A stretch of 64,000 nt of DNA from Salinimonas iocasae (GTDB taxonomy: Bacteria > Pseudomonadota > Gammaproteobacteria > Enterobacterales > Alteromonadaceae), in assembly GCF_006228385.1 (NCBI RefSeq), contig NZ_CP039853.1:284009-348008 (forward strand), given 5' to 3'. A model generated the notes under the pieces. It searched no databases. It saw nothing but the letters and a program-made list of their open reading frames with translations, and had not been told where the DNA came from. This document shows positions 1 to 64,000 of this stretch, one piece after another. The position numbers and the translations under genes were made by a program. Each line of letters begins with the position of its first letter. The stretch's first letter is position 1.

Positions 1-584
1 TTATTGGGCCCAGATTGCATTTGATATTCATTTTGCCTCTCTACTGCGTCATTAGCACTTTCATTCTCAGTAATAGTCACATCCTCTGAAGTATTAATAA
101 ATTCCTTATCCAAGTCATCCTGATCAAAGTCAAGATTCTGTTCGAATGATGATCTAACATTATCTTCTTGATTGAACGAATTGATTTCTGAGACATCAGA
201 ACTGTCTGATGACTCATCTTCGTTTTCGTTTTCGTTTTCAGGTATCTGTACGCTATCGTCCTCTGAAATTTGTTGGGTTATACCATCTGTATCGCCAACT
301 TCATTAATGGCATTGTCCTCAGGCAGGGATTCTGCCTTAGAATCATACTCCGCCATTTCTGCCATCAACGATTCAAACTCATTCGAGGAAATTTGACCTT
401 CATCCATGTCTAAAGCCGGCTCATTTATAGATTCACCAGGCGATTGGGTAACTGAAGAATGCTCTTCCTCCGGGTTACTTTTTGAGTTCGCTTCTTTATC
501 AAGCTGCTCAATCAACTCTTCAAAGCTTTCCTCTACACTATCTACATCACCCAGGCTTTCATCATGATTATTAGTATTGGACAT
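1..584 (-). CDS. Acidic Ser/Glu/Asp-rich protein, N-terminal part (runs off window)
   Basis: The frame is open from an ATG at 584 to the window edge, giving at least 194 residues. It starts MSNTNNHDESLGDVDSVEES and is dominated by Glu, Asp, Ser and Asn, including an ENENENEDESS stretch. No signal peptide or membrane segment is visible, and the composition suggests a largely disordered acidic region. The start is supported by AAGGAAG about 8 nt upstream. It is the most downstream visible gene of the minus-strand transfer operon, after the two exported Cys-motif proteins. I do not recognise the family, and the C-terminus lies outside the window. Confidence 0.7.
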   Translation of the reverse strand, partial: MSNTNNHDESLGDVDSVEESFEELIEQLDKEANSKSNPEEEHSSVTQSPGESINEPALDMDEGQISSNEFESLMAEMAEYDSKAESLPEDNAINEVGDTDGITQQISEDDSVQIPENENENEDESSDSSDVSEINSFNQEDNVRSSFEQNLDFDQDDLDKEFINTSEDVTITENESANDAVERQNEYQMQSGPN

Positions 585-681
585 CGTTATACTTCCTTAA
601 AAATTGGTTTATCCAAGACTAGCTGGATAACATTTGAGCTGTACAGAGAACACTAAGTCGTTTGCAGCATAGTTGCTGCAA

Positions 682-1719
682 TCAGTCATCGCTCTTTGTA
701 ATAAGTCTAATTGCTAGCAAGATATTGCGCTGCCTCCCCACCTCATTTAGTTTATTAAGGTTGGTATTAATTGCGTTTTGCGACAAAGCTTGCCTTATTA
801 AAAGAGCATGGTCATTTTGCTTCATAACAGCTGACATATCGTCTGAAATAGAATTTGCTTCATGACCCCTCAATAGTGAGTCAAATGAAGTCCCTTTGAG
901 GTAAGTAGAGAGGTTTAGTTTCGAATAGCCTTCAACATTGCTATTGGACGTTTCAGTAATCCTACTAGCTACCAGAACCGACTTTAACTTTCTTATGGCC
1001 TGGTTTCTTGCATTGGAGCCAGACCGCATTTTAATAAAAATACCGTGCATACGGGCAAGTTCATTAGGGCTCAACGATGAATCAAAGTTTGTGGTCAACC
1101 AATCATTCTGGAGCCGGTTCTTCAAGACCGAATTATTCGCCTCACCACTGGATTCAAATGTTATTAGAGCTAATTTTGACTTGGTTCTAGTCAACTTACT
1201 TTCAAGGTCACTCAGTACCTGTACAGGTTCCACAGAACAATCGGGGCATGACGCTTTAAATAGATAAGGGTGAGAGTACTGCCCCAACTCTCCATACCTT
1301 TCATCGGAATGTATGAAAGATTTTACTTTTGAAAGATCCTTTATATTTTTCACAAAAGTATTCGTTATCGTATTAGCATTTGTCTCATGAAACTTAGCTG
1401 ACTGCGTAGTTGATAATGTTATTTTGCTTACTAAACCATCAAGAGCAGTAATTGCATTTGTGTGATTTGAGAATAAACCTTCCGTCATATCAGCAGTCAG
1501 GTCAGCAAACTCAGTGCTGGAAGATGCTAAATTTCTGGTCAATTGAGCACATTCTTTTTTATACTGGTTGATTGACGTGACCGTGTCGCTTGCCATTTCA
1601 GTCATTGCAGCACCGCTGCAACCACTATCACAAAATGGCAGGCACGGCTCCCAAGCCAGTGCTTGCTTTGAAAAAATAAAAATGAGGAATGTTGCTACCG
1701 CCGAACTAATTTTTGTCAT
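682..1719 (-). CDS. Exported Cys-motif protein, transfer region (paralogue 1)
   Basis: This 345-residue protein has a signal peptide (MTKISSAVATFLIFIFSKQALA) followed by a Cys-rich start, CLPFCDSGC. A long helical, Thr/Ser/Asn-rich region follows, containing LDGLVSKITLST at about residue 93. A second Cys pair (CPDC) lies near residue 158. It is related to the next gene upstream (1706-2725), which has the same order: signal peptide, CDSxC, helical region with an L-GL--K--LS motif. The genes overlap by 14 nt, so they are co-transcribed and probably translationally coupled. Its place beside Dot/Icm genes suggests an extracytoplasmic role in conjugation, for example surface or pilus-associated, but no named family was recognised. 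Confidence 0.7.
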   Translation of the reverse strand: MTKISSAVATFLIFIFSKQALAWEPCLPFCDSGCSGAAMTEMASDTVTSINQYKKECAQLTRNLASSSTEFADLTADMTEGLFSNHTNAITALDGLVSKITLSTTQSAKFHETNANTITNTFVKNIKDLSKVKSFIHSDERYGELGQYSHPYLFKASCPDCSVEPVQVLSDLESKLTRTKSKLALITFESSGEANNSVLKNRLQNDWLTTNFDSSLSPNELARMHGIFIKMRSGSNARNQAIRKLKSVLVASRITETSNSNVEGYSKLNLSTYLKGTSFDSLLRGHEANSISDDMSAVMKQNDHALLIRQALSQNAINTNLNKLNEVGRQRNILLAIRLITKSDD

Positions 1720-2725
1720 TGACGGTTTCCTCCAATACTGTATTTCGGGACCTTCTAAGCTCGGTCAATTGGAAAAGTAAAGATTCGGACATCTGTCGGT
1801 TGATTGAAATTTTTCTTTGAAGACCAACATCATTTAGCGAGTAAGTTTCAGCAACTTCTTGAGTATCAGCTACACCCTTTAGAGCTGCTTCCGATAGTTT
1901 AAGGTTGAAAGATGAGCCAGAACTGCCTATTTCCAAATTATCTGACACCAACTGTGCTAAAGCACGAGATAAGGCAGGTTTTCCCATTAGAACAGCAAAG
2001 GGAAAAGACTCTTTGATAACATCAATTGGAGATAGAGGGTAAGTTCCATCAATAAGAAGAAGTTTGGCTAAAGAAAAGTCAAAATTGATTCGTGGTTTAT
2101 TAGCTGAGGCCTTGAGGTTGTTTTTTTCGATTTTCCTTCTTATTTTATTTGAGCCACTCATCAACAATTGGAGATCTATTTTCATCCCTACTTTGCTTTT
2201 TAGAATGTTTAAATTCTTATCAGAATCTTCACTGAGCCGGTTCAAATGATCAGGCATGGCCTGTTCACCTAAAATTCTATCGTGATTTGCATACCGGCCA
2301 ATATTTGAAAGGCCCTTTATTGCCTCTATCACCAAATTTGTAACTTGCTCATACTGAGATTTCAAGATTTCTAATGTTTGTCGTTTGCTCAAAACTACTT
2401 TGCCAGTCAATCCACCTAATGATGTCATTGTATTTCTATTATTTTTTGACTTCTGCTCTGCTAAATCAGAGTAAAAATCTATCGCAGCAGTGCTAACACT
2501 TTCAGTCTCTTGTGTTAATGATCTGTGCTCTTCACTTACGTCATCTAACAAGGAGGAAAATGAATTCCCGAATCTAATTAAAGCCGGCCCAGCGCAAGTA
2601 GAGTCGCAAGGAACAATTCCACATGTAGCTCCGGCGCAGCATGACCCAAATCCAACCTCAGCCTTAGCATTAATTGACATCAAAATTAGGCACACAATAA
2701 AAGTTTTATTGAATGTTTTCTTCAT
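1706..2725 (-). CDS. Exported Cys-motif protein, transfer region (paralogue 2)
   Basis: This 339-residue protein has a signal peptide (MKKTFNKTFIVCLILMSINAKA) and a dense Cys cluster (CCAGATC..PCDSTC) within the first 25 mature residues. A helical region contains LGGLTGKVVLSK. The layout and motif match the neighbour at 682-1719 and the split gene at 2722-4868, so the three form a tandem paralogous set. It overlaps its downstream neighbour by 14 nt and its upstream neighbour by 4 nt. The Cys cluster suggests disulfides or metal binding in the periplasm or at the surface. Function is unknown. Confidence 0.7.
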   Translation of the reverse strand: MKKTFNKTFIVCLILMSINAKAEVGFGSCCAGATCGIVPCDSTCAGPALIRFGNSFSSLLDDVSEEHRSLTQETESVSTAAIDFYSDLAEQKSKNNRNTMTSLGGLTGKVVLSKRQTLEILKSQYEQVTNLVIEAIKGLSNIGRYANHDRILGEQAMPDHLNRLSEDSDKNLNILKSKVGMKIDLQLLMSGSNKIRRKIEKNNLKASANKPRINFDFSLAKLLLIDGTYPLSPIDVIKESFPFAVLMGKPALSRALAQLVSDNLEIGSSGSSFNLKLSEAALKGVADTQEVAETYSLNDVGLQRKISINRQMSESLLFQLTELRRSRNTVLEETVNDKN

Positions 2726-3570
2726 TGGAAACTCAACAGGCCAAGAGTTTGACGCTCTTCTTCAATCAACTCATTAAGCAGATAATTTGTCATATTAGTT
2801 TGATATACCTGTTCCCTTAGAAGGCCGGTGTTTGTTTTTGTTTTGATATCCAGATGCCATTCCGGTGAAAAGTATTTTCTTTGTGTTTCTGACAACATAA
2901 ATTCTGTTAAAGAAGTCTTCCCACCAACATCATTTACTTTCGTATAGCCTATCTTCCAATCTTTAGTCTCTATCAAAGGAGCTCTTAGTAATACATCTCG
3001 GGCCAATACTGAAAAGGCTAAAGTTTTCTTCTGAATTTGGCGGTAGTATTCAGCTGCATCTTCGCCTTCGAGTGTATCGGTCGGTTTGGGTGAAGGAAGT
3101 ATCATGAGCTTAATCAGGGTTAGTAAGTCTTCTACTTCCTGTTCTGTCAGTAAATTCTGTGTCAATTTGTCAAGTTGCGGAGTTAATTCTTCTATTTTTT
3201 TATCTACTTCTTGGCGTCTGAGTTTTCGACCATTATCCTTTTGACCTTTTAGCAAAGCCCATTGTTTAAATCGCACCACGTGATCAGCAAGCCTGGTTTC
3301 AAAATCCACTATTGCTTGTTGTAATAAAGGAGCTCTATTTACTGCAATATCACCTGATATTGGTTGTGACTGAGGCCCCAGGGTTTCTTTTGACCTCAAA
3401 TAAGCATCGACCTTGAATTCAGACTTCATAGCCTGCGATATCTCATTTGTCATGAAATCAGTAAGATTAATTATTGTTTTGTTTAGCTTGTCGTTAGATA
3501 AGATAATTTTATTTGTAGCGGCATCAATTGCTGTCACCATTTGTGTGTTTTGCGACTCCAGCAAACCCCG

Positions 3571-4652
3571 AATTCAGATAATAAGTGCACCACTCATGGT
3601 TAACGGGTGATAGATGATCAACTGCCTGTTGGTGGTATTCTAAAGTCGCCAAACAATTAGAGTATTACCATGAGTTACAAGCAGTTGATCGAGGGACAAC
3701 GATACCAGATTGAGGCCTACTTACGCGAGGGTTTCAGTTATCGGGAGATCGGAAAACGTCTGAGCGTGAGTCACAGCACAATCAGCCGGGAAGTAAATCG
3801 CAATAGAATTCGGGATAACCACTATTTGCCGGAAGTCGCTCAGGCAAAAGCACTGAAGCGCCGCAGCCAGGCCGCAAAGTTCAGGATATCTGAACTGACG
3901 ATTACCTTTGTTGAGTTCGGGCTGAACCAGAAATGGAGCCCTGAGCAGATTGCTGGTGTAGGTAAAATCATCGGTCATCACGTCAGTCACGAATGGATTT
4001 ATCGCTACGTCCAGCGTGATAAATTACGTGGCGGTAGGTTGTACAAACAGCTGCGCCAGAGTCACAGAAGGTATCGTAAAGGTGACCGTGCGAAGCGGAT
4101 AATTATCCCGAATCGCGTTGGCATTGAGCATCGTCCCGCTATCGTGAACAAGAAAAAGCGGTTCGGTGACTGGGAAGCTGACACGGTTCTGGGCAAGCAA
4201 GGAACGGGCGCGATTGTTAGTTTAGTCGAGCGCAAAAGTAAGCTTTACCTGATACGCAAAGTGCCAGCGAAAAGCGCAGCAGACGTGGCCCGAGCCATGG
4301 TTGGGATGCTCTGGAAATATCGAGGTCATGTCCGAACAATCACAGCGGACAACGGCAGCGAATTCTGTGACCACGCGCTGGTCGCTGAGAAGCTCAAAAC
4401 CAATATCTACTTCGCGAATCCGTACTCATCATGGGAACGCGGACTGAATGAGAACTTCAACGGTTTACTGCGCCAGTACATCCGGAAAGGCACCGATTTA
4501 CGGACGGTATCGGATAGGCAAATTAGTGAAATAGAGCGGGCATTAAATGCCAGACCGAGAAAGTGCCTCGGCTTCAGGCAACCTGTTGCGGTATTCAATG
4601 AATTACGCAAGGCTGCCTAATTTAGCGAGTGGTGCACTTCGGAGTTGAATTC
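3571..4652 (+). mobile_element. IS30-family insertion sequence
   Basis: An element of about 1.08 kb encodes one DDE transposase and has imperfect terminal inverted repeats. The inner 13 bp AAGTGCACCACTC at 3583-3595 is matched by its complement at 4627-4639, and AATTCA occurs at both outer ends. GAATTC occurs at both junctions, so the exact ends and the target duplication cannot be fixed to the base. It interrupts the third exported paralogue. The transposase frame is intact, so the insertion may be recent. Confidence 0.8.
3670..4620 (+). CDS. IS30-family transposase
   Basis: This 316-residue protein has the IS30 pattern: an N-terminal helix-turn-helix (YREIGKRLSVSHSTISREVNRN, about residues 26-47), then a DDE catalytic core. 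The acidic residues are visible in FGDWEADTV (about 167), TADNGSEF (about 236) and WERGLNENFNGLLRQY (about 271). The length is normal for the family and no stop or frameshift is seen. The gene lies in the opposite orientation to the transfer gene it interrupts. Confidence 0.92.
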   Translation: MSYKQLIEGQRYQIEAYLREGFSYREIGKRLSVSHSTISREVNRNRIRDNHYLPEVAQAKALKRRSQAAKFRISELTITFVEFGLNQKWSPEQIAGVGKIIGHHVSHEWIYRYVQRDKLRGGRLYKQLRQSHRRYRKGDRAKRIIIPNRVGIEHRPAIVNKKKRFGDWEADTVLGKQGTGAIVSLVERKSKLYLIRKVPAKSAADVARAMVGMLWKYRGHVRTITADNGSEFCDHALVAEKLKTNIYFANPYSSWERGLNENFNGLLRQYIRKGTDLRTVSDRQISEIERALNARPRKCLGFRQPVAVFNELRKAA

Positions 4653-4860
4653 GCGACCCACTAACGATGAAGATGATGCAGAGATCGTATTGTTGAGAGT
4701 TTCAGTAGCAGAAACATTTGTGTTGACGGTAGTTTTTAGTGAGCTCAATGAACTATTTATTGATGCAGAGGCAGCTTTTATATCTTTCTGCAAGCACGAG
4801 TCACAGCCTGCAAATGCATTACTACTAACCATAGTGCCTAATAAGAATGCTAGCCTGAAT

Positions 4861-5568
4861 CTACTCATCTTTATTTCCTTTGTCACTCTCACCAAATATC
4901 CGATTTACATTTAAAACAGATCTTACCTTTTCTTCTTGCGCAGAACGTCTTGAACGAGTGCTCGGCCCGCCATTTTCAATCCGTCTTTGCTCAATTTCTT
5001 GCTCTGTCCATCGTCGCTGATTTACCCGGGGATATTCACCGAATACCTCTTCAACTACCGCTTCCTGAGCTTCCCTGTCATTCATATAGACACGAGAATC
5101 CTGTATATCTGAAAAGCTATTTACTCTGCCGCTCTGACCAAGTGAAACACTACCTAATCCCATTGGCGCTTCTAGCTTTGCATCCAAATATGCCGAAGCC
5201 TCATTTAGCTTATCTTCAACAGCACTGCAGGCCATATTCATTAATTGGTCTTTCAGACCGGCGTAGACACTGTTCCAGATACCGTATGGGTCAACCGTGA
5301 TAACGGACAGGTCAAGCTGCATGATGTCATTCAGGCAGCCGGCCTCAGTGGCGGAATCCGGATTTTGAATTAGCTCATCGGTGAGATAGGTTGCTGATTT
5401 ATTCATATCTACCCAAATAGCTTCTACCTGCTCTTTTTGTTTACAAGCGATAGAATCATCACCTGAAGGGCACGAAAAAGCGTTGGTTGCTACACCGCCT
5501 GCCTGTTGAGCAAAAATTGGGGCTGGTATTAATGCCATAGAGAACAAAATCACTTTGAGACGATTCAT
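4861..5568 (-). CDS. Exported protein of the transfer operon
   Basis: This 235-residue protein has a signal peptide (MNRLKVILFSMALIPAPIFA) and four or more cysteines (FSCPSGDDSIACK, EAGCLN, MACSA), suggesting a periplasmic disulfide-bonded fold. The C-terminal 80 residues are charged and Arg/Glu-rich. The gene overlaps the start of the split paralogue by 8 nt and the upstream gene by 4 nt, so it sits inside one tightly packed operon. It could be a surface or pilus-associated conjugation protein, but I could not assign it to a named family. Confidence 0.65.
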   Translation of the reverse strand: MNRLKVILFSMALIPAPIFAQQAGGVATNAFSCPSGDDSIACKQKEQVEAIWVDMNKSATYLTDELIQNPDSATEAGCLNDIMQLDLSVITVDPYGIWNSVYAGLKDQLMNMACSAVEDKLNEASAYLDAKLEAPMGLGSVSLGQSGRVNSFSDIQDSRVYMNDREAQEAVVEEVFGEYPRVNQRRWTEQEIEQRRIENGGPSTRSRRSAQEEKVRSVLNVNRIFGESDKGNKDE

Positions 5569-6044
5569 AACATTTTCCCTTTTCTGTCATTAACATTATT
5601 AAGTGCCGCATAAACCAACGCTAATCGCTCATTGTTCAAAAGCTCCTGCAAAGAGACCTGAGTATGAGCTGCAGCAAGCCTCTCAAGTAGAATTTTTGCT
5701 GGCCGGTTATATTGCTCATTTGTAAGTAAGTTATTTGCAGAAAATGTGAGTGAATTAGTTATACCTGGTAAGCGTTGTTCAAGTCGCTGAAGGAGGTACA
5801 TAGATGACTGAACTCTTTGAAAAGCGAGTACAGTTAACAGCGAAGGCAGGTCATCATTAAGAGCTTTCAGCTTTCTCTCATTTAGTGACTCGACCCAATT
5901 TGCGACACGAGCTTTTACATTAATCTCGTCATCAAGAACCCAGACTTCAGCCAATGACATTCTGTCAAAAAAAGACTTTAGTTGTGGGTACCTGCTCCAA
6001 TGTTTTTTAATAGCATTGTCATCAAACTCTATGTTTACAGACAT
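5565..6044 (-). CDS. Cytoplasmic hypothetical protein, first gene of the transfer operon
   Basis: This 159-residue soluble, mostly helical protein starts MSVNIEFDDNAIKKHWSRYP. It has no signal peptide or membrane segment. It is the first gene of the leftward operon and its start faces dotA, which begins at 6187 on the other strand. The 140-bp gap between them should hold divergent promoters. The 4-nt overlap with the exported protein downstream suggests coupling. No family was recognised. Confidence 0.6.
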   Translation of the reverse strand: MSVNIEFDDNAIKKHWSRYPQLKSFFDRMSLAEVWVLDDEINVKARVANWVESLNERKLKALNDDLPSLLTVLAFQRVQSSMYLLQRLEQRLPGITNSLTFSANNLLTNEQYNRPAKILLERLAAAHTQVSLQELLNNERLALVYAALNNVNDRKGKML

Positions 6045-6186
6045 GACCTACCTAATAATCTCAATAAATCCGGTTTCAAATTGCAAAGAAACCTCTCTGC
6101 ACGACAATAGGATTATCAAGCCGCGGGTTGTGTGTCACAACGTAATAAGCGCGATAAATCAGGAAATTCACTATTAGGCATTTGGA

Positions 6187-8448
6187 ATGAAAAACTGGTT
6201 AAAGATTACTGTTGCTGCTTTGCTCTTCTTCGTAAGCGGAGCTGCATTATCTCAACAGGATGACGGTAATGAAGGATATGAAAGTGAGCCTATTATTGAA
6301 AATACAAACGACCTTGGAGTCCAGATTCTTAGAGGGGTTTTGGGTGACGTCGTCAACATAATATCTGGTGGTGAGCTTCCAAGAAAACCCGATACCACTC
6401 TTGGTGCGGTAATGAAAATCTGGTGCGGTGCTCTTGCGGCAGTAGCTACACTATTGGTGGCGTTTGGAGGATTCAAGTGGTTTTTTGGTTCAATTCATTC
6501 AGGGAAGCTAAATGAGCAAAAAATGGATACGACGGGTGTCCCCGTTAGAATGGTGATCGCTCTTGTATCTGTAATGCCTTTGGCGGCAGGTTACTGCGCA
6601 TATCAACTTGCACATATATATCTGACAGGTCATAGCTTGAAAGTAGCCAACCGCCTAACAGATACTGCGATTGAATTTATGTCAATAGATTCCTTTAACA
6701 GAAAAACCATGCCCGTCGACTCAGACAAAATCGCCGCCCAGGCTTTTGAAACTTTGGTATGCGCCCATGCAGTAAATGCTGCCGAAGGGGTTGATTCAGG
6801 TGAAGCCATTATTAAACCAAGTCATGTTTTGGACTTATCAGGATCAGGGGATGGGGAAACAGACGCTTATGGAATAAAATATGGTGAAAACTCTAACAGC
6901 TGGTTTGAATCCAATAGCTATTCAGCAAATGCTTGTGGGGAATACAGCATTAAGTTCAGTGAACCTGATTTCCGAATGACGACAGATGGCAAAGCTGAGA
7001 ACGATTTGCTTAATGCTAATTACTTAGCTTTACAAACATTGTTCAGCGATATGAGCAAACCAGCAAGCACCTTTGTGAATAAAATTTATATTGAGCAAAT
7101 AGAAAGTGCTGAATTAAGAGATCTTCATGCTGAAACAAGACTGAGAATCAAATCGCTTTCAGAGCAGTATAAGATGGCCATTGTTTTAGCCAGAGAACAA
7201 TACGCCCAAGCTAAAACCGATGAGTTAAAAAAACCTGATTCAGAGTTACCAAACTATCTCAGCTCAACTCCCTCTTTTTTGGACAATTATAGTATTTCTG
7301 ATGTTGGCTTTATAGGTTTAGGTGCCACATGGTGGATTGATTCAATCCGTACACAATCTTTTACCAACATGCTTTCTTCAATGAATGTCCAAGCGACTCC
7401 CATCGACGATAAGGCACTCTTGCATGAAGATTTAACTGATATATGGGCCGAAACTTACAGGGTTACAAACGGTCAGAGTGGGCGGATCACTATTAGTAGT
7501 GCTGGTAATGTACAAAACTTATCAAAGCAGAAAGATGAGAACTTTTCATGGTTGATTAGTGCATCTTTAGCGCTCGTTAAAGAAACTAACGATCCGCTGT
7601 TTGCATTGATGGAATTAGGTCATGAAATGATAGTAACGGCAGAGTCTTTGATTGCAGTTCTTCTTCTTGCCGATATTACTATTGAAGTCAGTGATAACCT
7701 TGCTAACGTTGATGCTACAAGTATTCCTTTTATTGGAACTATGCTAAATGCAGCTAAAGCAGTTGTTACTGGCACTGCAGAAGGCTCAGCTAAGCATATT
7801 GCTACCGGCCTTATGTTGCTTATTGGGCTCCTTTTAACGATGGGTGTTTACCTTGCCTTTTACTTGCCGACCATTCCTCTAATGCATTGGTTAGGAGGGG
7901 TTATAGGAGCTTTCAGTGCAGCGTTGGAACAAATAATATTAGCACCAATACACGGCATTTCCCATGCATTTACAGATGGTCATGGATTCGTCGGAGAGCG
8001 AGCTAAACAGGGATATATATTAGCCTTTGGCTCATTCTTACGGTTCCCAATGTTGGTTATCAGCTTCATTGTTGTTTATCCACTTTTACTTATGATGGGC
8101 TTCGTAACATTTTTATTGTGGACCCCGTTTGCCGAATCAATGAGCAGCACCACTACAACTGGAATAATTAGTTTTTTTGGACTCTCTGCAGCCCTAATAG
8201 CAGTTTGTGTCTCAGTTATTGAGCGAGTGTTCTCTATCATGCATGAAATCAATGATAAGGCACTTAGGGCACTGGGCCACGGCGCCGACTCAATGGGTGC
8301 ACAAGGTTATGTCCATAGCGGAAATCAGCAATTTAGCACTGTGCAATCAACTATCTCCAAGGCCCCGGAGGGATTAGGAGGAGCAACCCCCCAAGGCGGA
8401 AACGTTCCTGGACCTCTTGAGGGAACTCAAAACAGAGATTTGAAATAG
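6187..8448 (+). CDS. dotA: DotA/TraY-family inner-membrane protein of type IVB secretion system
   Basis: This 753-residue polytopic membrane protein has an N-terminal signal-like segment, membrane segments at about residues 75-95 and 115-135, a large periplasmic domain with few Cys, and a C-terminal membrane block from about 540 to 690 (LMLLIGLLLTMGVYLAFYLPTIPLMHWLGG and following). This layout and the FYLP-IP motif are typical of DotA/TraY, the inner-membrane component of Dot/Icm and IncI transfer systems. It reads rightward alone, away from the rest of the cluster, and ends at a strong terminator. A weak TTTGGA RBS precedes the ATG. Confidence 0.88.
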   Translation: MKNWLKITVAALLFFVSGAALSQQDDGNEGYESEPIIENTNDLGVQILRGVLGDVVNIISGGELPRKPDTTLGAVMKIWCGALAAVATLLVAFGGFKWFFGSIHSGKLNEQKMDTTGVPVRMVIALVSVMPLAAGYCAYQLAHIYLTGHSLKVANRLTDTAIEFMSIDSFNRKTMPVDSDKIAAQAFETLVCAHAVNAAEGVDSGEAIIKPSHVLDLSGSGDGETDAYGIKYGENSNSWFESNSYSANACGEYSIKFSEPDFRMTTDGKAENDLLNANYLALQTLFSDMSKPASTFVNKIYIEQIESAELRDLHAETRLRIKSLSEQYKMAIVLAREQYAQAKTDELKKPDSELPNYLSSTPSFLDNYSISDVGFIGLGATWWIDSIRTQSFTNMLSSMNVQATPIDDKALLHEDLTDIWAETYRVTNGQSGRITISSAGNVQNLSKQKDENFSWLISASLALVKETNDPLFALMELGHEMIVTAESLIAVLLLADITIEVSDNLANVDATSIPFIGTMLNAAKAVVTGTAEGSAKHIATGLMLLIGLLLTMGVYLAFYLPTIPLMHWLGGVIGAFSAALEQIILAPIHGISHAFTDGHGFVGERAKQGYILAFGSFLRFPMLVISFIVVYPLLLMMGFVTFLLWTPFAESMSSTTTTGIISFFGLSAALIAVCVSVIERVFSIMHEINDKALRALGHGADSMGAQGYVHSGNQQFSTVQSTISKAPEGLGGATPQGGNVPGPLEGTQNRDLK

Positions 8449-8451
8449 TTT

Positions 8452-8482
8452 AAAAAAAACCTGTTCGCACAGGTTTTTTTTT
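8452..8482. terminator. Bidirectional intrinsic terminator between convergent genes
   Basis: The stem AACCTG/CAGGTT with loop TTCGCA is flanked by an A-tract on the left and a T-tract on the right, so it can act on both strands. It lies between dotA (rightward) and the gene ending at 8495 (leftward). Confidence 0.88.
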
Positions 8483-8494
8483 GGATGGAAGTAT

Positions 8495-9070
8495 TCAATT
8501 TGAAACTTTGACAGGAATGTATTCACCATCCCTCAGGAGGTAGCCAGACAAGTTCGGTTTTTTCTTGTAGATAAACATTTGCCGCTCATCATTTGAATCT
8601 GCTACAACAATTGGGTCATCATAGTCTGGCTTAGTGAAGTCAGGCTCTAGGTCTATTTGTACTAATTTTTGGTCCCAATCAATCACATACCTTAATCCGT
8701 AGTCCTTGCCAATATCAGCTAGTACGTCTGTCCAGTACTGACCTTTGTCATGACTGGCATCCCAAGAAACTAAAGGAATTTCTTCGACCGTTTCATCAAC
8801 AAACGCATACCAACCGTCAGGCATAATCATAAACATAGCATCAGCAATGGTTGAGCTATCTCCAAAACTATGAGTTTTGCTAGGGTTACCCTTACCTACT
8901 TCGTGTATGATTCCATAATATTTTCCTGTAAGCATTTTATAACCATCTGCAACACCGGGTATCGTTTTCTGGGCCTTATTCAGTCCTTGCATATCAATGT
9001 AGAAACCTGCTGTGGCTGTATTGCTTGCAAGCATCACAGTCAAAGCTAAAGAGCTTATTGTTTTTTTCAC
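8495..9070 (-). CDS. Exported protein, possible TcpQ/PilL-like C-terminal domain
   Basis: This 191-residue protein has a signal peptide (MKKTISSLALTVMLASNTATA). The central stretch MPDGWYAFVDETVEEIPLVS...WTDVLADIGKDYGLRYVIDW resembles the C-terminal domain of TcpQ/PilL-type pilus or secretin-associated proteins, in which a small domain processes a wall or secretin signal. The match is by eye only. It overlaps the upstream gene by 4 nt and is last in the leftward dotD-dotC-dotB-icmT-parM operon, which suggests an envelope role in the transfer apparatus. Confidence 0.6.
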   Translation of the reverse strand: MKKTISSLALTVMLASNTATAGFYIDMQGLNKAQKTIPGVADGYKMLTGKYYGIIHEVGKGNPSKTHSFGDSSTIADAMFMIMPDGWYAFVDETVEEIPLVSWDASHDKGQYWTDVLADIGKDYGLRYVIDWDQKLVQIDLEPDFTKPDYDDPIVVADSNDERQMFIYKKKPNLSGYLLRDGEYIPVKVSN

Positions 9071-9612
9071 ATTAACCCCGTTAATTTTGCTTTTGCGCTT
9101 TCTCTTTTCATGGTTATATCATCCGGATTAGAAACTGCAGGAAACTCTTTTTGTGGTGCTTTTAAATTCACAGATTGCTTGACGACCACTGATTGAGTCA
9201 TGAGTGCCGAAAAAAGATCGCTGTATTTGTCTTCAAACGCATGTTCGGCAAGATACCCTCTAAATATAAGCTTTCTAAGGTATGCCAGACGTCCGGGGAA
9301 GGTATTAAACATTTGAACCCGCTCCCAGGCTTGCTGTATTCTTGATATCGAGAGTCTTGAGTCTGAGCCAGGAAAGCGAAGGAAGAAAGAGTGTTCGTTA
9401 TCACTTTCTTCTTTGAGTGAACCGCTAAATCTTCTATCACTGAGGTCTCCGCCGTTAAACTCAATGAAATCTTCAAGCCAAAGCCCCTGAGACAGAAGGT
9501 GACGAATATCCTCTTGGCTACACTTTTCAATATAGCTCGCAACCTCATCTTCAAAAGGGCAACTGCGATATAAATGGACGATAAATCGCCCTTTTTTAGC
9601 CATAATACTCAT
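9067..9612 (-). CDS. Hypothetical protein after parM, possible ParR-like adaptor
   Basis: From the ATG at 9612 the protein starts MSIMAKKGRFIVHLYR (181 residues). An upstream TTG at 9627 is possible but less likely. The first 50 residues could form a strand followed by two helices, as in ribbon-helix-helix ParR proteins, and the gene directly follows an actin-like ParM, where parR normally sits. The remaining region is charged and helical. The length exceeds classical ParR (about 120 residues), so the assignment is an inference from position and predicted shape. Confidence 0.5.
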   Translation of the reverse strand: MSIMAKKGRFIVHLYRSCPFEDEVASYIEKCSQEDIRHLLSQGLWLEDFIEFNGGDLSDRRFSGSLKEESDNEHSFFLRFPGSDSRLSISRIQQAWERVQMFNTFPGRLAYLRKLIFRGYLAEHAFEDKYSDLFSALMTQSVVVKQSVNLKAPQKEFPAVSNPDDITMKRESAKAKLTGLM

Positions 9613-9623
9613 GTTTTCTTTGT

Positions 9624-10673
9624 TCAAGCAGCTTGATTAGTCAATATCATGTAGTCCAGCATTCCATTAGCATTCTCAAATTCGGCCTCAGCCGGAACAT
9701 GTGCTTGCTGGTAACGGTCTTTGAAGGCCTCTGAAAGAATCTGTGCTCCTCCGCCAACAAATAAAATATCATCTAGAAAAGCGCCTTCTCCAATCGTTTC
9801 AGAAAGTAGCGTAGAGAGCTTCTTAACTGTTAGTTGTGTAGAAGAGTCGATCAAAGAGGTAATGTCTTTTGGTTCCCCGTATAATTTGAATTCTCCAGAT
9901 CTCAGAGCAAGGTCTAACTGTTTATCTGTCATACCTGAAACATCGAATGCAGCTTCAATAGCAGTTCTTAAGCTTTCACGAATATCAATAACGCCAAGCT
10001 GCCGGGAACCACTAAGATCCATATCAAGAGTAAAATCACCATTCACAATGGTAATATCAGTAGTACCGCCACCCATATCAATAACTACTAAGCCGTTCTC
10101 AAAGCTTTTAAGATCACCGGTTTCCTCATTATATGCATATGATACTGCTGCGGCAGTGGACTCTGGATATATCGTATGGCTGATTATTTCGGGCATCGCT
10201 TTTCCGACAGCTGACTCACAAGGTTGGAGCAGGCTGCTTTTTACTTTCTGCACAAACGTTTCATCAACACTTCGGTTACGAAAGTAATGAGAAAAGGGCA
10301 GACCTGTAGCCAGCCTTACTTTTTTTCCTCCAAAACCAGCTAATACCAATGTATGGTGAACTAAAGCACAGTTGATTTCAGAGAAAGCATAATTTTTGGA
10401 ACGCATTACCTCTGGCTCACGAATATCTGCTGCAACCGTGTAATCTGAACCTGAAACGGTATACACACCAGATGCTTCACCATGAACATCAACATTGATC
10501 CGGCCCATTTGTGCCCGGCTGGGAACAATAAAATTCACTCGTGTTTTTTTACCTTCAACGTTTGCCCAATAAGCACATTTTTGTTGAGCGTAGCCATTGT
10601 CAACTACCACTGGGTATATACCATCCTCAAATTCATAGGGTGGAGGAAGCTGCGACAAATCTTTAATTACCAC
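9624..10673 (-). CDS. parM: ParM/StbA-like actin-type ATPase, plasmid segregation
   Basis: This actin-fold ATPase shows the phosphate-1 loop VVVDNGYAQQK near the N-terminus, the phosphate-2 loop VVIDMGGGTTDITIV in the middle and the adenosine motif ILFVGGGAQIL near the C-terminus. I place the start at GTG 10673 because AAAGGAG lies 8 nt upstream; this gives 349 residues and an 11-nt overlap with icmT. The longer frame (ATG 10730) would overlap icmT by 68 nt. Such proteins polymerise to separate plasmid copies. It lies within the transfer operon, so copy segregation and transfer may be co-expressed. It could alternatively supply the ParM-like PRTRC protein D, which is absent from the PRTRC cluster at 40-45 kb. 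Confidence 0.85.
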   Translation of the reverse strand: MVIKDLSQLPPPYEFEDGIYPVVVDNGYAQQKCAYWANVEGKKTRVNFIVPSRAQMGRINVDVHGEASGVYTVSGSDYTVAADIREPEVMRSKNYAFSEINCALVHHTLVLAGFGGKKVRLATGLPFSHYFRNRSVDETFVQKVKSSLLQPCESAVGKAMPEIISHTIYPESTAAAVSYAYNEETGDLKSFENGLVVIDMGGGTTDITIVNGDFTLDMDLSGSRQLGVIDIRESLRTAIEAAFDVSGMTDKQLDLALRSGEFKLYGEPKDITSLIDSSTQLTVKKLSTLLSETIGEGAFLDDILFVGGGAQILSEAFKDRYQQAHVPAEAEFENANGMLDYMILTNQAA

Positions 10674-10977
10674 TGGAGAATCTCCTTTGACGTTTGGAAT
10701 AACGGGAAACAAAGCGTGTATTCCCCGCAATAATTGAGCGAACGCGTTTTGAACCCTGGACAGGTGTCATGCGATATAACTCTAAAAAATAAAACATGGT
10801 CGCCCAGGACAAACAGAATCCTAAGTACCAGTAATTCGAAAAAAAATAGAGAAAGGGAAATGGAACAACTGATAGCCAATCTAAACCTGTAATCATAAGA
10901 TTCATTTTTGCTCTCTTTCCAGCTTTCCACAGCTGATATGTAGCAGCATGATTGGGTCGAGCATTAGGTCTAATCAC
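10663..10977 (-). CDS. icmT: IcmT/TraK-family small membrane protein of type IVB secretion system
   Basis: This 104-residue protein has hydrophobic segments LDWLSVVPFPFLYFF and YLGFCLSWATMFYFL, then a basic C-terminal tail (RVRSIIAG..RFVSRYSKRQRR). The pattern (a short basic N-terminus, D-WLSVVPFPFLYFF, two membrane segments, then a basic region) fits IcmT/TraK. It follows dotB exactly as traK follows traJ in the R64 order traH-I-J-K. The GTG start at 10977 overlaps the dotB stop codon (GTGA) and has GGAAGAG as RBS. Assignment rests on synteny and this pattern. Confidence 0.75.
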   Translation of the reverse strand: MIRPNARPNHAATYQLWKAGKRAKMNLMITGLDWLSVVPFPFLYFFSNYWYLGFCLSWATMFYFLELYRMTPVQGSKRVRSIIAGNTRFVSRYSKRQRRFSSGN

Positions 10978-12182
10978 AAAATTCTCTTCCAGTATTTATA
11001 GTCATTTTCATCAATGAAACCTCTGTCCATAAACTCATCAAGCTTGGACCCAATGATCCGTAAGTCTTTTGGCTCACCTACACTCTGTATTGCACGTGCG
11101 AAATCTGAGATAGCAATTTGGCCGTCATTAAATTTAGCCCGCAAATCATCAATAAAACTTAGCCCATGGTCTTTTACGGCTTTCGCTACTTGCTGTTTTA
11201 AACGAAAAGATGAACCTTCAGCGTATTTGTCATACATCTCATCACGAATAGATTGAGAAAAAACCACCCATGAACGCACTGCTGTTCGAGATGTTAAGTC
11301 AGGGGCTCTGAATAAGCGTTGGTTGAGAATCCCTCTAATAGACTCAATTAAATCACCTGTAATAACTGGCCGTTGACCAAATTCAAACATGTCAACAAAC
11401 CTTGGAAGCGTCATTTCAGCAGTGTTCGCGTGCAACGTAGTAGCAACTAAGTGTCCAGTATTAGCGACCCTAAGTAGTTCCTGCCCAACAGATGCCTCTC
11501 TTACCTCAGAATAAAAAATAATGTCAGGCGAGCGACGCAGGCTATTTGCTGTCGAGGTCTCGTAGTCAATGAGATGCATTGGAACTTCAGACTGGACTAC
11601 ATTGGCAATTCGGTTGGGGATGTTTTTAAAATCAAATTCGATAGGATCTTCTATTGTCAGAATTCGTTCTCTTTTACTTAGTATTCGTTCAGTTAAAGTT
11701 GAAGCGATAGTTGTTGATTTGCCAGAACCTGTAGGGCCAGAAACAAACACAACACCAAAGTCTGAGTCAAAAGAATCTACAAATTCCCTAGGTAGACCTA
11801 TTTCATCAGGTTGGGGGGCCATCTTAGGAAAAGGTCTAAAGATAAGCTCAATACCATTGTCATTAAACTCTGATTTGACACCTGTTGCAGTCACCCTGAA
11901 GCGATGTTTCTCATCGATATTTATCAATATTTCGTAAGCGAACCTCAGGTATTTTCCTTTAGTGAGATGATCTGGGCCACTGGCAAGGTACAAATCTTGA
12001 AGCAGCTGGGAAATCTCTTCTTGACTAACTGGTCGGTTTGAAACAGGCGAAGTGACACCATTTTTTTTTGCCCACAATGGAGATCCACTTTCAATTATTA
12101 AATCGTTTACTGCATGTTTCACTGCCCACCTAAGCGATGTGTCCAGTTGATCACGAGTAAAGCGATTATGAATCTCAATCAT
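10974..12182 (-). CDS. dotB: DotB/TraJ-family secretion ATPase
   Basis: This 402-residue PilT/GspE-superfamily ATPase has Walker A SGPTGSGKSTT, an Asp box (ILTIEDPIEF), Walker B-like SPDIIFYSEVREA and the His box (ATTLHANT). DotB/TraJ is the cytoplasmic hexameric ATPase that powers type IVB secretion or conjugation. The start at 12182 is chosen for the ATGA overlap with the dotC stop and the GAGGGGGG RBS. A start 30 nt further upstream is possible. The C-terminal domain is about 100 residues longer than the ATPase core, as in other DotB proteins. Confidence 0.92.
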   Translation of the reverse strand: MIEIHNRFTRDQLDTSLRWAVKHAVNDLIIESGSPLWAKKNGVTSPVSNRPVSQEEISQLLQDLYLASGPDHLTKGKYLRFAYEILINIDEKHRFRVTATGVKSEFNDNGIELIFRPFPKMAPQPDEIGLPREFVDSFDSDFGVVFVSGPTGSGKSTTIASTLTERILSKRERILTIEDPIEFDFKNIPNRIANVVQSEVPMHLIDYETSTANSLRRSPDIIFYSEVREASVGQELLRVANTGHLVATTLHANTAEMTLPRFVDMFEFGQRPVITGDLIESIRGILNQRLFRAPDLTSRTAVRSWVVFSQSIRDEMYDKYAEGSSFRLKQQVAKAVKDHGLSFIDDLRAKFNDGQIAISDFARAIQSVGEPKDLRIIGSKLDEFMDRGFIDENDYKYWKRIL

Positions 12183-13021
12183 CTGCCCCCCTCGATAAAC
12201 ACTGGCTTCCACTTATCAAGTTTTTCAAAAGTACTTTGCTGGTCGATACTATAAAACACATCATTTCCGTATAATGTTTTCCCGTCAGAAGAGACCACGA
12301 CTGTAGGATCTGTAGAGCGAAGCGAGGGCATTCTTAAAACGTTCGTCATTGCCAGGTCTAGGAAATTGAAATGAAGCTTTAAATCGCGTTCCAAACGTTT
12401 GTAATTTTCCTCAAAGATAATAGATGCCTGTTCTCGACCGTATTCCCAGCCTCGCTCAAATTCGTATCTAAATACGGACTCTTCTTGCTTCGAACGAGGC
12501 AGAAATAAAGCTGAAGGCTTGCTTGGCTTTTGCAAAGCAATTGATAGGTAATCTCTCCATGTGGGCGGCTGTGTAATAATTTTAGCGGGCTCAAAAAGTG
12601 AGTAGGAAAATCCAGTTGTTCTTACTTTGCTGTCATTTATCCGTTGAAAAAGGCGCTCGCTGATGACAACCTTCGGTAACAGCAATTTTCCATCTACTAT
12701 GAATTGAGCGAAATTTGCTAACACTTGAAGTTTGGAATCGTAATTATTCAGCTGATTTTGGTTAATCTTGTTGAAATAGTACTGTCCCTCTTTGACACCC
12801 CAGTCGAACGCAGCCTGAGTCACCTTCTTTAAGCGCTCGCCCACATCTTTTTCATGCTTCAGGTTCGTTTCACTATCTATTGATGCATCTAAAATAGACT
12901 TCATTACAAGCCGCGACTCATCGCTCCCTTTTTCCTTCAGTGTCAGAGGAAAATTTACCGTTTCAGCCCCAAACGCAATTGAAGAAAAACATATTAATAA
13001 CGGTATGAATCGTTTCATCAT
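12179..13021 (-). CDS. dotC: DotC/TraI-family protein of type IVB secretion system
   Basis: This 280-residue exported protein has DotC-like features: AAFDWGVKEGQYYF, a TWRDYL motif at about residue 155 and FERGWEYGREQA at about 190. In Legionella DotC is an outer-membrane lipoprotein that, with DotD, anchors DotH. Here the signal region (MMKRFIPLLICFSSIAFGAE) has a Cys but no good lipobox, so signal peptidase I cleavage after FGA seems likelier than lipidation. The ATG overlaps the dotD stop (TAATG), showing tight coupling. Confidence 0.88.
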   Translation of the reverse strand: MMKRFIPLLICFSSIAFGAETVNFPLTLKEKGSDESRLVMKSILDASIDSETNLKHEKDVGERLKKVTQAAFDWGVKEGQYYFNKINQNQLNNYDSKLQVLANFAQFIVDGKLLLPKVVISERLFQRINDSKVRTTGFSYSLFEPAKIITQPPTWRDYLSIALQKPSKPSALFLPRSKQEESVFRYEFERGWEYGREQASIIFEENYKRLERDLKLHFNFLDLAMTNVLRMPSLRSTDPTVVVSSDGKTLYGNDVFYSIDQQSTFEKLDKWKPVFIEGGR

Positions 13022-13509
13022 TAATAGTCTGCGTACTTAACTTCAATAAGGTTCTCAGCTGCTTTGTAGTAAACATCAGCTCTGGAGCCAGTCACAGCAC
13101 CAACTTGCTCTAACATCGAGAAAACTGACTTATAATCAGTATCAACTGTCACGATTATGTCGAACGTTGGCTTAACGTTTAGAAACCGGGGGGGATTCAT
13201 GCTTGATACAACAGACAGTCTTTTGATAAAGGTATCCAACGGGCCAGTATATTGTTTACCCAGTGACTTGACCTGTTTTAAAACAGGCAGTAAGTCCAAG
13301 TCAGGTCTTTTGGGAGCCTGGCCGTTAATAGCAATATAATTAGCTTCCTGGAGTTGTTGAATTCGCGTCGTTCGCTTTACAACAATCTCAGCTAAACTAT
13401 TTATTTTCGCTTCAACTGGGCTCACTCTTTCAGGCACGACTTCCTGTGGTGTATTTGTACACCCCTGAAAAAAAACACCTACCACAACTAAAATCGCAAA
13501 ATTTCTCAT
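13021..13509 (-). CDS. dotD: DotD/TraH-family lipoprotein of type IVB secretion system
   Basis: This 162-residue protein has a clear lipobox (VVVGVFFQGC, Cys at residue 16), a helical linker and a C-terminal domain (PTFDIIVTVDTDYKSVFSMLEQVG) that fits the DotD secretin-N0-like fold. With DotC it forms the outer-membrane part of the core complex. It is the first gene of the leftward dotD-dotC-dotB-icmT-parM operon, so the promoter should lie in 13510-13842, which also contains the palindromic recombinase-type sites. Confidence 0.85.
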   Translation of the reverse strand: MRNFAILVVVGVFFQGCTNTPQEVVPERVSPVEAKINSLAEIVVKRTTRIQQLQEANYIAINGQAPKRPDLDLLPVLKQVKSLGKQYTGPLDTFIKRLSVVSSMNPPRFLNVKPTFDIIVTVDTDYKSVFSMLEQVGAVTGSRADVYYKAAENLIEVKYADY

Positions 13510-13542
13510 TCACCCACCAAATGATGTTTAGGGCCTCGCCAA

Positions 13543-13553
13543 GTACAAATGGC
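13543..13553 (+). repeat. Half copy of the 11-7-11 palindromic site
   Basis: GTACAAATGGC matches the right arm of the palindromic sites at 13599, 13672 and 17252. No matching left arm is present. It lies 74 nt before the next right arm, and the next pair is 73 nt apart, so the three right arms are regularly spaced. Confidence 0.6.
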
Positions 13554-13598
13554 GTCTTGCACATGTGTTTTAAGTTCTGAAATAGCCGATTTCAAAAC

Positions 13599-13627
13599 GC
13601 CATAGATACATCAAAAGTACGAATGGC
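13599..13627 (+). repeat. Palindromic 11-7-11 bp site B
   Basis: Arms GCCATAGATAC and GTACGAATGGC are separated by ATCAAAA. The arms are an imperfect inverted repeat, arranged like a tyrosine-recombinase core site. It lies upstream of the recombinase gene at 13843 and in the presumed dotD promoter region. Confidence 0.65.
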
Positions 13628-13671
13628 GTCTTTCGATGCTAAATTAAGCGTCCCTTCCTTTCCTTAAAGAC

Positions 13672-13700
13672 GCCAAACAGCATTTAAAAGTACGAATGGC
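13672..13700 (+). repeat. Palindromic 11-7-11 bp site C
   Basis: Arms GCCAAACAGCA and GTACGAATGGC are separated by TTTAAAA, the same 7-bp spacer as site D 3.6 kb away at 17252. It lies 143 nt upstream of the recombinase start. Confidence 0.7.
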
Positions 13701-13842
13701 GTCTCTCAACTAAGTCTTGAGGCCAACAATACAAAGCTAATCTTCTGAGCAAAACCGGAAACCCGATTTATTAGCATTATTAGGTGGTGAACATTGCTTT
13801 CGAAGCGTACCTTCCATCATTCAATTAAAGTGAGCGAGAGAA

Positions 13843-14835
13843 ATGAAGGAAAGAACTAAAACAGAGGGTACGATTACTGAGTACACATCTCGCATTGTCA
13901 CGATGGCCAGAAGAGTGGACTGTCCTCACAATTCACCTCACTTTCCTGATGCTCTGCTTAAACAGCTCTTAATCGAGAAAACCTCAATCAGCAAGGCCAC
14001 TTGGTTCAAAAAAAAGGCCTCTTTAATTTACTATTTCGAGCAAGTGAATCGAGACGACCTGATAGAAAAACTGCAAGTCATGAAGCCCGAAGGAGCTCTT
14101 TCAAAGTCTTCTAATACAAGTGGCCGGAAAAAGAAAAGCCTGACTAAAAATGAGGAAGACAAGGTAAGATTTGAGCTAGAAAAAATGGCTAAATCTTCGA
14201 ATACATGGGGAAGGCAACTGCTCTCTTATACGGAGTGCATTCTACTTACTGGGATGCGTCCAATCGAGTTACATGGCGCAAAACTTTATTCTTCGTCAAC
14301 AGAGTTTATTAGTGAAGGTAATATATTAGGTGATTACTCTGGTAATTGGCCAATGCTTCACATACATAATGGAAAACAGACTAACGGACGTTCTTTTGGT
14401 ATTAAAAGGCACGTCGACCTATCACAGCTGAACAAGAAACAGTTGCTTTATATTAAAATTTCTCTGGCATATGCTAATTCTTTGGAAACCCCTACAGGCC
14501 AGTCTACTGATTACAAACAGTACTACGATGCTTTGAGGCACGCTTTCTCCAGAGTTATTAAAAAGCTTTTCTCCGGTCGGTCGAGCTTTATCAGCCTTTA
14601 TACTTACCGCCACCAGTGCATCGCAGACTTGAAAGCAGATGACAATTATTCCTTATTACAAATCGCAGCTATTGTAGGTCATGGGAACGACCTTACAGCT
14701 ACAGAGCATTACGGACGCAAAAAGAGTGGTAGATCTCGTGAAGCAAAAGTTCAAGCTAACGATGTTGATGTAGCCAAGGTAAGGCCGTTGTTGAATGAAA
14801 AAATGAATAACATTACTTCACACAAACCCCACTAA
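13843..14835 (+). CDS. Tyrosine recombinase (site-specific integrase)
   Basis: This 330-residue protein has an N-terminal SAM-like/core-binding region and a C-terminal catalytic domain. The family residues are visible: Arg139 in TGMRPIEL, Arg256-His257 in YTYRHQCIADL, His280 in IVGHGND and the nucleophile Tyr290 in ATEHYGR. The first His of the usual HxxR box is replaced by Tyr253. Start ATG 13843 has GAGCGAGAGA upstream. Palindromic 11-7-11 sites lie on both sides (13599-13700 and 17252-17332) and may be its substrates. No excisionase-like gene was recognised. It is not the IncI shufflon Rci by context, because no pilV or sfx repeats are seen. Confidence 0.82.
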   Translation: MKERTKTEGTITEYTSRIVTMARRVDCPHNSPHFPDALLKQLLIEKTSISKATWFKKKASLIYYFEQVNRDDLIEKLQVMKPEGALSKSSNTSGRKKKSLTKNEEDKVRFELEKMAKSSNTWGRQLLSYTECILLTGMRPIELHGAKLYSSSTEFISEGNILGDYSGNWPMLHIHNGKQTNGRSFGIKRHVDLSQLNKKQLLYIKISLAYANSLETPTGQSTDYKQYYDALRHAFSRVIKKLFSGRSSFISLYTYRHQCIADLKADDNYSLLQIAAIVGHGNDLTATEHYGRKKSGRSREAKVQANDVDVAKVRPLLNEKMNNITSHKPH

Positions 14836-15039
14836 AAAAGTTCACCTCAACTAATATGCATCATTTGCCCTGATTTTTCTCAGCAGGTATGAAATTTCTC
14901 TTATTAGTTACCCTCAAATTAAAAGTTGCAGCCCTTTCATACTTACATAAATATCCCCATGGTGTCTGACCATCTGGCTGATCGTAAGGGTGTTTTTTAT
15001 GTTCAGCTAGGAGGTCACATAACTCAAGGTTTAAAGCAC
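14836..15039. other. Short intergenic stretch downstream of recombinase
   Basis: About 200 bp separates the recombinase stop from the eroded IS3 transposase. A weak 60-codon minus-strand frame (14861-15043) overlaps the IS remnant and has no recognisable product or good RBS. I see no gene here. Confidence 0.4.
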
Positions 15040-15770
15040 ACATTGATTATTTCAGACGCCACCTACTACAACTGGAAAGTCAAATATGGTGGCTAGGAGG
15101 CCTCGGACATCAAGCGTCTGAAAGAGCTTGTCGCGAGAACAGGCGGCTGAAATCGATGTTTGCTGATCTCAGCCTGGAACACCGGGTATTGAAAGATATC
15201 TTTGAAAAAAGCTGTAAAGCCAGCGATCAGACATGAACTAGTGAATTATGCGCGAGAGCAGCATGGCGCTAGTTTGCGGATGGCGTGTCGCGTAGTTGAC
15301 ATTAGTGACTCGGTCTATCGTAATCAGCCGGATAAAGCGCGCGATGACAAGGTCATCGCAAAGCTACAGGAAGCCGTTGAACGCTATCCCGCTTACGGGT
15401 TCAGCTAGTTATTTAAAATCCTAAAACGCTGGGGTCACGGCCGGAACCATAAGCGTGTGTATCGCATTTACTGCGAGCTAAAGCAGAATAAACGCCGACG
15501 TGGAAACGACGCCTACCAGCAAGAAACCCAGAGCCTCTAGCGGTTCCAGCTCAGGCCAACCATTGCTGGTCGATGGACTTTATGTGTGACAGCCTGAAAT
15601 GCGGCAGGCGCTTCAGAACGTTTAACCTAGTGGATAACTTCAACCGTGAAGCGTTGGCCATTGTGATTGATTTAAACCTGCCGTCGCAGCGGGTTGTACG
15701 CGTACTGGAACGCGTAGTTTGGCGAGGGTACCCAGCCAAACTACGAATGAATAATGGGCCAGTGAAATAG
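15040..15770 (+). pseudogene. Eroded IS3-family transposase (OrfA/OrfB remnants)
   Basis: Pieces of an IS3-group transposase are readable across several frames. An OrfA tail gives DATYYNWKVKYGG, then SDIKRLKEL, and LEHRVLKDIFEK near 15180-15215. OrfB pieces give REQHGASLRMACRVVDISDSVYR (from about 15250), then WGHGRNHKRVYRIYCELKQNKRRR, and RFRTFNLVDNFNREALAIVIDL up to RMNNGP at 15765. In-frame stops (for example TAG at about 15101, 15408 and 15537) and frameshifts break it throughout, and both ends are missing. It cannot encode an active transposase. Confidence 0.8.
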
Positions 15771-16315
15771 ATTTTTACCTAGATGTCTAATTTTGCGTTT
15801 CAGCTTAGAGTGAATCGGGTAGACTCATTTAAAGTTCTACCCACGCGCCAGCGTTGCACTATCTTTAACAATATGCGGAACCTTTAAGCGGGATAGCATT
15901 AGATGGCCTACGAAAACTTCGCAATAAATTTATCATTCCAAGTGCTGTCCATCTAATCCGGAGAGCCTTAATCACTGATGCCATACGCGAACTTGCTCCA
16001 TACTGCCCTCACACTATACTTACTAGCTCACGCCAAATTGCCGCTTGTTTGACAATGCGCTCGCGTATTTGATACTCCAGCCCTAAATCAGAATCATTAA
16101 CCTTAGCCATCAATCTACGTCCTCAAGCTACCTAAATTGCTTGAAACCCAAGGCTTTCAAATCACCAGACCTCGCTTTTGACCCGCTCCCCTCTTAAATT
16201 CTCTAAAGGGTTTGCCGCCTTTTTGGAAAGGAAACATCACGAATAAGCATAGGTGAAGCCTTTTTGGCTGGACGACTTGAAGAAAATACTTCAATCGCCG
16301 GTAACAAAAGGTTCA
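15771..16315. other. Intergenic region with inverted repeats, no clear gene
   Basis: About 545 bp has no convincing long frame. A short minus-strand frame from ATG 16110 (MAKVNDSDLGLEYQIRERIV..., 33 codons) may be a gene remnant. A 9-bp inverted repeat ATTAGATGG/CCATCTAAT at 15898-15906 and 15949-15957 encloses about 40 bp. A hairpin with GGGTAGACT/AGTTCTACCC arms lies near 15817-15842. Confidence 0.4.
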
Positions 16316-16921
16316 CTATTCAGTCACTTTCATATCTGCTCTACTTTGTATAGATTCGTGAAATTTTCTTTCCCAACCTTTAGACAATATAATCATGTGA
16401 GCAAGTTGCTGATTAGATATTCCGTAAGCAGCCCCTATATTTTTCCCTAAATGTTTGTTGTCTAAGTAATCTTTAACGATTGCTACCGAAATGTTTCCGT
16501 TACCATCGACGCTATATTGATCACTATGTTTCCACCCTTTGTTTTTCCATTCTTCAAATACATTTTCAGTCGACTGGTATAACTCAGGAAAGTCCTTCAT
16601 ATTTGACTCAATATTTTGCATTCCTAGCTCTCGGGACATAGAGCTTGACCACGACCACGTATAATTTTCGAAATAACCACTAAGCGTAAGGGGCATCTCA
16701 TTAGAAAATTTTAATAGCTTTGCTAATTCATCTTCGGATAAAAAATCATCGGCTATACTGGTATCTGAAGACATGCTTTCGTTGGAATCCTGCTCATCGC
16801 CTGAGCAACCTTGTATTAAACTCAGAAAAATCAAAACCTGGACGAGCAAAGTTGAAAGATTTTTAAAGGTAGATACATTTTCCCCCTTTATAAATGCCAT
16901 TTTACGTTTTCCTCTTTTCAT
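16316..16921 (-). CDS. Hypothetical lipoprotein
   Basis: This 201-residue protein has a hydrophobic signal and lipobox (LIFLSLIQGC, Cys at about residue 39), preceded by an unusually long basic N-terminus. A second ATG at codon 8 (MAFIKGENV) may be the true start. After the Cys comes an acidic Ser-rich linker, then a helical domain with several Trp (YTWSWSSSMSREL, EEWKNKGWKHSD). The ATG at 16921 overlaps the stop of the small upstream gene (ATGA). It lies between the two groups of palindromic sites, so it may be cargo. No family was recognised. Confidence 0.6.
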   Translation of the reverse strand: MKRGKRKMAFIKGENVSTFKNLSTLLVQVLIFLSLIQGCSGDEQDSNESMSSDTSIADDFLSEDELAKLLKFSNEMPLTLSGYFENYTWSWSSSMSRELGMQNIESNMKDFPELYQSTENVFEEWKNKGWKHSDQYSVDGNGNISVAIVKDYLDNKHLGKNIGAAYGISNQQLAHMIILSKGWERKFHESIQSRADMKVTE

Positions 16922-17127
16922 ACTTCTACACCTATTTTAGTCATTGCATCCTTATAAACGCGTTTGCCACAAGCTTCCATTTTATAAAATTGATTGCGTA
17001 CCCTAATATCAATTGGGTCGTCCAAGCCAGCGCCATTTTGTTTGTTAAACATCTTCATCATGGCGTCCAACTCTCTATCCGGGATTAGCCAGCTGTTAGG
17101 TGAATGTGGCTTATGTAAGATACTCAT
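16918..17127 (-). CDS. Small hypothetical protein, coupled to lipoprotein gene
   Basis: This 69-residue soluble protein (MSILHKPHSPNSWLIPDRELD...) overlaps the lipoprotein start by 4 nt, so the two form an operon. The start has AAAAAGG about 8 nt upstream. No domain was recognised. The palindromic sites at 17252-17332 lie just upstream and may overlap its promoter. Confidence 0.5.
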   Translation of the reverse strand: MSILHKPHSPNSWLIPDRELDAMMKMFNKQNGAGLDDPIDIRVRNQFYKMEACGKRVYKDAMTKIGVEV

Positions 17128-17251
17128 TTGAAAAAAACCTTTTTCAGGAAAAATTTACTGTCATTCAACTGTATACCAGACAGAAAACGCTGCAAAAACA
17201 ACGGAACCCCACAAAAGCACTTTTAAAACATGCACTTACAGAGCTGCGTCG

Positions 17252-17280
17252 CCCAAACGTACTTTAAAAGTACAAATGGG
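17252..17280 (+). repeat. Palindromic 11-7-11 bp site D
   Basis: Arms CCCAAACGTAC and GTACAAATGGG are separated by TTTAAAA. Apart from one position this is a near-perfect inverted repeat, and the spacer is identical to site C at 13672. Confidence 0.72.
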
Positions 17281-17303
17281 ACACCTTAAAAATACATGCG
17301 GAC

Positions 17304-17332
17304 GCCAAACGTACTTAAAAAATACATTTGGC
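17304..17332 (+). repeat. Palindromic 11-7-11 bp site E
   Basis: Arms GCCAAACGTAC and ATACATTTGGC are separated by TTAAAAA. It starts 52 nt after site D. The outer GACGCC matches the outer GGCGTC of sites A to C. Confidence 0.7.
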
Positions 17333-17539
17333 GCAATGACGCATTGTCGCTTTTCAAACGCCTCCCGCTTGGGTTGTTTTGCCCGTCATACAGCAATTAT
17401 GACTTTTCCCTCTCAATGCTTAATTAACGCACCTTGCCCCTCTCTTTTAGCTAACTGGAGCAAGCCTAAGATAAAGAAAAGCACGTTTCGTCACTTTAGT
17501 GAATTATCCCTAAATAGTGAAAATATATGGCATATAAAA

Positions 17540-17582
17540 CCCGTTACTGGACGTCCAGTAACGGGGGGAGTAGAAAAACTAG
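17540..17582 (+). repeat. 26-bp perfect palindrome followed by conserved tract (copy 1)
   Basis: Positions 17540-17565 form a perfect palindrome centred on ACGT (half CCCGTTACTGGAC). It is followed by GGGAGTAGAAAAACT. The right half plus this tract recurs at 17760-17790. Confidence 0.8.
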
Positions 17583-17716
17583 CTTACACCGACTGTTTAG
17601 TTTTCCTATGCGCTGATATGGTGATACCACGCTCTATTGCAGCATGCACAATGTAAGCGTGAGATTAATTGCCTTGCAGGCTGGTAGACACACATTATCA
17701 AGCAGAACCGAATACC

Positions 17717-17790
17717 TTACTGGACGGCCTGAGAACTATAAAATGGACGTCCCAAAAAGCGTCCAGTAACAAGGGGAGTAGGAAAAACTG
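17717..17790 (+). repeat. Inverted repeat with same arm and tract (copy 2)
   Basis: TTACTGGACG at 17717-17726 pairs with CGTCCAGTAA at 17760-17769. This is followed by CAAGGGGAGTAGGAAAAACT, nearly the same tract as at 17562-17580. The loop contains another GGACGTCC palindrome. Confidence 0.75.
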
Positions 17791-18013
17791 AAGGGCCGAA
17801 AGGAAAACTGATTTTGCGTTATTTATTGCACACAAGGTTTGCTACTGACCGGACTGATTGATAATCTTTGTTTGTCAGACCGTAGAACTCTTCAAAACAT
17901 CCTCTGCCCTTAAACAGCACACAGATAATCAAAAACATCTTAAACGCTTTCAAACAGTGCTAGAAAAAAGAATATAAGAAAATAAATGGCAAACGAAGGC
18001 GCTTATATCTGAG

Positions 18014-18052
18014 GCTTTGTTCCCGAATAGCGATAGCGAAAAGGGACAAAGC
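18014..18052 (+). repeat. GCGATAGCG stem-loop, copy 1
   Basis: Arms GCTTTGT-TCCC and GGGA-CAAAGC enclose a loop containing AGCGATAGCGAA. No T-tract follows, so it is not a typical intrinsic terminator. Confidence 0.7.
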
Positions 18053-18073
18053 TGTGTAGCAGTCACAAAAAAT

Positions 18074-18113
18074 TGTCATATCCCGAGCAGCGATAGCGAA
18101 TAGGGGTATGACA
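18074..18113 (+). repeat. GCGATAGCG stem-loop, copy 2
   Basis: Arms TGTCATATCCC and GGGGTATGACA enclose a loop with AGCGATAGCGAA. The stem sequence differs from copy 1 while the loop is kept. Confidence 0.7.
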
Positions 18114-18332
18114 TAGTTTGAGTCAGAAAATTGTTATCGAGAGGTTTGCGCGTTTATCACCCCCCGCGTGGTGCTTATCAGTTTCATGCGGGCACCTGGT
18201 GTCAAAAATGACCGGGCAGCCTTAAACACTAAAAATAGCACCATAAGGTCTACAAGCCGCAGAATGTGATTCCTCAGTATTTGACCGTACATAGAAGAAG
18301 TGTTTTGAAATTCGGATGGTGTTTTTTTTGAA

Positions 18333-18370
18333 AACGCCCCCGAGTAGCGATAGCGAATTGGGAGGCGTTA
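18333..18370 (+). repeat. GCGATAGCG stem-loop, copy 3
   Basis: Arms AACGCCCCC and GGGAGGCGTT enclose a loop with AGCGATAGCGAA. It is preceded by a T-tract (GTTTTTTTTG). Confidence 0.65.
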
Positions 18371-18622
18371 CCGCGGTGGCCGGTCAGATCCACCAGCTCA
18401 GTTTGATTCATGATTTAAGGCCAGCATATCTCACTAAAATGGTATTGCTCTAAACATGCCTTTTCATATTCTGAATTGTGTATCTGTAGATGATGTGGGT
18501 AACTTCTCATTGCGAACCTTAGGAGATGATCCTGATAAGTGTTCGGTGTCTCTCCTATTTGTTTTACCTCTCCCCTACCTCATTACTAAATACCCAATGC
18601 TCCTGGGCTGGTACCGGAATAG

Positions 18623-18886
18623 TTGACCGGAATTACTTTTGATGTTCGTAGCCCATGCCTTAATGATGGTAAACGTGAGTTAGTAGTAAAGCTTGCTGCG
18701 CTTATGGGTTATTGGATAGCAGGTATGTTGATGCTTATCGATGCCAAGAGTTTGGCTGGTGCACTGTTCTGGCCATGCTTAATTATCTATATCTGGTGGG
18801 AATATTTGTGTGTACCGGGAGGGATAAGAACCGTGCTTTTTATTGTTTTGAATACATATGCGGGAATGCGTGATATATCCCCGTGA
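18623..18886 (+). CDS. Possible small membrane protein
   Basis: An 87-codon frame starts at TTG (no ATG in a good position) and has hydrophobic stretches VVKLAALMGYWIAGMLMLI and GALFWPCLIIYIWWEYL, so it would be a two-segment membrane protein. The RBS is weak. It reads toward the convergent gene at 18980-20446. It could be a real small protein or a chance frame. Confidence 0.35.
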   Translation: MTGITFDVRSPCLNDGKRELVVKLAALMGYWIAGMLMLIDAKSLAGALFWPCLIIYIWWEYLCVPGGIRTVLFIVLNTYAGMRDISP

Positions 18887-18979
18887 GATTTTTAACATTT
18901 ATGCATCTATTCAATGCATATTCACGTTTTATTCAAACCACCAGCTAGAGGGTGAATTGGGGCCGTAGCCCCGAAGGGC

Positions 18980-20446
18980 TTAACCGAACAGGATGGAGCT
19001 CATTGTGATCGGCGTGGCAGGTTCTCTGTTGGATTCAGGCGCCGGCTTTTCGTCAGTCTTTTCCGAGTGCGGCTTTTTACAGGTAGTAAGCATTTTAGAG
19101 ATGTGGCCAAGAATGACCGCGATGTTTGCTTCTGCTTTATCTGACTGTTTGGCGTACCAGAATCGCCCTTTACGGTGGAACCGGAATGGACCCGTTCTCA
19201 ACGATTCCAGAATCTCTCCTTCTGGCTTTTCCTGAAAGCGGAGCTCTACCCCGTTTTTTTCTTCGTTGTATTCGATGTTGATGTAACCGTCTGCTGTATC
19301 CGGAGCCTGGGTGCATGTTTCAGTTTTTGTAGCTTGGGGTGTGGGCGCCTGAGTCTTTTTCGCTGGCTGCAGACACTCTGCTAATTCTGCAAGGGGGATA
19401 CTGCGCTCATCGTACAGTTTAACCTTGCGAACTTCCCAGCCGGTAGAATGACGGTAACCGTCTTTAAGGTAATAGCCACCGCCCATCGACCATTTCTCAC
19501 GATGCTCTGCTTCATCAGGGGCATCTTTTAATGCCGCGGTTGAAGGATGGTTAGCGGCCGCTTTACGCATCTCTGAAAATATATCCCGGGTATGTTTAGA
19601 CCATGCAAGCAAGATTGTTTTTTTAGTGGTGCTGCCGTGATAGTCGCTCATCGAGTCTGAATCATCCTCGACCAGGTTGGCGATGATGATGGCTTTTGTT
19701 TTCTCTGGCATGATGGTTTTGCAGTGGGCGCGAAACGCTTCTGTTTGCTTCTGTGTTTCCTTAATGGCTTCTTCTCTGGCCTTCTGCTCAGTTAGTCGCT
19801 GCTCAAGGATTTGATCTCTTAGGCCTTCAACCGCCTCTACCGGCATCAGAGGTAATAAATCTAACTCAGCGAACTCACACGACTCAGCATGCCACTGGGT
19901 AAGAACAAAATTTCTGTTCGAACCATCGAGCTTGATAACGTCCCAAACCAGTCCGGATAGTTTGCCGGTACCCAGCATATAACCACCAGCTTCACGTCTG
20001 GCACCTACGATTATGCCTTCACCCCCGAACGGCCCTTTGTTGTGAATGATATTGCCTGCTGCTGTTTCTGGCTCTTTAATAGTTACGTTGAATGTCTGAG
20101 TACCACCAGCAACACTCGGGCATAGTGACAAGCGCAATATCTCATCGGCTAATTTTTTTGCCTCTGACTTGAAGTAGTCCGGCCATTCAACGCTCTCAAT
20201 AACCAGGTTGCGAGCCATGAAGAAAATCTCTTTTGCATCAGGCAAGCTTTCAATGCTCAGGTTGATGATGTCACGCTCATAGCTGTCAGCGTCATAGCGA
20301 CCCATAAAGCTTTGTATGTTTGCTTCACGTAATGTGTGAGCAATGGATTTAACGCCCTTAGCTTTAATAGCCTCGCTGCTGGTGGTGTTTACCAAAAAGG
20401 TAGCCAGGGTTGCGAACTCGTGATTATCTAAAACATATACAGACAT
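18980..20446 (-). CDS. Large hypothetical plasmid protein
   Basis: This 488-residue soluble protein has a helical N-terminal domain, a Gly-rich part (NKGPFGGEGIIVGARREAGGYMLGTG, about residue 135), a charged coiled-coil-like segment (about 225-255) and a C-terminal module at about 400-450. The module (NGVELRFQEKPEGEILESLRTGPFRFHRKGRFWYAK) resembles a small domain seen at the ends of many plasmid and phage proteins, including large polyvalent proteins. The start has AAGGAG 8 nt upstream. A diverged copy of the shared upstream motif lies at 20471-20500. Function is unknown. Confidence 0.7.
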   Translation of the reverse strand: MSVYVLDNHEFATLATFLVNTTSSEAIKAKGVKSIAHTLREANIQSFMGRYDADSYERDIINLSIESLPDAKEIFFMARNLVIESVEWPDYFKSEAKKLADEILRLSLCPSVAGGTQTFNVTIKEPETAAGNIIHNKGPFGGEGIIVGARREAGGYMLGTGKLSGLVWDVIKLDGSNRNFVLTQWHAESCEFAELDLLPLMPVEAVEGLRDQILEQRLTEQKAREEAIKETQKQTEAFRAHCKTIMPEKTKAIIIANLVEDDSDSMSDYHGSTTKKTILLAWSKHTRDIFSEMRKAAANHPSTAALKDAPDEAEHREKWSMGGGYYLKDGYRHSTGWEVRKVKLYDERSIPLAELAECLQPAKKTQAPTPQATKTETCTQAPDTADGYINIEYNEEKNGVELRFQEKPEGEILESLRTGPFRFHRKGRFWYAKQSDKAEANIAVILGHISKMLTTCKKPHSEKTDEKPAPESNREPATPITMSSILFG

Positions 20447-20470
20447 GTGGTTAACTCCTTTTCTTTATCT

Positions 20471-20504
20471 GGGGTTAACGTATGCCGGGGGTGGTGATTG
20501 TCGA
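20471..20504 (-). promoter_or_regulatory. Shared upstream motif, diverged copy (gene ending 18980)
   Basis: On the minus strand a TCG element is followed 19 nt after its first T by GCATACGTT and then AACCCC, matching the TTG...TGACACGTTAACCC pattern with mismatches in both boxes. It ends 25 nt before the start codon. Confidence 0.4.
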
Positions 20505-20557
20505 TTTTAAAGGAAGGTAAGGGCCGCTGATACAGCCCAGCTGATTTTGCTTATACG

Positions 20558-20893
20558 TTAATGGGTGGTTACCGGAACTCCTTGGTCGCTTACTTCCCAT
20601 TCCAATCCATAGTTAGTGCGTACCTGCATGCATCCACCATCATTCAGTCCATATAAAATGCTTTCTTCTACAAAATCGTGATCAAGCATATCGCCAATCT
20701 CATCCAAATGATTCAATGCGCCTATTTCAAGACTGTTAAAGCCAGCGGAGAATTCATAGATGCCATTGCAAACCACATCATCAACACAAAGAGCCATACC
20801 TTGTAGTGTTTTACCGCAGGGTAACGTGACAGTAATGGGATACTGATAGCCGGCAACGGGGGTGAAATTGATTTTCTTGAATGTCTCTAACAT
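20558..20893 (-). CDS. Hypothetical plasmid protein
   Basis: This 111-residue soluble protein (MLETFKKINFTPVAGYQYPI...) has four Cys and many acidic residues and no recognised domain. The start has AAGGA about 7 nt upstream and a copy of the shared upstream motif about 25 nt further out. It lies alone between 18980-20446 and the terminator at 20964. Confidence 0.6.
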   Translation of the reverse strand: MLETFKKINFTPVAGYQYPITVTLPCGKTLQGMALCVDDVVCNGIYEFSAGFNSLEIGALNHLDEIGDMLDHDFVEESILYGLNDGGCMQVRTNYGLEWEVSDQGVPVTTH

Positions 20894-20917
20894 GGTGAGT
20901 CCTTAATGATCGCGTTA

Positions 20918-20955
20918 AGGAGAATGTGTCAGAGGGAGAGCCGGTGACCAATCCG
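20918..20955 (-). promoter_or_regulatory. Shared upstream motif (gene 20558-20893)
   Basis: On the minus strand TTGGTC is followed by TGACACATTCTCC, beginning 20 nt after the first T (19 in most copies). It precedes the RBS of the 111-residue protein. Confidence 0.5.
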
Positions 20956-20963
20956 GTGGAAGC

Positions 20964-20990
20964 AAAAACCGCCCAAGGGGGCGGCTTCTT
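20964..20990 (-). terminator. Intrinsic terminator-like hairpin
   Basis: CCGCCC/GGGCGG hairpin with flanking A and T runs, downstream of the gene ending at 21003 on the minus strand. Confidence 0.6.
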
Positions 20991-21002
20991 AGTAAGTCTG
21001 GT

Positions 21003-21323
21003 TTAGCTGGCCAACTGAATATAAACGTTCGCATCCCGAATAGCTTTCTGTTGCCCCTGCCACATTTTCACCAGATTCTTTAATGCGGTGCTTGGGTTCG
21101 TCTTCATAAGAGACAGGCAGTTTTGAACACATTTCTCAAGTGTTGTCAGGATACCTTCTACAAACAGCGCTTTTTCCTCATTCGTCATGCGGCCTTTAGG
21201 GTCGCTATAAGTGATAGCGCCGGTTTTGTAGTTGACGGTGACCCTTACTTCCCGCAGCTTGGATACCTGCTGAATTTCAAATACGCATGTGTCTTTTTCA
21301 TTTACTACTGCCTGAATTTTCAT
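21003..21323 (-). CDS. Hypothetical plasmid protein
   Basis: From ATG 21323 the protein is MKIQAVVNEKDTCVFEIQQVSK... (106 residues), with strand-rich N-terminal and helical C-terminal halves. I prefer this start to ATG 21359 because AGGAAC lies 6 nt upstream, and because 21359 would fall right beside the shared motif at 21361-21394. No domain was recognised. Confidence 0.6.
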   Translation of the reverse strand: MKIQAVVNEKDTCVFEIQQVSKLREVRVTVNYKTGAITYSDPKGRMTNEEKALFVEGILTTLEKCVQNCLSLMKTNPSTALKNLVKMWQGQQKAIRDANVYIQLAS

Positions 21324-21360
21324 AATGTTCCTATACCTTAATTTGGCTAATTGCTTCATA

Positions 21361-21394
21361 GGTAATGTGACTGATTCAGGGCTGGGGGCGAATG
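21361..21394 (-). promoter_or_regulatory. Shared upstream motif, diverged copy (gene 21003-21323)
   Basis: On the minus strand TCGCCC is followed 19 nt after its first T by AGTCACATTACC. It is close to the consensus TTGCnC...TGnCACRTTnAnCC. Confidence 0.45.
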
Positions 21395-21418
21395 TGAGGG
21401 AACCTTAATCACCACCAA

Positions 21419-21448
21419 TAAAAAACCGCCCCGGGGGCGGTATTCGTT
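21419..21448 (-). terminator. GC-rich hairpin, possible terminator
   Basis: ACCGCCCC/GGGGCGGT hairpin with an A-tract on the left, so a T-tract in the minus-strand transcript. It would end transcription coming from the 21.5-21.6 kb side. Confidence 0.55.
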
Positions 21449-21467
21449 TTAAGTGATTAGCTGTTGG

Positions 21468-21569
21468 CTATTGTTCTGTGTAGTACTCGAGAACCTCAAC
21501 TGTGGCATCTTCTCTATACCGGCTTATTGCTTTCTCTAGCATATGCCTAATGAGCGCACTGAAAGTCAT
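21468..21569 (-). CDS. Possible 33-residue peptide
   Basis: A 33-codon frame (MTFSALIRHMLEKAISRYRE...) ends just before the GC-rich hairpin at 21419-21448. No RBS is visible. It could be a small antitoxin-like or remnant peptide. Support is weak. Confidence 0.25.
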   Translation of the reverse strand: MTFSALIRHMLEKAISRYREDATVEVLEYYTEQ

Positions 21570-21784
21570 ATTTTAAATAAAAATTGTTTCTAATTAACTA
21601 CTAGAGCTTACATACGGCACCTTTCAATTTTTCAGCGTAGAACCTACTTCTTGTTAAATTCGAAAATGCCCAGCAATATTTGTAATATTGTTAACCAATT
21701 AAAACTAAACAAGTACTTTTAAAAAAAATGTTGACTTGTTTATTTTTTAATCTACCCTTAAGAAAAACCAAAGGGAGATTTTTA
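21570..21784. other. AT-rich upstream region of the phospholipase-like gene
   Basis: About 215 bp, very AT-rich, with TTGACT near 21731 and a run of T/A to the RBS GGGAGA just before ATG 21785. A promoter for the plus-strand cassette is likely here, but I cannot fix its boxes. Confidence 0.4.
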
Positions 21785-22564
21785 ATGAAATGGATACTTC
21801 GAATAGTTACATTGCAAGCTTTATTTCTATTGTCATTTTCAAGCTCAGCATCTTCAGCTGATGATTTTATGATTACCTATTGTGACACCTGCTCTTCTTC
21901 AACAGATTTTTCAAGAGCAGCTAACGTTGCTAATAGTGGAAAAGTTTTAGTGTTTAATTTGAGGCACTCGAAAGTAAAAGCATTTCAGTTGTATTATGAG
22001 CCGATGCTAGGCGGCACCCAAGCAGTACCTATTTCCGTACCACAAGAAGCGTTCGATGCTATTGATATGTACCATAATATTATAGATTACTACATAGGCT
22101 ATCTAAACAACACAACGTCCTTTGATAGCACAATGAAATTAGCCGATAAATCTGCTTTCCCTCTATCAACACAAAGCCAAATTCATGGGTCAATGGGTCT
22201 GGCTTGCGGCCCTTCCGGAAATCCTCAAAAAGCTAGCTTTATCCCGGACGGAATATTTGGACCCGCCTGCGCTGCTCATGACAGCTGTTACGACTCGGGT
22301 CAACCACAAGCCCTATGCGATGCAATTTTCAGAGAGGATTTATATGGTGTTATTGAAGACGCTCTTTACAATTCAAGTTCACTTTTAACAAGAGCAATAG
22401 CCAGAAAAGCTTTACGTGAAATTGCCGATGAATATGCTGATTTTGTCGAACAATCAGAAGAAGCTCGCGATGCTTACTGCTCAGTGTCCATAAATAGTAG
22501 TAAACCAAGCTGCACTATGGAGCCATGGAGCCATGGAGCCACCAAGACTATAACCTTAATTTGA
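21785..22564 (+). CDS. Exported phospholipase A2-like protein (C-terminus frameshifted)
   Basis: From ATG 21785 (SD GGGAGA) this is a 259-residue protein with a signal peptide to about residue 24. An N-terminal region with CDTC (33-36) and STDF (39-42) follows. The C-terminal domain carries the phospholipase A2 signature GPACAAHDSCYDSG (Cys162, His165-Asp166, Cys168, Tyr169), where His-Asp is the catalytic pair and Gly/Asp-rich residues bind calcium. The N-terminal region resembles that of the exported protein at 38861-39691. A three-unit 8-bp repeat at 22517-22540 shifts the frame so that translation ends at 22564. With two units it would continue to 22701, just before the membrane partner gene. 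It is probably a secreted toxin or lipid-acting enzyme. Confidence 0.75.
   Translation: MKWILRIVTLQALFLLSFSSSASSADDFMITYCDTCSSSTDFSRAANVANSGKVLVFNLRHSKVKAFQLYYEPMLGGTQAVPISVPQEAFDAIDMYHNIIDYYIGYLNNTTSFDSTMKLADKSAFPLSTQSQIHGSMGLACGPSGNPQKASFIPDGIFGPACAAHDSCYDSGQPQALCDAIFREDLYGVIEDALYNSSSLLTRAIARKALREIADEYADFVEQSEEARDAYCSVSINSSKPSCTMEPWSHGATKTITLI
22517..22540 (+). repeat. Three tandem copies of an 8-bp unit inside the phospholipase-like gene
   Basis: ATGGAGCC is repeated three times without error. Eight is not a multiple of three, so each gain or loss changes the reading frame of the 3' end. With two copies the frame continues for about 45 codons to a stop at 22699-22701. Confidence 0.9.
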
Positions 22565-22701
22565 CTGAAACATTTTCTGGTGTAGTAAACACCCTTTTTG
22601 AATATAATGTAAACTATGTATGTAAAGTCTATATAATTGAAACGAGCCTTGGTTCTTCTCAGCGCTACGAGATTTGCTTCTTAGCACCGACTGGAAATTG
22701 A
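22541..22701 (+). pseudogene. Out-of-frame C-terminal extension of the phospholipase-like gene
   Basis: In the alternative frame the DNA after the 8-bp repeat encodes HQDYNLNLTETFSGVVNTLF, then EYNVNYVCKVYIIETSLG, then SSQRYEICFLAPTGN and a stop at 22701. The composition is protein-like, with two Cys, and it ends 6 nt before the next gene, as in a normal operon. I infer that it is the original C-terminus. Confidence 0.7.
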
Positions 22702-22707
22702 TTACGT

Positions 22708-22986
22708 ATGCTTACTAGGCTTTTAAATCTTTTAAGCCTGTTACTTGGCCTCTTGGTAATGACTTTCTTCATCATAGGAAGTTCATTCTCAGGAGGCTGG
22801 ACTGGTCTCGCTAACTTCTTCATCGTTGCTTTAACCTCTGCTTTTTCTATTATTTTATTGACAGGCATATTTTACCTCAATAGGTATTTCAGAAAAGATA
22901 AACAAAAAATCCCTGTTCCTTTGTTTATGATGTTCTGCTTTTCAGTTGTTTTTCTTTTAGGGTATTTTGTTTTATATTTGAGTTAA
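22708..22986 (+). CDS. Small membrane protein, candidate immunity partner
   Basis: This 92-residue protein has three predicted membrane segments (LLSLLLGLLVMTFFIIGSSF, ANFFIVALTSAFSIILLTGIFYL, LFMMFCFSVVFLLGYFVLYL). It starts 6 nt after the stop of the extended phospholipase frame. The arrangement of an exported toxin-like gene followed by a small membrane gene also occurs at 38861-39915, with unrelated sequences. A role as immunity protein is inferred from this arrangement only. Confidence 0.6.
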   Translation: MLTRLLNLLSLLLGLLVMTFFIIGSSFSGGWTGLANFFIVALTSAFSIILLTGIFYLNRYFRKDKQKIPVPLFMMFCFSVVFLLGYFVLYLS

Positions 22987-23244
22987 CTCCATAGTCTAGA
23001 TTACGAATGTACTATAAAGTAAAATTAGACTTCGAGAATCTTGCTTGTTAAATTAGGGAAATTTAATTAATTCACTGGATACGAGGCCCTGTATCCGAGT
23101 AAACTCCTCGCTCTGGCAACTGCTTCCCATCGAAGAACTAATATATTTACCTGTGAATGAACGTAAGTCCCTGCATTTTCAATCCGAAGGCACAGTGAGG
23201 GACTGGTTGAGTCCAACAACTCGCTGTTTAAGCTGGCCGTATAT
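22987..23244. other. Intergenic region between convergent genes
   Basis: About 260 bp. A minus-strand frame at 23067-23432 (121 codons, Ser/Arg-rich) overlaps the more protein-like 71-codon frame at 23245-23460 and has no good RBS, so I leave it out. Nothing else is evident. Confidence 0.35.
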
Positions 23245-23460
23245 TTATATTTGTTTTTTTCCTGATTGCTTAGAGCCATGCTTGATTCTGAACAACGCGA
23301 CCTGTACCAGCGCCCAGGCATTTTCTTCGTGAAGCTCAGCCAATCTTTGGGTATTGATAATAATGCGGCCGGTATAACCTTTTGCTCTTTCGACCGGCGT
23401 TTTGTATTGGGTAATCGTCGAACAGTCATCACCGGTCAATTCCAACTCTATTGTGCGCAT
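23245..23460 (-). CDS. Small hypothetical protein
   Basis: This 71-residue protein (MRTIELELTGDDCSTITQYK...) has a strand-rich start and a helical basic C-terminus. It overlaps the end of the upstream membrane-protein gene by 13 nt, so they form an operon. No domain was recognised. Confidence 0.5.
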   Translation of the reverse strand: MRTIELELTGDDCSTITQYKTPVERAKGYTGRIIINTQRLAELHEENAWALVQVALFRIKHGSKQSGKKQI

Positions 23461-23765
23461 ACGCCCTCCCCCGTTTCTCCCCTGTTCGCCTGAATAAATT
23501 TGTCAAAAGTGACGATGTAGCCAGACACCATAATGATTAAGCCAATTTTCAGAATCGCCGGCCACGTAAGACTTATTATTGCCCTGAGTGTGTCACCCAA
23601 CCAATATTCCGCCATGTCGATGGTAAAACTTGGCACCTCGATCATAAGGGGAATGGTCATCGCTATTATCAAAAGCATTACAACGCCAGGAACAAGCGCC
23701 GCTCCGCATAGTCCCCACATGAACACTAACCTGCGTAAGTTTTTGTTTAACGCTAACTGTTCCAT
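23448..23765 (-). CDS. Small membrane protein
   Basis: This 105-residue protein has two or three hydrophobic segments (LVFMWGLCGAALVPGVVMLLIIAMTIPLMI and ILKIGLIIMVSGYIVTF). It is translationally coupled to the 71-residue gene downstream. No family was recognised. With its small soluble partner it could be a further plasmid-borne two-gene module. Confidence 0.5.
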   Translation of the reverse strand: MEQLALNKNLRRLVFMWGLCGAALVPGVVMLLIIAMTIPLMIEVPSFTIDMAEYWLGDTLRAIISLTWPAILKIGLIIMVSGYIVTFDKFIQANRGETGEGVCAQ

Positions 23766-23999
23766 ACTATTTCTTAATTTGCTTAGCTATGCCCACCAGC
23801 ATTGGCGGGATTCAGTTATTTATCGTACCTGCAATTTATCGCCGCGAACTGGGTAAAAATGATTATTTCCACACCTTGGCTTATTTGGCCGATTACAAGG
23901 TTGCAGAGAGAATTAGGATGTCAAATTTGGAGGAAGTAATAAGTGCATGAAAAAGGTACCATCGACTAGGTACCTTTATTAACTAAATGACAAAGCGAA

Positions 24000-24299
24000 T
24001 TAGGCGTATTCGTACAACTCTTCACAGTCTATGACTTCATCACGCTTCATATGCAAATCATAGGCCTGTTGAAGGTTCATCCAAAACTGAGCGCTGATAC
24101 CACTGGCCTTCTCTAATCGAAGTGCAAAGTCGACTTTTACACCTACGTTGCCGTTAACGAATCGCGAAAGGTGGGCGCGGGTTACGTGTAACTTCTCAGC
24201 TGCTTCTTTAATGCTTATCTCGTGGCGGTCAAGAACTCGCCTTTTAAAAACCGTCCCAGGATGGGTAGATGGAAAATTTCGACTACGTTTAATTGACAT
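24000..24299 (-). CDS. higA: HigA-family antitoxin
   Basis: This 99-residue protein contains a helix-turn-helix of the XRE/HigA type (SIKEAAEKLHVTRAHLSRFVNGNVGVKVDFALRLEKASG, about residues 29-67) and the N-terminal HPGTVFKRRVL typical of HigA. It follows the toxin gene with an 8-nt gap, the higBA order. HigA would neutralise HigB and repress the operon through the palindrome at 24612. Confidence 0.9.
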   Translation of the reverse strand: MSIKRSRNFPSTHPGTVFKRRVLDRHEISIKEAAEKLHVTRAHLSRFVNGNVGVKVDFALRLEKASGISAQFWMNLQQAYDLHMKRDEVIDCEELYEYA

Positions 24300-24307
24300 A
24301 GTGCCTC

Positions 24308-24595
24308 CTAATCGTACTGATTCAAGTCGACATCGTACGCATTACTATTCATAAACATACACGTTACACTACCAACTGGCTCAACGCTGTTTACGGTAAC
24401 TGTTACTGACCAGTTGTCTGGCTGGTACTCATAAATGGTAAAACCACCTAATAGCTCCAAGTCTGTGATCTGAATCGCTGCATCCAGATACTCGAGAACC
24501 TCCGCAACTTCATAAACGTAAGCTGAGGGAAGTAATGTAACGTCACCAGACTCAAAAAATTCTTGTAAAACAGATGACTTAAAACTAACAATCAA
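24308..24595 (-). CDS. higB: HigB-family toxin (RelE superfamily mRNA interferase)
   Basis: From TTG 24595 the protein is (M)IVSFKSSVLQEFFESGDV...WSVTVTV...NAYDVDLNQYD, 95 residues, matching the HigB pattern: F-D--L--FFE-G near the start, L--LDAA in the middle and the C-terminal AYDVD-- -Y. The frame could start 63 codons earlier, but that extension is not HigB-like. AAGGA lies 7 nt before the TTG. HigB toxins cleave mRNA on the ribosome. The module would stabilise the plasmid or protect the CRISPR locus next to it. Confidence 0.85.
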   Translation of the reverse strand: MIVSFKSSVLQEFFESGDVTLLPSAYVYEVAEVLEYLDAAIQITDLELLGGFTIYEYQPDNWSVTVTVNSVEPVGSVTCMFMNSNAYDVDLNQYD

Positions 24596-24611
24596 AACAT
24601 AATCCTTGTGC

Positions 24612-24628
24612 GTATAGTTATAGTATAC
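24612..24628 (-). promoter_or_regulatory. Palindromic operator of higBA
   Basis: GTATA-GTTATAG-TATAC, an inverted repeat just upstream of the higB RBS, overlaps TATACT, which could be a -10 box. It is a plausible HigA binding site. Confidence 0.55.
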
Positions 24629-24839
24629 ACTCCTGAGTGAGATTTTAAAAGTTAAGCGCATAAACCTCAAAACCTTACTGACTTTTAAACAATTAAGTTT
24701 CAATACCAAAATACGTACTGCGCAAATGGCGAAGTACAGATTCTGCCATTGCCAGGCTTTCGGTGGCAGCCTCTCGTTCAGCATCAGCCTTAGCGTTTGT
24801 AGCGTCTTATCGTAAGCGCATCATGTAACGTTTGGCGCC
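24629..24839. other. CRISPR trailer side, possible gene remnant
   Basis: On the minus strand a short Ala/Glu-rich frame (DATNAKADAEREAATESLAM...HLRSTYFGIET, then stop at about 24700) reads like the tail of a helical protein with no start. It may be a remnant truncated next to the array. No other feature is seen. Confidence 0.3.
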
Positions 24840-26187
24840 TTTCTAAGCCGCCTGTGCGGCGGTTAAGGGCGGGCGTTGGTGTGCCGGGCCGGGTGATTTT
24901 TTCTAAGCCGCCTGTGCGGCGGTTAAGTTTTCAAACCAGCCCCGGATCTTGATTTCGTCTTTCTAAGCCGCCTGTGCGGCGGTTAAGTCGCTACAGAAAA
25001 AGCGATCACCATCCATAGTTTTCTAAGCCGCCTGTGCGGCGGTTAAGGTAGCCGCAGAGGGCGCGCAACTTTCCTTGCATTTCTAAGCCGCCTGTGCGGC
25101 GGTTAAGCGGGCTTTGTCGTTAATGTTAAATGGTTACCATTTCTAAGCCGCCTGTGCGGCGGTTAAGGCGCTACGTGTGGGGCGCGAATGGTGCAACCAT
25201 TTCTAAGCCGCCTGTGCGGCGGTTAAGCGCTCAGCCTGGAACGGGTACGGATACGTCGATTTCTAAGCCGCCTGTGCGGCGGTTAAGTTTACCTCATCTT
25301 CGCTCATGCCATCTTTATATTTCTAAGCCGCCTGTGCGGCGGTTAAGGACGGCTTACACGCATCAGCCGAAAATTTATATTTCTAAGCCGCCTGTGCGGC
25401 GGTTAAGCGACACGGTGCGCCGGTTCTGGATGCGTCCACTTTCTAAGCCGCCTGTGCGGCGGTTAAGTTGAGCGTCAGATTCTCGTTAAATACGATGATT
25501 TTCTAAGCCGCCTGTGCGGCGGTTAAGCCGGATGGCTCCCTTTTAAACCATTACGTGCTTTTCTAAGCCGCCTGTGCGGCGGTTAAGGGTAAACCCGTGC
25601 GCCTGGTGTCGGGCGGGTCTTTCTAAGCCGCCTGTGCGGCGGTTAAGAACAATCATGTCAGCTGGCTCAAGGCCGTTAATTTCTAAGCCGCCTGTGCGGC
25701 GGTTAAGTAACTATCTTCAATGGAATTATCAGACTCATCTTTCTAAGCCGCCTGTGCGGCGGTTAAGGCTATTTCCACCTGTTGCATGATTGCTTGTAAT
25801 TTCTAAGCCGCCTGTGCGGCGGTTAAGTTCCTCAGCCTGCTGCTTTTGTGAGCCGGTCATTTCTAAGCCGCCTGTGCGGCGGTTAAGCCAGGGTAATATC
25901 ATCAAAGCTGGCATCTTTATTTCTAAGCCGCCTGTGCGGCGGTTAAGTCAGGTGCGCCCTTTGTTTTGCATTGCCTGCATTTCTAAGCCGCCTGTGCGGC
26001 GGTTAAGTTTTTTTACTCCCTTTGTTTATTAACGAACAATTTCTAAGCCGCCTGTGCGGCGGTTAAGGTATCTTTGTTGTGAGCCGGTAAAGGCTTTCAT
26101 TTCTAAGCCGCCTGTGCGGCGGTTAAGACAGGGGAATTTCAATGAACTGGGCGGATATATTTCTAAGCCGCCTGTGCGGCGGTTAAG
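24840..26187 (-). CRISPR. Type I-F CRISPR array: 23 identical repeats, 22 spacers
   Basis: A 28-nt repeat (plus strand begins TTTCTAAGCCGCC and ends GCGGCGGTTAAG) recurs exactly every 60 nt from 24840 to 26160, separated by 32-nt spacers. On the minus strand it reads CTTAACCGCCGCACAGGCGG followed by CTTAGAAA, the I-F repeat form with a GCCGCC/GGCGGC stem for Cas6f. Repeat orientation and the cas genes place the leader at the high-coordinate end, so spacer 22 (26128-26159) should be the newest. All 23 repeats are identical, including the trailer-end copy, which suggests an active or recently expanded array. Spacers at 25828-25859 and 26068-26099 share TTGTGAGCCGGT. Confidence 0.98.
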
Positions 26188-26315
26188 TAGAAAAAAATAC
26201 CACTATCTTACTGATTGTTAAAGAACATGAGTGGATTCTGGCCAAATGACCCTTTTTTTAATGAACAAGAGAAAGCCCGTTGTACAGGCTTCGTGGTTGA
26301 TACTTAGAAAAAGGG
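26188..26315 (-). promoter_or_regulatory. CRISPR leader
   Basis: A 128-bp AT-rich stretch between the last repeat and the cas6f stop, on the side from which the array is transcribed. It includes A/T runs (TAGAAAAAAATACC, CCCTTTTTTTAATG) that could serve as array promoter and IHF or Cas1 docking sites. Confidence 0.65.
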
Positions 26316-26879
26316 TTAAAACTTCGGTACAGGTGTTGTGGCGCTTAGTCCGTACTTCGAAAAAAATATCGCGGAGGTTTTCACTTCCGCTAACAGCGTC
26401 TGCTTAATAAATAAAGGAAACTGCTGGCCGTTTGTCGATCGGCTTTTAATTCGGATGAAAGGTAGGTCAAGCCGCTTTCCAGCGCTGTCTGGTATCCGTT
26501 CAACGGCTTGGTCGTAGGTCAAGCTATGACGCTTCATCGCCCGGCGGCGAAGTCGGTCCGGGCTACTTTGAACATGCATCCGCTGCACCAACCAATACTC
26601 TTTGGTATCCGGCGTTTTATTAATACCCACTACATTAGTAAAATCCCCCAGCCCCTTACGCCAGGGAAATTGCTCCAATTGTTCCAGACGCTCTTTAGTA
26701 CCATGTACTCGCAGTTGTTTGCCTAGAGTGCTTCTGTTTGCCGAAGGAAAGCTTACACCAATATCGTTATCGGATACGGCCACCAACGCTCGGTGTAGTT
26801 TACTAAACAGTGCGTTCATCAAAATTGGAGCCGTAAATTCTGGATCTTCTAAAATTTTAATATCTAGATAATGGTCCAT
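26316..26879 (-). CDS. cas6f: Cas6f (Csy4) crRNA endonuclease
   Basis: This 187-residue Csy4-type RNase opens MDHYLDIKILEDPEFTAPIL and carries the conserved His in FSKLHRALV (about residue 29, catalytic), an Arg-rich helix SSPDRLRRRAMKRH that binds the repeat hairpin, and C-terminal GLSATTPVPKF. It processes the array transcript and stays on the crRNA 3' hairpin. It is last in the cas operon, 11 nt after cas7f, with SD AAGGAAGG. Confidence 0.95.
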   Translation of the reverse strand: MDHYLDIKILEDPEFTAPILMNALFSKLHRALVAVSDNDIGVSFPSANRSTLGKQLRVHGTKERLEQLEQFPWRKGLGDFTNVVGINKTPDTKEYWLVQRMHVQSSPDRLRRRAMKRHSLTYDQAVERIPDSAGKRLDLPFIRIKSRSTNGQQFPLFIKQTLLAEVKTSAIFFSKYGLSATTPVPKF

Positions 26880-26890
26880 AAACCTTCCTT

Positions 26891-27895
26891 TTACGTGTCC
26901 GATTTGCCGCCAAACACGCCGCCACGAATAAGGTTAGCAATCACATAATGCTGCTGGTCCAGCTCAGGCGCTTGCCCTTTTTCCATCCATTTATCAAATA
27001 ACGTATAAAAATCGTCTTTATTATTACGGTACGCCTTACCCCGGCTGGTAACCGAGCCAAAGGGTTCTGCCGAAATCGGACCTACCTCCGCCGCACTTTG
27101 ATGCCATGTGTCTACCGTACGAATGGCATTGCCAATTTTTTGAGAATGTAGCGCGGCGATACCGTCAACGTGATACAAGACCTTGCTTTTATCTGACTTA
27201 CCATCTAAAACAAGCTCTTGCGAGGGGAATACTTCTTGCCCTTCGCCCAATTTTACGAAGGCTTCAACTTGGAAGTAGGCAAAGGCATCACTGGTTAACC
27301 CTTTTTGCACCTCTTTGGCAAAGGCCTTTAAATCATCGCTTTGAAAATCAAAATTGCGAAGCGCGAGATCGTAGCCATTGAATACCCACGTCGTATCGCC
27401 GTCCTTTTTTGTCTGCGTGACACGAACAGAAATATCTTCAGCTTCTACACGGTTACGCCAAAGAAAGCGGCCGTTGGCAATATTAGACGCATAGCGATGC
27501 GCTAATACATCAAACGATTGTTCTTCAATGTATGACTCAATTGTGCTGCGTAATACTTCCTGATATTCAGGGCTGTTGCACGCAGAAGGAGTAGCTAAAT
27601 CACCCAAAACCCGCAAGCTAAATACCACTTTTAATGTGTCACAATCAAAGGGTAATGCGGCGGTATCGACAGTTTGCAGGTTCGCTTTATTTACTTCCTG
27701 ATCTAACTTTGCTGGATCCTTCAAAATGGTATTTTTCTGTCGATTAGAAATGGTCCCGCGCACCGACTTTACTTTTAACGTTATGGGTTTCCATTCACCG
27801 TCTGGCGTTGCCCAGTTTCCAGCGAACAACAAGCCATCTGAGTTTGCCAGTTTACGTTCGAATGCTAAGACTGATGCGGTTTTTATTGCTGCCAT
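26891..27895 (-). CDS. cas7f: Cas7f (Csy3) Cascade backbone protein
   Basis: A 334-residue Csy3-type protein (start [20 protein letters not shown], with LLFAGNW), the repeated subunit that coats the spacer part of crRNA in the I-F Cascade. Family features include [10 protein letters not shown] and [24 protein letters not shown] precedes the start, and it is in operon with cas5f (19-nt gap) and cas6f. Length is normal. Confidence 0.95.
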
Positions 27896-27914
27896 GCTAT
27901 TTCTCCTTAATGGT

Positions 27915-28850
27915 TTAGTCTGTTTCGCTACTCAATGATGCAGGTGCGTCAGGCTGATAGTTGTTTTTACAAAGGTAAAGTGCATTGTCTGCGTGATATT
28001 CCTGTTGCCAGAAAAGATGTTTCAAATCGCTTATCCGGTGAGGGCTGATCCATTGACCCAGTGAATAAATCGATTCAACAAACTGTACGGGGCAAGTGCG
28101 GTCGCGTACATGACCTACCTCTCCGGCCTCATATAAATCCGATATACCCTGGTAGCCAACCATGATTGGTTTAAGCCATCCAATATAATCGAGGCGCTCT
28201 GTACGCCATTCAGCTCTATCGCCTTTTGTTTGGGCGGCCATTCTTTTAATGCTGAAATCCAACAATGCATCTAAAGGCGTTTTTTGACTTTCTTCGATAT
28301 GCGATTGAAGTACATCATCACGACTAACCAGAGCAAAACCTGGTAACAGTTTGCGTAAGAATGATTTTCGCGTGCCAGATTCTCGATTTATCGCGCCTAT
28401 ATCCTTGATAAGTTCTACTTCACCGAGTTGCTTCACCTTGCCGCCCGCAACTCTAGAGGTGAGTAATGCACTTTTAATAAATTCAACAAGTTCATCCTCG
28501 AACATGGGCGGCGTAGGGCCCGAAAGTAAAATGAGCAGAGAGATATCCATACGCATTCTGCCCTCTTCATTAAAAGGCGCGGTGCTGCCGTCTTTGGTTA
28601 ATGGATTCCGGGTCAGGGCAAAGTAGTTCTCACGGCTCATATTATTGCTATGGGCCTGTACCTGGCTGGCGTGGCAGATCACCGCGCAGCCTGACAGCGT
28701 GATTTTATTCGAAATCCCTGCCTGAACTTTTCTTTGCAGGGCATGGGTTAATCCCAAAAAGCTGGTCATGGCCGGAAAGCCCCATGTAATACCGGCAATG
28801 GCATTGGCAGCTTCCACCTGAAGGTGTCTGATTACCAAAAGCTTTTCCAT
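27915..28850 (-). CDS. cas5f: Cas5f (Csy2) Cascade subunit
   Basis: Start chosen at ATG 28850 ([20 protein letters not shown]), which overlaps the cas8f stop (TAATG); a start 63 nt upstream would add a non-homologous N-terminus. The 311-residue protein shows the Csy2 hallmarks [22 protein letters not shown] and, later, GAVGHV-like loops. With Cas8f it binds the 5' handle of crRNA. Confidence 0.94.
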
Positions 28851-30184
28851 TAAAAGGCCTCCTCTACATCGTCTTTTACCAGCCGGAGCTCTTGCGCGGT
28901 AAGAACTTTCCATTGCATAAACTCTACATCGCCTGTGGCGATATCAGAATTTTTCTCCAACTCGGTATTTAAGAAACGAGAAAAATCCGCAGCGACCAAA
29001 CCTTGCCATTCTTTCTTATCAAATTCGTTTTCAAATTCTTTATCAAAGTCTCGCCGCTTAGGATCTAGCCAAAGCTTTTGGTGTAGGGGTAAATGACAAT
29101 CTGGAAGAGAGGACCAACCTGGTGAAGATGTTCTAACGCCGGTCCCGTAGGCAACTAACTGATCAACAATATCCTCAATACGACGCGCGCGCTCTGTACG
29201 GATTTTCATATCGCTACGTTTATTCAAATTAGCAACCAAAAATTTTTTCAAGCCCATAATTTGCCCGTAAACCCGGCGCGAAAACGGTCCTCGAAAGATA
29301 GATTTTACCTTTAGCGGTGGTTTTTGCTGACTTTGCCAGGCAGGGGGGGAACTACTTAATAAAAATGCTCGCCCACCACGTCCAGAATTTAACTGACTAA
29401 TATTCTGCGGCTTGGTGCCCCCAAAGCCTTGCACCGCAATATCTTGAAACTCAATGGTAGCAATGTCTGACATTTTCTCACTGCGACGCGCTGCGCGAGC
29501 TTCTTTTTGCTCTTCTGAGAAGCGCGCATACTGGACGCGTTCAAATATTTCCTGAGAAAGTGACGTGCCATAAAGTGGCAACACCAGATGATAATCATCA
29601 TCAACTGGCCAGTAGAGTTGCTTGCTTAATTTATGGGAGGTGGGATCTTTGGCCGTCACCGCCAATTTAAAGCCACCCAACCAGTCATTTAGTTGTGCTT
29701 TAGATTCTGCAAACGGTTCAAAGGGCGACATGTCATTTTGCTGAACAAAATTTGCCAGCAGTTTGCCATTATCACTTTCAAGCAAAAGCAACTTACCCAC
29801 ATCCAGTGCCGCCGCGTTGCCCACCACATCAATCTTTGGATTGTTTATACTTGAGGTAGAAATAAATGTGGACGCTGATTTATTAGCATTTGCAAACAAA
29901 CTTGTTCCTTTAGCATCAGAATGGGTAAATTTCAGAGCATGCGTTACAAGCTGTAATTGCTTAGCACGGTTTGCCGCGTCACTCAGCCAATTCACTGGTT
30001 TGAAACGGCCTTCTTCGGTAACTCGTAACGCTGTTCGCTGCAATTCATAAGCGGCGACATCTTCAGTCGATGCAGCGCTCACGCCTTTTTGCGTATCCTT
30101 ATCGAATTTTTCCAGCTTATCCCGCTTGCGGCTGTCGATATAATCGCGGATCTTTTCTGATAGCGTTCTTTCTTCGCGTTCCAT
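28850..30184 (-). CDS. cas8f: Cas8f (Csy1) large Cascade subunit
   Basis: A 444-residue Csy1-type protein (N-terminal IRDYIDSRKRDKLEKF). Family-typical elements include LPLYGTSLSQEIFERVQ, FGGTKPQNISQLNSGRGGRAFLLSS and SLPDCHLPLHQKLWLDP. It recognises the CC PAM and, with Cas5f, caps the 5' end of crRNA. RBS GGGAGGA. It lies 33 nt downstream of cas2-3. Confidence 0.95.
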   Translation of the reverse strand: MEREERTLSEKIRDYIDSRKRDKLEKFDKDTQKGVSAASTEDVAAYELQRTALRVTEEGRFKPVNWLSDAANRAKQLQLVTHALKFTHSDAKGTSLFANANKSASTFISTSSINNPKIDVVGNAAALDVGKLLLLESDNGKLLANFVQQNDMSPFEPFAESKAQLNDWLGGFKLAVTAKDPTSHKLSKQLYWPVDDDYHLVLPLYGTSLSQEIFERVQYARFSEEQKEARAARRSEKMSDIATIEFQDIAVQGFGGTKPQNISQLNSGRGGRAFLLSSSPPAWQSQQKPPLKVKSIFRGPFSRRVYGQIMGLKKFLVANLNKRSDMKIRTERARRIEDIVDQLVAYGTGVRTSSPGWSSLPDCHLPLHQKLWLDPKRRDFDKEFENEFDKKEWQGLVAADFSRFLNTELEKNSDIATGDVEFMQWKVLTAQELRLVKDDVEEAF

Positions 30185-30217
30185 TTATCCTCCCTTCTCC
30201 ACGTTTTATTCCTTTTG

Positions 30218-33200
30218 CTAAAAAGGTTTGTAAAAACCCAATACTTCACTCTGTTGCCACACATTATCTTCGTCGTTCTTTCGTAGCCGAATAGTGCCAA
30301 ATTGCATAGATGTCTCACTGAGTTCTCTATTGAGAGCTTCTGCCAACGCAATCAATGTGCTTTGATAATCAAAGTGTTTCGCCCAGTTATGTACGCCTGT
30401 GGCAAAAGCTGGCTGTTGGTCGCGCTGAAAATGTTGTTTGTCGTCGGCTTTTAGCTCACCGCTTTCGTGCCAGCGATGCATGGTGGGTTCCTCGTATTCT
30501 TCGTCTAAATAGAAACAATAAGATTCATCCGGCGTATGACGACGAAATGGTAACTTGCGTTGGAGGTGATTCGTCCAATGACAAGGCTTTTCCCACCATA
30601 AGCTGGCAAACGCTTCGCCGTTTTCTTTAGCCGTTCCCCACAACTGAGCATGCAGCGCCGCATGCTCTAAATCCACAAAACGCTTGGTTGGTGCTAACTT
30701 ATTTCGCTTCTGGATGCGTGGTAAGGCGCTGATGGTCTGGTATTCGCTTACCTCTACCAAATCGTTTAGCTTGTGGCTTTCTAACAAAAACTCAGGGCTT
30801 TCGAAGCCTGGCTTGGTATAGGCAGCCTTTTCATTTTTCATTGCCCGTATGTTTTGATTCAACAGGTGAATATTAGGGTTATCTACTGTGGCGTCGGAGT
30901 GCCGTAACACTCGCCCTGCCAATTGAATCAGAGAGCGAATCGATGACGGCTCTACGACCGCCCAATCATAGGAATGATCCCTCCCCACCTCGGTGACTGG
31001 ACTCCCTAATACAACAAAAATATGCTGGTCATTTGGGTGAGCGTTTAGCGCGTTACTCACGCTAGGTTGCCCCCAAATGGCGTTAGAATCTTTCCGGTTT
31101 AATATCGTATCCAGCATTTGTTCAATCGCAGAACGCTGCAATAAGAGAAACTGGCTGTGGTAAACACAATAGTGAATCTGAATGCCGTCTGGACTTGGCT
31201 TGTTCATCAAGGATTTAGCAACCGCGACCAAGGGATTAATGTTAGCCATTCGCACGAGGCCAAAACTGGTTTTTGCAGATAAATATGGATGCGGGTGATG
31301 ATGATCGTTATGAAGCGCTAAAATACTTTGGTGAATACGATTAGATAAGGCTTGAATCACCGTAGCTTCGACAATCTCGCCATTCCCTTGCTCATCACTA
31401 CCATTCTTATCGTCACAATCAACCAACGCCACAAGACGTTTGATCGATTGCCCTAAGAGCTTGTCAGCACGCGATGCCATGAGTTTTTGATGATGGGCAG
31501 AAAATACAGATAAGTTACTCGCCTGGATAGAATCGCTAAGAAATTCATCAAACCAGGCGCATACTACATTGGGCGTGCGACTCGGGTTCACACTAACTGA
31601 AGTTTCATAGTGTTTACGACCGGCGAGGTACGCATCAAATAACGCGTGAATTAAATCAGGTGGCAAGGTAGCGGAAGAAAGCAATACGTTAGATCCCAAC
31701 ATGCCAGCCCAATTCACGAGTCGACACAATGCAGGCAAATCTTCCAAACCAAAGTCATCAGGCTCATCCAGCACTAAATCAGAGGTCAGCAAGCGCAGCA
31801 TGGGGGCTATTTGCTTGCCGCCTCGGCTGCCTTCGGTTGATGGCATTAGGTGATCAATGGTGCTCACCAACACGGGCGCATTGACCAGTTTATTGTTTTG
31901 AGGGGCGTTTTCTAACCAACGCGATAAGGGCCCATCACTTAGCATCCCTTCATAACTAACGTAGCTATCCCGATCACTAAAGTCATTGGCCGATTCAGAA
32001 CCCAATAAAGCATCTTGCTTGCTTTCTTCTGCTAACACTTGCTTGGTTTGCACCCGCTCATGCAAGTCTTTCACTGCTTTTGAGCCAATAAGAACCGCTA
32101 AATCTTCATCGTCCAGTCGCAGTAGCTCTTTAAAAGCATCCCCCGTCTGCAGAGTGAGCGTGCGAAGCCCAAGCGCCACACTGAATCGACACCCTTTTTT
32201 CTCGTCAGCAATGCCATACATAACACGCGCATTGGCAAAGGTTTTACCTTTGCCGGTAGACGCCACATTGATACCAAAAAAGCCGTGCTGTTTAACGTTG
32301 TCTCGAACACTGACAGCTAACTCGTAGGCTTTATTCTGCCAGGCAAAGCGACTGTCTGGTGTGCGTTTTTTTAATAGTGGGTGTCGAGTAATGACAGGTA
32401 AGGATTCTTTTAATGAGGACAAAGACCGTACTATTTGATGGCTATGACGGTACACGCCAATCAAATGTTCATCTAAGGTTTGATTGTATTTTCCGTTATC
32501 TCGGCTGCCACGCTCGCGCCAGGTATTAGCATATACCTTTTTATAGCCTTTATTATCGTGCCATGGGCTTTTCAAGCCGGTAGATTTTAGCGACGAATAA
32601 TAATGATCGCCCAACATCAATCCTAAGCGTGCAAGATGCAAAGAAAAAGGCTTGTTCAGCCACTCTGTAGTTAGCAGCTGTGAACGCTTACGACCTTGCG
32701 ATGCGATACGGCTAATACGTTCACACCAGACCTTGCTACAAAATGGCGAGCCTTGTTGAAAAGCCCAAACAGCTTCAATCTCAGAGAGCTTCCAATCTTG
32801 GTTACCGCATTGCGGAGAATTCCAACTTGCATCAATATAATCGTCCATTAATGATTCTGGATACTTCTCATAATCTGTATTGCCATCTGAAGGCTCTGGC
32901 AATCTATGATGAGAGAGAATGAGCCAGGCAACGGCTTTGGCAACAGGTGGAAGTAAACTCAATGGCGAATAGATTTTTTTGTCGATTCCGTCTTTTTTAA
33001 GGTTTGCCATGACCTTGCTTTCTATGTCATCTGGCAAATCACTTAAGATGGTTAACCATGCGGCGTCTTGTTCATTGGTATTCACTCCTTCAGTCGCATA
33101 GAGCACAAAGGCTTCAAATAACCGCACGGAGACCCATTCGTGACGATAAGGCTCATAGTTTTGAGTTTTGTTGTTAGGATTAAGCTTGTCTTGAAAGGCT

Positions 33201-33589
33201 TTATTGGCTTTACCGAAATCATGAAACAGCGCCGCAATGCCCGCCAGTATTCGGATATCTTCTACGGTGTGCCATTTATTCTCATCGCCAGAACGCAAAA
33301 TATCTCGCCCAGTGATATTGGTTGGAACAGTGCCCCATTCGTTAAAGCGACGCGGATTACCCACCAGCCATTTTAATTCCGTTCGGTTATTCCCCCGAAT
33401 CCAGTGACATGCCACAGAGGTATTTCGTCGCGCGGTCTTTTTGAGTAATTTTCGTAACGTAACTAAGCCTTGTTCCGTTATAGCCGTTTGCCACGTTCGG
33501 TCGCCCGCCCGCTCTGCGAATTGATCAATAACACGACGAGTTTCTTTGAGAGCTTTTTTTGAACACTGCGATACCAATAAAATATTCAT
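30218..33589 (-). CDS. cas3: Cas2-3 fusion (Cas3f) nuclease-helicase
   Basis: This 1123-residue protein has an N-terminal Cas2-like part (MNILLVSQCSKKALKETRRV), an HD nuclease (ALFHDFGKANKAFQDKL, and LILSHHRLPEP), and a superfamily 2 helicase with motif I STGKGKTFANA, motif II VLDEPDDF and motif VI LAGRVLRH. This is the I-F-specific fusion, which both degrades targeted DNA and joins Cas1 for spacer acquisition. It starts 2 nt after the cas1 stop. All motifs look intact. Confidence 0.96.
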   Translation of the reverse strand: MNILLVSQCSKKALKETRRVIDQFAERAGDRTWQTAITEQGLVTLRKLLKKTARRNTSVACHWIRGNNRTELKWLVGNPRRFNEWGTVPTNITGRDILRSGDENKWHTVEDIRILAGIAALFHDFGKANKAFQDKLNPNNKTQNYEPYRHEWVSVRLFEAFVLYATEGVNTNEQDAAWLTILSDLPDDIESKVMANLKKDGIDKKIYSPLSLLPPVAKAVAWLILSHHRLPEPSDGNTDYEKYPESLMDDYIDASWNSPQCGNQDWKLSEIEAVWAFQQGSPFCSKVWCERISRIASQGRKRSQLLTTEWLNKPFSLHLARLGLMLGDHYYSSLKSTGLKSPWHDNKGYKKVYANTWRERGSRDNGKYNQTLDEHLIGVYRHSHQIVRSLSSLKESLPVITRHPLLKKRTPDSRFAWQNKAYELAVSVRDNVKQHGFFGINVASTGKGKTFANARVMYGIADEKKGCRFSVALGLRTLTLQTGDAFKELLRLDDEDLAVLIGSKAVKDLHERVQTKQVLAEESKQDALLGSESANDFSDRDSYVSYEGMLSDGPLSRWLENAPQNNKLVNAPVLVSTIDHLMPSTEGSRGGKQIAPMLRLLTSDLVLDEPDDFGLEDLPALCRLVNWAGMLGSNVLLSSATLPPDLIHALFDAYLAGRKHYETSVSVNPSRTPNVVCAWFDEFLSDSIQASNLSVFSAHHQKLMASRADKLLGQSIKRLVALVDCDDKNGSDEQGNGEIVEATVIQALSNRIHQSILALHNDHHHPHPYLSAKTSFGLVRMANINPLVAVAKSLMNKPSPDGIQIHYCVYHSQFLLLQRSAIEQMLDTILNRKDSNAIWGQPSVSNALNAHPNDQHIFVVLGSPVTEVGRDHSYDWAVVEPSSIRSLIQLAGRVLRHSDATVDNPNIHLLNQNIRAMKNEKAAYTKPGFESPEFLLESHKLNDLVEVSEYQTISALPRIQKRNKLAPTKRFVDLEHAALHAQLWGTAKENGEAFASLWWEKPCHWTNHLQRKLPFRRHTPDESYCFYLDEEYEEPTMHRWHESGELKADDKQHFQRDQQPAFATGVHNWAKHFDYQSTLIALAEALNRELSETSMQFGTIRLRKNDEDNVWQQSEVLGFYKPF

Positions 33590-33590
33590 A

Positions 33591-34559
33591 CTAGGCGCTA
33601 CATTTATCGCTGATAGCCTTGAGGCTATCGATCATAAAATCCAGCGCTTCACTCTGGCGAACAGCGGCTATACAGGCTTGACGAAATTCTTGTTCGCTAT
33701 CTCCGTTCATCGCGCTCAAAAACGCTTGTGGTAAAACGACACCGTCTTTAACTAAATCAGCAGCGTCAAATACTAATCCCCCGCGGCGGGTCTTACCGTG
33801 TAAAACGGATAGCCCATGGGGCAGCCCCAGAACCCAGGTTGCCGTGGCCCCTAATCCATAAGCGAGATAATTACCATGATCTAAAAAGTGGTTAGCAAAA
33901 TCAGTTCCTGCCCCTTGTTTCACTCGGGAAAAATCATTGTAACCTGTGACCGAACAGATGATTTTATACAAATTTTTTGTCAAACGTGCTTCACTGAGCA
34001 TCAGTGCTTGTGTATCTTTTGAGCTTTGAACTTGTTGCTCAAATTGAACTAGCGCCTGATTCAAAGCATCAGGATCAACCGTGAACTTTGCTTCTTTTAA
34101 TTGCTTATTTTTAAGCCATTGAGCTCGGGTGAATTTGATACGATGTTGTTGGATGAGCTTTGCGGCCTGCAGTCGCTTGCTTTTATCAAACCAGAACGAA
34201 ACCCAATTTTGTAAATAGCCTACTGGACGGTATTCACTTTGTGGACTAAAGAAGCTGACGTCAACGTCGACCTCATTAGTTGAAAATAATGGTGCTCCCC
34301 CCCCGCCACAAAAGCCGATTAATACACCCGCTTTTGCCAATTCACGTACTGCCGCTTGAGTAATTGATGTGCCATTACCGAGTAACAGCGTGGTAGTGTT
34401 GGCAATAGGAATATTCCAATAACAGGACTGTTTTCCTTCATCGGTAACGTATTCTACACGCCCGTCTTTTACCAAAACTCTGCAGTACTCAAGATAATAC
34501 ATATTCGCACGCTTTGAGTGCAGAATAGTTTTCATTTCCGAGGGGGAGAACTGCTCCAT
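33591..34559 (-). CDS. cas1: Cas1 (type I-F) integrase
   Basis: This 322-residue I-F Cas1 (start MEQFSPSEMKTILHSKRANM) has an N-terminal strand domain and a helical catalytic domain with the metal-binding residues in SEARLTKNLYKIICS (Glu), GLPHGLSVLHGKTRRGGLVFDAADLVKD (His, Asp). It inserts new spacers with Cas2-3. It is first in the cas operon, with SD AAGGAA. No copy of the shared upstream motif precedes it, so the operon is expressed by a different promoter in 34560-34760. Confidence 0.96.
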   Translation of the reverse strand: MEQFSPSEMKTILHSKRANMYYLEYCRVLVKDGRVEYVTDEGKQSCYWNIPIANTTTLLLGNGTSITQAAVRELAKAGVLIGFCGGGGAPLFSTNEVDVDVSFFSPQSEYRPVGYLQNWVSFWFDKSKRLQAAKLIQQHRIKFTRAQWLKNKQLKEAKFTVDPDALNQALVQFEQQVQSSKDTQALMLSEARLTKNLYKIICSVTGYNDFSRVKQGAGTDFANHFLDHGNYLAYGLGATATWVLGLPHGLSVLHGKTRRGGLVFDAADLVKDGVVLPQAFLSAMNGDSEQEFRQACIAAVRQSEALDFMIDSLKAISDKCSA

Positions 34560-34936
34560 TAATCATTTCCTTATGATTTTTATGAAATTCGTGGGATATG
34601 GTTTAACCTAACGTCTAGAAGGATAATAGGCAAGTTGATTGATATCCTGCGCGCGTTGTAATTAAAGTTGTATCTATCGAATATCTAGGTGGAATCGAAT
34701 GAAGTCTTTTTTTCACTTGCTCAAATCAAGCATTTCGCCAATGGTTCATCAAACTTGGCTTCTATTTTTCCCATCAAATCGTCCCGAACATTATGATCGA
34801 CGACTTAGCCGATGATAGAAATATTCCAAGAGAGCGTAAGGCGCGCTTTATAATAAACTTACCAAAGAGCTGAGCACTAAAACCCTGCTAGTTTTTGAGT
34901 CTAGATAACTACCCCCCTTTCACTATCACTTATGGA
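34560..34936. other. Upstream region of the cas operon, gene remnants possible
   Basis: About 375 bp. It should contain the cas promoter on the left side. Two short plus-strand frames (MKSFFHLLKSSISP..., 38 codons from about 34699; MIDDLADDRNIPRERKARFI..., 26 codons from about 34791) overlap in different frames and look like pieces of a broken gene. I do not call either. Confidence 0.35.
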
Positions 34937-35143
34937 TTATTCGTATTTTTTCTTCTTGTCATGCCGGTATGCCATGACATTGCTAACATGCTTTTCTATC
35001 AACATTGGTAGCCCGTTCATGGCAATTACTATATCGACAAAGCGAGATTCAAGCGTCTGAATGGTGGTTCTCAGCTTTTCATCATTAGGCTGCGTGGGTA
35101 GAAAGTGTGGTTTACCAAATGGTGTTGCCTGACCATCAATCAT
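34937..35143 (-). CDS. Small hypothetical protein
   Basis: This 68-residue soluble protein (MIDGQATPFGKPHFLPTQPN...) has a helical middle (LRTTIQTLESRFVDIVIAMN) and a basic tail (YRHDKKKKYE). A strong RBS (GAAGGAA) supports the start. It lies 37 nt downstream of the 77-residue gene, so both are probably read from the motif at 35445. Family unknown. Confidence 0.55.
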   Translation of the reverse strand: MIDGQATPFGKPHFLPTQPNDEKLRTTIQTLESRFVDIVIAMNGLPMLIEKHVSNVMAYRHDKKKKYE

Positions 35144-35180
35144 AGAAAATTCCTTCTTTCGTTATAGTGTTATATCCAGC

Positions 35181-35414
35181 TCACACGTAGCCGGTGTAAC
35201 TGTAAGTATTTTCTTTTGAAAACGGCAAACGAGTGCGTCTGACTTCACCCTTGAACGCGCCATTGCGAAATACATCCACGCGAACTGCGGTTGATTGGCT
35301 AAGTACTCGCTCTGCGCCATTGCGAGCTTGCATTAAATTAGCGCAATAAGAGCCGGTTCGGCTGAGAGGACAAAAAGGGTGGCCATTTAAATATGCTGTG
35401 AATGAATCGCCCAT
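35181..35414 (-). CDS. Small hypothetical protein
   Basis: This 77-residue protein (MGDSFTAYLNGHPFCPLSRTGSYC...) has two Cys and a strand-rich, Arg-rich C-terminal half. AAGGAAA lies 8 nt before the start, and a good copy of the shared upstream motif ends about 30 nt upstream. Its size and single-gene promoter resemble plasmid early or anti-host proteins, but function is unknown. Confidence 0.6.
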   Translation of the reverse strand: MGDSFTAYLNGHPFCPLSRTGSYCANLMQARNGAERVLSQSTAVRVDVFRNGAFKGEVRRTRLPFSKENTYSYTGYV

Positions 35415-35444
35415 GATTATTTCCTTGTGCTGAGCTTTGGATAC

Positions 35445-35478
35445 GGGTTAAATGTGACAAGTTGACCGGAGTGAGCAA
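35445..35478 (-). promoter_or_regulatory. Shared upstream motif (genes 35414 to 34937)
   Basis: On the minus strand TTGCTC is followed 19 nt after the first T by TGTCACATTTAACCC. Confidence 0.55.
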
Positions 35479-35601
35479 AAACGGCAGAAGTTAGACCTAC
35501 TGATAATCTTTGATAATTTAAAGACTTAGGCACTGTTTTGCATAATGGGATTATTGCTTAGTATTGAATGTTAGGGTAAATTTCCGGGCATTATAAAAAC
35601 A

Positions 35602-36096
35602 ATGGTCAATGGAATGAATAAAAAAATTAACCCCCGGTTTTCATTAAGAGCCTTTCTTCTTCGACCAATGATCGTCGTACCTGTCCTTTTTTTCGCATGG
35701 GTACCAGGCTTTCCTTTAGGCTTACTTACGGCATATGTTCTCAAGGAAGTAGTGGACTATAAAGTGTCCCTAGTTGCAGTTGGCATATTTGCTTTGATTC
35801 TGGGACCCGCTGTGGGTTTAGCGCTGATATACCAGATGTCAAAGAAAGCATTGAATAAATCAGAATACGTTTTGGGTGACAAAACAGTTAGCGCCACCAG
35901 CGGTCTTATGAGCATTACGACAAAAAGCTTTAAATACTCTGATATTGTTTCTATGTCGCTTCATCAATCAATTGGCCAGCAAGAGGCAGGTGTAGCTGAT
36001 ATCAACATTCAGACGGCCTCAGAAAGCGATATCAAACTCTGGTATATTCCTAACTACAAAGAAGTTTATGATTTCATAAATGATAAACGTGATTAG
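35602..36096 (+). CDS. Membrane protein with bPH2/DUF304-like PH domain
   Basis: This 164-residue protein has two membrane segments (MIVVPVLFFAWVPGFPLGLLTAYVL and VSLVAVGIFALILGPAVGLALIY). A cytosolic strand-rich domain (SEYVLGDKTVSATSGLMSITTKSFKYSDIVSMSL) follows, with the Y-L-D--V-----G------K-----I pattern of bacterial PH (bPH2) domains. It may start four codons later at MNKKINP. It stands alone on the plus strand with no linked genes. Confidence 0.6.
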   Translation: MVNGMNKKINPRFSLRAFLLRPMIVVPVLFFAWVPGFPLGLLTAYVLKEVVDYKVSLVAVGIFALILGPAVGLALIYQMSKKALNKSEYVLGDKTVSATSGLMSITTKSFKYSDIVSMSLHQSIGQQEAGVADINIQTASESDIKLWYIPNYKEVYDFINDKRD

Positions 36097-36134
36097 CCTT
36101 TGATGAGTGGGGCTCACAAGCCCCACTCATTTTG

Positions 36135-36773
36135 CTAATAATGACCTTCTCCGACCAGCTCCATCACCTGCTCCAGCAATAGATGCTGCTTACCATTTAC
36201 TTCTTCCCACCTGACTCGACCACCTTCACTTCCCTTTGAGTGAATAGGGAATATGTCTGAGCTCACTCCTGAATCTTGTGGTACGGGGGTGTCATGGTGC
36301 CATGCGCACAGTGGCAGCACATACTTATGAGCGTCTGTAATGGTTCGCCCTCGGATATGATGGATTGATACCGGAGAGCCGGAGAAAGGCTGAATCAGAC
36401 CAGCATTGATGCAGCAGATACAGCCGAGCTGCCCTAATTTATCGTGAAGCGACATGTCAGATTTGGTGCGGGCTTTGCCTGCCATACCTTTAAACTTTAT
36501 GGGTTTATTGCGTGTTGGCGAATTAGGACCTTTCAGCTCAGCTCGCTCAATGGCTCTGGTACGTTGCGCCTTTGCCTGCGCTCTGGCCTTTTCCAACTGC
36601 TTATCTTTGTTGGCCAGTGCCTTTGCCCGCTGCCTTTCAGCAGTAGCACGTTGCTTCTCGCGCTGTTTGGCGCGGTATTCTGGACTGCGCTGCTTTTCTA
36701 TCTGGCGTTGACGCGCACGCTCCTGACTACGCTTTTGCTGTGCAAGCCGCTTCTCTATCTGAACATCTGTCAT
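36135..36773 (-). CDS. Ref-family RecA-dependent nuclease
   Basis: This 212-residue protein has a basic Gln/Arg/Lys-rich, disordered first half (about residues 5-95) and a C-terminal HNH-type domain. The domain shows LGCICCINAG (zinc Cys), SIHHIRGRT (catalytic His pair), PLCAWHHDTPVP and FPIHSKGSEGG. This order and the basic N-terminal tail match phage P1 Ref, which cuts DNA inside RecA-formed displacement loops. On a plasmid it could aid recombination after entry or in SOS conditions. A start at 36773 has GGGAGT upstream. Confidence 0.85.
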   Translation of the reverse strand: MTDVQIEKRLAQQKRSQERARQRQIEKQRSPEYRAKQREKQRATAERQRAKALANKDKQLEKARAQAKAQRTRAIERAELKGPNSPTRNKPIKFKGMAGKARTKSDMSLHDKLGQLGCICCINAGLIQPFSGSPVSIHHIRGRTITDAHKYVLPLCAWHHDTPVPQDSGVSSDIFPIHSKGSEGGRVRWEEVNGKQHLLLEQVMELVGEGHY

Positions 36774-36796
36774 TGGTGACTCCCGTTAAGGCCGGA

Positions 36797-36976
36797 TCAG
36801 ATGAATCCGGCGTAACGGGCCATGCCAAGCTGTTCCATGATGGTGTCGCCGGCAAACATTTTGCGTACATCGGAAACTTGCTCTTTAGTTTAAGGGGTAC
36901 CCAAGTACTCGCATCCACCATCTTCATTTCAGATGAGAGCGGTAGTTCCGTTTGAAAGGGCTGGGAAAGTATTCAT
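36797..36976 (-). pseudogene. Small plasmid gene with two in-frame stop codons
   Basis: From ATG 36976 one frame reads MNTFPALSNGTTALI-stop(TGA)-NEDGGCEYLGTP-stop(TAA)-TKEQVSDVRKMFAGDTIMEQ, then LGMARYAGFI and a final TGA at 36797. The three pieces are in the same frame and read like one protein of about 59 residues. A good copy of the shared upstream motif is still present at 37007-37040. It appears to be a gene killed by two nonsense mutations. Confidence 0.65.
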
Positions 36977-37006
36977 TTGTGTGATTCCTAAGTGTGCTTT
37001 GAACTT

Positions 37007-37040
37007 AGGACTAACGTGCTATATGCAGGTGAGTTTGCAA
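37007..37040 (-). promoter_or_regulatory. Shared upstream motif (decayed gene 36797-36976)
   Basis: On the minus strand TTGCAA is followed 19 nt after the first T by TAGCACGTTAGTCC. Confidence 0.55.
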
Positions 37041-37213
37041 TTCAAAGAGAATCAAATCTCTGCACCATACAACTTGCTACCACCACTCCACGATTTAAAA
37101 TAGTTCTTTACAAGATGGCTTTCAGCTACTATTGTTACAGACAATAACACCCCTCCCGCTACCCATCAGAACAGCGCCCTGCGAGGGGTTCGTTGTTTCT
37201 GGAGCTTATAAAA
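37041..37213. other. Upstream region of the Abi gene
   Basis: About 170 bp between the motif and the plus-strand Abi gene. It should contain that gene's promoter. No boxes can be assigned with confidence. Confidence 0.35.
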
Positions 37214-38113
37214 ATGGATTTTCGGAAATCACCTACCACCTTTGAAGAGCAACTTTCAAAACTGGAAAGTCGCGGCTTAATCATTTCAGACAGAGCAAGT
37301 GCGAAACACTATTTATCTCACATTAATTACTACAGATTTGGTGTATACGCTTGGTATTTTCTAGAGAATAAACAGAATCATACGTTCTATGAAGGGACTC
37401 GATTTGAAGACGTATTACAAACATATGTCTTTGACCGTGAATTACGCATATTGATTTTGGAGGCTGTGGAAAGAATAGAGGTTTCACTGAGGACTAGCTG
37501 GGCATACAACTTTTCTCATATAAATGGGCCTCACGGACATTTAAACCCTAGAAACTTCAACTTTGGCAAAGGTAAAACTCATTTACAATTTCTTTCCACT
37601 TTATTAAGCGAGCTTAATCGGACTAAAGAGTCTTATATTAAAGAGCAGATGCAAAAGTATAACGAAGCCACTCCTGCTATTTGGATATGTTGCGAAGTAA
37701 TGAGCTTTGGTTCGTTATCCAAAGCATTCTCTTCAACTAGAAACCTCGAAATTCTAAAGTTAATATCGCAAGAATATAACCTCAACCATGAAGTTTTAAA
37801 GTCCTTTCTTCATCACCTTACAGTAGTAAGAAACATTTGTGCACATCACTCAAGACTTTGGAACAGAAACTTGCAATTTCAGCTAAAAATCCCAACAAAT
37901 GGGGACAGAAGTTTCATAAAAGCATTTACTAAATGTGATAAAAATAAACTTTATAATACTTTAGTTATGTTGAGCTATTTATTACGCAAGGTTAGCCCAG
38001 ACACTTCTTGGGCTGAAAGACTGAAAGGGTTAGTTAGTGAATATCCCGCTATAGATCCATCTCATATAGGCTTCCCAAAGCAGTATAACGATTTTGATTT
38101 TTGGAATAATTAG
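37214..38113 (+). CDS. Abi_2 (AbiD/AbiF-like) abortive infection protein
   Basis: From ATG 37214 (GGAG 9 nt upstream) this is a 299-residue protein. It has the Abi_2 layout: KSPTTFEEQLSKLESRGLII, then YYRFGVYAWYF, FDRELRILILEAVERIEVSLRT, and the C-terminal HEPN-type motif RNICAHHSRLWNR (R-x4-H). HEPN residues suggest RNase activity triggered by phage infection. It is a lone gene, close to the CRISPR system, and probably adds to plasmid-encoded phage defence. Confidence 0.85.
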   Translation: MDFRKSPTTFEEQLSKLESRGLIISDRASAKHYLSHINYYRFGVYAWYFLENKQNHTFYEGTRFEDVLQTYVFDRELRILILEAVERIEVSLRTSWAYNFSHINGPHGHLNPRNFNFGKGKTHLQFLSTLLSELNRTKESYIKEQMQKYNEATPAIWICCEVMSFGSLSKAFSSTRNLEILKLISQEYNLNHEVLKSFLHHLTVVRNICAHHSRLWNRNLQFQLKIPTNGDRSFIKAFTKCDKNKLYNTLVMLSYLLRKVSPDTSWAERLKGLVSEYPAIDPSHIGFPKQYNDFDFWNN

Positions 38114-38128
38114 TTGAAATACCTTTAA

Positions 38129-38158
38129 GACGCCTAAAGCGATAGCGTAAGGGGGCTG
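38129..38158 (+). repeat. GCGATAGCG stem-loop, copy 4 (weak stem)
   Basis: GCCTAAAGCGATAGCGTAAGGGGGC. The core loop is kept but the arms pair poorly. It lies just after the Abi gene stop. Confidence 0.45.
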
Positions 38159-38176
38159 GCGGGAAATTCAGGTACA

Positions 38177-38200
38177 AAAAAAGCGCCTATTGGCGCTTCT
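38177..38200 (-). terminator. Hairpin downstream of small membrane-protein operon
   Basis: AAGCGCC-TATT-GGCGCTT with an A-tract on the left (T-tract on the minus strand), directly after the stop of the 45-residue protein. Confidence 0.75.
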
Positions 38201-38338
38201 TCAATCGTGCATGTGTTTACGGCCCCACTCTTCCAACTTATGTCGCTGAGAGTATATAAACGAAAAGATAGCTGTTCCGGCAACTGAAAGTGCTAAAAGC
38301 AACCACCAAAAGTTCGATGTATCGACAGTGATTTCCAT
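38201..38338 (-). CDS. 45-residue single-pass membrane protein
   Basis: MEITVDTSNFWWLLLALSVA, then GTAIFSFIYSQRHKLEEWGRKH and a short end. AGGAGGT lies 5 nt before the ATG, an unusually strong RBS for a frame this short. One membrane segment is followed by a basic/acidic cytosolic tail. It lies 8 nt downstream of the 67-residue gene and ends at a terminator, so it is the last gene of that operon. Function unknown. Confidence 0.65.
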   Translation of the reverse strand: MEITVDTSNFWWLLLALSVAGTAIFSFIYSQRHKLEEWGRKHMHD

Positions 38339-38346
38339 GCTACCTC

Positions 38347-38550
38347 CTAGACCTTAAAAGCCACAACCAGCACGAAAGAGGCTGCGACCATTCCTAAACC
38401 TAAGAAGGATAGTACAACAGAAAGTTGCAGCAGTGCAACTGACTGGTCTACCACCAGCGCCGAGCCGCTAAGGCCAAGCGCGAACAAACCCAGACCTAAG
38501 TCTTTGAGAACGTCTTTAAGCCAAGTCAAGATAGCGCGAGATAAAGTCAT
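38347..38550 (-). CDS. 67-residue two-pass membrane protein
   Basis: An amphipathic N-terminus (MTLSRAILTWLKDVLKDLG) is followed by two hydrophobic segments (LGLFALGLSGSALVV and LQLSVVLSFLGLGMVAASFVLVV). RBS AAGGGGGAAG. A strong copy of the shared upstream motif lies at 38581-38613. With the 45-residue gene it forms a two-gene membrane module. No family was recognised. Confidence 0.65.
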   Translation of the reverse strand: MTLSRAILTWLKDVLKDLGLGLFALGLSGSALVVDQSVALLQLSVVLSFLGLGMVAASFVLVVAFKV

Positions 38551-38580
38551 ATGGCTTCCCCCTTTTTGTTAATGTTCATG

Positions 38581-38613
38581 GGGTTAACGTGTCACGATGC
38601 TGACATTACACAA
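38581..38613 (-). promoter_or_regulatory. Shared upstream motif (small membrane operon)
   Basis: On the minus strand TTGTGT is followed 19 nt after the first T by TGACACGTTAACCCC, one of the clearest copies. Confidence 0.6.
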
Positions 38614-38860
38614 ATAGGAAGGAAGCTATGGAAGATGCGCTTTATGCAGCGCTGAGCAAGCCGAAAATTCTTGTTTCGGTGAGACCTATCAAAGGACACT
38701 TAACTTTTTTCTGTGTAACTATTTTGAAACAACAATTTTTTTCTATTTTTTTATCTAAAGGGTGAAAAAATTTTGTTGGTTTGAGTTCGCATAAGTGAAT
38801 AAATTTCCATCACCACAATGCAATGTTGCTTGTCGGAATACTAATGTAAAAGGAACTTTT
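38614..38860. other. AT-rich upstream region of exported-protein cassette
   Basis: About 250 bp with long T runs, as upstream of the phospholipase-like gene. The promoter of the plus-strand cassette is expected here. Confidence 0.35.
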
Positions 38861-39691
38861 ATGCGTTTAAGATTTAAACACCTCATATATCTAGTTTGTT
38901 TTATTGCATTTCAATCACAGGCTAAACTAGTCGACTGCAAAAGCTGCAATACTACTACTGATTTTCTCAATAATGCTAAAGCTAATGCTCAGCTTATTTC
39001 CGGAACCAGTTATATCTATGTCAGTAATACAAACACGGAGGTTATCAAAAAATTTAGAGTAAGATATGAAGCAGGTAACCCCAGTTACGGTGAGCCGTCT
39101 GTGTTTATTGTTGGCGAAGTGGCAGTAGATAATACTTCTTATTACACATTCAAAGACGCGATGGGGGTCAAACGCTCAGTAACAAGCTTTGTGGATACTT
39201 CTAAAGATATACCAGGTGACATAGCTGATAGCGCTTGGAAAATGCCTGCTAACAGCTTGGCGCAGAATCAAGTCATCAATTACTATAGAGATAATCAAAC
39301 TTGGAATGAGATGGTAGGTAACTATTTTGGTTCTTTACTCTCAGTCTTCGGGACCTTAGTGAATGTAAATTTAACTATAACTGTGAAGTTCGCTGATGGA
39401 TCTAATGCCGACTTTGCTTTAACAGGTATTGACCATGAAGGGAAACTACGCTTCAAGTTTTTGAAGGGCACGGATAAACTTGGAAATACAATTGGTTCAA
39501 AGAGCTCTGACCTAGAAGGTCTTTTCAAAACAGACAAGTCTACCTTCCAACTTTATAACGGCGCTGCTAATCGTCATAACTATATTATTACGGGCGTCAG
39601 CACTTCAACTATTCCGAATGGTAGTGTGACAATCATAGATTGTCATATGGATACAGTTACAAAGCGGGTTACCTGTAAAAGAAAATCGTAA
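38861..39691 (+). CDS. Exported protein sharing N-terminal region with the phospholipase-like protein
   Basis: From ATG 38861 (SD AAAGGAA) this is a 276-residue protein with a signal peptide to about residue 21 (FIAFQSQA). CKSC (26-29) follows, then TTTDFLNNAK and a strand-rich part with KKFRVRYEAG. The same order and spacing, CxxC then TDF then a strand ending in YE, occurs in the exported phospholipase-like protein at 21785. The C-terminal 150 residues (from DNQTWNEMVGNY) are unrelated to phospholipase and contain a hydrophobic stretch and a final Cys pair (IIDCHMD, RVTCKRK). Its function is unknown. I infer an effector with a different activity. Confidence 0.7.
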   Translation: MRLRFKHLIYLVCFIAFQSQAKLVDCKSCNTTTDFLNNAKANAQLISGTSYIYVSNTNTEVIKKFRVRYEAGNPSYGEPSVFIVGEVAVDNTSYYTFKDAMGVKRSVTSFVDTSKDIPGDIADSAWKMPANSLAQNQVINYYRDNQTWNEMVGNYFGSLLSVFGTLVNVNLTITVKFADGSNADFALTGIDHEGKLRFKFLKGTDKLGNTIGSKSSDLEGLFKTDKSTFQLYNGAANRHNYIITGVSTSTIPNGSVTIIDCHMDTVTKRVTCKRKS

Positions 39692-39717
39692 ACAGCGCTT
39701 AAAAAGGTTTGAATACT

Positions 39718-39915
39718 ATGGATATAAATTTGACCACGATAGGCTATATAAATCTTCTTAGTATGCTTTTGTCGCTTCTTACTGTAATAAGTTTGAAAAC
39801 GAAGTTTAAAAATGCATCACTTGTTGGCTTTTATACCGTCGCTCTAAACTTGCTGACTCTTGTCGGGGGTTGGATTTATTTTTTATATAAAATAAAGTCA
39901 CCTAATAAAGTTTAA
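39718..39915 (+). CDS. Small membrane protein, candidate immunity partner
   Basis: From ATG 39718 (AAGG upstream) this is a 65-residue protein with two membrane segments (IGYINLLSMLLSLLTVISL and VGFYTVALNLLTLVGGWIYFLY). It lies 26 nt after the exported protein and ends in a hairpin. The arrangement mirrors 21785-22986. Confidence 0.6.
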   Translation: MDINLTTIGYINLLSMLLSLLTVISLKTKFKNASLVGFYTVALNLLTLVGGWIYFLYKIKSPNKV

Positions 39916-39942
39916 ACAAGGGAAGCTTATGCTTCCCTTGTT
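39915..39942 (+). terminator. Hairpin after the exported-protein cassette
   Basis: AACAAGGGAAGC-TTAT-GCTTCCCTTGTT, a 12-bp perfect stem, directly follows the small membrane gene. Confidence 0.7.
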
Positions 39943-39967
39943 ATACGAAATTTTTAGTTTTGAATTC

Positions 39968-39998
39968 TCGCCCCGGCAGCGATAGCGAATCGGGGCCC
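39968..39998 (+). repeat. GCGATAGCG stem-loop, copy 5
   Basis: GCCCCGGCAGCGATAGCGAA with CGGGGCC pairing back. Strong GC stem, same loop as the other copies. Confidence 0.65.
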
Positions 39999-40065
39999 CT
40001 GGGGCTTGCAAGGTGACCACTTACAGGAAGTCGATCACCTTGTGGAAGTTCGATATTGAATTGGT

Positions 40066-40836
40066 TTAGGCGTCGTCTTTTTTGCCTGAGTAACCAAATG
40101 CGGCCCAAACATCTGGTATAGGATGGATAGGATTTAACTCACCCTGCTCAAGGTCAAAAAAGCCGCCCTGATAGTTTACCTTGCCATGCCTGAGCATCTG
40201 CCAGACAAGATTGGCCATGTAGAACGCTGTGGTATGGTTAACACCAAAATCCTGTCTACGGATGGATTCAGCGTGGCTGCATGACGGTGCCGATTCTTCG
40301 GGGCTATCAAGCAGCAGGTCGCCATACAGATCGTAAAGATTAGGCAAGCGGCTTTGTGACCTGCGACCCAAATGCCCCATAATGACCTGTCCGGTCTTTG
40401 CTCCATTACCACCATCTATCCAGAGTGTATCGCCCCCATAAAAATCCTGAGAGGCTTTACCTAAGCTGTGTCTTGCTTGGGCACTGTCTAAGCATGTCAT
40501 TACAATGTCAGCCCGTCCGGACGGTTTCATATCATGAGCCACCGCGTGTGATTTCCAGTTGGTGCCAAAACCCATATTGATACGGTTAACAAGCACATCA
40601 GCCTTATTCATTCCAATGTCCATAGGCCAGAAATTTTGCCGACCTACATTGGTTTCGCTGACGGTATCGGGATCATATACATGCACCTGCAAGGGGCAGT
40701 CTTCGCCACCGACCATGCGTAGCAGATAGTTTATTTGTGCAAGGTAGCTAAGCAAGTAGCTGCCTGTGCCACCGGCACCGATGACAGTGATTCTCACGGT
40801 TTTATTAAAAAATGAAGTAGGAGTGATAAAGCTCAT
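40066..40836 (-). CDS. PRTRC system ThiF-family protein
   Basis: Start chosen at ATG 40836 (MSFITPTSFFNKTVRITVIGAG...) because it overlaps the stop of protein B (TAATG) and has GGAA upstream. The 256-residue protein has the ThiF/E1 nucleotide-binding fold: VIGAGGTGSYLLSYLAQ (Rossmann loop), HVYDPDTVSETNVGRQNFWPMDIGMNKADVL (adenylation motif) and IVMTCLDSAQARHSL. The role in the PRTRC system is unknown. The ThiF family adenylates ubiquitin-like C-termini. Confidence 0.88.
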   Translation of the reverse strand: MSFITPTSFFNKTVRITVIGAGGTGSYLLSYLAQINYLLRMVGGEDCPLQVHVYDPDTVSETNVGRQNFWPMDIGMNKADVLVNRINMGFGTNWKSHAVAHDMKPSGRADIVMTCLDSAQARHSLGKASQDFYGGDTLWIDGGNGAKTGQVIMGHLGRRSQSRLPNLYDLYGDLLLDSPEESAPSCSHAESIRRQDFGVNHTTAFYMANLVWQMLRHGKVNYQGGFFDLEQGELNPIHPIPDVWAAFGYSGKKDDA

Positions 40837-41603
40837 TAACGGATTCCTTGTGCGTGTTTGGTCAGCCATTCACCGAACGTACCGGCGAAGTGCATTTCCC
40901 CTGCTTTTACTTGGGCATCGGCCTTTTCTTTATCTTGCCAGAACTGCACATGTTGGCGATTATCGAGGTAGTAAGAACGAAAGCGGTTAGTTCTATAATT
41001 AGTGTGAGTAAAATAAGAATCGAATAAGGTGTCTTCCATTTCATTTAACGTTGTGAAATCTCTTTTTGCAGGAACCCTTGCGCCCCCCTGACATAATGAG
41101 CCGCCACTGATATTCATCAGCGGTGCATGATATAGCTTTGTCTGAGTGGATGGACGCTGATTGGTCGCTTTGGCATAAACGGTCAAAGCACTGAAATTAC
41201 TCCCAGGATTAACAGCAAAAACCAGACTCGGCCACCAAACCTTTAACGGTGTTTGTTTGCCGACATTGAACCACATATCGCGCTTTTGTTTGGGGGTGTG
41301 CCATACCAGCAAGTTGGGGGTGTCCACCAGCACATTATCGGGTGCAATCAGTGACCTTAAATCAACCTTTGCAGGCTGATTAACGCTTTTGTTGGCTCTG
41401 CGAGAGATTGTGCGCCGGATATTGGCTATGTCGGTCAAGCGCCCTGCTTGCATCTGACCATTTTTTATATCATGGATAGTGGCATATTGGCTGGTGGAGT
41501 CTTGGTAATTGTCGTCGTGCCCGTATAAAACGATAGCCTTTTGAGGAACGGGCACCTCAGCCTGTGGTTTAAGATTCGGTTTGTGCGCCATAGGGTTTAG
41601 CAT
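40836..41603 (-). CDS. PRTRC system protein B
   Basis: This 255-residue protein matches PRTRC protein B in position and content: QKAIVLYGHDDNYQDSTSQYATIHDIKNGQMQAGRLT at the N-terminus and NISGGSLCQGGARVP in the middle. It overlaps the F stop by 35 nt and the ThiF start by 1 nt. A GGAGT RBS supports ATG 41603. The biochemical role is unknown. Confidence 0.85.
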   Translation of the reverse strand: MLNPMAHKPNLKPQAEVPVPQKAIVLYGHDDNYQDSTSQYATIHDIKNGQMQAGRLTDIANIRRTISRRANKSVNQPAKVDLRSLIAPDNVLVDTPNLLVWHTPKQKRDMWFNVGKQTPLKVWWPSLVFAVNPGSNFSALTVYAKATNQRPSTQTKLYHAPLMNISGGSLCQGGARVPAKRDFTTLNEMEDTLFDSYFTHTNYRTNRFRSYYLDNRQHVQFWQDKEKADAQVKAGEMHFAGTFGEWLTKHAQGIR

Positions 41604-42948
41604 TGTACGACTCCATGATGGTTTCTAAATAGTTCATTAACCACCAGCCGATAAGGTAACGCTGTGCTTTTTCGACCCAATCTGAGTCAGTCCAGTCAGC
41701 TTCAAAGATGCACTGTTCGCAGGTTTCCATTTGATATTGAGCGTGTTCATTGATGAGTTGTTTCGTTCTGTAACAAGCATCGATTGAGGGCATTGAATAT
41801 AGCAACCCTACGCCAAAATCTTCTATATCAGTTAGCGACTCAAGTGCGTCTCCCCCTTGCGGCAGGTGCTCTTGAATTACCGTGGCAACAGCGATTAGCT
41901 TGTCCACCACTACGGTATGCTGACAATGTGGCGAACTGCGCCAGTCCTGCAAATCCTGAAGAAACACTTCATCAATTTCGCCGCCGGTATAGTCAGTACC
42001 GGACTGAAGGACGATTTTCATTAGTGATTCGGACGCGCTTTCTCTGTAGGATTGCAAAAAATCACCTGTTTCGCCCTCAGTCTCATCAAAGTCTCCATCT
42101 GGAATATCCGTTAAGTCCATCATGTGCATATCAAACATCATTGATGTTAAATCACTTATCGCATCACCCATAATGTGCTTTAGCTGGCGAAACCACTGTG
42201 AAAATGAATCAAGCTTCCAAGCATCTTGCTTAGCATAAGTTTCAAGCTGTAAAGCCTGTTCAGTTGTCAAAGTAATATAATCGTCTGTCCAGTCATGACA
42301 GCCAAAGGCATGAGGTACGGGTGTGGTTTCACACTGACAGGCTATATGAAGTGCTATAGCTGCTAAGAACTTGCGTGTTTTGGGATCTAATTTTTCAGCG
42401 TATAACAAAAAACAAGAAACCGGCTCAGTTGTCTCGATTGAAACGCAACTGGTGGGGGCGGTTTCAGAAATTTCGCCATAAAAGCCGCTCTCATTTCTAT
42501 CAAACAACCCAATGCTAACGTTATCGTATCTGAAAGCTGGTACTTCACCTGTCAATGTTTCAATGGCCTGTGGAACCATTGCAATACTGTCCAGCAATGC
42601 GTTTTGCACTTTTCTAAGGGATTGTCTTGCTGCTTCAAAAACATCGTTTTGCAATGCATCAAAATCGCTGTCTTTTTTTAGCGTATTTAGCAGAGCAATA
42701 GCTTCATCATGACTGGTGTGGGAAACCTCAAAGTAAGGCTTTAAGTAAGATTCAATCGCGTTGAGGTTCTCAAGCAGTGGGGAGCAACCTTCAACTGGTG
42801 CCAATACGTGCTGTGCGTCACTATCAAACGTTATTTGCTGCCCCACCAGCTCATAACCGAACGGCCTTACATCAGGCAGACTCGGTATGGTGAGGGGCTT
42901 TTCTGCGAAGTTGGTATCTGCTCTAGGGCGCTCAACGGTAACTGACAT
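41569..42948 (-). CDS. PRTRC system protein F
   Basis: This 459-residue soluble acidic protein (MSVTVERPRADTNFAEKPLT...) is in the position and size range of PRTRC protein F and is rich in Cys and Trp in its C-terminal third (CEQCIFEADWTDSDWVEKAQRYLIGWWL). RBS AAAGGAA. It overlaps the small frame at 42867-43073 by 82 nt. Assigned by synteny and pattern. Confidence 0.75.
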   Translation of the reverse strand: MSVTVERPRADTNFAEKPLTIPSLPDVRPFGYELVGQQITFDSDAQHVLAPVEGCSPLLENLNAIESYLKPYFEVSHTSHDEAIALLNTLKKDSDFDALQNDVFEAARQSLRKVQNALLDSIAMVPQAIETLTGEVPAFRYDNVSIGLFDRNESGFYGEISETAPTSCVSIETTEPVSCFLLYAEKLDPKTRKFLAAIALHIACQCETTPVPHAFGCHDWTDDYITLTTEQALQLETYAKQDAWKLDSFSQWFRQLKHIMGDAISDLTSMMFDMHMMDLTDIPDGDFDETEGETGDFLQSYRESASESLMKIVLQSGTDYTGGEIDEVFLQDLQDWRSSPHCQHTVVVDKLIAVATVIQEHLPQGGDALESLTDIEDFGVGLLYSMPSIDACYRTKQLINEHAQYQMETCEQCIFEADWTDSDWVEKAQRYLIGWWLMNYLETIMESYNAKPYGAQTES

Positions 42949-43073
42949 CGACGTTTTTCCTTTAGTTCCATTCGAATGAACTGATGCTCATGGAAAGCTG
43001 CGTTGTCACTTTCCAGCGCGGTTTGCCACGCTTGAAAGGCGGTGGCTGGCCCATTAGCATCAGATTTAGCCAT
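42867..43073 (-). CDS. Possible overlapping small gene between PRTRC C and F
   Basis: A 68-codon frame starts at ATG 43073, overlapping the stop of protein C. Its first half (MAKSDANGPATAFQAWQTAL, then ESDNAAFHEHQFIRMELKEKRR) reads like a real helical protein and fills the only gap between C and F. The second half overlaps the start of F. It may be an undescribed PRTRC-linked gene. Confidence 0.45.
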   Translation of the reverse strand: MAKSDANGPATAFQAWQTALESDNAAFHEHQFIRMELKEKRRCQLPLSALEQIPTSQKSPSPYRVCLM

Positions 43074-43290
43074 TGCTGTTAGGTGGCAGCTTAGGCAGGT
43101 TGTAAACAATGCGGTCGTCCTCAACAACACCATCGTCCTCATAAATCTTACCGAACCGGAAAAACGAATAGTTTTTTCGAATGGCTTTGATGCTTTCTTC
43201 AAATGTTGCATTCGGACACTCGCAGTCAACTTCCAGAGAACCTAATTTGAAAACCCGTTTAAGCGGCGTGCTTTGAATAAATGCTGTCAT
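43066..43290 (-). CDS. PRTRC system protein C
   Basis: This 74-residue protein (MTAFIQSTPLKRVFKLGSLEVD, then C-CPNATFEESIKAIRKNY) has the size and pattern of PRTRC protein C, with a short strand-rich N-terminus, a Cys pair and P-LPPN at the end. AGGAG precedes the start. It is 14 nt after protein E. Confidence 0.82.
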   Translation of the reverse strand: MTAFIQSTPLKRVFKLGSLEVDCECPNATFEESIKAIRKNYSFFRFGKIYEDDGVVEDDRIVYNLPKLPPNSNG

Positions 43291-43304
43291 GGTCTTTGCT
43301 CCTG

Positions 43305-43715
43305 TTAATCTAAATCTAAATCTGCAATGGATGATGCGGCTGGCGTGTCGGTAGGCTGTGCGTCCTCTCCAAGAGCCTCACTTACCGGATCAGTTGGTTC
43401 TTCTTGCTTGGCAGGGGCGCTGGCATTCGCCATGCTTTGCGTGGCCTGTGCGGTATTGGCTTTTAAAGTGGTGTCCACGTAGCTTTCAGAGAAGGTATTC
43501 AGATGATTGATGAAACCATCATCCAAATCGGCGGCGCTGGCAGTTAATTTCAATGGCTGAGTCAAAGCTGCGCGTAATTTCGGATCGGCGGCATCACCAA
43601 TATTGTTTTCAGTCATTACCACGACATTCAGCTTGCCGTTACCACCATCTTGAACGCAGAGTGATAATTGTTTCAGATTGGCTTTATGAATCAGTTGTGA
43701 CAGTTCAGTAAACAT
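43305..43715 (-). CDS. PRTRC system protein E
   Basis: This 136-residue protein starts MFTELSQLIHKANLKQLSLC, with LNVVVMTENN and a Pro/Ala/Thr-rich acidic tail (KQEEPTDPVSEALGEDAQPT). This is the E-type layout: a small folded N-terminal domain followed by a disordered tail. RBS AAGGAA. It lies 51 nt after ParB, as usual in these operons. Confidence 0.8.
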   Translation of the reverse strand: MFTELSQLIHKANLKQLSLCVQDGGNGKLNVVVMTENNIGDAADPKLRAALTQPLKLTASAADLDDGFINHLNTFSESYVDTTLKANTAQATQSMANASAPAKQEEPTDPVSEALGEDAQPTDTPAASSIADLDLD

Positions 43716-43766
43716 TACTATTCCTTTTTAAAGTTTGGCGGGGGGTGACTCCCCCGCCTGTATTCG

Positions 43767-45470
43767 TTACTGAGTAACGTGGGTCAGATACCAGCTTGGT
43801 GCAAATTCAGAGTAATCGTGGTCAAGTTCCACCAGCGTTTTAATCAAATCCGCTTTTTTGCCTTTAGTGGCTTTGGTGAAGGAACCTTCCTCTTTGGCGT
43901 TCATAGTGGCGGGAACATTGGCATCTTTAGCCACTTCAATAATTTGCTGTGTGGTGAAGATTTTCAGATTGGCTTCGTTAGGCTCCCATGCCTTAACCGC
44001 GACACTTTTAGCGTGTTCTGGCTCAGACTTGAGTAGTTCAATCATCAGATTTGTTGCATCAGAGCCGCTTAAATTATCCTTTTCAGTCATACCGTGACTG
44101 ATAGCCGCAAGCATTTCCTCCTGCATGGTTTGCATATCAAGATTTTTGTATGCGTATTGGACAACTGAACCAAATCCACCTGTTAGGCTTTTTTCTTTAC
44201 CGCTATAGCCAGTTGAGTCCACCAGCGCAGCAAGCATAAATGCGCTTTTAAGCAGATTGTTTTTTGCAAAGTGGCTTGCACTTGCTTGGCGTAACAATGC
44301 TTTATGATGTTCCTGGGCCATGTTGCCGATGGTGCCGGACTCAGACTTTTGGGCTGAGGATTTCGCTTGAGATTTTGCCATGCTCTTAGCTTTTGCAGGG
44401 TCGGTTTTTGCAACCTCCTGCACGTTAGCTGATGCCATAGCCGCGCTTTCTGCCTTTGATAAAGACTGCTGGCACTTGGCAAAGCATACTTTGTCGATAC
44501 ACTGGTTTTCGGTCAGTTCACCCTCTTTACCCGTTACGTCTGACATAACCACTATGCGTTTTTCACAGGGCGTACAACCGTCTTTATATTGTTGCTCCCC
44601 CACCACATCAGCATTGACCGTACTACGGTCTTTTTGGGCTGATTCAGACAGGTATAGCACCTTACCGAACCGTTCTTCCGCTTGCTTACGAATACCTGCA
44701 AGCCACTCAGCCGTTTTTTCCCGAAAGCAGGTGATTTTGGCGCACTTTGCTTCGGTGCTTACATCATCGAGCAAGCCCATCTGGTGAAAGGTGTTATGTG
44801 GACAACTATTACATTCACCCTTATCGAACTTAGCAATACTTAATGGTGTTTGCTTTGCGCCGATTTGTAGCTTTAACTCTTTTGCTGACCAGCCTTGTGC
44901 TAATACCACATCAATAAGTTTATCCTGACCTTGATGTGAAAATGGCGCTATTGCCATTGCATGACCAACAGTGATTTTTTCTCGACTGAGCGCATCTAGT
45001 ACCTTGTCGGTACACTTCATTAATTCAAGACGCTCATTAACCTTCTTTAGCGGCCAGTTAAGCGCATCTGACACTGACTGGCGGTCCCCCCCGTACAGGC
45101 TATTAAATTCCTGTGCTGCACGACCTTCATCTACAATAGACAGGTCGCTGCGAATGGTGTTTTCCTGTAAATGGATTATGTAGGCTTCACGATCATCTAC
45201 CTGCTTTACCAGCACTGGCACTTCTGATAATTCAAGTTCCAGCGCCAAATCACGGCGACCATAACCACCAAGCAGTTCAAGGTATCCTTTTTCGGTAGGA
45301 TGGGGGCGCGTGATCAGGTTTTGTAAAACGCCGTGGCTACGGATGCTTTCTCGCATTTCGCTGCGAGACTTCTCTGGTCGGGAACTGCGCTTATTGCCCA
45401 TGCTGAAATCCAGCAGCAAGCTTGGGTGAACTTTCTCAAGGGTTTTATCAGGTAGTGCAGCAAAATCCAT
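43767..45470 (-). CDS. PRTRC system ParB-family protein
   Basis: This 567-residue ParB-superfamily protein has an N-terminal ParB/Srx box (LLGGYGRRDLALEL, VDDREAYIIHLQENTIRSDLS), a central helix-turn-helix (TVGHAMAIAPFSHQG region) and a Cys-rich part (CNSCPHNTFHQM, AKCAKITCFREK, CTPCEKR, CIDKVCFAKC) that may bind zinc. The C-terminal half is helical. It heads the PRTRC operon downstream of a good copy of the shared upstream motif. No ParA or parS-like iteron was recognised nearby. Confidence 0.9.
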   Translation of the reverse strand: MDFAALPDKTLEKVHPSLLLDFSMGNKRSSRPEKSRSEMRESIRSHGVLQNLITRPHPTEKGYLELLGGYGRRDLALELELSEVPVLVKQVDDREAYIIHLQENTIRSDLSIVDEGRAAQEFNSLYGGDRQSVSDALNWPLKKVNERLELMKCTDKVLDALSREKITVGHAMAIAPFSHQGQDKLIDVVLAQGWSAKELKLQIGAKQTPLSIAKFDKGECNSCPHNTFHQMGLLDDVSTEAKCAKITCFREKTAEWLAGIRKQAEERFGKVLYLSESAQKDRSTVNADVVGEQQYKDGCTPCEKRIVVMSDVTGKEGELTENQCIDKVCFAKCQQSLSKAESAAMASANVQEVAKTDPAKAKSMAKSQAKSSAQKSESGTIGNMAQEHHKALLRQASASHFAKNNLLKSAFMLAALVDSTGYSGKEKSLTGGFGSVVQYAYKNLDMQTMQEEMLAAISHGMTEKDNLSGSDATNLMIELLKSEPEHAKSVAVKAWEPNEANLKIFTTQQIIEVAKDANVPATMNAKEEGSFTKATKGKKADLIKTLVELDHDYSEFAPSWYLTHVTQ

Positions 45471-45499
45471 GTTGGTACTCCGGTCTGTTCAAAGGATAT

Positions 45500-45533
45500 G
45501 GGAGTAACGTGTCATGAATGCTCTAATCGGCAA
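45500..45533 (-). promoter_or_regulatory. Shared upstream motif (PRTRC operon)
   Basis: On the minus strand TTGCCG is followed 19 nt after the first T by TGACACGTTACTCCC, about 30 nt before the ParB start. Confidence 0.6.
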
Positions 45534-45882
45534 TTAACAAGGAATGGGCATTGTTTTACCTCTAAACCACTTTAAATATCGTTTTATCAGTCGTTCATTA
45601 TCGCAAAGAGTTGGTTTATCTCGCGCCGGGGCTCCTATCCCACTGAAAAAAATCGTTACCTGGTTGGCTCGAGTGAATAAATATCTATTTTTCAGCGATA
45701 CCGGCTCGGGGAAAACCTATCATTTATGCAGTCATGCATAGTTTAAGCGCTTTTTATTCATTTTCAGGGTGTGTGTGAAGCCGCGCTCCGAGAAGCGATA
45801 GCGCAACGGGGCAAGGCGGGAGCAGGCATAAAAAAGGCCAGCGAATAGCTGGCCAAGGGAGAATGCCCATGGGGGCTGAAAA
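45534..45882. other. Intergenic stretch, no convincing gene
   Basis: About 350 bp. A plus-strand 65-codon frame at 45544-45741 has no plausible domain, and its start sits right at the motif, so it is rejected. The region includes the GCGATAGCG hairpin at 45783-45812. Confidence 0.4.
45783..45812 (+). repeat. GCGATAGCG stem-loop, copy 6
   Basis: GCTCCGAGAAGCGATAGCGC with CGGGGC pairing to GCTCCG. Same loop core, GC-rich short stem. Confidence 0.5.
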
Positions 45883-46107
45883 TTAATTACTGGCAAATCT
45901 TGTTAGGTTCAGTCGAGCATTACCGGCTGCGCAGAAGTTTCGGCTTCCTTGCTTTAGTAGTTGGTCAAAATGGGACTCAATCCACGCGTGACGCGCTTGC
46001 TCCGATGGGAAAGGCATATCACGTGTTGCATCAGCGGCTGCGTCCATGACAAAGCCCATGACGGTTTTAGAACCACGGGCATTTACTGTTGGAATATCTG
46101 TTCGCAT
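45883..46107 (-). CDS. Small hypothetical protein
   Basis: This 74-residue protein (MRTDIPTVNARGSKTVMGFVMD...) has AGGAGATAAC before the ATG and a copy of the shared upstream motif. It contains a helical centre (SEQARHAWIESHFDQLLKQG) and is plausible as a small plasmid protein. Function unknown. Confidence 0.55.
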   Translation of the reverse strand: MRTDIPTVNARGSKTVMGFVMDAAADATRDMPFPSEQARHAWIESHFDQLLKQGSRNFCAAGNARLNLTRFASN

Positions 46108-46136
46108 GTTATCTCCTGTCCATGACTATTGGGTAC

Positions 46137-46170
46137 AGGATTAACGTTGCATGACTGGGGAGGTTGGCAA
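46137..46170 (-). promoter_or_regulatory. Shared upstream motif (gene 45883-46107)
   Basis: On the minus strand TTGCCA is followed 19 nt after the first T by TGCAACGTTAATCC. Confidence 0.55.
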
Positions 46171-46260
46171 TTTAGGGAGAAACTACTAGCAGTCTCACTA
46201 ATCCTTGAAGGGGCCGTTAGCAGCCTCCATCTAGTAACTAACTGATTATGAGGAAATAAC

Positions 46261-46854
46261 GTGTCGCAAAAAGCACCAGATAAGACTGACTATATTGATG
46301 CAATCTCAATGCACGGCTCTAATGTTGTGATTGAAAACCCAGACCCTATAGCTCATTATGCTGAAGGTAAGTCAGGAGTAGATGGATACGGATTCAGCAT
46401 TACTCTTTTTAGACGCCTTGCAGAGAAAAATGCTAGGTCGGCTAAACATAATGAAATGGTGGCCCTAACTACGAAGAAAAAGGGTTCTGATATCGAAAAA
46501 GCGGAAGTTAGAGTTGCACAGGATAGACAGGAGCATCTTAAAGATGAGCTTGTAGAGCTATTCATAAATAGATATCGCCTAACAAACATCACGGCAGATG
46601 AAATTGTTTCATTTGAAGGAGAAAAAAACGATCTTATTGATTTCGACCGCTCCGAGTACGACAAAATTGGGAAAGCTGAATCAGAACAAAAATTGACTGA
46701 GCAGGATATAGAAAAAAGGAAATACGACTACGCTCTATCTCTTGGAATTAAAGCGTTCTTAGTAGGCGGTGACAGTGGTGGCTCACTTAGAGTAATTGAC
46801 GTTACCTGCCTCGAGTTCATAGATGCAGAATCCTATAAAATTCCCAAAGTTTAG
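46261..46854 (+). CDS. Hypothetical protein
   Basis: This 197-residue soluble, charged helical protein has a GTG start with GAGGAA upstream. Features include SDIEKAEVRVAQDRQEHLKDELVELFINRYRLT and a strand-rich C-terminus (SLRVIDVTCLEFIDAE). It reads rightward between two leftward genes and ends at a hairpin. No family was recognised. Confidence 0.55.
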   Translation: MSQKAPDKTDYIDAISMHGSNVVIENPDPIAHYAEGKSGVDGYGFSITLFRRLAEKNARSAKHNEMVALTTKKKGSDIEKAEVRVAQDRQEHLKDELVELFINRYRLTNITADEIVSFEGEKNDLIDFDRSEYDKIGKAESEQKLTEQDIEKRKYDYALSLGIKAFLVGGDSGGSLRVIDVTCLEFIDAESYKIPKV

Positions 46855-46865
46855 TTGTGAAGTAC

Positions 46866-46888
46866 AAGCCTGCCATGGCGGCAGGCTT
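46866..46888. terminator. Hairpin between convergent genes
   Basis: AAGCCTGCC-ATGGC-GGCAGGCTT, a 9-bp stem directly after the stop of the 197-residue gene and before the end of the leftward operon. Confidence 0.7.
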
Positions 46889-46891
46889 TAG

Positions 46892-47119
46892 TTATACCTC
46901 AGATGAACCTATCCATTGGTCGCCCAGATAAGCGTCCCAACCAAATGGAGAATGCATGTCGTAGTCCACCAGCTCAAGAGCATCGTGCGTCCACATCCCG
47001 TCCGCTGGTGGCAATTCAGTTACTACCTCTCCTCCCAAATCTTTTATGATTAGGTTCAAGTTTTCATAGCCAACCAGTAGGTCAGGCTCTTTTTCGGTGA
47101 CAGCTCGTGCGACAATCAT
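46892..47119 (-). CDS. Small hypothetical protein
   Basis: This 75-residue acidic protein (MIVARAVTEKEPDLLVGYEN...) is third in the operon 47750 to 46892, with a 32-nt gap to the gene before it and GGAGAAAA as RBS. Trp-rich C-terminus (FGWDAYLGDQWIG). Family unknown. Confidence 0.5.
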   Translation of the reverse strand: MIVARAVTEKEPDLLVGYENLNLIIKDLGGEVVTELPPADGMWTHDALELVDYDMHSPFGWDAYLGDQWIGSSEV

Positions 47120-47151
47120 TCTTTTCTCCGTATATGCTGCGGGTGGTTCGC

Positions 47152-47415
47152 CTAAAACTTCACCCGAAGCTTTTTGATTTTGGTCATTACCGAGTTCATG
47201 TGGTACTGCATCTGGCTAAGAGAGATAGGCTCGGGGTTCTCGATGACGTAGGCATAAAGCCGCGCCCCCGTATCCAACTGAAACTCTTCAATGGCGGAAC
47301 CCATTAACGCCACCAGCATGGCTAACTCTGCACTGCGTAAAGCACCAGCCTGAATCATGCGTGCATCAGGGTTTATGCTGGTGGATTTACTGTAAAAGCC
47401 GTGCTGTAAGTTCAT
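47152..47415 (-). CDS. Small hypothetical protein
   Basis: This 87-residue soluble helical protein (MNLQHGFYSKSTSINPDARM...) overlaps the 112-residue gene by 4 nt (ATGA), second in the same operon. Sequence SLSQMQYHMNSVMTKIKKL suggests a helical C-terminus. Family unknown. Confidence 0.55.
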   Translation of the reverse strand: MNLQHGFYSKSTSINPDARMIQAGALRSAELAMLVALMGSAIEEFQLDTGARLYAYVIENPEPISLSQMQYHMNSVMTKIKKLRVKF

Positions 47416-47750
47416 GCTGCGCTCCGCTTAACTGTCTGAGGAATAAATTTGCTTAGTCTGGCCACGCATTTTCCGAAGTCGCGGTTTCTGTCACCGATAA
47501 TCTGCAAGTGCCAGGCTTTTTTCTTGCGGGCGTAGTTCTTATTAAAGTGCTGTAGAAGAGTGTCAGCGCCGCCATTTTGGTAAAAGCCCGGTGACGTTTT
47601 CCATTTTGGACGTCTGTTACCCACACTGCCGTAATTGTGGTTGTACTGAATGTAAAATACCGGAACTGGGATACAAAAGCCTCGCTCTACTGCCTGGGCA
47701 GCTGTAAGGGTCTTCCCGTTGAGGTTAATCGGACTGAATTCTTTTAGCAT
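47412..47750 (-). CDS. Hypothetical basic protein
   Basis: This 112-residue basic protein (MLKEFSPINLNGKTLTAAQA...) contains NHNYGSVGNRRPKWKTSPGFYQNGG and NYARKKKAWHLQIIGDRNRDFGK, suggesting nucleic-acid binding. It is first in a three-gene operon, with a good copy of the shared upstream motif at 47779. AGGAAAA serves as RBS. Family unknown. Confidence 0.6.
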   Translation of the reverse strand: MLKEFSPINLNGKTLTAAQAVERGFCIPVPVFYIQYNHNYGSVGNRRPKWKTSPGFYQNGGADTLLQHFNKNYARKKKAWHLQIIGDRNRDFGKCVARLSKFIPQTVKRSAA

Positions 47751-47778
47751 GGTATTTTCCTGTTCTCTGTTGAATTTG

Positions 47779-47811
47779 GATTCAACGTGTCAGGAATAGC
47801 CGGGGGCGCAA
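47779..47811 (-). promoter_or_regulatory. Shared upstream motif (operon 47750 to 46892)
   Basis: On the minus strand TTGCGC is followed 19 nt after the first T by TGACACGTTGAATCC, a near-consensus copy. Confidence 0.6.
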
Positions 47812-48012
47812 GATGTGCGGAAGAGAAGTTCTAAGTTAATAGAGTAAAAATTCTTTTTACAATAGAAAGCCTCGCCTGGAGGCTTTAAGGTTTTGCTTTT
47901 ACTGATTGACGATCAAGATTTTTATCTCAGGAGCCCACACAAAAAGTGCTTCAAGGAGCTGTTTTTCTGTATTTAAGCCTTTGAAAAATCAACATGCTCT
48001 TGCAGCAAATTT

Positions 48013-48447
48013 CTATTCTAGAATGTTGTTATTTCTATCTAAAATAGCACACTTCTCTGCTCCAAAACCATTGTCCTTCAATACAAAATCTATATCGCTG
48101 ATCAACTCAGAATCTCGGTCTTTGAAGTCAGTTATCACCCCTGTATATACGTCTAGATAATCATGGCGTTCTACACCTGATTGAAGTCGAAAATGCTCAG
48201 TTCCAGACTCGCTGCGAAAATTATCGAAAAATTTATGACAGACCGTTTCAGCAGCTTTATAATCATTCACGACCCAGGCTTGGATCAGCCTAAATGGTTC
48301 TGGTACTGCGGTGTTTAACCCTTTTATTCGGCGTTCTGGATGATTGCTAAACCCTATTTTTACCCAATTAGGGAGGCAAGGTGTTTCAATCAAATATACA
48401 AAACCAGACTTCTTATTAGGGTCATACTCTCTATATTCTCTATACAT
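48013..48447 (-). CDS. GIY-YIG nuclease-like protein (T5orf172 type)
   Basis: From ATG 48447 (AAGGA upstream) the 144-residue protein contains the T5orf172-type GIY-YIG pattern: GFVYLIETPCLPNWVKIGFSNHPERRIKGLNTA, then FRLIQAW and KAAETVCHKFF. The frame upstream of this ATG adds a hydrophobic, non-homologous extension and is rejected. This group often occurs in phages and plasmids. DNA-cleaving activity is possible but unproven. Confidence 0.75.
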   Translation of the reverse strand: MYREYREYDPNKKSGFVYLIETPCLPNWVKIGFSNHPERRIKGLNTAVPEPFRLIQAWVVNDYKAAETVCHKFFDNFRSESGTEHFRLQSGVERHDYLDVYTGVITDFKDRDSELISDIDFVLKDNGFGAEKCAILDRNNNILE

Positions 48448-48580
48448 TACTTTATCCTTAAATAGCAAAGTATCCAACTTCAATATAAATATTGGTAAGA
48501 TAGCACTAAACAAGAGTACAACGGCGGAGCGACCTATGAAATATGTAGTTGGAATTTCGCAAGATGTGAAACGTTGAATC

Positions 48581-48606
48581 AAAAAAAGGCCGCAATCGCG
48601 GCCCTT
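48581..48606 (-). terminator. Hairpin downstream of the 189-residue gene
   Basis: GGCCGC-AATC-GCGGCC preceded by an A-tract (T-tract on the minus strand), just after the stop at 48622. Confidence 0.75.
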
Positions 48607-48621
48607 GTGAAATAGTGAGTT

Positions 48622-49191
48622 TTATACAGCTTGGTTAATCGGCAGGTTCCAACCAAGATCATCACTAAGCTCTTCAGTGCATCGCTCTATAAGGACTGGC
48701 AGGTCCGCCGCTTTGTATCCTTTCCAGCGCTGGTTGAATCTGCGCTCAGAATAGCTTTCGTGGGTGATGTATTTCACATTCATAGCTCTGAAGACATACC
48801 GCAAGTAGTCAACAATGTTAGAACAGTATCCCTCGCTATCATTTAACTTTTGAATCCGCTTATGAATGCGCTTCCCCGACTTGAGCGCTTCATCCAGCTT
48901 GAAACCTATTTTTGGTTGATTAAGGTCTAGTGCAATTTCATATCCATAATAGGAATCAATCACGCCTTTCTCTGCCACATCGCCGGGGCCAACCTGAGAG
49001 GTGATAAGTAAATCGCCTATCCCGCTGAGACATTTGGGTATTTCATCGCCCATACCGACAAACTCGGGTGTATCGTAATAATTTGCAGATTTAACAAGGG
49101 AGAACGATACGTGTATGTGGCCATAGTCGGACCATCTGTGATTAATAGTTGCAAGTCTGGCCATTACGCTTACTTTTTCGATCGGTTTCAT
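48622..49191 (-). CDS. Hypothetical plasmid protein
   Basis: This 189-residue soluble protein (MKPIEKVSVMARLATINHRW...) has mixed strands and helices and no recognised domain. It is a single gene between a terminator and a near-consensus copy of the shared upstream motif. AGGAAA precedes the start. Confidence 0.6.
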   Translation of the reverse strand: MKPIEKVSVMARLATINHRWSDYGHIHVSFSLVKSANYYDTPEFVGMGDEIPKCLSGIGDLLITSQVGPGDVAEKGVIDSYYGYEIALDLNQPKIGFKLDEALKSGKRIHKRIQKLNDSEGYCSNIVDYLRYVFRAMNVKYITHESYSERRFNQRWKGYKAADLPVLIERCTEELSDDLGWNLPINQAV

Positions 49192-49218
49192 AGAGCTTTT
49201 CCTGTTACTTGTTGATGT

Positions 49219-49252
49219 AGGTTCAACGTGCCAGGGATTGATGGTGGCGCAA
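49219..49252 (-). promoter_or_regulatory. Shared upstream motif (gene 48622-49191)
   Basis: On the minus strand TTGCGC is followed 19 nt after the first T by TGGCACGTTGAACC. Confidence 0.6.
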
Positions 49253-49302
49253 AAACAGAGGAAATATTTGGTAAGAAAATAGCCTCACTGGGAGGCCTTG
49301 GT

Positions 49303-49533
49303 TTAGTGAATTGATACGCCTCTATTTGCTAAGTGCGTTGAAAGATATAAAGACATTGAGCCTTTATCTTCGGCCGTAACAGCAACGCTGTTTTGTACGC
49401 ACCAGGGCACATTTGCCTCGTCCAGCTGCGAAGCCCAAAAACCAAAATCAGCGTCTGATTTTTCATGATAAACAGCATAACAATGCGCATAGAACCCTTG
49501 CAGGTAATCATATTGCTTACGTGTAATTTGCAT
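49303..49533 (-). CDS. Small hypothetical protein
   Basis: From ATG 49533 (GAGGAAAA upstream) this is a 76-residue protein (MQITRKQYDYLQGFYAHCYA...). The 17-codon upstream extension is rejected because it covers the RBS. Trp-rich middle (FGFWASQLDEANVPW). A diverged TTGC element occurs upstream without the ACGTT box. Confidence 0.55.
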   Translation of the reverse strand: MQITRKQYDYLQGFYAHCYAVYHEKSDADFGFWASQLDEANVPWCVQNSVAVTAEDKGSMSLYLSTHLANRGVSIH

Positions 49534-49636
49534 CGTATTTTCCTCAAATGTTTCAGTGGGACTGAGAGGGTTGGGAATAGTCAATTGGCAAGCGTTGGCG
49601 CCGCAATCTTAAGGAGAACTTTACGGCGCTTACTAA

Positions 49637-50017
49637 TCACCAATCAGCGTATTTCTGAGCGACTTTTCCGTAAATTTCAGCTACCTTTAAATGCGTAACA
49701 CCGTATCCGGCCAAGGCATGAACAGCATTGCCAATATCACCTGTGTAGAAGCATTCGTGATTTACCAGCTGCTCTTCAATAATCTGGTCGATACCCTTCT
49801 CTGCTATTTCTTTCGCTCGTCCTTCCTCATGAATAACTTTGAGACGATCAGAGAACTCTTTGGCTTTCAACTTAGGCACACAGTCGCCAGCACCAAGAAC
49901 TGTGCAGTATTCGACGCCTGGAGCCTTACGCTCCTCAAATTGCTCATTAGTAAAGGCAAAGAACACCCCCAGTTCGTTAAAAAGCTCCGTTTGCTTCTCT
50001 TGGATAAATGCAGTCAT
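49637..50017 (-). CDS. Hypothetical plasmid protein (DUF7659-like)
   Basis: This 126-residue protein starts MTAFIQEKQTELFNELGVFF, with FTNEQFEERKAPGVEYCTVLGAGDCVPKLKAKEF, a pattern I associate with a small uncharacterised plasmid/phage family (DUF7659). It has a helical C-terminus. It follows a copy of the shared upstream motif. The family recall is tentative. Confidence 0.6.
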   Translation of the reverse strand: MTAFIQEKQTELFNELGVFFAFTNEQFEERKAPGVEYCTVLGAGDCVPKLKAKEFSDRLKVIHEEGRAKEIAEKGIDQIIEEQLVNHECFYTGDIGNAVHALAGYGVTHLKVAEIYGKVAQKYADW

Positions 50018-50044
50018 GGTTTTTCCCGTTAGTTGTTTCAGTTG

Positions 50045-50077
50045 GGATAAACGTGTCAGAAATTAGCGGGGCCGCAA
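50045..50077 (-). promoter_or_regulatory. Shared upstream motif (gene 49637-50017)
   Basis: On the minus strand TTGCGG is followed 19 nt after the first T by TGACACGTTTATCC. Confidence 0.6.
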
Positions 50078-50152
50078 GAAATAAAGAAGTCGCAGAGATA
50101 GGACCCTGCGGCTGTGTTAAGTGGCACCGGTCAAAAAGACCTGGTTATAGGA

Positions 50153-50308
50153 TTATTTGTTCGTGGGCAGGTCAGTCACCATTTCACTTTTAAATTCGTA
50201 GGGCGTTGAAAACGCCGCCAAGCCTTCCCGCTCAAGCATGGATTCTCTAATCGAGCTATCAATTTCTCGCTTGGCCATCCAGTCCACTGTCCAAGAATCT
50301 ACCTGCAT
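50153..50308 (-). CDS. 51-residue hypothetical protein
   Basis: From ATG 50308 the frame encodes MQVDSWTVDWMAKREIDSSI, then RESMLEREGLAAFSTPYEFK and an acidic end, with sensible composition. It overlaps the end of the previous gene by 10 nt, as in coupled plasmid genes. AAGGGC lies just before the start. Function unknown. Confidence 0.5.
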   Translation of the reverse strand: MQVDSWTVDWMAKREIDSSIRESMLEREGLAAFSTPYEFKSEMVTDLPTNK

Positions 50309-50484
50309 GCCCTTGGTTCATCCACGACGGCAAATTCTCTAAAACCGGTATCTGTTGAGTCATTTAGAAATAGGAATTCTGCAAACCGGATACCGAAGTT
50401 CTGGTTTTGACTCGTAGATAAGGCATCAACTACTTCTGCCTTGTTTTGTGCATTTTTGATAACCCACTTTCTTTTATGGAACAT
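50299..50484 (-). CDS. 61-residue hypothetical protein
   Basis: From ATG 50484 (AGGGAG upstream) the protein is MFHKRKWVIKNAQNKAEVVD..., ending EPRACR. It is 14 nt after the stop of the chimeric frame at 50499 and overlaps the next gene by 10 nt. Basic N-terminus, no domain recognised. Confidence 0.5.
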   Translation of the reverse strand: MFHKRKWVIKNAQNKAEVVDALSTSQNQNFGIRFAEFLFLNDSTDTGFREFAVVDEPRACR

Positions 50485-50498
50485 CACCTGACTCCCTG

Positions 50499-50963
50499 TT
50501 ATTGCGTTTTTGAAAAAAACTGTGATTCTGTGACGGACTGAACGTATTGTAGCTGCTTTTGCAGGTTGGCCAAACATTCGCGCTGCGCGCGCTTAAGTTC
50601 TTCCGATTTACCACCGGGTTTCGACGGACTGGGAGAGAAATATCCATCAATGAGATTTTTAGCATTCCCAATACTGAAGTGGGGCACTATCGCGGTCATT
50701 ATTGGGATAAACGCGACCGTGAGAGCCAAAGAGCCTTCATTGACAATGGCATGCACTATATCTCGCCCGAAATCTCCCTGCGGTGTATTCCATGCTTTTT
50801 CATATGGTAACCATTTCTCAGCTGCAAAAGATACGACGATGGCGAATAAAAGCAGGGGTATAAGCCAAGCTGCAGATCCTGTGTTTTGGGAGATACTGGA
50901 TGCAGCAAAGATAAAGCTTAAAAAAAATAATGGGCTGAACATCCATTGGACCAACGTTCTCAT
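50499..50963 (-). CDS. Chimeric frame: truncated sterol desaturase N-terminus fused to plasmid protein tail
   Basis: The first about 98 of 154 residues (MRTLVQWMFSPLFFLSFIFA..., with FAAEKWLPYEKAW and GRDIVHAIVNEG) match the N-terminus of fatty-acid hydroxylase/sterol desaturase enzymes: membrane segments and E-WLPYE-AW. The His-box catalytic region is missing. After about 50670 the frame continues as charged LIDGYFSPSPSKPGGKSEEL..., in the style of the plasmid genes that follow. I read this as a recombination junction. The product is unlikely to be an active hydroxylase. Confidence 0.7.
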   Translation of the reverse strand: MRTLVQWMFSPLFFLSFIFAASSISQNTGSAAWLIPLLLFAIVVSFAAEKWLPYEKAWNTPQGDFGRDIVHAIVNEGSLALTVAFIPIMTAIVPHFSIGNAKNLIDGYFSPSPSKPGGKSEELKRAQRECLANLQKQLQYVQSVTESQFFSKTQ

Positions 50964-51039
50964 AGTATTTACACATTCGCGTTTTTATTGATGCGTATAT
51001 TATTCCCTAGTCAAACTTAATTCGGCTTGTATCAAACGG

Positions 51040-51804
51040 CTAATTACTGTGAATTTTAATGGTGTGCGGTTTGAATAACGAGGAAGGTGCAAATCCAAAC
51101 AGCTGTTTAAACGTTTTACTCATATGAGGTAAGTCAGAAAAACCCGAAGCATGGGCAGCCTCAGTCAATGTTGCTGACTTACTCAGTTGTTCTATTGCGG
51201 CGCGCACACGCCACCAGACAATAAAACGACTAATAGGTATACCCACTTCTTGCTTAAAAAGATGTGTTAGACGACTTGGGGACAAGAAAACCTTCGATGA
51301 TAAAAACGCCATATCGATTGCACAACCTCTCTGCGAAGCAATAATGTCGATGACCGCTCGTACCCGTTTATCCTCAGGGCGCGATGAAAGCGCAGGACTA
51401 TAGACTAGCCCTACCGCTTTATTTACTGTTTTCCACACTTTGTCGATATCGACGTCAGTAAATAGATGCTGAGAAATGGATCCCAATTCTTTGCTAGTAA
51501 GCGGCAGAGTATTAATTCCATCACTCCTGGCTTGACGTAAGGCTTTGAGAAATTGTTGGTTTTGCCTATCTTCAGGCTCTAAATAGATGACTACAATCTG
51601 ATTGTCCTGTGCCAAAACCTTGTGAGGGACATCTTCGAAAATCACAATACATTGTCCGGTGTGAATACTTTGTGCCTTGAAATCTTGAACCGAGATGTCT
51701 TTGTCTAAACCAATGCAAATTTGGACAGCATGATGTGCATGAACATCATTATCAGGACTGATTCCGATGTAAATCGCTTTGTAGGGCCACAAATGAATAT
51801 GCAT
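51040..51804 (-). CDS. AraC-family transcriptional regulator
   Basis: This 254-residue protein has an N-terminal cupin-like sensing domain (His-rich HAHHAVQICIGLD) and a C-terminal double helix-turn-helix (LSSKVFLSPSRLTHLFKQEVGIPISRFIVWWRVRAAIEQL, then ASGFSDLPHMSKTFKQLFGFAPSSLF). It lies directly upstream of the truncated desaturase on the same strand, a pairing common in chromosomes. It may therefore have regulated the original desaturase. Its target is now lost. Confidence 0.9.
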   Translation of the reverse strand: MHIHLWPYKAIYIGISPDNDVHAHHAVQICIGLDKDISVQDFKAQSIHTGQCIVIFEDVPHKVLAQDNQIVVIYLEPEDRQNQQFLKALRQARSDGINTLPLTSKELGSISQHLFTDVDIDKVWKTVNKAVGLVYSPALSSRPEDKRVRAVIDIIASQRGCAIDMAFLSSKVFLSPSRLTHLFKQEVGIPISRFIVWWRVRAAIEQLSKSATLTEAAHASGFSDLPHMSKTFKQLFGFAPSSLFKPHTIKIHSN

Positions 51805-51932
51805 GGCTGACTCAGTATCAAAAGTTCAGGCTATTGATTTTTGCCTTATAAATCTACACAAATGACGAATGTTAGCCGATAGATACAAGTTAAGGTGAGC
51901 GCGCACAGTGAAATTGTGTTCTTCTTACAATT

Positions 51933-52322
51933 TTAAGTGTGTAAATAATTTAAAATACCACAGTCCCTAATGGTTTTGTCTTGGTCACACGATGACGCCA
52001 TATTTTCGAGTGATGACTTTAATGCGTTTAGCTCTTCAATGCGAATAATGACGTCTGATAAATGCTTAGCTATTAACGTATTGATATTTGAACAGCTCTG
52101 ATCTGGCCTCGAACGACTGTCCATTAGCGTTTTTACTTCCATGATAGACATATCTAATGAACGACACTGTTTGATAAACAGGAGTTGTTCAATAGTCCCC
52201 TTGTCGTAGACACGATAATTTCCACTTGAGCGCTTAAGCTCAGGCAAGAGCCCCTTCTTTTCATAAAAACGAATGGTCTGAATACTACAACCTGTCGTCT
52301 TTGCGACATCACCAATTTTCAT
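51933..52322 (-). CDS. MerR-family metal-responsive regulator (CadR/PbrR-like)
   Basis: This 129-residue MerR protein has an N-terminal helix-turn-helix (MKIGDVAKTTGCSIQTIRFYEKKGLLPEL), a long dimerisation helix and metal-ligand Cys in SCSNIN (about 77) and CDQDKTIRDCGI (about 112 and 120). This Cys arrangement is typical of Cd/Pb/Zn sensors. It is divergent from the CDF transporter and the 19-bp-spacer promoter at 52339. A second such promoter at 58975 is probably also its target. Confidence 0.9.
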   Translation of the reverse strand: MKIGDVAKTTGCSIQTIRFYEKKGLLPELKRSSGNYRVYDKGTIEQLLFIKQCRSLDMSIMEVKTLMDSRSRPDQSCSNINTLIAKHLSDVIIRIEELNALKSSLENMASSCDQDKTIRDCGILNYLHT

Positions 52323-52338
52323 TTTTTTCTCCTAACCG

Positions 52339-52369
52339 TTGACTCTATACCAAGTATAGACTTTATACT
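52339..52369 (+). promoter_or_regulatory. MerR-type promoter of the efflux operon
   Basis: TTGACT, then a 19-bp spacer containing the perfect dyad CTATAC-CAA-GTATAG, then TATACT. The long spacer with a central dyad is the hallmark of MerR-activated promoters. Confidence 0.88.
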
Positions 52370-52401
52370 CATACTATTCATCAGTAAAGAGTGTGTTTCT
52401 A

Positions 52402-53019
52402 ATGAGCGGATGTGGGTGCGAAGTTGAAATAAAAGACCAGTCTCAACGACAGGTTTTGTATTGGCTTTTGGGAATAAACGCGACAATGTTTGTTATAGAA
52501 ATGGGGATCGGGTTGCTTGCTGATTCAACCGCATTAATAGCCGATTCACTTGATATGCTCGCCGACGCAGTTGTCTATGGTGTTGCCCTTTATGCTATTG
52601 GTAAATCGCTATTGCACAAAGCCAATGCGGCTAGAATTAGCGGCTTTTTTCAGATGGCACTGGGTGTGTTGATTATCATTGATATTGTAAGACGGTCAAT
52701 TTACGGTAGCGAACCTGTATCGGGACTAATGATGGCTATGGGGGCAGTTGCACTGGTTGCTAATGTCATTTGTCTTGTGATCATACGCAAACAAAGAAAT
52801 GAAGAAGTGCATATGCGGGCAAGCTGGATATTTTCAGCCAACGATGTGATTGCCAACTTAGGTGTTATCTTTGCTGGCGTTTTGGTGTTTTGGCTCGATT
52901 CTCGATGGCCTGATCTGGTTATCGGTGTGATAGTTTCGTGCGTTGTGTTGCGCGGGGCAAAAATGATCCTCGAAGATGCTGGAAATGAAAGACAGCGAGC
53001 GCTTAATGCGCAAAGTTGA
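52402..53019 (+). CDS. Cation diffusion facilitator transporter
   Basis: From ATG 52402 (MSGCGCEVEIKDQSQRQVL) this is a 205-residue CDF-type transporter with six membrane segments. It carries the metal-site motif TALIADSLDMLADAVVYG in segment 2 (D-x3-D) and WIFSANDVIANLGVIFAGVLVFW in segment 5. It lacks a long C-terminal domain, as in the short metal-resistance CDF group. Three Cys in MSGCGCE may bind metal. It is first in the MerR-controlled operon and exports divalent metal to the periplasm. Confidence 0.88.
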   Translation: MSGCGCEVEIKDQSQRQVLYWLLGINATMFVIEMGIGLLADSTALIADSLDMLADAVVYGVALYAIGKSLLHKANAARISGFFQMALGVLIIIDIVRRSIYGSEPVSGLMMAMGAVALVANVICLVIIRKQRNEEVHMRASWIFSANDVIANLGVIFAGVLVFWLDSRWPDLVIGVIVSCVVLRGAKMILEDAGNERQRALNAQS

Positions 53020-53401
53020 TAAGAAAATGCCAATTTTTAATTGCACATCAAAACTGCGTAGGTTGGCATGGCTACTTATTACTTTGCTCATGTGTCAATC
53101 GGGCTTTTCGTTCGCCGCTCAATGCGATGACTACCCTGCGGAGGTATCGTCAGTCCCTGAACAATCAAAGTCGATAGGCACTTATGATGTTCCCGAAAAA
53201 AATGTAAATGCTGGTGATAATACGTCGAGTGAAGAGTCTAAGTGTTTCCATTGTGTGCTGTGTCAATGTGGACAGATTAAGTTTCTGGCACAACACCCAA
53301 TAAATGACGTATCTAAACCGTTATATACCAATCAATACAGTTATTCCCGCAACGTCACTGACGGCCTAGTCGAAGGCCTTTTGCGCCCACCTCAACATTA
53401 A
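53006..53401 (+). CDS. Small exported Cys-rich protein of the metal-efflux operon
   Basis: The frame from ATG 53006 overlaps the CDF stop by 14 nt; ATG 53027 is an alternative. It encodes a basic start, a membrane or signal segment (LAWLLITLLMCQSGFSFAA) and then CDDYPAEV... with a Cys/His cluster KCFHCVLCQCGQ. This looks like a periplasmic metal-binding or sensing peptide linked to the pump. Small unnamed proteins are often found before czcC genes. Confidence 0.65.
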   Translation: MRKVDKKMPIFNCTSKLRRLAWLLITLLMCQSGFSFAAQCDDYPAEVSSVPEQSKSIGTYDVPEKNVNAGDNTSSEESKCFHCVLCQCGQIKFLAQHPINDVSKPLYTNQYSYSRNVTDGLVEGLLRPPQH

Positions 53402-53473
53402 TCCATTCCCTCCTATATGTTTGCATGGGTGCTTTCCATGTATGTCGTTATCTTATGAACAAAAGGTTCTTTT

Positions 53474-54808
53474 ATGAGTTCTTCACGCCCATTGGGCATA
53501 AAAAAAGCTAGCTCAGCGTATCTGAAATTGATATCTGCTGCACTGGTAACCATGAGCATATCTGTTCAATCTGCCAATGCGCAAAAGTCTTCAATCACGC
53601 TTGAAAATGCGCTCAAACGCACATTATCAAACAACCCAGATTTAGTTGTGTTCGAATTTAAATCTTCGGCTTTGGATGGTGAATCAAAAATGGCCAGCTT
53701 ACGACCTGAAATGTCTGTTGGGGTTGAAGTTGAAAATGTGTTGGGAACAGGCGAAGTGTCTGGTATCAAAGATGCCGAATTGACACTGACCTTATCGTCG
53801 GTCATCGAGCTTGGAGATAAAGTCAGCGGCCGAATGAATGTGGTGAGTTCAAAAAAAGCACAACTGCTTACACAACGGCGCATTCGTACGCTGGACATCT
53901 TGGGTGAAACAACTCGACGATATATCAATGTCATTGTCCAACAAGCGTTGCACAAGACTGAGCAACGAGCTGAAATGCTGGCTCGCACAATGCTTCAGAC
54001 AGTCTCAACACGGGTTGAAGCGGGGGCTTCTTCACCACTTGAGAAAAAACGTGCAGAGTCAGCGTTGTCGCAGGCGCGTTTGTCGTTATTGATAAGTGAA
54101 CAAAAACTCAATGAGTATAAACGCGACCTGGCCATCATGTGGGGTGACACTAACGCTGCGTTTGCGGAAGTTGAAGGGACACTGTTATCGTTTCCAAATT
54201 CACTATCACTTGAACATATGCTTTCACAGCTTCAAAGCAATCCACACGTTCTGCTTTATGCTGATAACTATCGGGTACAAGAGGCCAGATTGAGAGTGGT
54301 TCAGGCCAGTCAGCAGTTCGACATTGCGTGGGAAGCCGGTATCCGAAGAATGCAGGGAATTAATGACACAGCGTTAGTCGCCAGTATTTCGGTGCCGTTA
54401 AATACCAAGCAGCGGAATCTAGGAGAATACGAACAACAGCGCGCATTGCTTGACAGTATCGACTATCAAAAACAAGCGAAAATTCGTGAACTCACTCGCC
54501 AATTAAATCAAGTCATTAGCGCAAAAGACCAAGCCTTGCTCACTGTTACGACCCTTCAAGACAATGTCGTTCCCACATTGGAATCTGCATTGAAATTGGC
54601 GCGGGATGGCTATGAAAGTGGTCGCTACAACTATATAGAGTGGGTGACAACGCAACAGCAACTCATAGATATGCAACGAACACTGATAAAAGCCGCAGGC
54701 TTAGTCCACCTTCGAAGCGCAGATCTAGAGGCACTTACGGGAATTCCCGTGTTTTCTGACTCTCCCTCGACGTCTGCTCAATCATCAGAATTACTAGAGA
54801 AAAAATAA
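53474..54808 (+). CDS. czcC: CzcC-like outer-membrane efflux protein (TolC superfamily)
   Basis: This 444-residue outer-membrane factor has a signal peptide-like start and the TolC repeat pattern: SITLENALKRTLSNNPDL at the N-terminus, long coiled-coil helices (VSTRVEAGASSPLEKKRAESALSQARLSL) and the C-terminal YESGRYNYIEWVTTQQQLIDMQRTLI. It forms the outer-membrane channel for the CzcBA pump. Its stop overlaps the start of the adaptor (TAATG). Confidence 0.9.
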   Translation: MSSSRPLGIKKASSAYLKLISAALVTMSISVQSANAQKSSITLENALKRTLSNNPDLVVFEFKSSALDGESKMASLRPEMSVGVEVENVLGTGEVSGIKDAELTLTLSSVIELGDKVSGRMNVVSSKKAQLLTQRRIRTLDILGETTRRYINVIVQQALHKTEQRAEMLARTMLQTVSTRVEAGASSPLEKKRAESALSQARLSLLISEQKLNEYKRDLAIMWGDTNAAFAEVEGTLLSFPNSLSLEHMLSQLQSNPHVLLYADNYRVQEARLRVVQASQQFDIAWEAGIRRMQGINDTALVASISVPLNTKQRNLGEYEQQRALLDSIDYQKQAKIRELTRQLNQVISAKDQALLTVTTLQDNVVPTLESALKLARDGYESGRYNYIEWVTTQQQLIDMQRTLIKAAGLVHLRSADLEALTGIPVFSDSPSTSAQSSELLEKK

Positions 54809-55743
54809 TGAATACATCACAATTTACATTACTCACTAGCGCACGTGACTTGCTTGGCGTGTTAGCCATGCTACTTACTTTACTGTTTGCTACTGTCGCC
54901 CTGGCTGATGATGACGATGAGGAAGCCGAAGAAAGACCCGAGTACGTAGTGTTATCTCAAGAACGGATGCTTGAACACGATATCGTGACTGCTTCAGCCG
55001 CGTCAGGATCATTATCGCTCACAACCAGAACATTTGGGCGGATAGTTCATGATCCTGCGTCACTGAGTCATATTCGTGCCCGCTTCGACGGTGTTGTAAA
55101 ACGTATCATGGTGAATATTGGAGATAAAGTAAAAAAAGGTGACACACTGGCAATCATTGAGTCAAACGAGAGTTTAAATCAATACTCAATCACCTCACCG
55201 ATGTCTGGAAAAATCATAGCTAGACACGCCAATGATGGTGAGCTCACCAACGGTCAAGTGCTGCTTTCTGTTGCTAATTACTCTCGCGCAATTGCTCAAT
55301 TGGCTATTTTCCCCAAACAACGTACTCATATTGCCGCTGATATGGAAGTCACTTTAAGGCTTGAGGAATTGCAGCAACAATCAAGTATAAGCCACATTAC
55401 GTCCTCACCGGATGACAAACCCTATTCTATCGCGTTTGTGAACGTTGATAATGGCAGTGGTTATTGGCCTTTAGGCGCTATGGTAGAGGGTTATATTCAG
55501 ATTGGTTTCCAAGAAGTCAATCTGGCACTCCCCAAAAGTTCAATACAAGAGTTAGATGGGCAAACCATTGTTTTTGTCAAAGAAGGGGAACGATTTTACC
55601 CCCGCCAAGTAAAACTTGGGAACACGGACAACCGTTTAGTAGAGATTGTGAAGGGCGTTCAAATAGGCCAGCAAGTCGTTGTAGAAAATAGCTATCTACT
55701 AAAAGCTGATTTATTAAAAATGGAGGCGGGCGATGATGACTAA
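54808..55743 (+). CDS. czcB: CzcB-like periplasmic adaptor of heavy-metal RND pump
   Basis: This 311-residue membrane-fusion protein has a signal segment (LAMLLTLLFATVALA), an acidic spot DDDDEEAEERPEY, a lipoyl-like hairpin (FDGVVKRIMVNIGDKVKKGDTLAII, YSITSPMSGKIIARHANDGE) and a barrel domain near the C-terminus (QTIVFVKEGERFYPRQVKLG). It links CzcA to CzcC. The acidic stretch may bind metal. Confidence 0.9.
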   Translation: MNTSQFTLLTSARDLLGVLAMLLTLLFATVALADDDDEEAEERPEYVVLSQERMLEHDIVTASAASGSLSLTTRTFGRIVHDPASLSHIRARFDGVVKRIMVNIGDKVKKGDTLAIIESNESLNQYSITSPMSGKIIARHANDGELTNGQVLLSVANYSRAIAQLAIFPKQRTHIAADMEVTLRLEELQQQSSISHITSSPDDKPYSIAFVNVDNGSGYWPLGAMVEGYIQIGFQEVNLALPKSSIQELDGQTIVFVKEGERFYPRQVKLGNTDNRLVEIVKGVQIGQQVVVENSYLLKADLLKMEAGDDD

Positions 55744-55803
55744 TTACCTGCGCATTTATTGTCAAAAGCAAAGCCAAGTCCATAAAAACGGTGAGGTGAG
55801 AGC

Positions 55804-58800
55804 ATGATTGCACGAATACTCCGTCTGTCGATTGAGCGCCGTGGTGTCATGATGTTGTTCGCCTTGTTTGTCGCCTTTTTTGGTATGTACAGTTACAAAC
55901 AACTGCCGATTGATGCTGTGCCTGATATCACCAACGTGCAAGTGCAGATAAATACCGCAACCCCAGGTTACTCGCCTTTGGAGACTGAGCAACGCATAAC
56001 GTTTATAGTTGAAACCTCGCTGGCCGGTTTGCCTAATTTATCGTATACCCGCTCGATATCACGCTATGGCTTGTCGCAAGTCACAGTCGTGTTTAAAGAG
56101 GGCACCGATTTATATTTCGCACGAAATCTCGTCAACGAGCGTCTCACCGCCATCGCGGCGCAATTGCCAACAGGGTTAACCCCTGAAATGGGCCCTATCG
56201 CCACAGGCTTGGGTGAAATTTACATGTACTCGTTAAGTGCTGAGCCTCAGGCGCGACAGGACAACGGTCAACCCTATGATGCTATGGCATTAAGGGAGAT
56301 CCATGATTGGGTAGTTAAGCCCCAATTGTCGCTTGTTGAGGGGGTAACCGAGGTTTATGCGGTAGGCGGATTTGAAAAGCAATATCATGTGAATCCTAAT
56401 CCAGTCGCAATGATAAACTTTGGGATAAGTACAGGTGACCTTCTCAGTGCGCTAGAACGCAACAATGCGAATCAAGGCGCTGGTTTTGTAGAACAAAATG
56501 GGCAACAAGTACTGATCAGATCGGAAGCTCAACTGAAGGGCATCGACGATATCGGCCAAGTGGTTGTTAAGATCATTGATGGCGTACCGGTAAAAATTCA
56601 AGACATCGCCCAAATCAACCTCGGTAAAGAGCTGCGCTCTGGAGCCGGCACGTTAAATGGCCAAGAAACAGTGATTGGCACGACAATGATGTTAGTGGGA
56701 GAAAACTCTCGTACGGTCGCCAAAGCTGTGGACAGTAAGCTCGAAACCATTAAAACAAGCTTACCCGAGGGCGTTATCCTTGAAGCGGTTTACGATAGAA
56801 CAAGCCTCGTTGACAAAACCATCGACACAGTACAGAAAAACCTCGTCGAGGGCGCTTTACTTGTCATCGTTGTGCTATTCGTTTTGCTTGGGAATGTGCG
56901 AGCTGCACTTATTACAGCCGCTGTAATACCCCTGGCAATGCTTGCCACGATATCGGGTATGGTCAAAACCGATGTGTCTGCTAACTTAATGAGTTTAGGC
57001 GCACTGGATTTTGGCTTGATTGTCGATGGCGCAGTTATCATTGTTGAAAACTGTATCAGGCGATTATCCGAATCCCAGAAGCAAAACGGCGCAACTCTAC
57101 CGCTCAAAGAAAGACTGAATGTTGTATATGAAGCCACTAATGAAGTCATACGTCCCAGTTTGTTTGGTGTATTGATCATTACCATTGTTTATATCCCCTT
57201 GTTCACGCTCACTGGCGTCGAAGGTAAAATGTTCCACCCCATGGCAGCGACCGTGATAATGGCTTTGCTTGCCGCAATGGTATTTTGTTTTACCGTAGTG
57301 CCTGCGGCGATAGCAATTTTCATGAGAGGTAAAATTAGCGAAAAAGAAAGCCCAATTATTAAAGGTGCAAAGGCAGTCTATCGTCCTGTTTTAACCGGAG
57401 CGCTGCGTTTTAGATGGCTAGTGGTAGTAGCAGCGAGTGCTTTGGTTGTCGGCAGTTTATGGATGGGCAGTAAATTAGGCTCCGAGTTTATTCCCCAGCT
57501 CAATGAAGGTGATATCTTAGTACAGGCAATACGGATCCCTGGGACAGGGGTAGAACAAGCAGTTGAAATGCAAAAAACTCTTGAAGCGAAACTTATGCAG
57601 TATGAGCAAGTACAGACGGTATTCGGTCGCACGGGTACGGGTGAGGTCGCCACCGACCCTATGCCACCAAACATTACTGATACGTTTGTTATTTTAAAGC
57701 CTCGGGAGCAATGGCCCGATCCATCAATGACAAAAGCTGAGTTAGTGGAAACGTTTGAAGAGGACTTGTTTACTTTGCCCGGCAATAATTATGAATTTAC
57801 GCAACCTATACAAATGCGTTTTAACGAATTGATTAGTGGCGTAAGGGCAGATTTGGGGATAAAGCTATTTGGGGATGACTTAGATACGCTCTTTGCATCT
57901 GCTTCTGACATTTTGACCGTTATTTCAACGATTGAAGGAGCTGATGACGCGAGGCTTGAGCAGGTAGAAGGCATTCCAATCTTCACCGTCACACCAAAGC
58001 CTGATCAATTGGCACGCTTTGGTTTGGATATAGCCGACTTGCAGTTATGGCTCAATGCTGCGACAGGTGGAGAAACCGCTGGAATGATTTTTGAAGGCGA
58101 CAGACGCTTTGAGATTGTCGTGCGATATGGCGACGACATTCGAAATGAACTCACTCAGCTTGAGAGCGTTCCCATCGTCACGCCCTCTGGTGAGCATGTA
58201 CCGATAAGCGAATTAGCCACACTGGCATTTAAAGAAGTACCTAGCCAAATAAGCCGGGAAAATGGCAAACGTAGTATTGTTGTCACAGCAAATGTGCGTG
58301 ACAGAGATATTGGCACTTTTGTTGAAGAAGCTCAGGCGAGAATCAATGATGAAGTAGATTTACCTGCTGGTTATTGGCTCGACTATGGTGGAACCTTTGA
58401 GCAGCTCGAGAGTGCGAGTCAACGATTGACTATTGTGGTACCGGTTACGTTGTTTGTGATTTTGACAATGCTGGTAATTGCGTTTGGTTCTATACGCGAT
58501 GCGTTGATTATCTTCACAGGTATCCCTTTGGCATTAACAGGCGGTGTAATGTCTCTTTGGTTAAGGGATATGCCTTTATCCATATCCGCGTCGGTAGGAT
58601 TTATCGCGTTGTCTGGGATTGCCGTATTAAACGGATTGGTAATGCTGTCCTTCATCAAGCAACGTTTGCTAGAAACCGGAGAATTAGTGAATAGCATTGT
58701 TGAAGGGGCACTTATTCGCTTGCGTCCGGTATTAATGACAGCACTAGTGGCAAGCCTTGGATTTGTGCCCATGGCGCTCAATACGGGCATAGGTGCAGAG

Positions 58801-58914
58801 GTGCAACGGCCTTTGGCCACGGTGGTCATCGGCGGGATAATATCGTCAACCTTGCTAACACTGGTAGTGCTGCCTGTACTCTATCGACTCGTGCATAGTA
58901 AAGGGGATCAGTAG
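55804..58914 (+). CDS. czcA: CzcA-like heavy-metal RND efflux transporter
   Basis: A 1036-residue RND transporter with twelve expected membrane segments. The heavy-metal signature in segment 4 is visible as ALDFGLIVDGAVIIVENCIRRL, whose Asp/Asp/Glu pattern points to the Zn/Co/Cd (HME1) group rather than Cu/Ag. The N-terminal SIERRGVMMLFALFVAFFGMY and the repeat LRPVLMTALVASLGFVPMA are also typical. It starts 60 nt after czcB and ends at a strong terminator. Proton-driven export of divalent cations from cell to medium. Confidence 0.94.
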   Translation: MIARILRLSIERRGVMMLFALFVAFFGMYSYKQLPIDAVPDITNVQVQINTATPGYSPLETEQRITFIVETSLAGLPNLSYTRSISRYGLSQVTVVFKEGTDLYFARNLVNERLTAIAAQLPTGLTPEMGPIATGLGEIYMYSLSAEPQARQDNGQPYDAMALREIHDWVVKPQLSLVEGVTEVYAVGGFEKQYHVNPNPVAMINFGISTGDLLSALERNNANQGAGFVEQNGQQVLIRSEAQLKGIDDIGQVVVKIIDGVPVKIQDIAQINLGKELRSGAGTLNGQETVIGTTMMLVGENSRTVAKAVDSKLETIKTSLPEGVILEAVYDRTSLVDKTIDTVQKNLVEGALLVIVVLFVLLGNVRAALITAAVIPLAMLATISGMVKTDVSANLMSLGALDFGLIVDGAVIIVENCIRRLSESQKQNGATLPLKERLNVVYEATNEVIRPSLFGVLIITIVYIPLFTLTGVEGKMFHPMAATVIMALLAAMVFCFTVVPAAIAIFMRGKISEKESPIIKGAKAVYRPVLTGALRFRWLVVVAASALVVGSLWMGSKLGSEFIPQLNEGDILVQAIRIPGTGVEQAVEMQKTLEAKLMQYEQVQTVFGRTGTGEVATDPMPPNITDTFVILKPREQWPDPSMTKAELVETFEEDLFTLPGNNYEFTQPIQMRFNELISGVRADLGIKLFGDDLDTLFASASDILTVISTIEGADDARLEQVEGIPIFTVTPKPDQLARFGLDIADLQLWLNAATGGETAGMIFEGDRRFEIVVRYGDDIRNELTQLESVPIVTPSGEHVPISELATLAFKEVPSQISRENGKRSIVVTANVRDRDIGTFVEEAQARINDEVDLPAGYWLDYGGTFEQLESASQRLTIVVPVTLFVILTMLVIAFGSIRDALIIFTGIPLALTGGVMSLWLRDMPLSISASVGFIALSGIAVLNGLVMLSFIKQRLLETGELVNSIVEGALIRLRPVLMTALVASLGFVPMALNTGIGAEVQRPLATVVIGGIISSTLLTLVVLPVLYRLVHSKGDQ

Positions 58915-58918
58915 TGTT

Positions 58919-58950
58919 CTTGGGCATTTATTCGTAAATGCCCAAGTTTT
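58919..58950 (+). terminator. Strong intrinsic terminator of the czc operon
   Basis: CTTGGGCATTTA-TTCG-TAAATGCCCAAG followed by TTTT, a 12-bp perfect stem directly after the czcA stop. Confidence 0.92.
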
Positions 58951-58974
58951 ACCTGAACGATTTTTAGGTACCTA

Positions 58975-59005
58975 TTGACTCTTTATTAAGTATAGACTTT
59001 ACAAT
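58975..59005 (+). promoter_or_regulatory. Second MerR-type promoter
   Basis: TTGACT, a 19-bp spacer (CTTTATTAAGTATAGACTT) and TACAAT. It shares AAGTATAGACTT with the promoter at 52339, but the left half of the dyad is changed. It drives the methyltransferase-like gene. Confidence 0.82.
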
Positions 59006-59039
59006 CATATTCTTAACGTCATGTACGATAAGGATAGAT

Positions 59040-59639
59040 ATGGTTTCGCTTATTTTAATTAGTAGTTTTTTGGCGCTAGCCGCCCTCGGTAGAAGCTTTT
59101 TTCAATATAAGAGAAATGGTGATTTTGGTATAAGAGCAGCATCTATAAACGCACCATTAATAGAAATTGTACCAGGGGCTATATTCGTGGTTACGTTTTG
59201 CTTTGCATTTGGTCTAGTTCTTTTTGGTTACTTAGGACGTGCGCCCCTACTATTTGTTCCTTCAATTCCATTTCAGCTTCTCGGCTCCTTGATTGGCGCC
59301 TGCGGAATTGCTGTAACTTTGTTGTCTCAAATTCAAATGGGAGATTCATGGCGTATTGGCGTTGACCAGCAAGAAACGACTGCACTTATTACCCACGGGA
59401 TTTACGCAAAGTCTCGCAACCCCATTTACTTTGGTATTTTTCTATTTTGGGCAGGGGTGTGTATAACGTTCCCACATTTGCTGCTTTGGGCATGTGCTTT
59501 TGTATGTTGGATTTGCATTGAAGTGATTGTTCGACAAATTTAAGAGCCTTATTTGAAGAAAGTGCATGGCGATGATTTTCTAAAATATAAGTCTGACACT
59601 AACCGATACATACCTAAGCTTTCACGCTTTAAGTTTTGA
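59040..59639 (+). pseudogene. Isoprenylcysteine methyltransferase-like gene with premature stop
   Basis: The frame encodes a membrane protein of the ICMT/PEMT family: several hydrophobic segments and the cofactor-binding region QMGDSWRIGVDQQETTALITHGIYAKSRNPIYFGIFLF. Translation stops at TAA 59541-59543 after IEVIVRQI (167 residues). In the same frame the sequence continues EPYLKKVHGDDFLKYKSDTN, then RYIPKLSRFKF and TGA at 59637-59639. The family motif is EEPYL--HG--Y--Y----R--P, so the TAA most likely replaced a GAA codon. The gene is linked to metal resistance by its MerR-type promoter, as in other czc clusters. Confidence 0.82.
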
Positions 59640-60028
59640 CGCTTAAATAAGTAATGGCGCAGGCTGCTTTATATGCATAAACTAACGAACGGTATCTTTT
59701 AACGTCCATTTTTATGAACTGTCGTTATTCTTAAATAAAGTGAGCCGACTGATTATGTTTGCAAGCCCGTTCTCGATTAGCGTGAGTTCATTGTCAATTA
59801 AAGTGAGTCAGGCACCGGTCATATTCTCACTTAATGTGAGTCCAAAATGTACGATGTAATCAAGTCAGAGGGATTATGTTCGCGAGCCACTACACATAGC
59901 TACTCCTGAGCTTATTAGATGTAGTAGCAATGTGACTTGATAATGCTGGTGGACAAATCCGCGAGAACTTTGCCAAATACGGAGGGTTAGAAAAGGCCTC
60001 CGGAGAGACCTGTCAGTTTTGTAATTGA
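59640..60028. other. Non-coding region with repeated GTGAG motifs
   Basis: About 390 bp with no gene. Four copies of an (A)AAGTGAGTC-like motif occur at 59733-59746, 59776-59789, 59797-59810 and 59829-59843, spaced about 42, 21 and 33 nt. They resemble the multiple transposase-binding sites at the end of IS21-type elements, but no istAB genes are present. Confidence 0.5.
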
Positions 60029-60322
60029 TTAACGGGACCTGATGCTGGTGGTTCCAGACAGAGTTTCTAAAGCTTCTCTTTTGACCCATTGTTCTGGTAA
60101 CGAATGCCATATTTTACAATCTGATTCACCATCAGATTGCCTTTTACTCCACTCCTTTAACTGACCAGATTTGTAATCTCTCAAATCCTTGATTGTGTAC
60201 GTGTTTAATTTGCGCTCCCAATCACTAAGGTATGTGTTGAGTTTAGAAGTACACAGGTCGCTGGCAGACGCCATCGGAGTTAACACAGCCCAGGTGAGTA
60301 ATATAGAAAGCTTCATTCGCAT
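60029..60322 (-). CDS. Small exported hypothetical protein
   Basis: From ATG 60322 (GGAG upstream) this is a 97-residue protein with a signal peptide (MRMKLSILLTWAVLTPMASA), two Cys (DLCTSKL and SDCKIW) and a charged helical middle (YTIKDLRDYKSGQLKEWSKR). The upstream 30-codon extension has no RBS and is rejected. Function unknown. Confidence 0.6.
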   Translation of the reverse strand: MRMKLSILLTWAVLTPMASASDLCTSKLNTYLSDWERKLNTYTIKDLRDYKSGQLKEWSKRQSDGESDCKIWHSLPEQWVKREALETLSGTTSIRSR

Positions 60323-60471
60323 AAATGCTCCGTATTTAATTGTGCCGGGGAACCGCCCCCGGCTACTAGCACCATAGCGAAGAAAAAAGACGCCACTGAA
60401 ATCGCAAGGCATTATTTGGGGGTGTGTAATTTAACAGGCCAAATTTCACACAAAAATGTATGGTCCGCCTC

Positions 60472-60665
60472 GTTATTGCAATGATTAATTTCGATAACGG
60501 GGCTGGTTATGCGCTAATGTATTCGGAGTCTGATTAGGCGCTTTCGCAACCCGCTCCACGATGAGATCCGCGCTGGATTATCCTCAAAAAACCGAAAGCT
60601 TCTGTGAGCTGTTTTTTGTGTCAGGTTTTAATCCAGTGGTTCTACCGTTTTCGTCATCTCTTTTA
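60472..60665 (-). ncRNA. Putative bridge/seekRNA region of the IS110 element
   Basis: About 190 bp of non-coding DNA between the transposase stop and the inverted repeat. In IS1111-group elements the guiding RNA (seekRNA/bridge RNA) is encoded downstream of the transposase. Hairpin-forming sequences (AACCGAAAGCTTCTGTGAGCTG near 60590) are visible. The RNA boundaries are not known. Confidence 0.45.
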
Positions 60666-61700
60666 TCATTGCAAACCCGGTGCTAACGCTTTGTCGCTAA
60701 ATGCTTGTTTTGTTTTCATGACTGCCCATGCTATGCGAGCTAACTTGTTGGCCAATGCGACTGTAGCGACATTGAACGGCTTGGTTGCTCGCAGATTCAT
60801 TAGCCACTCTTCGTAGATTTTTCCCGTCTTCTCAGGCCTCGACATTACCGCCCTGGCCGCATGGATAAACAAGGTTCGAAGCTCCTTGTTACCTCGCTTA
60901 CTTATGCCCAGTAATTTGGGCTTACCGCCTGTTGAATATTGCGCAGGCACTAGACCTAACCATGCCGCCATGTTTCTGCCATTCTTAAAGTCTGTTGCAC
61001 TGCTAATGTTGGCAACACAAAGGCTGGCCGTCATATCGCCAATGCCCGGGATCGTCTTCAGCAACTGAGCAACCGGATCACCCTCCACCAATTGCTTAAG
61101 CTTTTTATCTTGTTTCTCAATGTTTGCGTTGAGAAGCAGGTAATGCTCGTGCAACTCCACGAGCTCTTGCATTAATAACGGCGGAAGGGGCTGCCGCTGC
61201 TGCGCCAGCCAGCTAAATAGTTGTTTCATCACACTATGACCTGTTGGAAGGGCAACGCCAAACTCCAGTAGCAAAGCACCGATGCGAGACATGCAGGCTG
61301 TTCGGTCTTTGATATATCCGTGCCTGGCTTTATGAATAGCAGAGATGATTTGTGCCTGCTCTGACTTTACGCTGACGAAGCGCATGTTCGGCCTTGTTGA
61401 TGCTTCGCATATCGCATCCGCATCAATGAAATCGTTCTTATTACTTTTAACAAACGGCTTTACGTATTGTGGAGGGATAAGCTTGACCTTATGGCCCATC
61501 GACTCGCATTGTCTGCCAAGCCAGTGTGCGCCGCCACATGCTTCAAACGCAATTGTGCATGGAGATAACTGATGAAGATAGTGAATTAATGCAGAACGAG
61601 AAAACTTCTTACGGATTACCTGATTATCAGAGTAATCACGGCCTATGACGTGAAACGATGATTTGCCTAAATCAATACCAAGGACCTTAATAGAAGACAT
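60666..61700 (-). CDS. IS110-family transposase (IS1111 group)
   Basis: This 344-residue protein has an N-terminal RuvC-like DEDD domain (VLGIDLGKSSFHV, IAFEACGGAHWLG, KNDFIDADAICEA) and a C-terminal Tnp2 domain (LLKTIPGIGDMTASLCVANI, AAWLGLVPAQYSTGGKPKLLGISKRGNKELRTLFIHAARAV) with the conserved Ser region. Full length, no frameshift. These enzymes use a guiding RNA to pick their target. Confidence 0.94.
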   Translation of the reverse strand: MSSIKVLGIDLGKSSFHVIGRDYSDNQVIRKKFSRSALIHYLHQLSPCTIAFEACGGAHWLGRQCESMGHKVKLIPPQYVKPFVKSNKNDFIDADAICEASTRPNMRFVSVKSEQAQIISAIHKARHGYIKDRTACMSRIGALLLEFGVALPTGHSVMKQLFSWLAQQRQPLPPLLMQELVELHEHYLLLNANIEKQDKKLKQLVEGDPVAQLLKTIPGIGDMTASLCVANISSATDFKNGRNMAAWLGLVPAQYSTGGKPKLLGISKRGNKELRTLFIHAARAVMSRPEKTGKIYEEWLMNLRATKPFNVATVALANKLARIAWAVMKTKQAFSDKALAPGLQ

Positions 61701-61857
61701 GATGGTTCGCCTCTTTGTTTGCCTAACTCTAAGCGTAGAAGCTCAGAGGTGAGGCGGACCATCTAATTAAACCGCTCTACTGAGCGGCTGAATGTTTTGG
61801 GTAAGCTATACCTCAAATGTCTGAAGCTTTTGATACAGAGTTGCATCTGCGTCAAAT

Positions 61858-62322
61858 TCAATCATTCGATAACCAGCGCTCAGATAAGCGCTTAAAATCG
61901 AATTTAGATTTAGTGACATAGACCATAGACGCATGAGTGTTTGCATCAGGACTCTCATATAGCTTTACGAACCATCCAGTATCAAGTTTTAGGACCATGT
62001 TACACTCGGGATCAGATGCTAAGTCATCCAAGACAACAGTATCAGCACCACTCAGGTGATAATTACTGATCCCAATAGTCCTATAGCTGTCTTCAGAATG
62101 TTCAAGCTCACTCAGTAGCAGAGAGTCCTCAAAATTTTGACTATTGATTACTTCCATAGCTTTTTGCTTCATCATTTCCAAATCCCCGCCAAAGGCATTG
62201 AACTCTTGTCGAGAAATATTGATCAGTCGCGGTTGAGAGCTTCCATTTATACAGGGGGTGAGATTTATGCTCCCATCAGCACAATTTAGCCAACCAATTG
62301 AGCGAATATCACTTAATTTCAT
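61858..62322 (-). CDS. Hypothetical protein
   Basis: This 154-residue soluble protein (MKLSDIRSIGWLNCADGSIN...) has no recognised domain. Its start has GTAGAGA upstream. It lies 10 nt after the 93-residue gene in the same direction, so the two form an operon. The right end of the IS110 element is about 90 bp downstream. Confidence 0.6.
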   Translation of the reverse strand: MKLSDIRSIGWLNCADGSINLTPCINGSSQPRLINISRQEFNAFGGDLEMMKQKAMEVINSQNFEDSLLLSELEHSEDSYRTIGISNYHLSGADTVVLDDLASDPECNMVLKLDTGWFVKLYESPDANTHASMVYVTKSKFDFKRLSERWLSND

Positions 62323-62332
62323 AGTCTCTACC

Positions 62333-62614
62333 CTATTTGCCTAATGTCTGTTGTGAGATTGCTGCTGCTGAACGCACATGGGCATGCTCATCATGTAAGA
62401 GATACTGCTTTGTACTATCGTCACACTGGTTATAAAGTGATTGCGCCACTGTGAAACGGCCAATTCTATCGAGTGAATTCACGTCTTGAAGGCATATAAC
62501 ATCTGATTTAGCGAGCTTAGAGATGAGTTTTTCTCTCAGCTTAGTGATACGAAACCTTGTCTTTGTGTTTGCTGCTCTGAAGCTGTTTGTTGAAAGCTCT
62601 CTTAAAGTAATCAT
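62333..62614 (-). CDS. Hypothetical basic helical protein
   Basis: This 93-residue protein (MITLRELSTNSFRAANTKTR...) has a basic N-terminal half and helical C-terminal half (SLYNQCDDSTKQYLLHDEHAHVRSAAAISQQTLGK), reminiscent of a HEAT-like repeat. First gene of a two-gene operon. No family assigned. Confidence 0.55.
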   Translation of the reverse strand: MITLRELSTNSFRAANTKTRFRITKLREKLISKLAKSDVICLQDVNSLDRIGRFTVAQSLYNQCDDSTKQYLLHDEHAHVRSAAAISQQTLGK

Positions 62615-62721
62615 CTCAAACCTTTTGTTTATGTTGAAAAAGGTAATGTGATTGGTCAGTGTTAAATTTCAAATCTGAGGGAAAGTGACCATAGCGACGA
62701 TAACTTTGAGGTTTAACGGCC

Positions 62722-63318
62722 CTAACTACTGGTAGATTGCTTCTTATCAATAGCTTCATCAGTCTCTATATGACCATGGATTACTACTTTCATAGCCTTT
62801 GAAAAGGCTGCTCTGAAACCATTACATGGAGCTTCAAAACTGTTTGCTTCTTGCGTAATTTCCAAAAACGCTTGTTGGTGGTTGGCGTAGTGAAGGTTTT
62901 CATGGCTCAAAAGGTTTTTTAAGCTCTTAGCCCAGACCGCTAATTCATCCTTTGTCAGTTTAGCATTAACTAAACGGGGCAGAGTGATCACAGTATGCGC
63001 CTTTAGTTCGACCTGGCTCGGGGTACAAATGCCATTTTTTTCAGCCGGTGCTTGTAGATGTTTCCACTTGTAAGAGGTTGATGTCAGCGCATCAGTGGTC
63101 ATTTCGTGCTCTCTGGCCGTGCGAGATACAACACTTTTTATCGAATCTAATCCAGATACACCAGTTACTGAATAATATGCATATTCGAAGCTATGGGAGC
63201 CTTGTAACTGGGACTGTCCTGATACATTAAAGACAGTAAAATATATAGCGCATGCACATAAGAGCTTTTTTGATACGTTAAATGGAGAATGACTGCTGGT
63301 GGTTTTGAAGTTAATCAT
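62722..63318 (-). CDS. DUF922-like exported metalloprotease-type protein
   Basis: From ATG 63318 this is a 198-residue protein with a signal segment (KLLCACAIYFTVFNVSGQS). The DUF922 layout follows: FEYAYYSVTGVSGLDSIKSVV, ...ICTPSQVELKAHTVITLPRLV..., and the HExxH-type site LLSHENLHYANHQQAFLEI (HENLH). Cys near the C-terminus may pair. DUF922 proteins are secreted zinc-protease-like enzymes. A GTG start 57 nt upstream is possible. RBS is weak for both. Confidence 0.75.
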   Translation of the reverse strand: MINFKTTSSHSPFNVSKKLLCACAIYFTVFNVSGQSQLQGSHSFEYAYYSVTGVSGLDSIKSVVSRTAREHEMTTDALTSTSYKWKHLQAPAEKNGICTPSQVELKAHTVITLPRLVNAKLTKDELAVWAKSLKNLLSHENLHYANHQQAFLEITQEANSFEAPCNGFRAAFSKAMKVVIHGHIETDEAIDKKQSTSS

Positions 63319-63457
63319 GTTGATTACTGCGAAAGTTCTTGATAAGCAAAGTGTGTCAGAGAAATAGCTTCCCACAACTTGCGTGGAACCCTACCCTACT
63401 GGCAACAGTTTCGCCAATTTAACATTGCAACTTTTACCCACCAGCAATCCAGGACGG

Positions 63458-63724
63458 TTATCTCAAAATAGTATTGAACCGGTCATTATCAGAAACACAG
63501 AATGCAGCTATCAAATCTCTGCGCCCGCTAGAACCCAGGGACTGACCTGATTCTGTCCTAAAGCCTGGCTTCAAATAATCTTGAATCTCATTGAATTGCA
63601 CATTCAAAATATTCGCATAGTAACCAAAGGGCCTGTCCACTACTTGTTGAGCACGGTTAATCCCCCCTTTAACATCGACTCTAAATTCTTCATCAAACAT
63701 CTCAAGATCATCTTGTTCAGTCAT
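63458..63724 (-). CDS. Small acidic hypothetical protein
   Basis: This 88-residue protein (MTEQDDLEMFDEEFRVDVKG...) is acidic at the N-terminus and has no recognised domain. AAGGA lies upstream of the start. It lies between the DUF922-like gene and a partial gene at the window end. Confidence 0.55.
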   Translation of the reverse strand: MTEQDDLEMFDEEFRVDVKGGINRAQQVVDRPFGYYANILNVQFNEIQDYLKPGFRTESGQSLGSSGRRDLIAAFCVSDNDRFNTILR

Positions 63725-63800
63725 CTCGTATCCTTAAATTTTTATATCATTACTAAATAGGTTCGCTTTAGGGGGAATTTGTTGTGATTGCTATTAATGG

Positions 63801-64000
63801 ATCAGACATCTGTTAGTAGACTGAATTGTTCCCACATTAGAACGAAGCCCTCTTCAGCATATGTATTGAGCTCTTTCGTTATAAAGTCTGCTTCTGCCTG
63901 GAAAGCACCAGCGTGAGAATTCCCTAGAAGAATGTCTAAGTGGCTTTTGCCATCAACAATTCGTAAGCAAGCATCAGTCTTTCCAGGATGAACATAGTGG
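63801..64000 (-). CDS. C-terminal part of a gene running off the window
   Basis: An open frame enters from the window edge and ends at TGA 63801-63803, encoding HYVHPGKTDACLRIVDGKSH, then LDILLGNSHAGAFQAEADFI and a Trp-containing end. Composition is protein-like and there is no internal stop. Start and family lie outside the window. Confidence 0.6.

Follow-up and report, generated by a model that had tools for sequence, protein, structure and literature searches.

A promoter-like motif recurs before genes of a Salinimonas iocasae plasmid and is probably a dedicated promoter of an Alteromonadaceae plasmid family, with a built-in lock against transcriptional read-through. The motif, its recurrence and its gene-specific pairing, including the position of that pairing, are read directly from the DNA: between the -10 and the predicted +1 lies a segment ('AnYCC') that varies from gene to gene and is complementary to the Shine-Dalgarno (SD) region of the same gene. 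Coordinates refer to the window, a 64,000-nucleotide stretch of the plasmid contig (C2), unless another replicon is named.

We searched both strands of the window for TTGC-N15-TGnCACRTTnAnYCC with up to three mismatches. This search returned nine matches, against 1.9 expected (s.d. 1.4, largest 5), and none of 100 shuffled windows reached nine. Eight of the nine (35478, 37040, 38613, 45533, 46170, 47811, 49252 and 50077) belong to the eleven minus-strand sites claimed in the earlier note, and all eight strong sites have the fixed 19-nt spacing that it described; the ninth, at 33470 on the plus strand, lies outside the claimed set. By pattern scan and matrix score the three other claimed sites are degenerate. 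The 20446 copy has TCGACA in place of TTGC and TACGTT as its -10 (score 5.7), and the 20893 copy has TTGG and a spacing of 20 (score 8.3). Upstream of 21359 lies TTGG..CACATT (score 3.5), and a separate CACATT precedes 21323 (score 11.4). The best score among 45 other hand-chosen ORF starts (window, 16–64 kb) was 6.4, and therefore the 20446 copy is told apart by its hairpin only, not by its score. None of those 45 starts reached 7, which fits the earlier statement that other genes in the window lack the motif. If the 348-kb contig is circular, two further sites (C2:5941 and C2:6816) lie beyond the right edge of the window. By eye, a terminator-like CCGCCC..GGGCGGTTTTT stands upstream of the 20893 promoter copy.

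Table 1. Promoter and leader elements, with the PRTRC cassette, in window coordinates; ranks refer to SD pairing among 41 sites.
Feature	Position	Strand	-35	-10	Predicted +1	Arm / SD	Remarks
DUF7659 gene (start 50017), promoter and leader	50018..50077	-	TTGC at 50077	CACGTT 50055-50050	50043	inside 50049-50044 (TATCCC) / GGGA	Motif scan; Pfam DUF7659
189-aa gene (start 49191), promoter and leader	49192..49252	-		CACGTT 49230-49225	49218	GAACCT / AGGA	Short pairing, rank 21/41
112-aa gene (start 47750), promoter and leader	47751..47811	-		CACGTT 47789-47784	47777	GAATCC / AGGA	Short pairing, rank 36/41
74-aa gene (start 46107), promoter and leader	46108..46170	-		AACGTT 46148-46143	46136	AATCCT(GT) / (AC)AGGA	
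PRTRC parB (start 45470), promoter and leader	45471..45533	-		CACGTT 45511-45506	45499	ACTCC / GGAGT	
PRTRC cassette	40066..45470	-					ParB 45470, protein E 43715, 43290, 42948, E2-like 41603, ThiF 40869
67-aa gene (start 38550), promoter and leader	38551..38613	-	TTGT	CACGTT 38591-38586	38579	AACCCC / GGGG	
15-codon ORF (start 36976), promoter and leader	36977..37040	-		CACGTT 37018-37013	37006	TCCTAAG / CTTAGGA	Upstream of Ref-family nuclease gene 36773-36135
77-aa gene (start 35414), promoter and leader	35415..35478	-		CACATT 35456-35451	35444		Very weak pairing, rank 40/41
111-aa gene (start 20893), degenerate promoter and leader	20894..20951	-	TTGG	CACATT		TCCTTAA / TTAAGGA	Spacing 20
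488-aa gene (start 20446), degenerate promoter and leader	20447..20504	-				GTTAACCCC / GGAGTTAAC, one mismatch	Score not above background
Doubtful copy before 21359/21323	21360..21418	-	TTGG	CACATT			Then CGCCCCC; no predicted fold

The motif had been read as an extended -10 with TTGC as the -35 and a 16-bp spacer, and this architecture is supported by a purine/pyrimidine pair at the predicted start. Among 31 annotated genes, picked without using the columns downstream of the -10, 29 have a purine as the seventh base past the -10 (predicted +1) and 26 have a pyrimidine as the sixth (predicted -1). The sites have the sigma70 extended -10 features A-11, T-7, TGn and a 16–18-bp spacer to TTG, TGn not being universal among them. 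They lack T-10, all 31 having C there, and T-12 is mostly missing as well (C 18, G 6, A 5, T 2); all of these columns had served in selecting the sites. The -10 consensus of the class is nACRTT, an unusual element that a host or plasmid factor would presumably use. We rejected a plasmid-encoded alternative sigma factor, since all 11 Sigma70_r2 (PF04542) matches are chromosomal. Upstream of TTGC no conservation was seen by eye.

All six exact matches in the genome fall on the plasmid contig and none on the 3.8-Mb chromosome, and a chromosomal regulon was accordingly set aside; when up to two mismatches were allowed, the chromosome gave 28 matches and C2 gave 12, and the reversed pattern gave 17 genome-wide. 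This confinement, together with related plasmids, supports a shared plasmid promoter class. We scored the 116 annotated starts of pAMDE1 and pGLAAG01 with a matrix built from two Salinimonas replicons, the kind of scan that the earlier note had proposed: 20 starts score at least 14 and 24 at least 12 (10 in pAMDE1 1–45 kb, 14 in pGLAAG01 1–40 kb), against none and one, respectively, with reversed upstreams. The A. macleodii Te101 plasmid pTE101a (NZ_CP018322.1) also carries such sites, with predicted plus-strand starts, to within 1–2 nt, at 10213, 16049, 18855, 22757, 28518, 30444, 30756 and 32816; the base at 30444 is a T, which makes that start the least certain. Shared block proteins are ~30–77% identical between plasmids. 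The earlier interpretation is thus partly supported, in its promoter architecture and its shared plasmid class.

The distribution is uneven. The pAMDE1 orthologue of the DUF7659 gene (28478) is outside the best 34 of the 116 starts, and the pGLAAG01 PRTRC piece showed no real excess of matches (2 versus 1). Excess was likewise absent from pieces of V. campbellii pIFL1_1 (3 matches versus 3 reversed), a Pseudoalteromonas plasmid (2 versus 2) and V. tasmaniensis p2 (1 versus 1); the pASTE61-200 piece gave 2 versus 4 reversed, though both matches precede annotated starts. Across the order, a raw count gives at least 121 of 394 genomes with a match at up to one mismatch, and among the matches listed (30 loci, short flanks) two sites scoring at least 16 occur only at the window's own locus. 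In IMG/VR, 44 stretches contain an exact match and 6 of them hold at least two matches of 14 or more, with internal repeats, by eye, in at least 3 of the 6.

Pairing between each arm and its SD was compared over 41 sites, 18 of them Salinimonas sites hand-picked after their hairpins had already been seen, and the sites left out included some without a predicted fold (21323 in the window; s30 78469, 81219, 18640; g37 44875); native pairing averaged -7.23 kcal/mol versus -5.16 for permuted pairs, and 0 of 20,000 permutations paired as low as native. The 23 matrix-picked sites of pAMDE1 and pGLAAG01 alone gave 7 of 20,000, and 352 of 20,000 when the arm was cut to -6..-1. These last permutations, and the permuted mean, suit a reading in which the sites are ordinary promoters of common ancestry and the complementarity arises incidentally from a discriminator rich in C and SDs rich in G, YCC and GGR being generally complementary. 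We judge that reading quite improbable, because native pairing at the 41 sites lies beyond every permutation of the same arms and SDs and because the sites share no flanking similarity by eye. Some orthologous genes retain the hairpin with different letters; the pAMDE1 orthologue of PRTRC parB 45470 pairs through CTCCAAGTT/AACTTGGAG. The arms of 35414, L113 13998 and L104 1895 are weak. This covarying SD-complementary arm had been overlooked earlier. A pseudoknot is a candidate reading of the 47750, 49191 and 50017 leaders.

In sliding windows the pairing was strongest at -6..+2 (z -6.3), stood at z -0.9 at -2..+6 and was gone at +1..+8 (z +1.5), with z between -1.0 and +1.5 in windows upstream of -10..-3; certain arms extend 2–3 nt beyond +1. 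This position bears on whether the element might be a riboregulator, with transcription starting at CACRTT or before it, every transcript carrying the hairpin, and the SD freed by a protein, an sRNA or temperature. Such a device would account for the covariation of the hairpin and for arms that take in the last bases of CACRTT in several genes (for example, C2:6816 and C2:5941). It is nevertheless unlikely: it gives no reason for the -35/-10 spacing or for a Y-1 R+1 pair placed 7 nt after the -10, 10 of 22 sites lie 11–59 nt behind the previous gene with little room for another promoter, and pairing is absent at +1..+8. attC-like recombination sites were also considered, and were set aside on general grounds.

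In the read-through lock that we favour, the TTGC -35 and extended -10 TGnCACRTT would have transcription begin at the purine 7 nt further on, and the six bases from -10 to +1, which differ per gene, would serve as the complement of that gene's SD region. RNA begun at +1 would be missing this arm and its SD would be open. RNA reading through from a neighbour would contain both arms and, since the arm is complementary to the gene's own SD, is therefore expected to fold and mask it. With the SD open only in own-promoter RNA, each tandem gene would thus be translated mainly from its own promoter. Over 41 leaders, the mean predicted cost of opening the SD was 5.0 kcal/mol in read-through RNA versus 1.7 kcal/mol from the predicted +1; for 76 motif-less genes the values were 3.0 versus 2.2 kcal/mol, and the gap differs between the two groups (p 2e-5). 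In 9 of the 41 leaders the read-through cost is not clearly above that of the own transcript, and no more than 26 of the 41 cost more to open than their counterparts with a shuffled arm. Eleven of 22 plus-strand sites lie 11–73 nt after a same-strand gene. The PRTRC cassette would be served by the promoter at 45533.

The closest known parallel is in phage T4. In the available portions of two reports (PMC3014915, PMC2988022), the leaders of e, soc, 49 and I-TevI sequester the SD; in e and I-TevI the 5' arm of the SD-hiding hairpin is overlapped by a late promoter, so that long transcripts from upstream stay silent and those begun at the gene's own promoter are translated. The plasmid hairpins resemble those of e and I-TevI at sequence level, with the SD in the 3' arm and the 5' arm within the promoter, although not at every site. 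Unlike the T4 genes as described there, the plasmid genes have a single promoter class in common, in which the arm lies between -10 and +1; their -10 is nACRTT rather than the TATAAATA of T4 late promoters, and where T4 has an element-encoded late sigma, the Sigma70_r2 search found no sigma factor on the plasmid. In pLS20-family plasmids, according to the accessible text of PMC8708921, the establishment-gene regulatory sequence EGeRS1 (400–600 bp, no regular promoter) blocks upstream read-through expression and EGeRS2 places Reg operators at a strong promoter. There, as here, one regulatory element is repeated before several conjugative-plasmid genes; here, unlike in that account, the element measures ~60 bp and would unite promoter and lock, and no conserved 400–600-bp region of the EGeRS type was seen by eye upstream of TTGC. 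This promoter class did not appear in the literature searched (titles and abstract openings, with subscription literature mostly outside), and a term search of the available text of a survey of these plasmids (PMC5217437) found no 'promoter'.

The genes that carry the motif on C2 and pAMDE1 are small, run mostly in one direction and make up a block adjoining the T4SS, with gene types that include a Ref-family nuclease. Both features would be expected of a single-strand (Frpo/ssi-like) promoter active during conjugal entry of the leading region, and like Frpo/ssi the promoter recurs in front of plasmid genes and comes with inverted repeats. Frpo, as presented in the accessible part of PMC11541004, is a structure holding the -35 and -10 in its duplex; here no pairing that covaries was seen between the -35/-10 windows and the leader, and neither an oriT nor a relaxase was located in the PF03432 and PF05713 searches, so that we consider this origin highly improbable. 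The genome and four related plasmids gave no relaxase match with PF03432, so oriT was not placed, and with PF05713 the genome again gave none. PLSDB types pAMDE1 as MOBP, and a conserved 1016-aa protein has relatives named IcmB.

If confirmed, the read-through lock would appear to be a plasmid-wide version of the single-gene silencing of T4. We entertain, as a tentative and rather doubtful extension, a plasmid-wide regulon in which each promoter's private antisense of its own ribosome site licenses translation, a plasmid factor makes host RNA polymerase use the nACRTT -10, and an establishment/maintenance block is kept off until the promoter class is switched on. SD-hairpin silencing by an overlapping promoter is known from individual genes of phages; here one promoter class appears to carry that logic across a plasmid gene block and to keep it between plasmids. 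If true, this would explain how dense, same-strand, separately promoted plasmid genes escape leaky expression, and would offer a compact design for read-through-proof expression. The 35-bp promoter would also serve to tag a group of otherwise uncharacterized plasmid genes.

The earlier note had described a promoter-like motif, TTGC-N15-TGnCACRTTnAnYCC (read as −35 and extended −10), ahead of about eleven minus-strand genes in the window, which forms the right-hand end of C2, a contig of 348,008 bp and one of two in the genome; the window is 64 kb long. Allowing at most three mismatches, the window holds 9 matches against 1.9 expected, and none of 100 shuffles reached nine. Eight of the eleven claimed sites were recovered among these; the copies at 20446, 20893 and 21323 proved degenerate, the first scoring not above the best of 45 other starts. 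A position matrix located two further sites past the window (C2:5941 and C2:6816). Ten C2 sites, nine of them used in training, score 19.9–30; no other C2 match exceeds 16.2, and none in reversed C2 exceeds 15.5. All six exact genome-wide matches to a relaxed pattern lie on C2. The sites run from ~304 kb, over the contig end, to 6.8 kb, on the minus strand throughout, a span that includes the rep gene (2.2–3.4 kb); the T4SS region begins below 298 kb. Site 81219 of S. chungwhensis, counterpart of the weak window copy in the table, gave no fold. The window also carries a plasmid-borne CRISPR array with Cas1, and a full-length Rfam match to isrN, an sRNA family of Salmonella islands that one would not expect on a marine plasmid.

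Salinimonas chungwhensis (98%) and S. profundi (100%) carry close relatives of the PRTRC parB locus. The backbones of C2 and of Alteromonas mediterranea pAMDE1 are for the most part collinear, with 55% identity for the rep protein and about 26–63% for T4SS-region proteins; pAMDE1 is typed in PLSDB as conjugative, MOBP/MPF_I. A survey describes the region common to pAMDE1, pASTE61-200 and pGLAAG01 as a plasmid core (PMC5217437). Both T4SS regions contain a giant ORF annotated N-6 DNA methylase (~4,560 aa in pAMDE1; 46% identical).

A matrix retrained on 18 sites from C2 and the S. chungwhensis contig was run on other plasmids, and returned 13 matches in pAMDE1 1–45 kb (threshold 11.5) and 14 in pGLAAG01 1–40 kb (threshold 12), against one in each reversed sequence. 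There was little or no excess in four other 50-kb pAMDE1 pieces (12 versus 6 reversed, summed) or in pGLAAG01 296–341 kb, home of its PRTRC genes (2 versus 1); pAMDE1 258–303 kb gave 5 versus 4, and of these 5 four duplicate sites of the first piece. The two block pieces hold 116 annotated starts, of which 24 score at least 12, against 1 with reversed upstreams. The pAMDE1 sites lie within 1–33 kb, ahead of the T4SS genes (42.8 kb), with a partly duplicated copy of the block at 262–277 kb; protein accessions of the two copies are mostly identical.

A core-only matrix, blind to all bases after the −10, passed 31 of 116 genes versus 8 reversed. Of these 31, 29 have a purine seven bases past the −10, where sigma70-type RNA polymerase starts, and 26 have a pyrimidine at the base before it; the −10 lies 26–36 nt from the start codon in 28. 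Half of the plus-strand sites (11/22) stand only 11–73 nt behind the preceding same-strand gene. By eye, terminator-like hairpins precede some sites (4950 and 13998 in L113, a related-plasmid piece; 17470 in L104, a piece of pAMDE1; window 20893), and in both L113 cases the T-run continues into TTGC. A published study reports 99 TSSs on the plasmid of A. macleodii Te101 (PMC5864184).

The earlier note missed that the bases from the −10 to the predicted +1, the arm, are the complement of the Shine-Dalgarno (SD) region of the same gene. We assembled 42 sites (24 matrix-picked, 10 from pAMDE1 and 14 from pGLAAG01; 13 from C2; 5 from the S. chungwhensis contig), excluding S. chungwhensis orthologues of C2 sites, its weak site 18640, A. 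stellipolaris sites and window 21323; one whose annotated start leaves no leader was dropped, and 41 were tested. Mean arm–SD duplex energy was −7.23 kcal/mol, against −5.16 when permuted, a native value matched by 0 of 20,000 permutations. It was reached by 0 for C2 sites alone (5 with the arm cut to −6..−1) and by 7 for the 23 matrix-picked sites (352 when cut). In sliding 8-base windows the signal was confined to −10..−3 through −4..+4 (z down to −6.3), and was absent at +1..+8 (z +1.5) and farther upstream (z −1.0 to +1.5); it ends at about +1, so the arm end approximates the predicted transcript start. By eye, window 47751–47811, 49192–49252 and 50018–50077 show a possible second stem (GTTGA..TCAAC, GTTT..AAAC) with anti-SD bases in its loop, and a pseudoknot is conceivable there.

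Arm–SD pairs and other features
Feature	Location	Strand
Arm/SD pair AACCCT/AGGGTT	C2:5941	
Arm/SD pair CTCCAAGTT/AACTTGGAG	pAMDE1 parB	
Arm/SD pair AGCCCT/AGGGCT	pGLAAG01 28194	
Arm/SD pair CCCCTGT/ACAGGGG	S. chungwhensis 65067	
Weak motif copy TTGT..CACATT ahead of a 7-codon ORF; arm GCTACT complementary to AGTAGC	window 59897-59956	-
isrN match, 60.6 bits (gathering 44)	window 15216-15358	-
CRISPR array, 23 repeats x 28 nt, matching CRISPR-DR4	window 24840-26187	
Cas1	window 34559-33591	
Giant ORF	C2 263515-277236 (left of window); pAMDE1 62945-76630	
pAMDE1 promoter block, ~14 kb, two copies	L104:23705-37650; L107:4074-18019	

Some orthologues keep the arrangement in other letters. Motif and pairing persist at parB on C2 and pAMDE1, and at a short ORF before a Ref-family nuclease, matched between them by position. 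A PAPS-reductase/DndC-like gene (family matches below cutoff; pAMDE1 64–65% identical to the C2 or pGLAAG01 versions) has the motif on all three plasmids and a different hairpin on each. The hairpin of a 189-aa gene is strong on pAMDE1 and short on C2. Conservation is incomplete.

Across the 41 leaders, the predicted mean cost of opening the SD was 5.0 kcal/mol in read-through RNA, 1.7 in RNA from +1 and 3.2 with arm letters shuffled; 76 motif-less genes cut with the same geometry gave 3.0 and 2.2 for the first two. The read-through minus own-transcript gap was 3.39 for motif genes versus 0.84 (Mann-Whitney p 2e-5), exceeding 1.5 in 25/41 versus 15/76. Read-through was predicted to leave 32 leaders more occluded by >0.3 kcal/mol and 9 not, and occlusion exceeded the arm-shuffled version in 26.

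Tandem, tightly packed genes with separate promoters would be expected to suffer read-through. The promoter discriminator would double as an anti-SD arm present solely in RNA from farther upstream, and RNA begun at the predicted +1 would lack it, leaving the SD free. Phage T4 uses such a promoter/SD-hairpin arrangement for gene e and I-TevI, keeping RNA begun farther upstream untranslated; for gene e the structure cuts synthesis about 100-fold (PMC3014915, PMC2988022). Establishment genes of pLS20-type plasmids are likewise shielded from read-through, by a different, much longer element (PMC8708921). The discriminator of the plasmid promoters most likely acts as an anti-SD arm that would block translation of read-through RNA.
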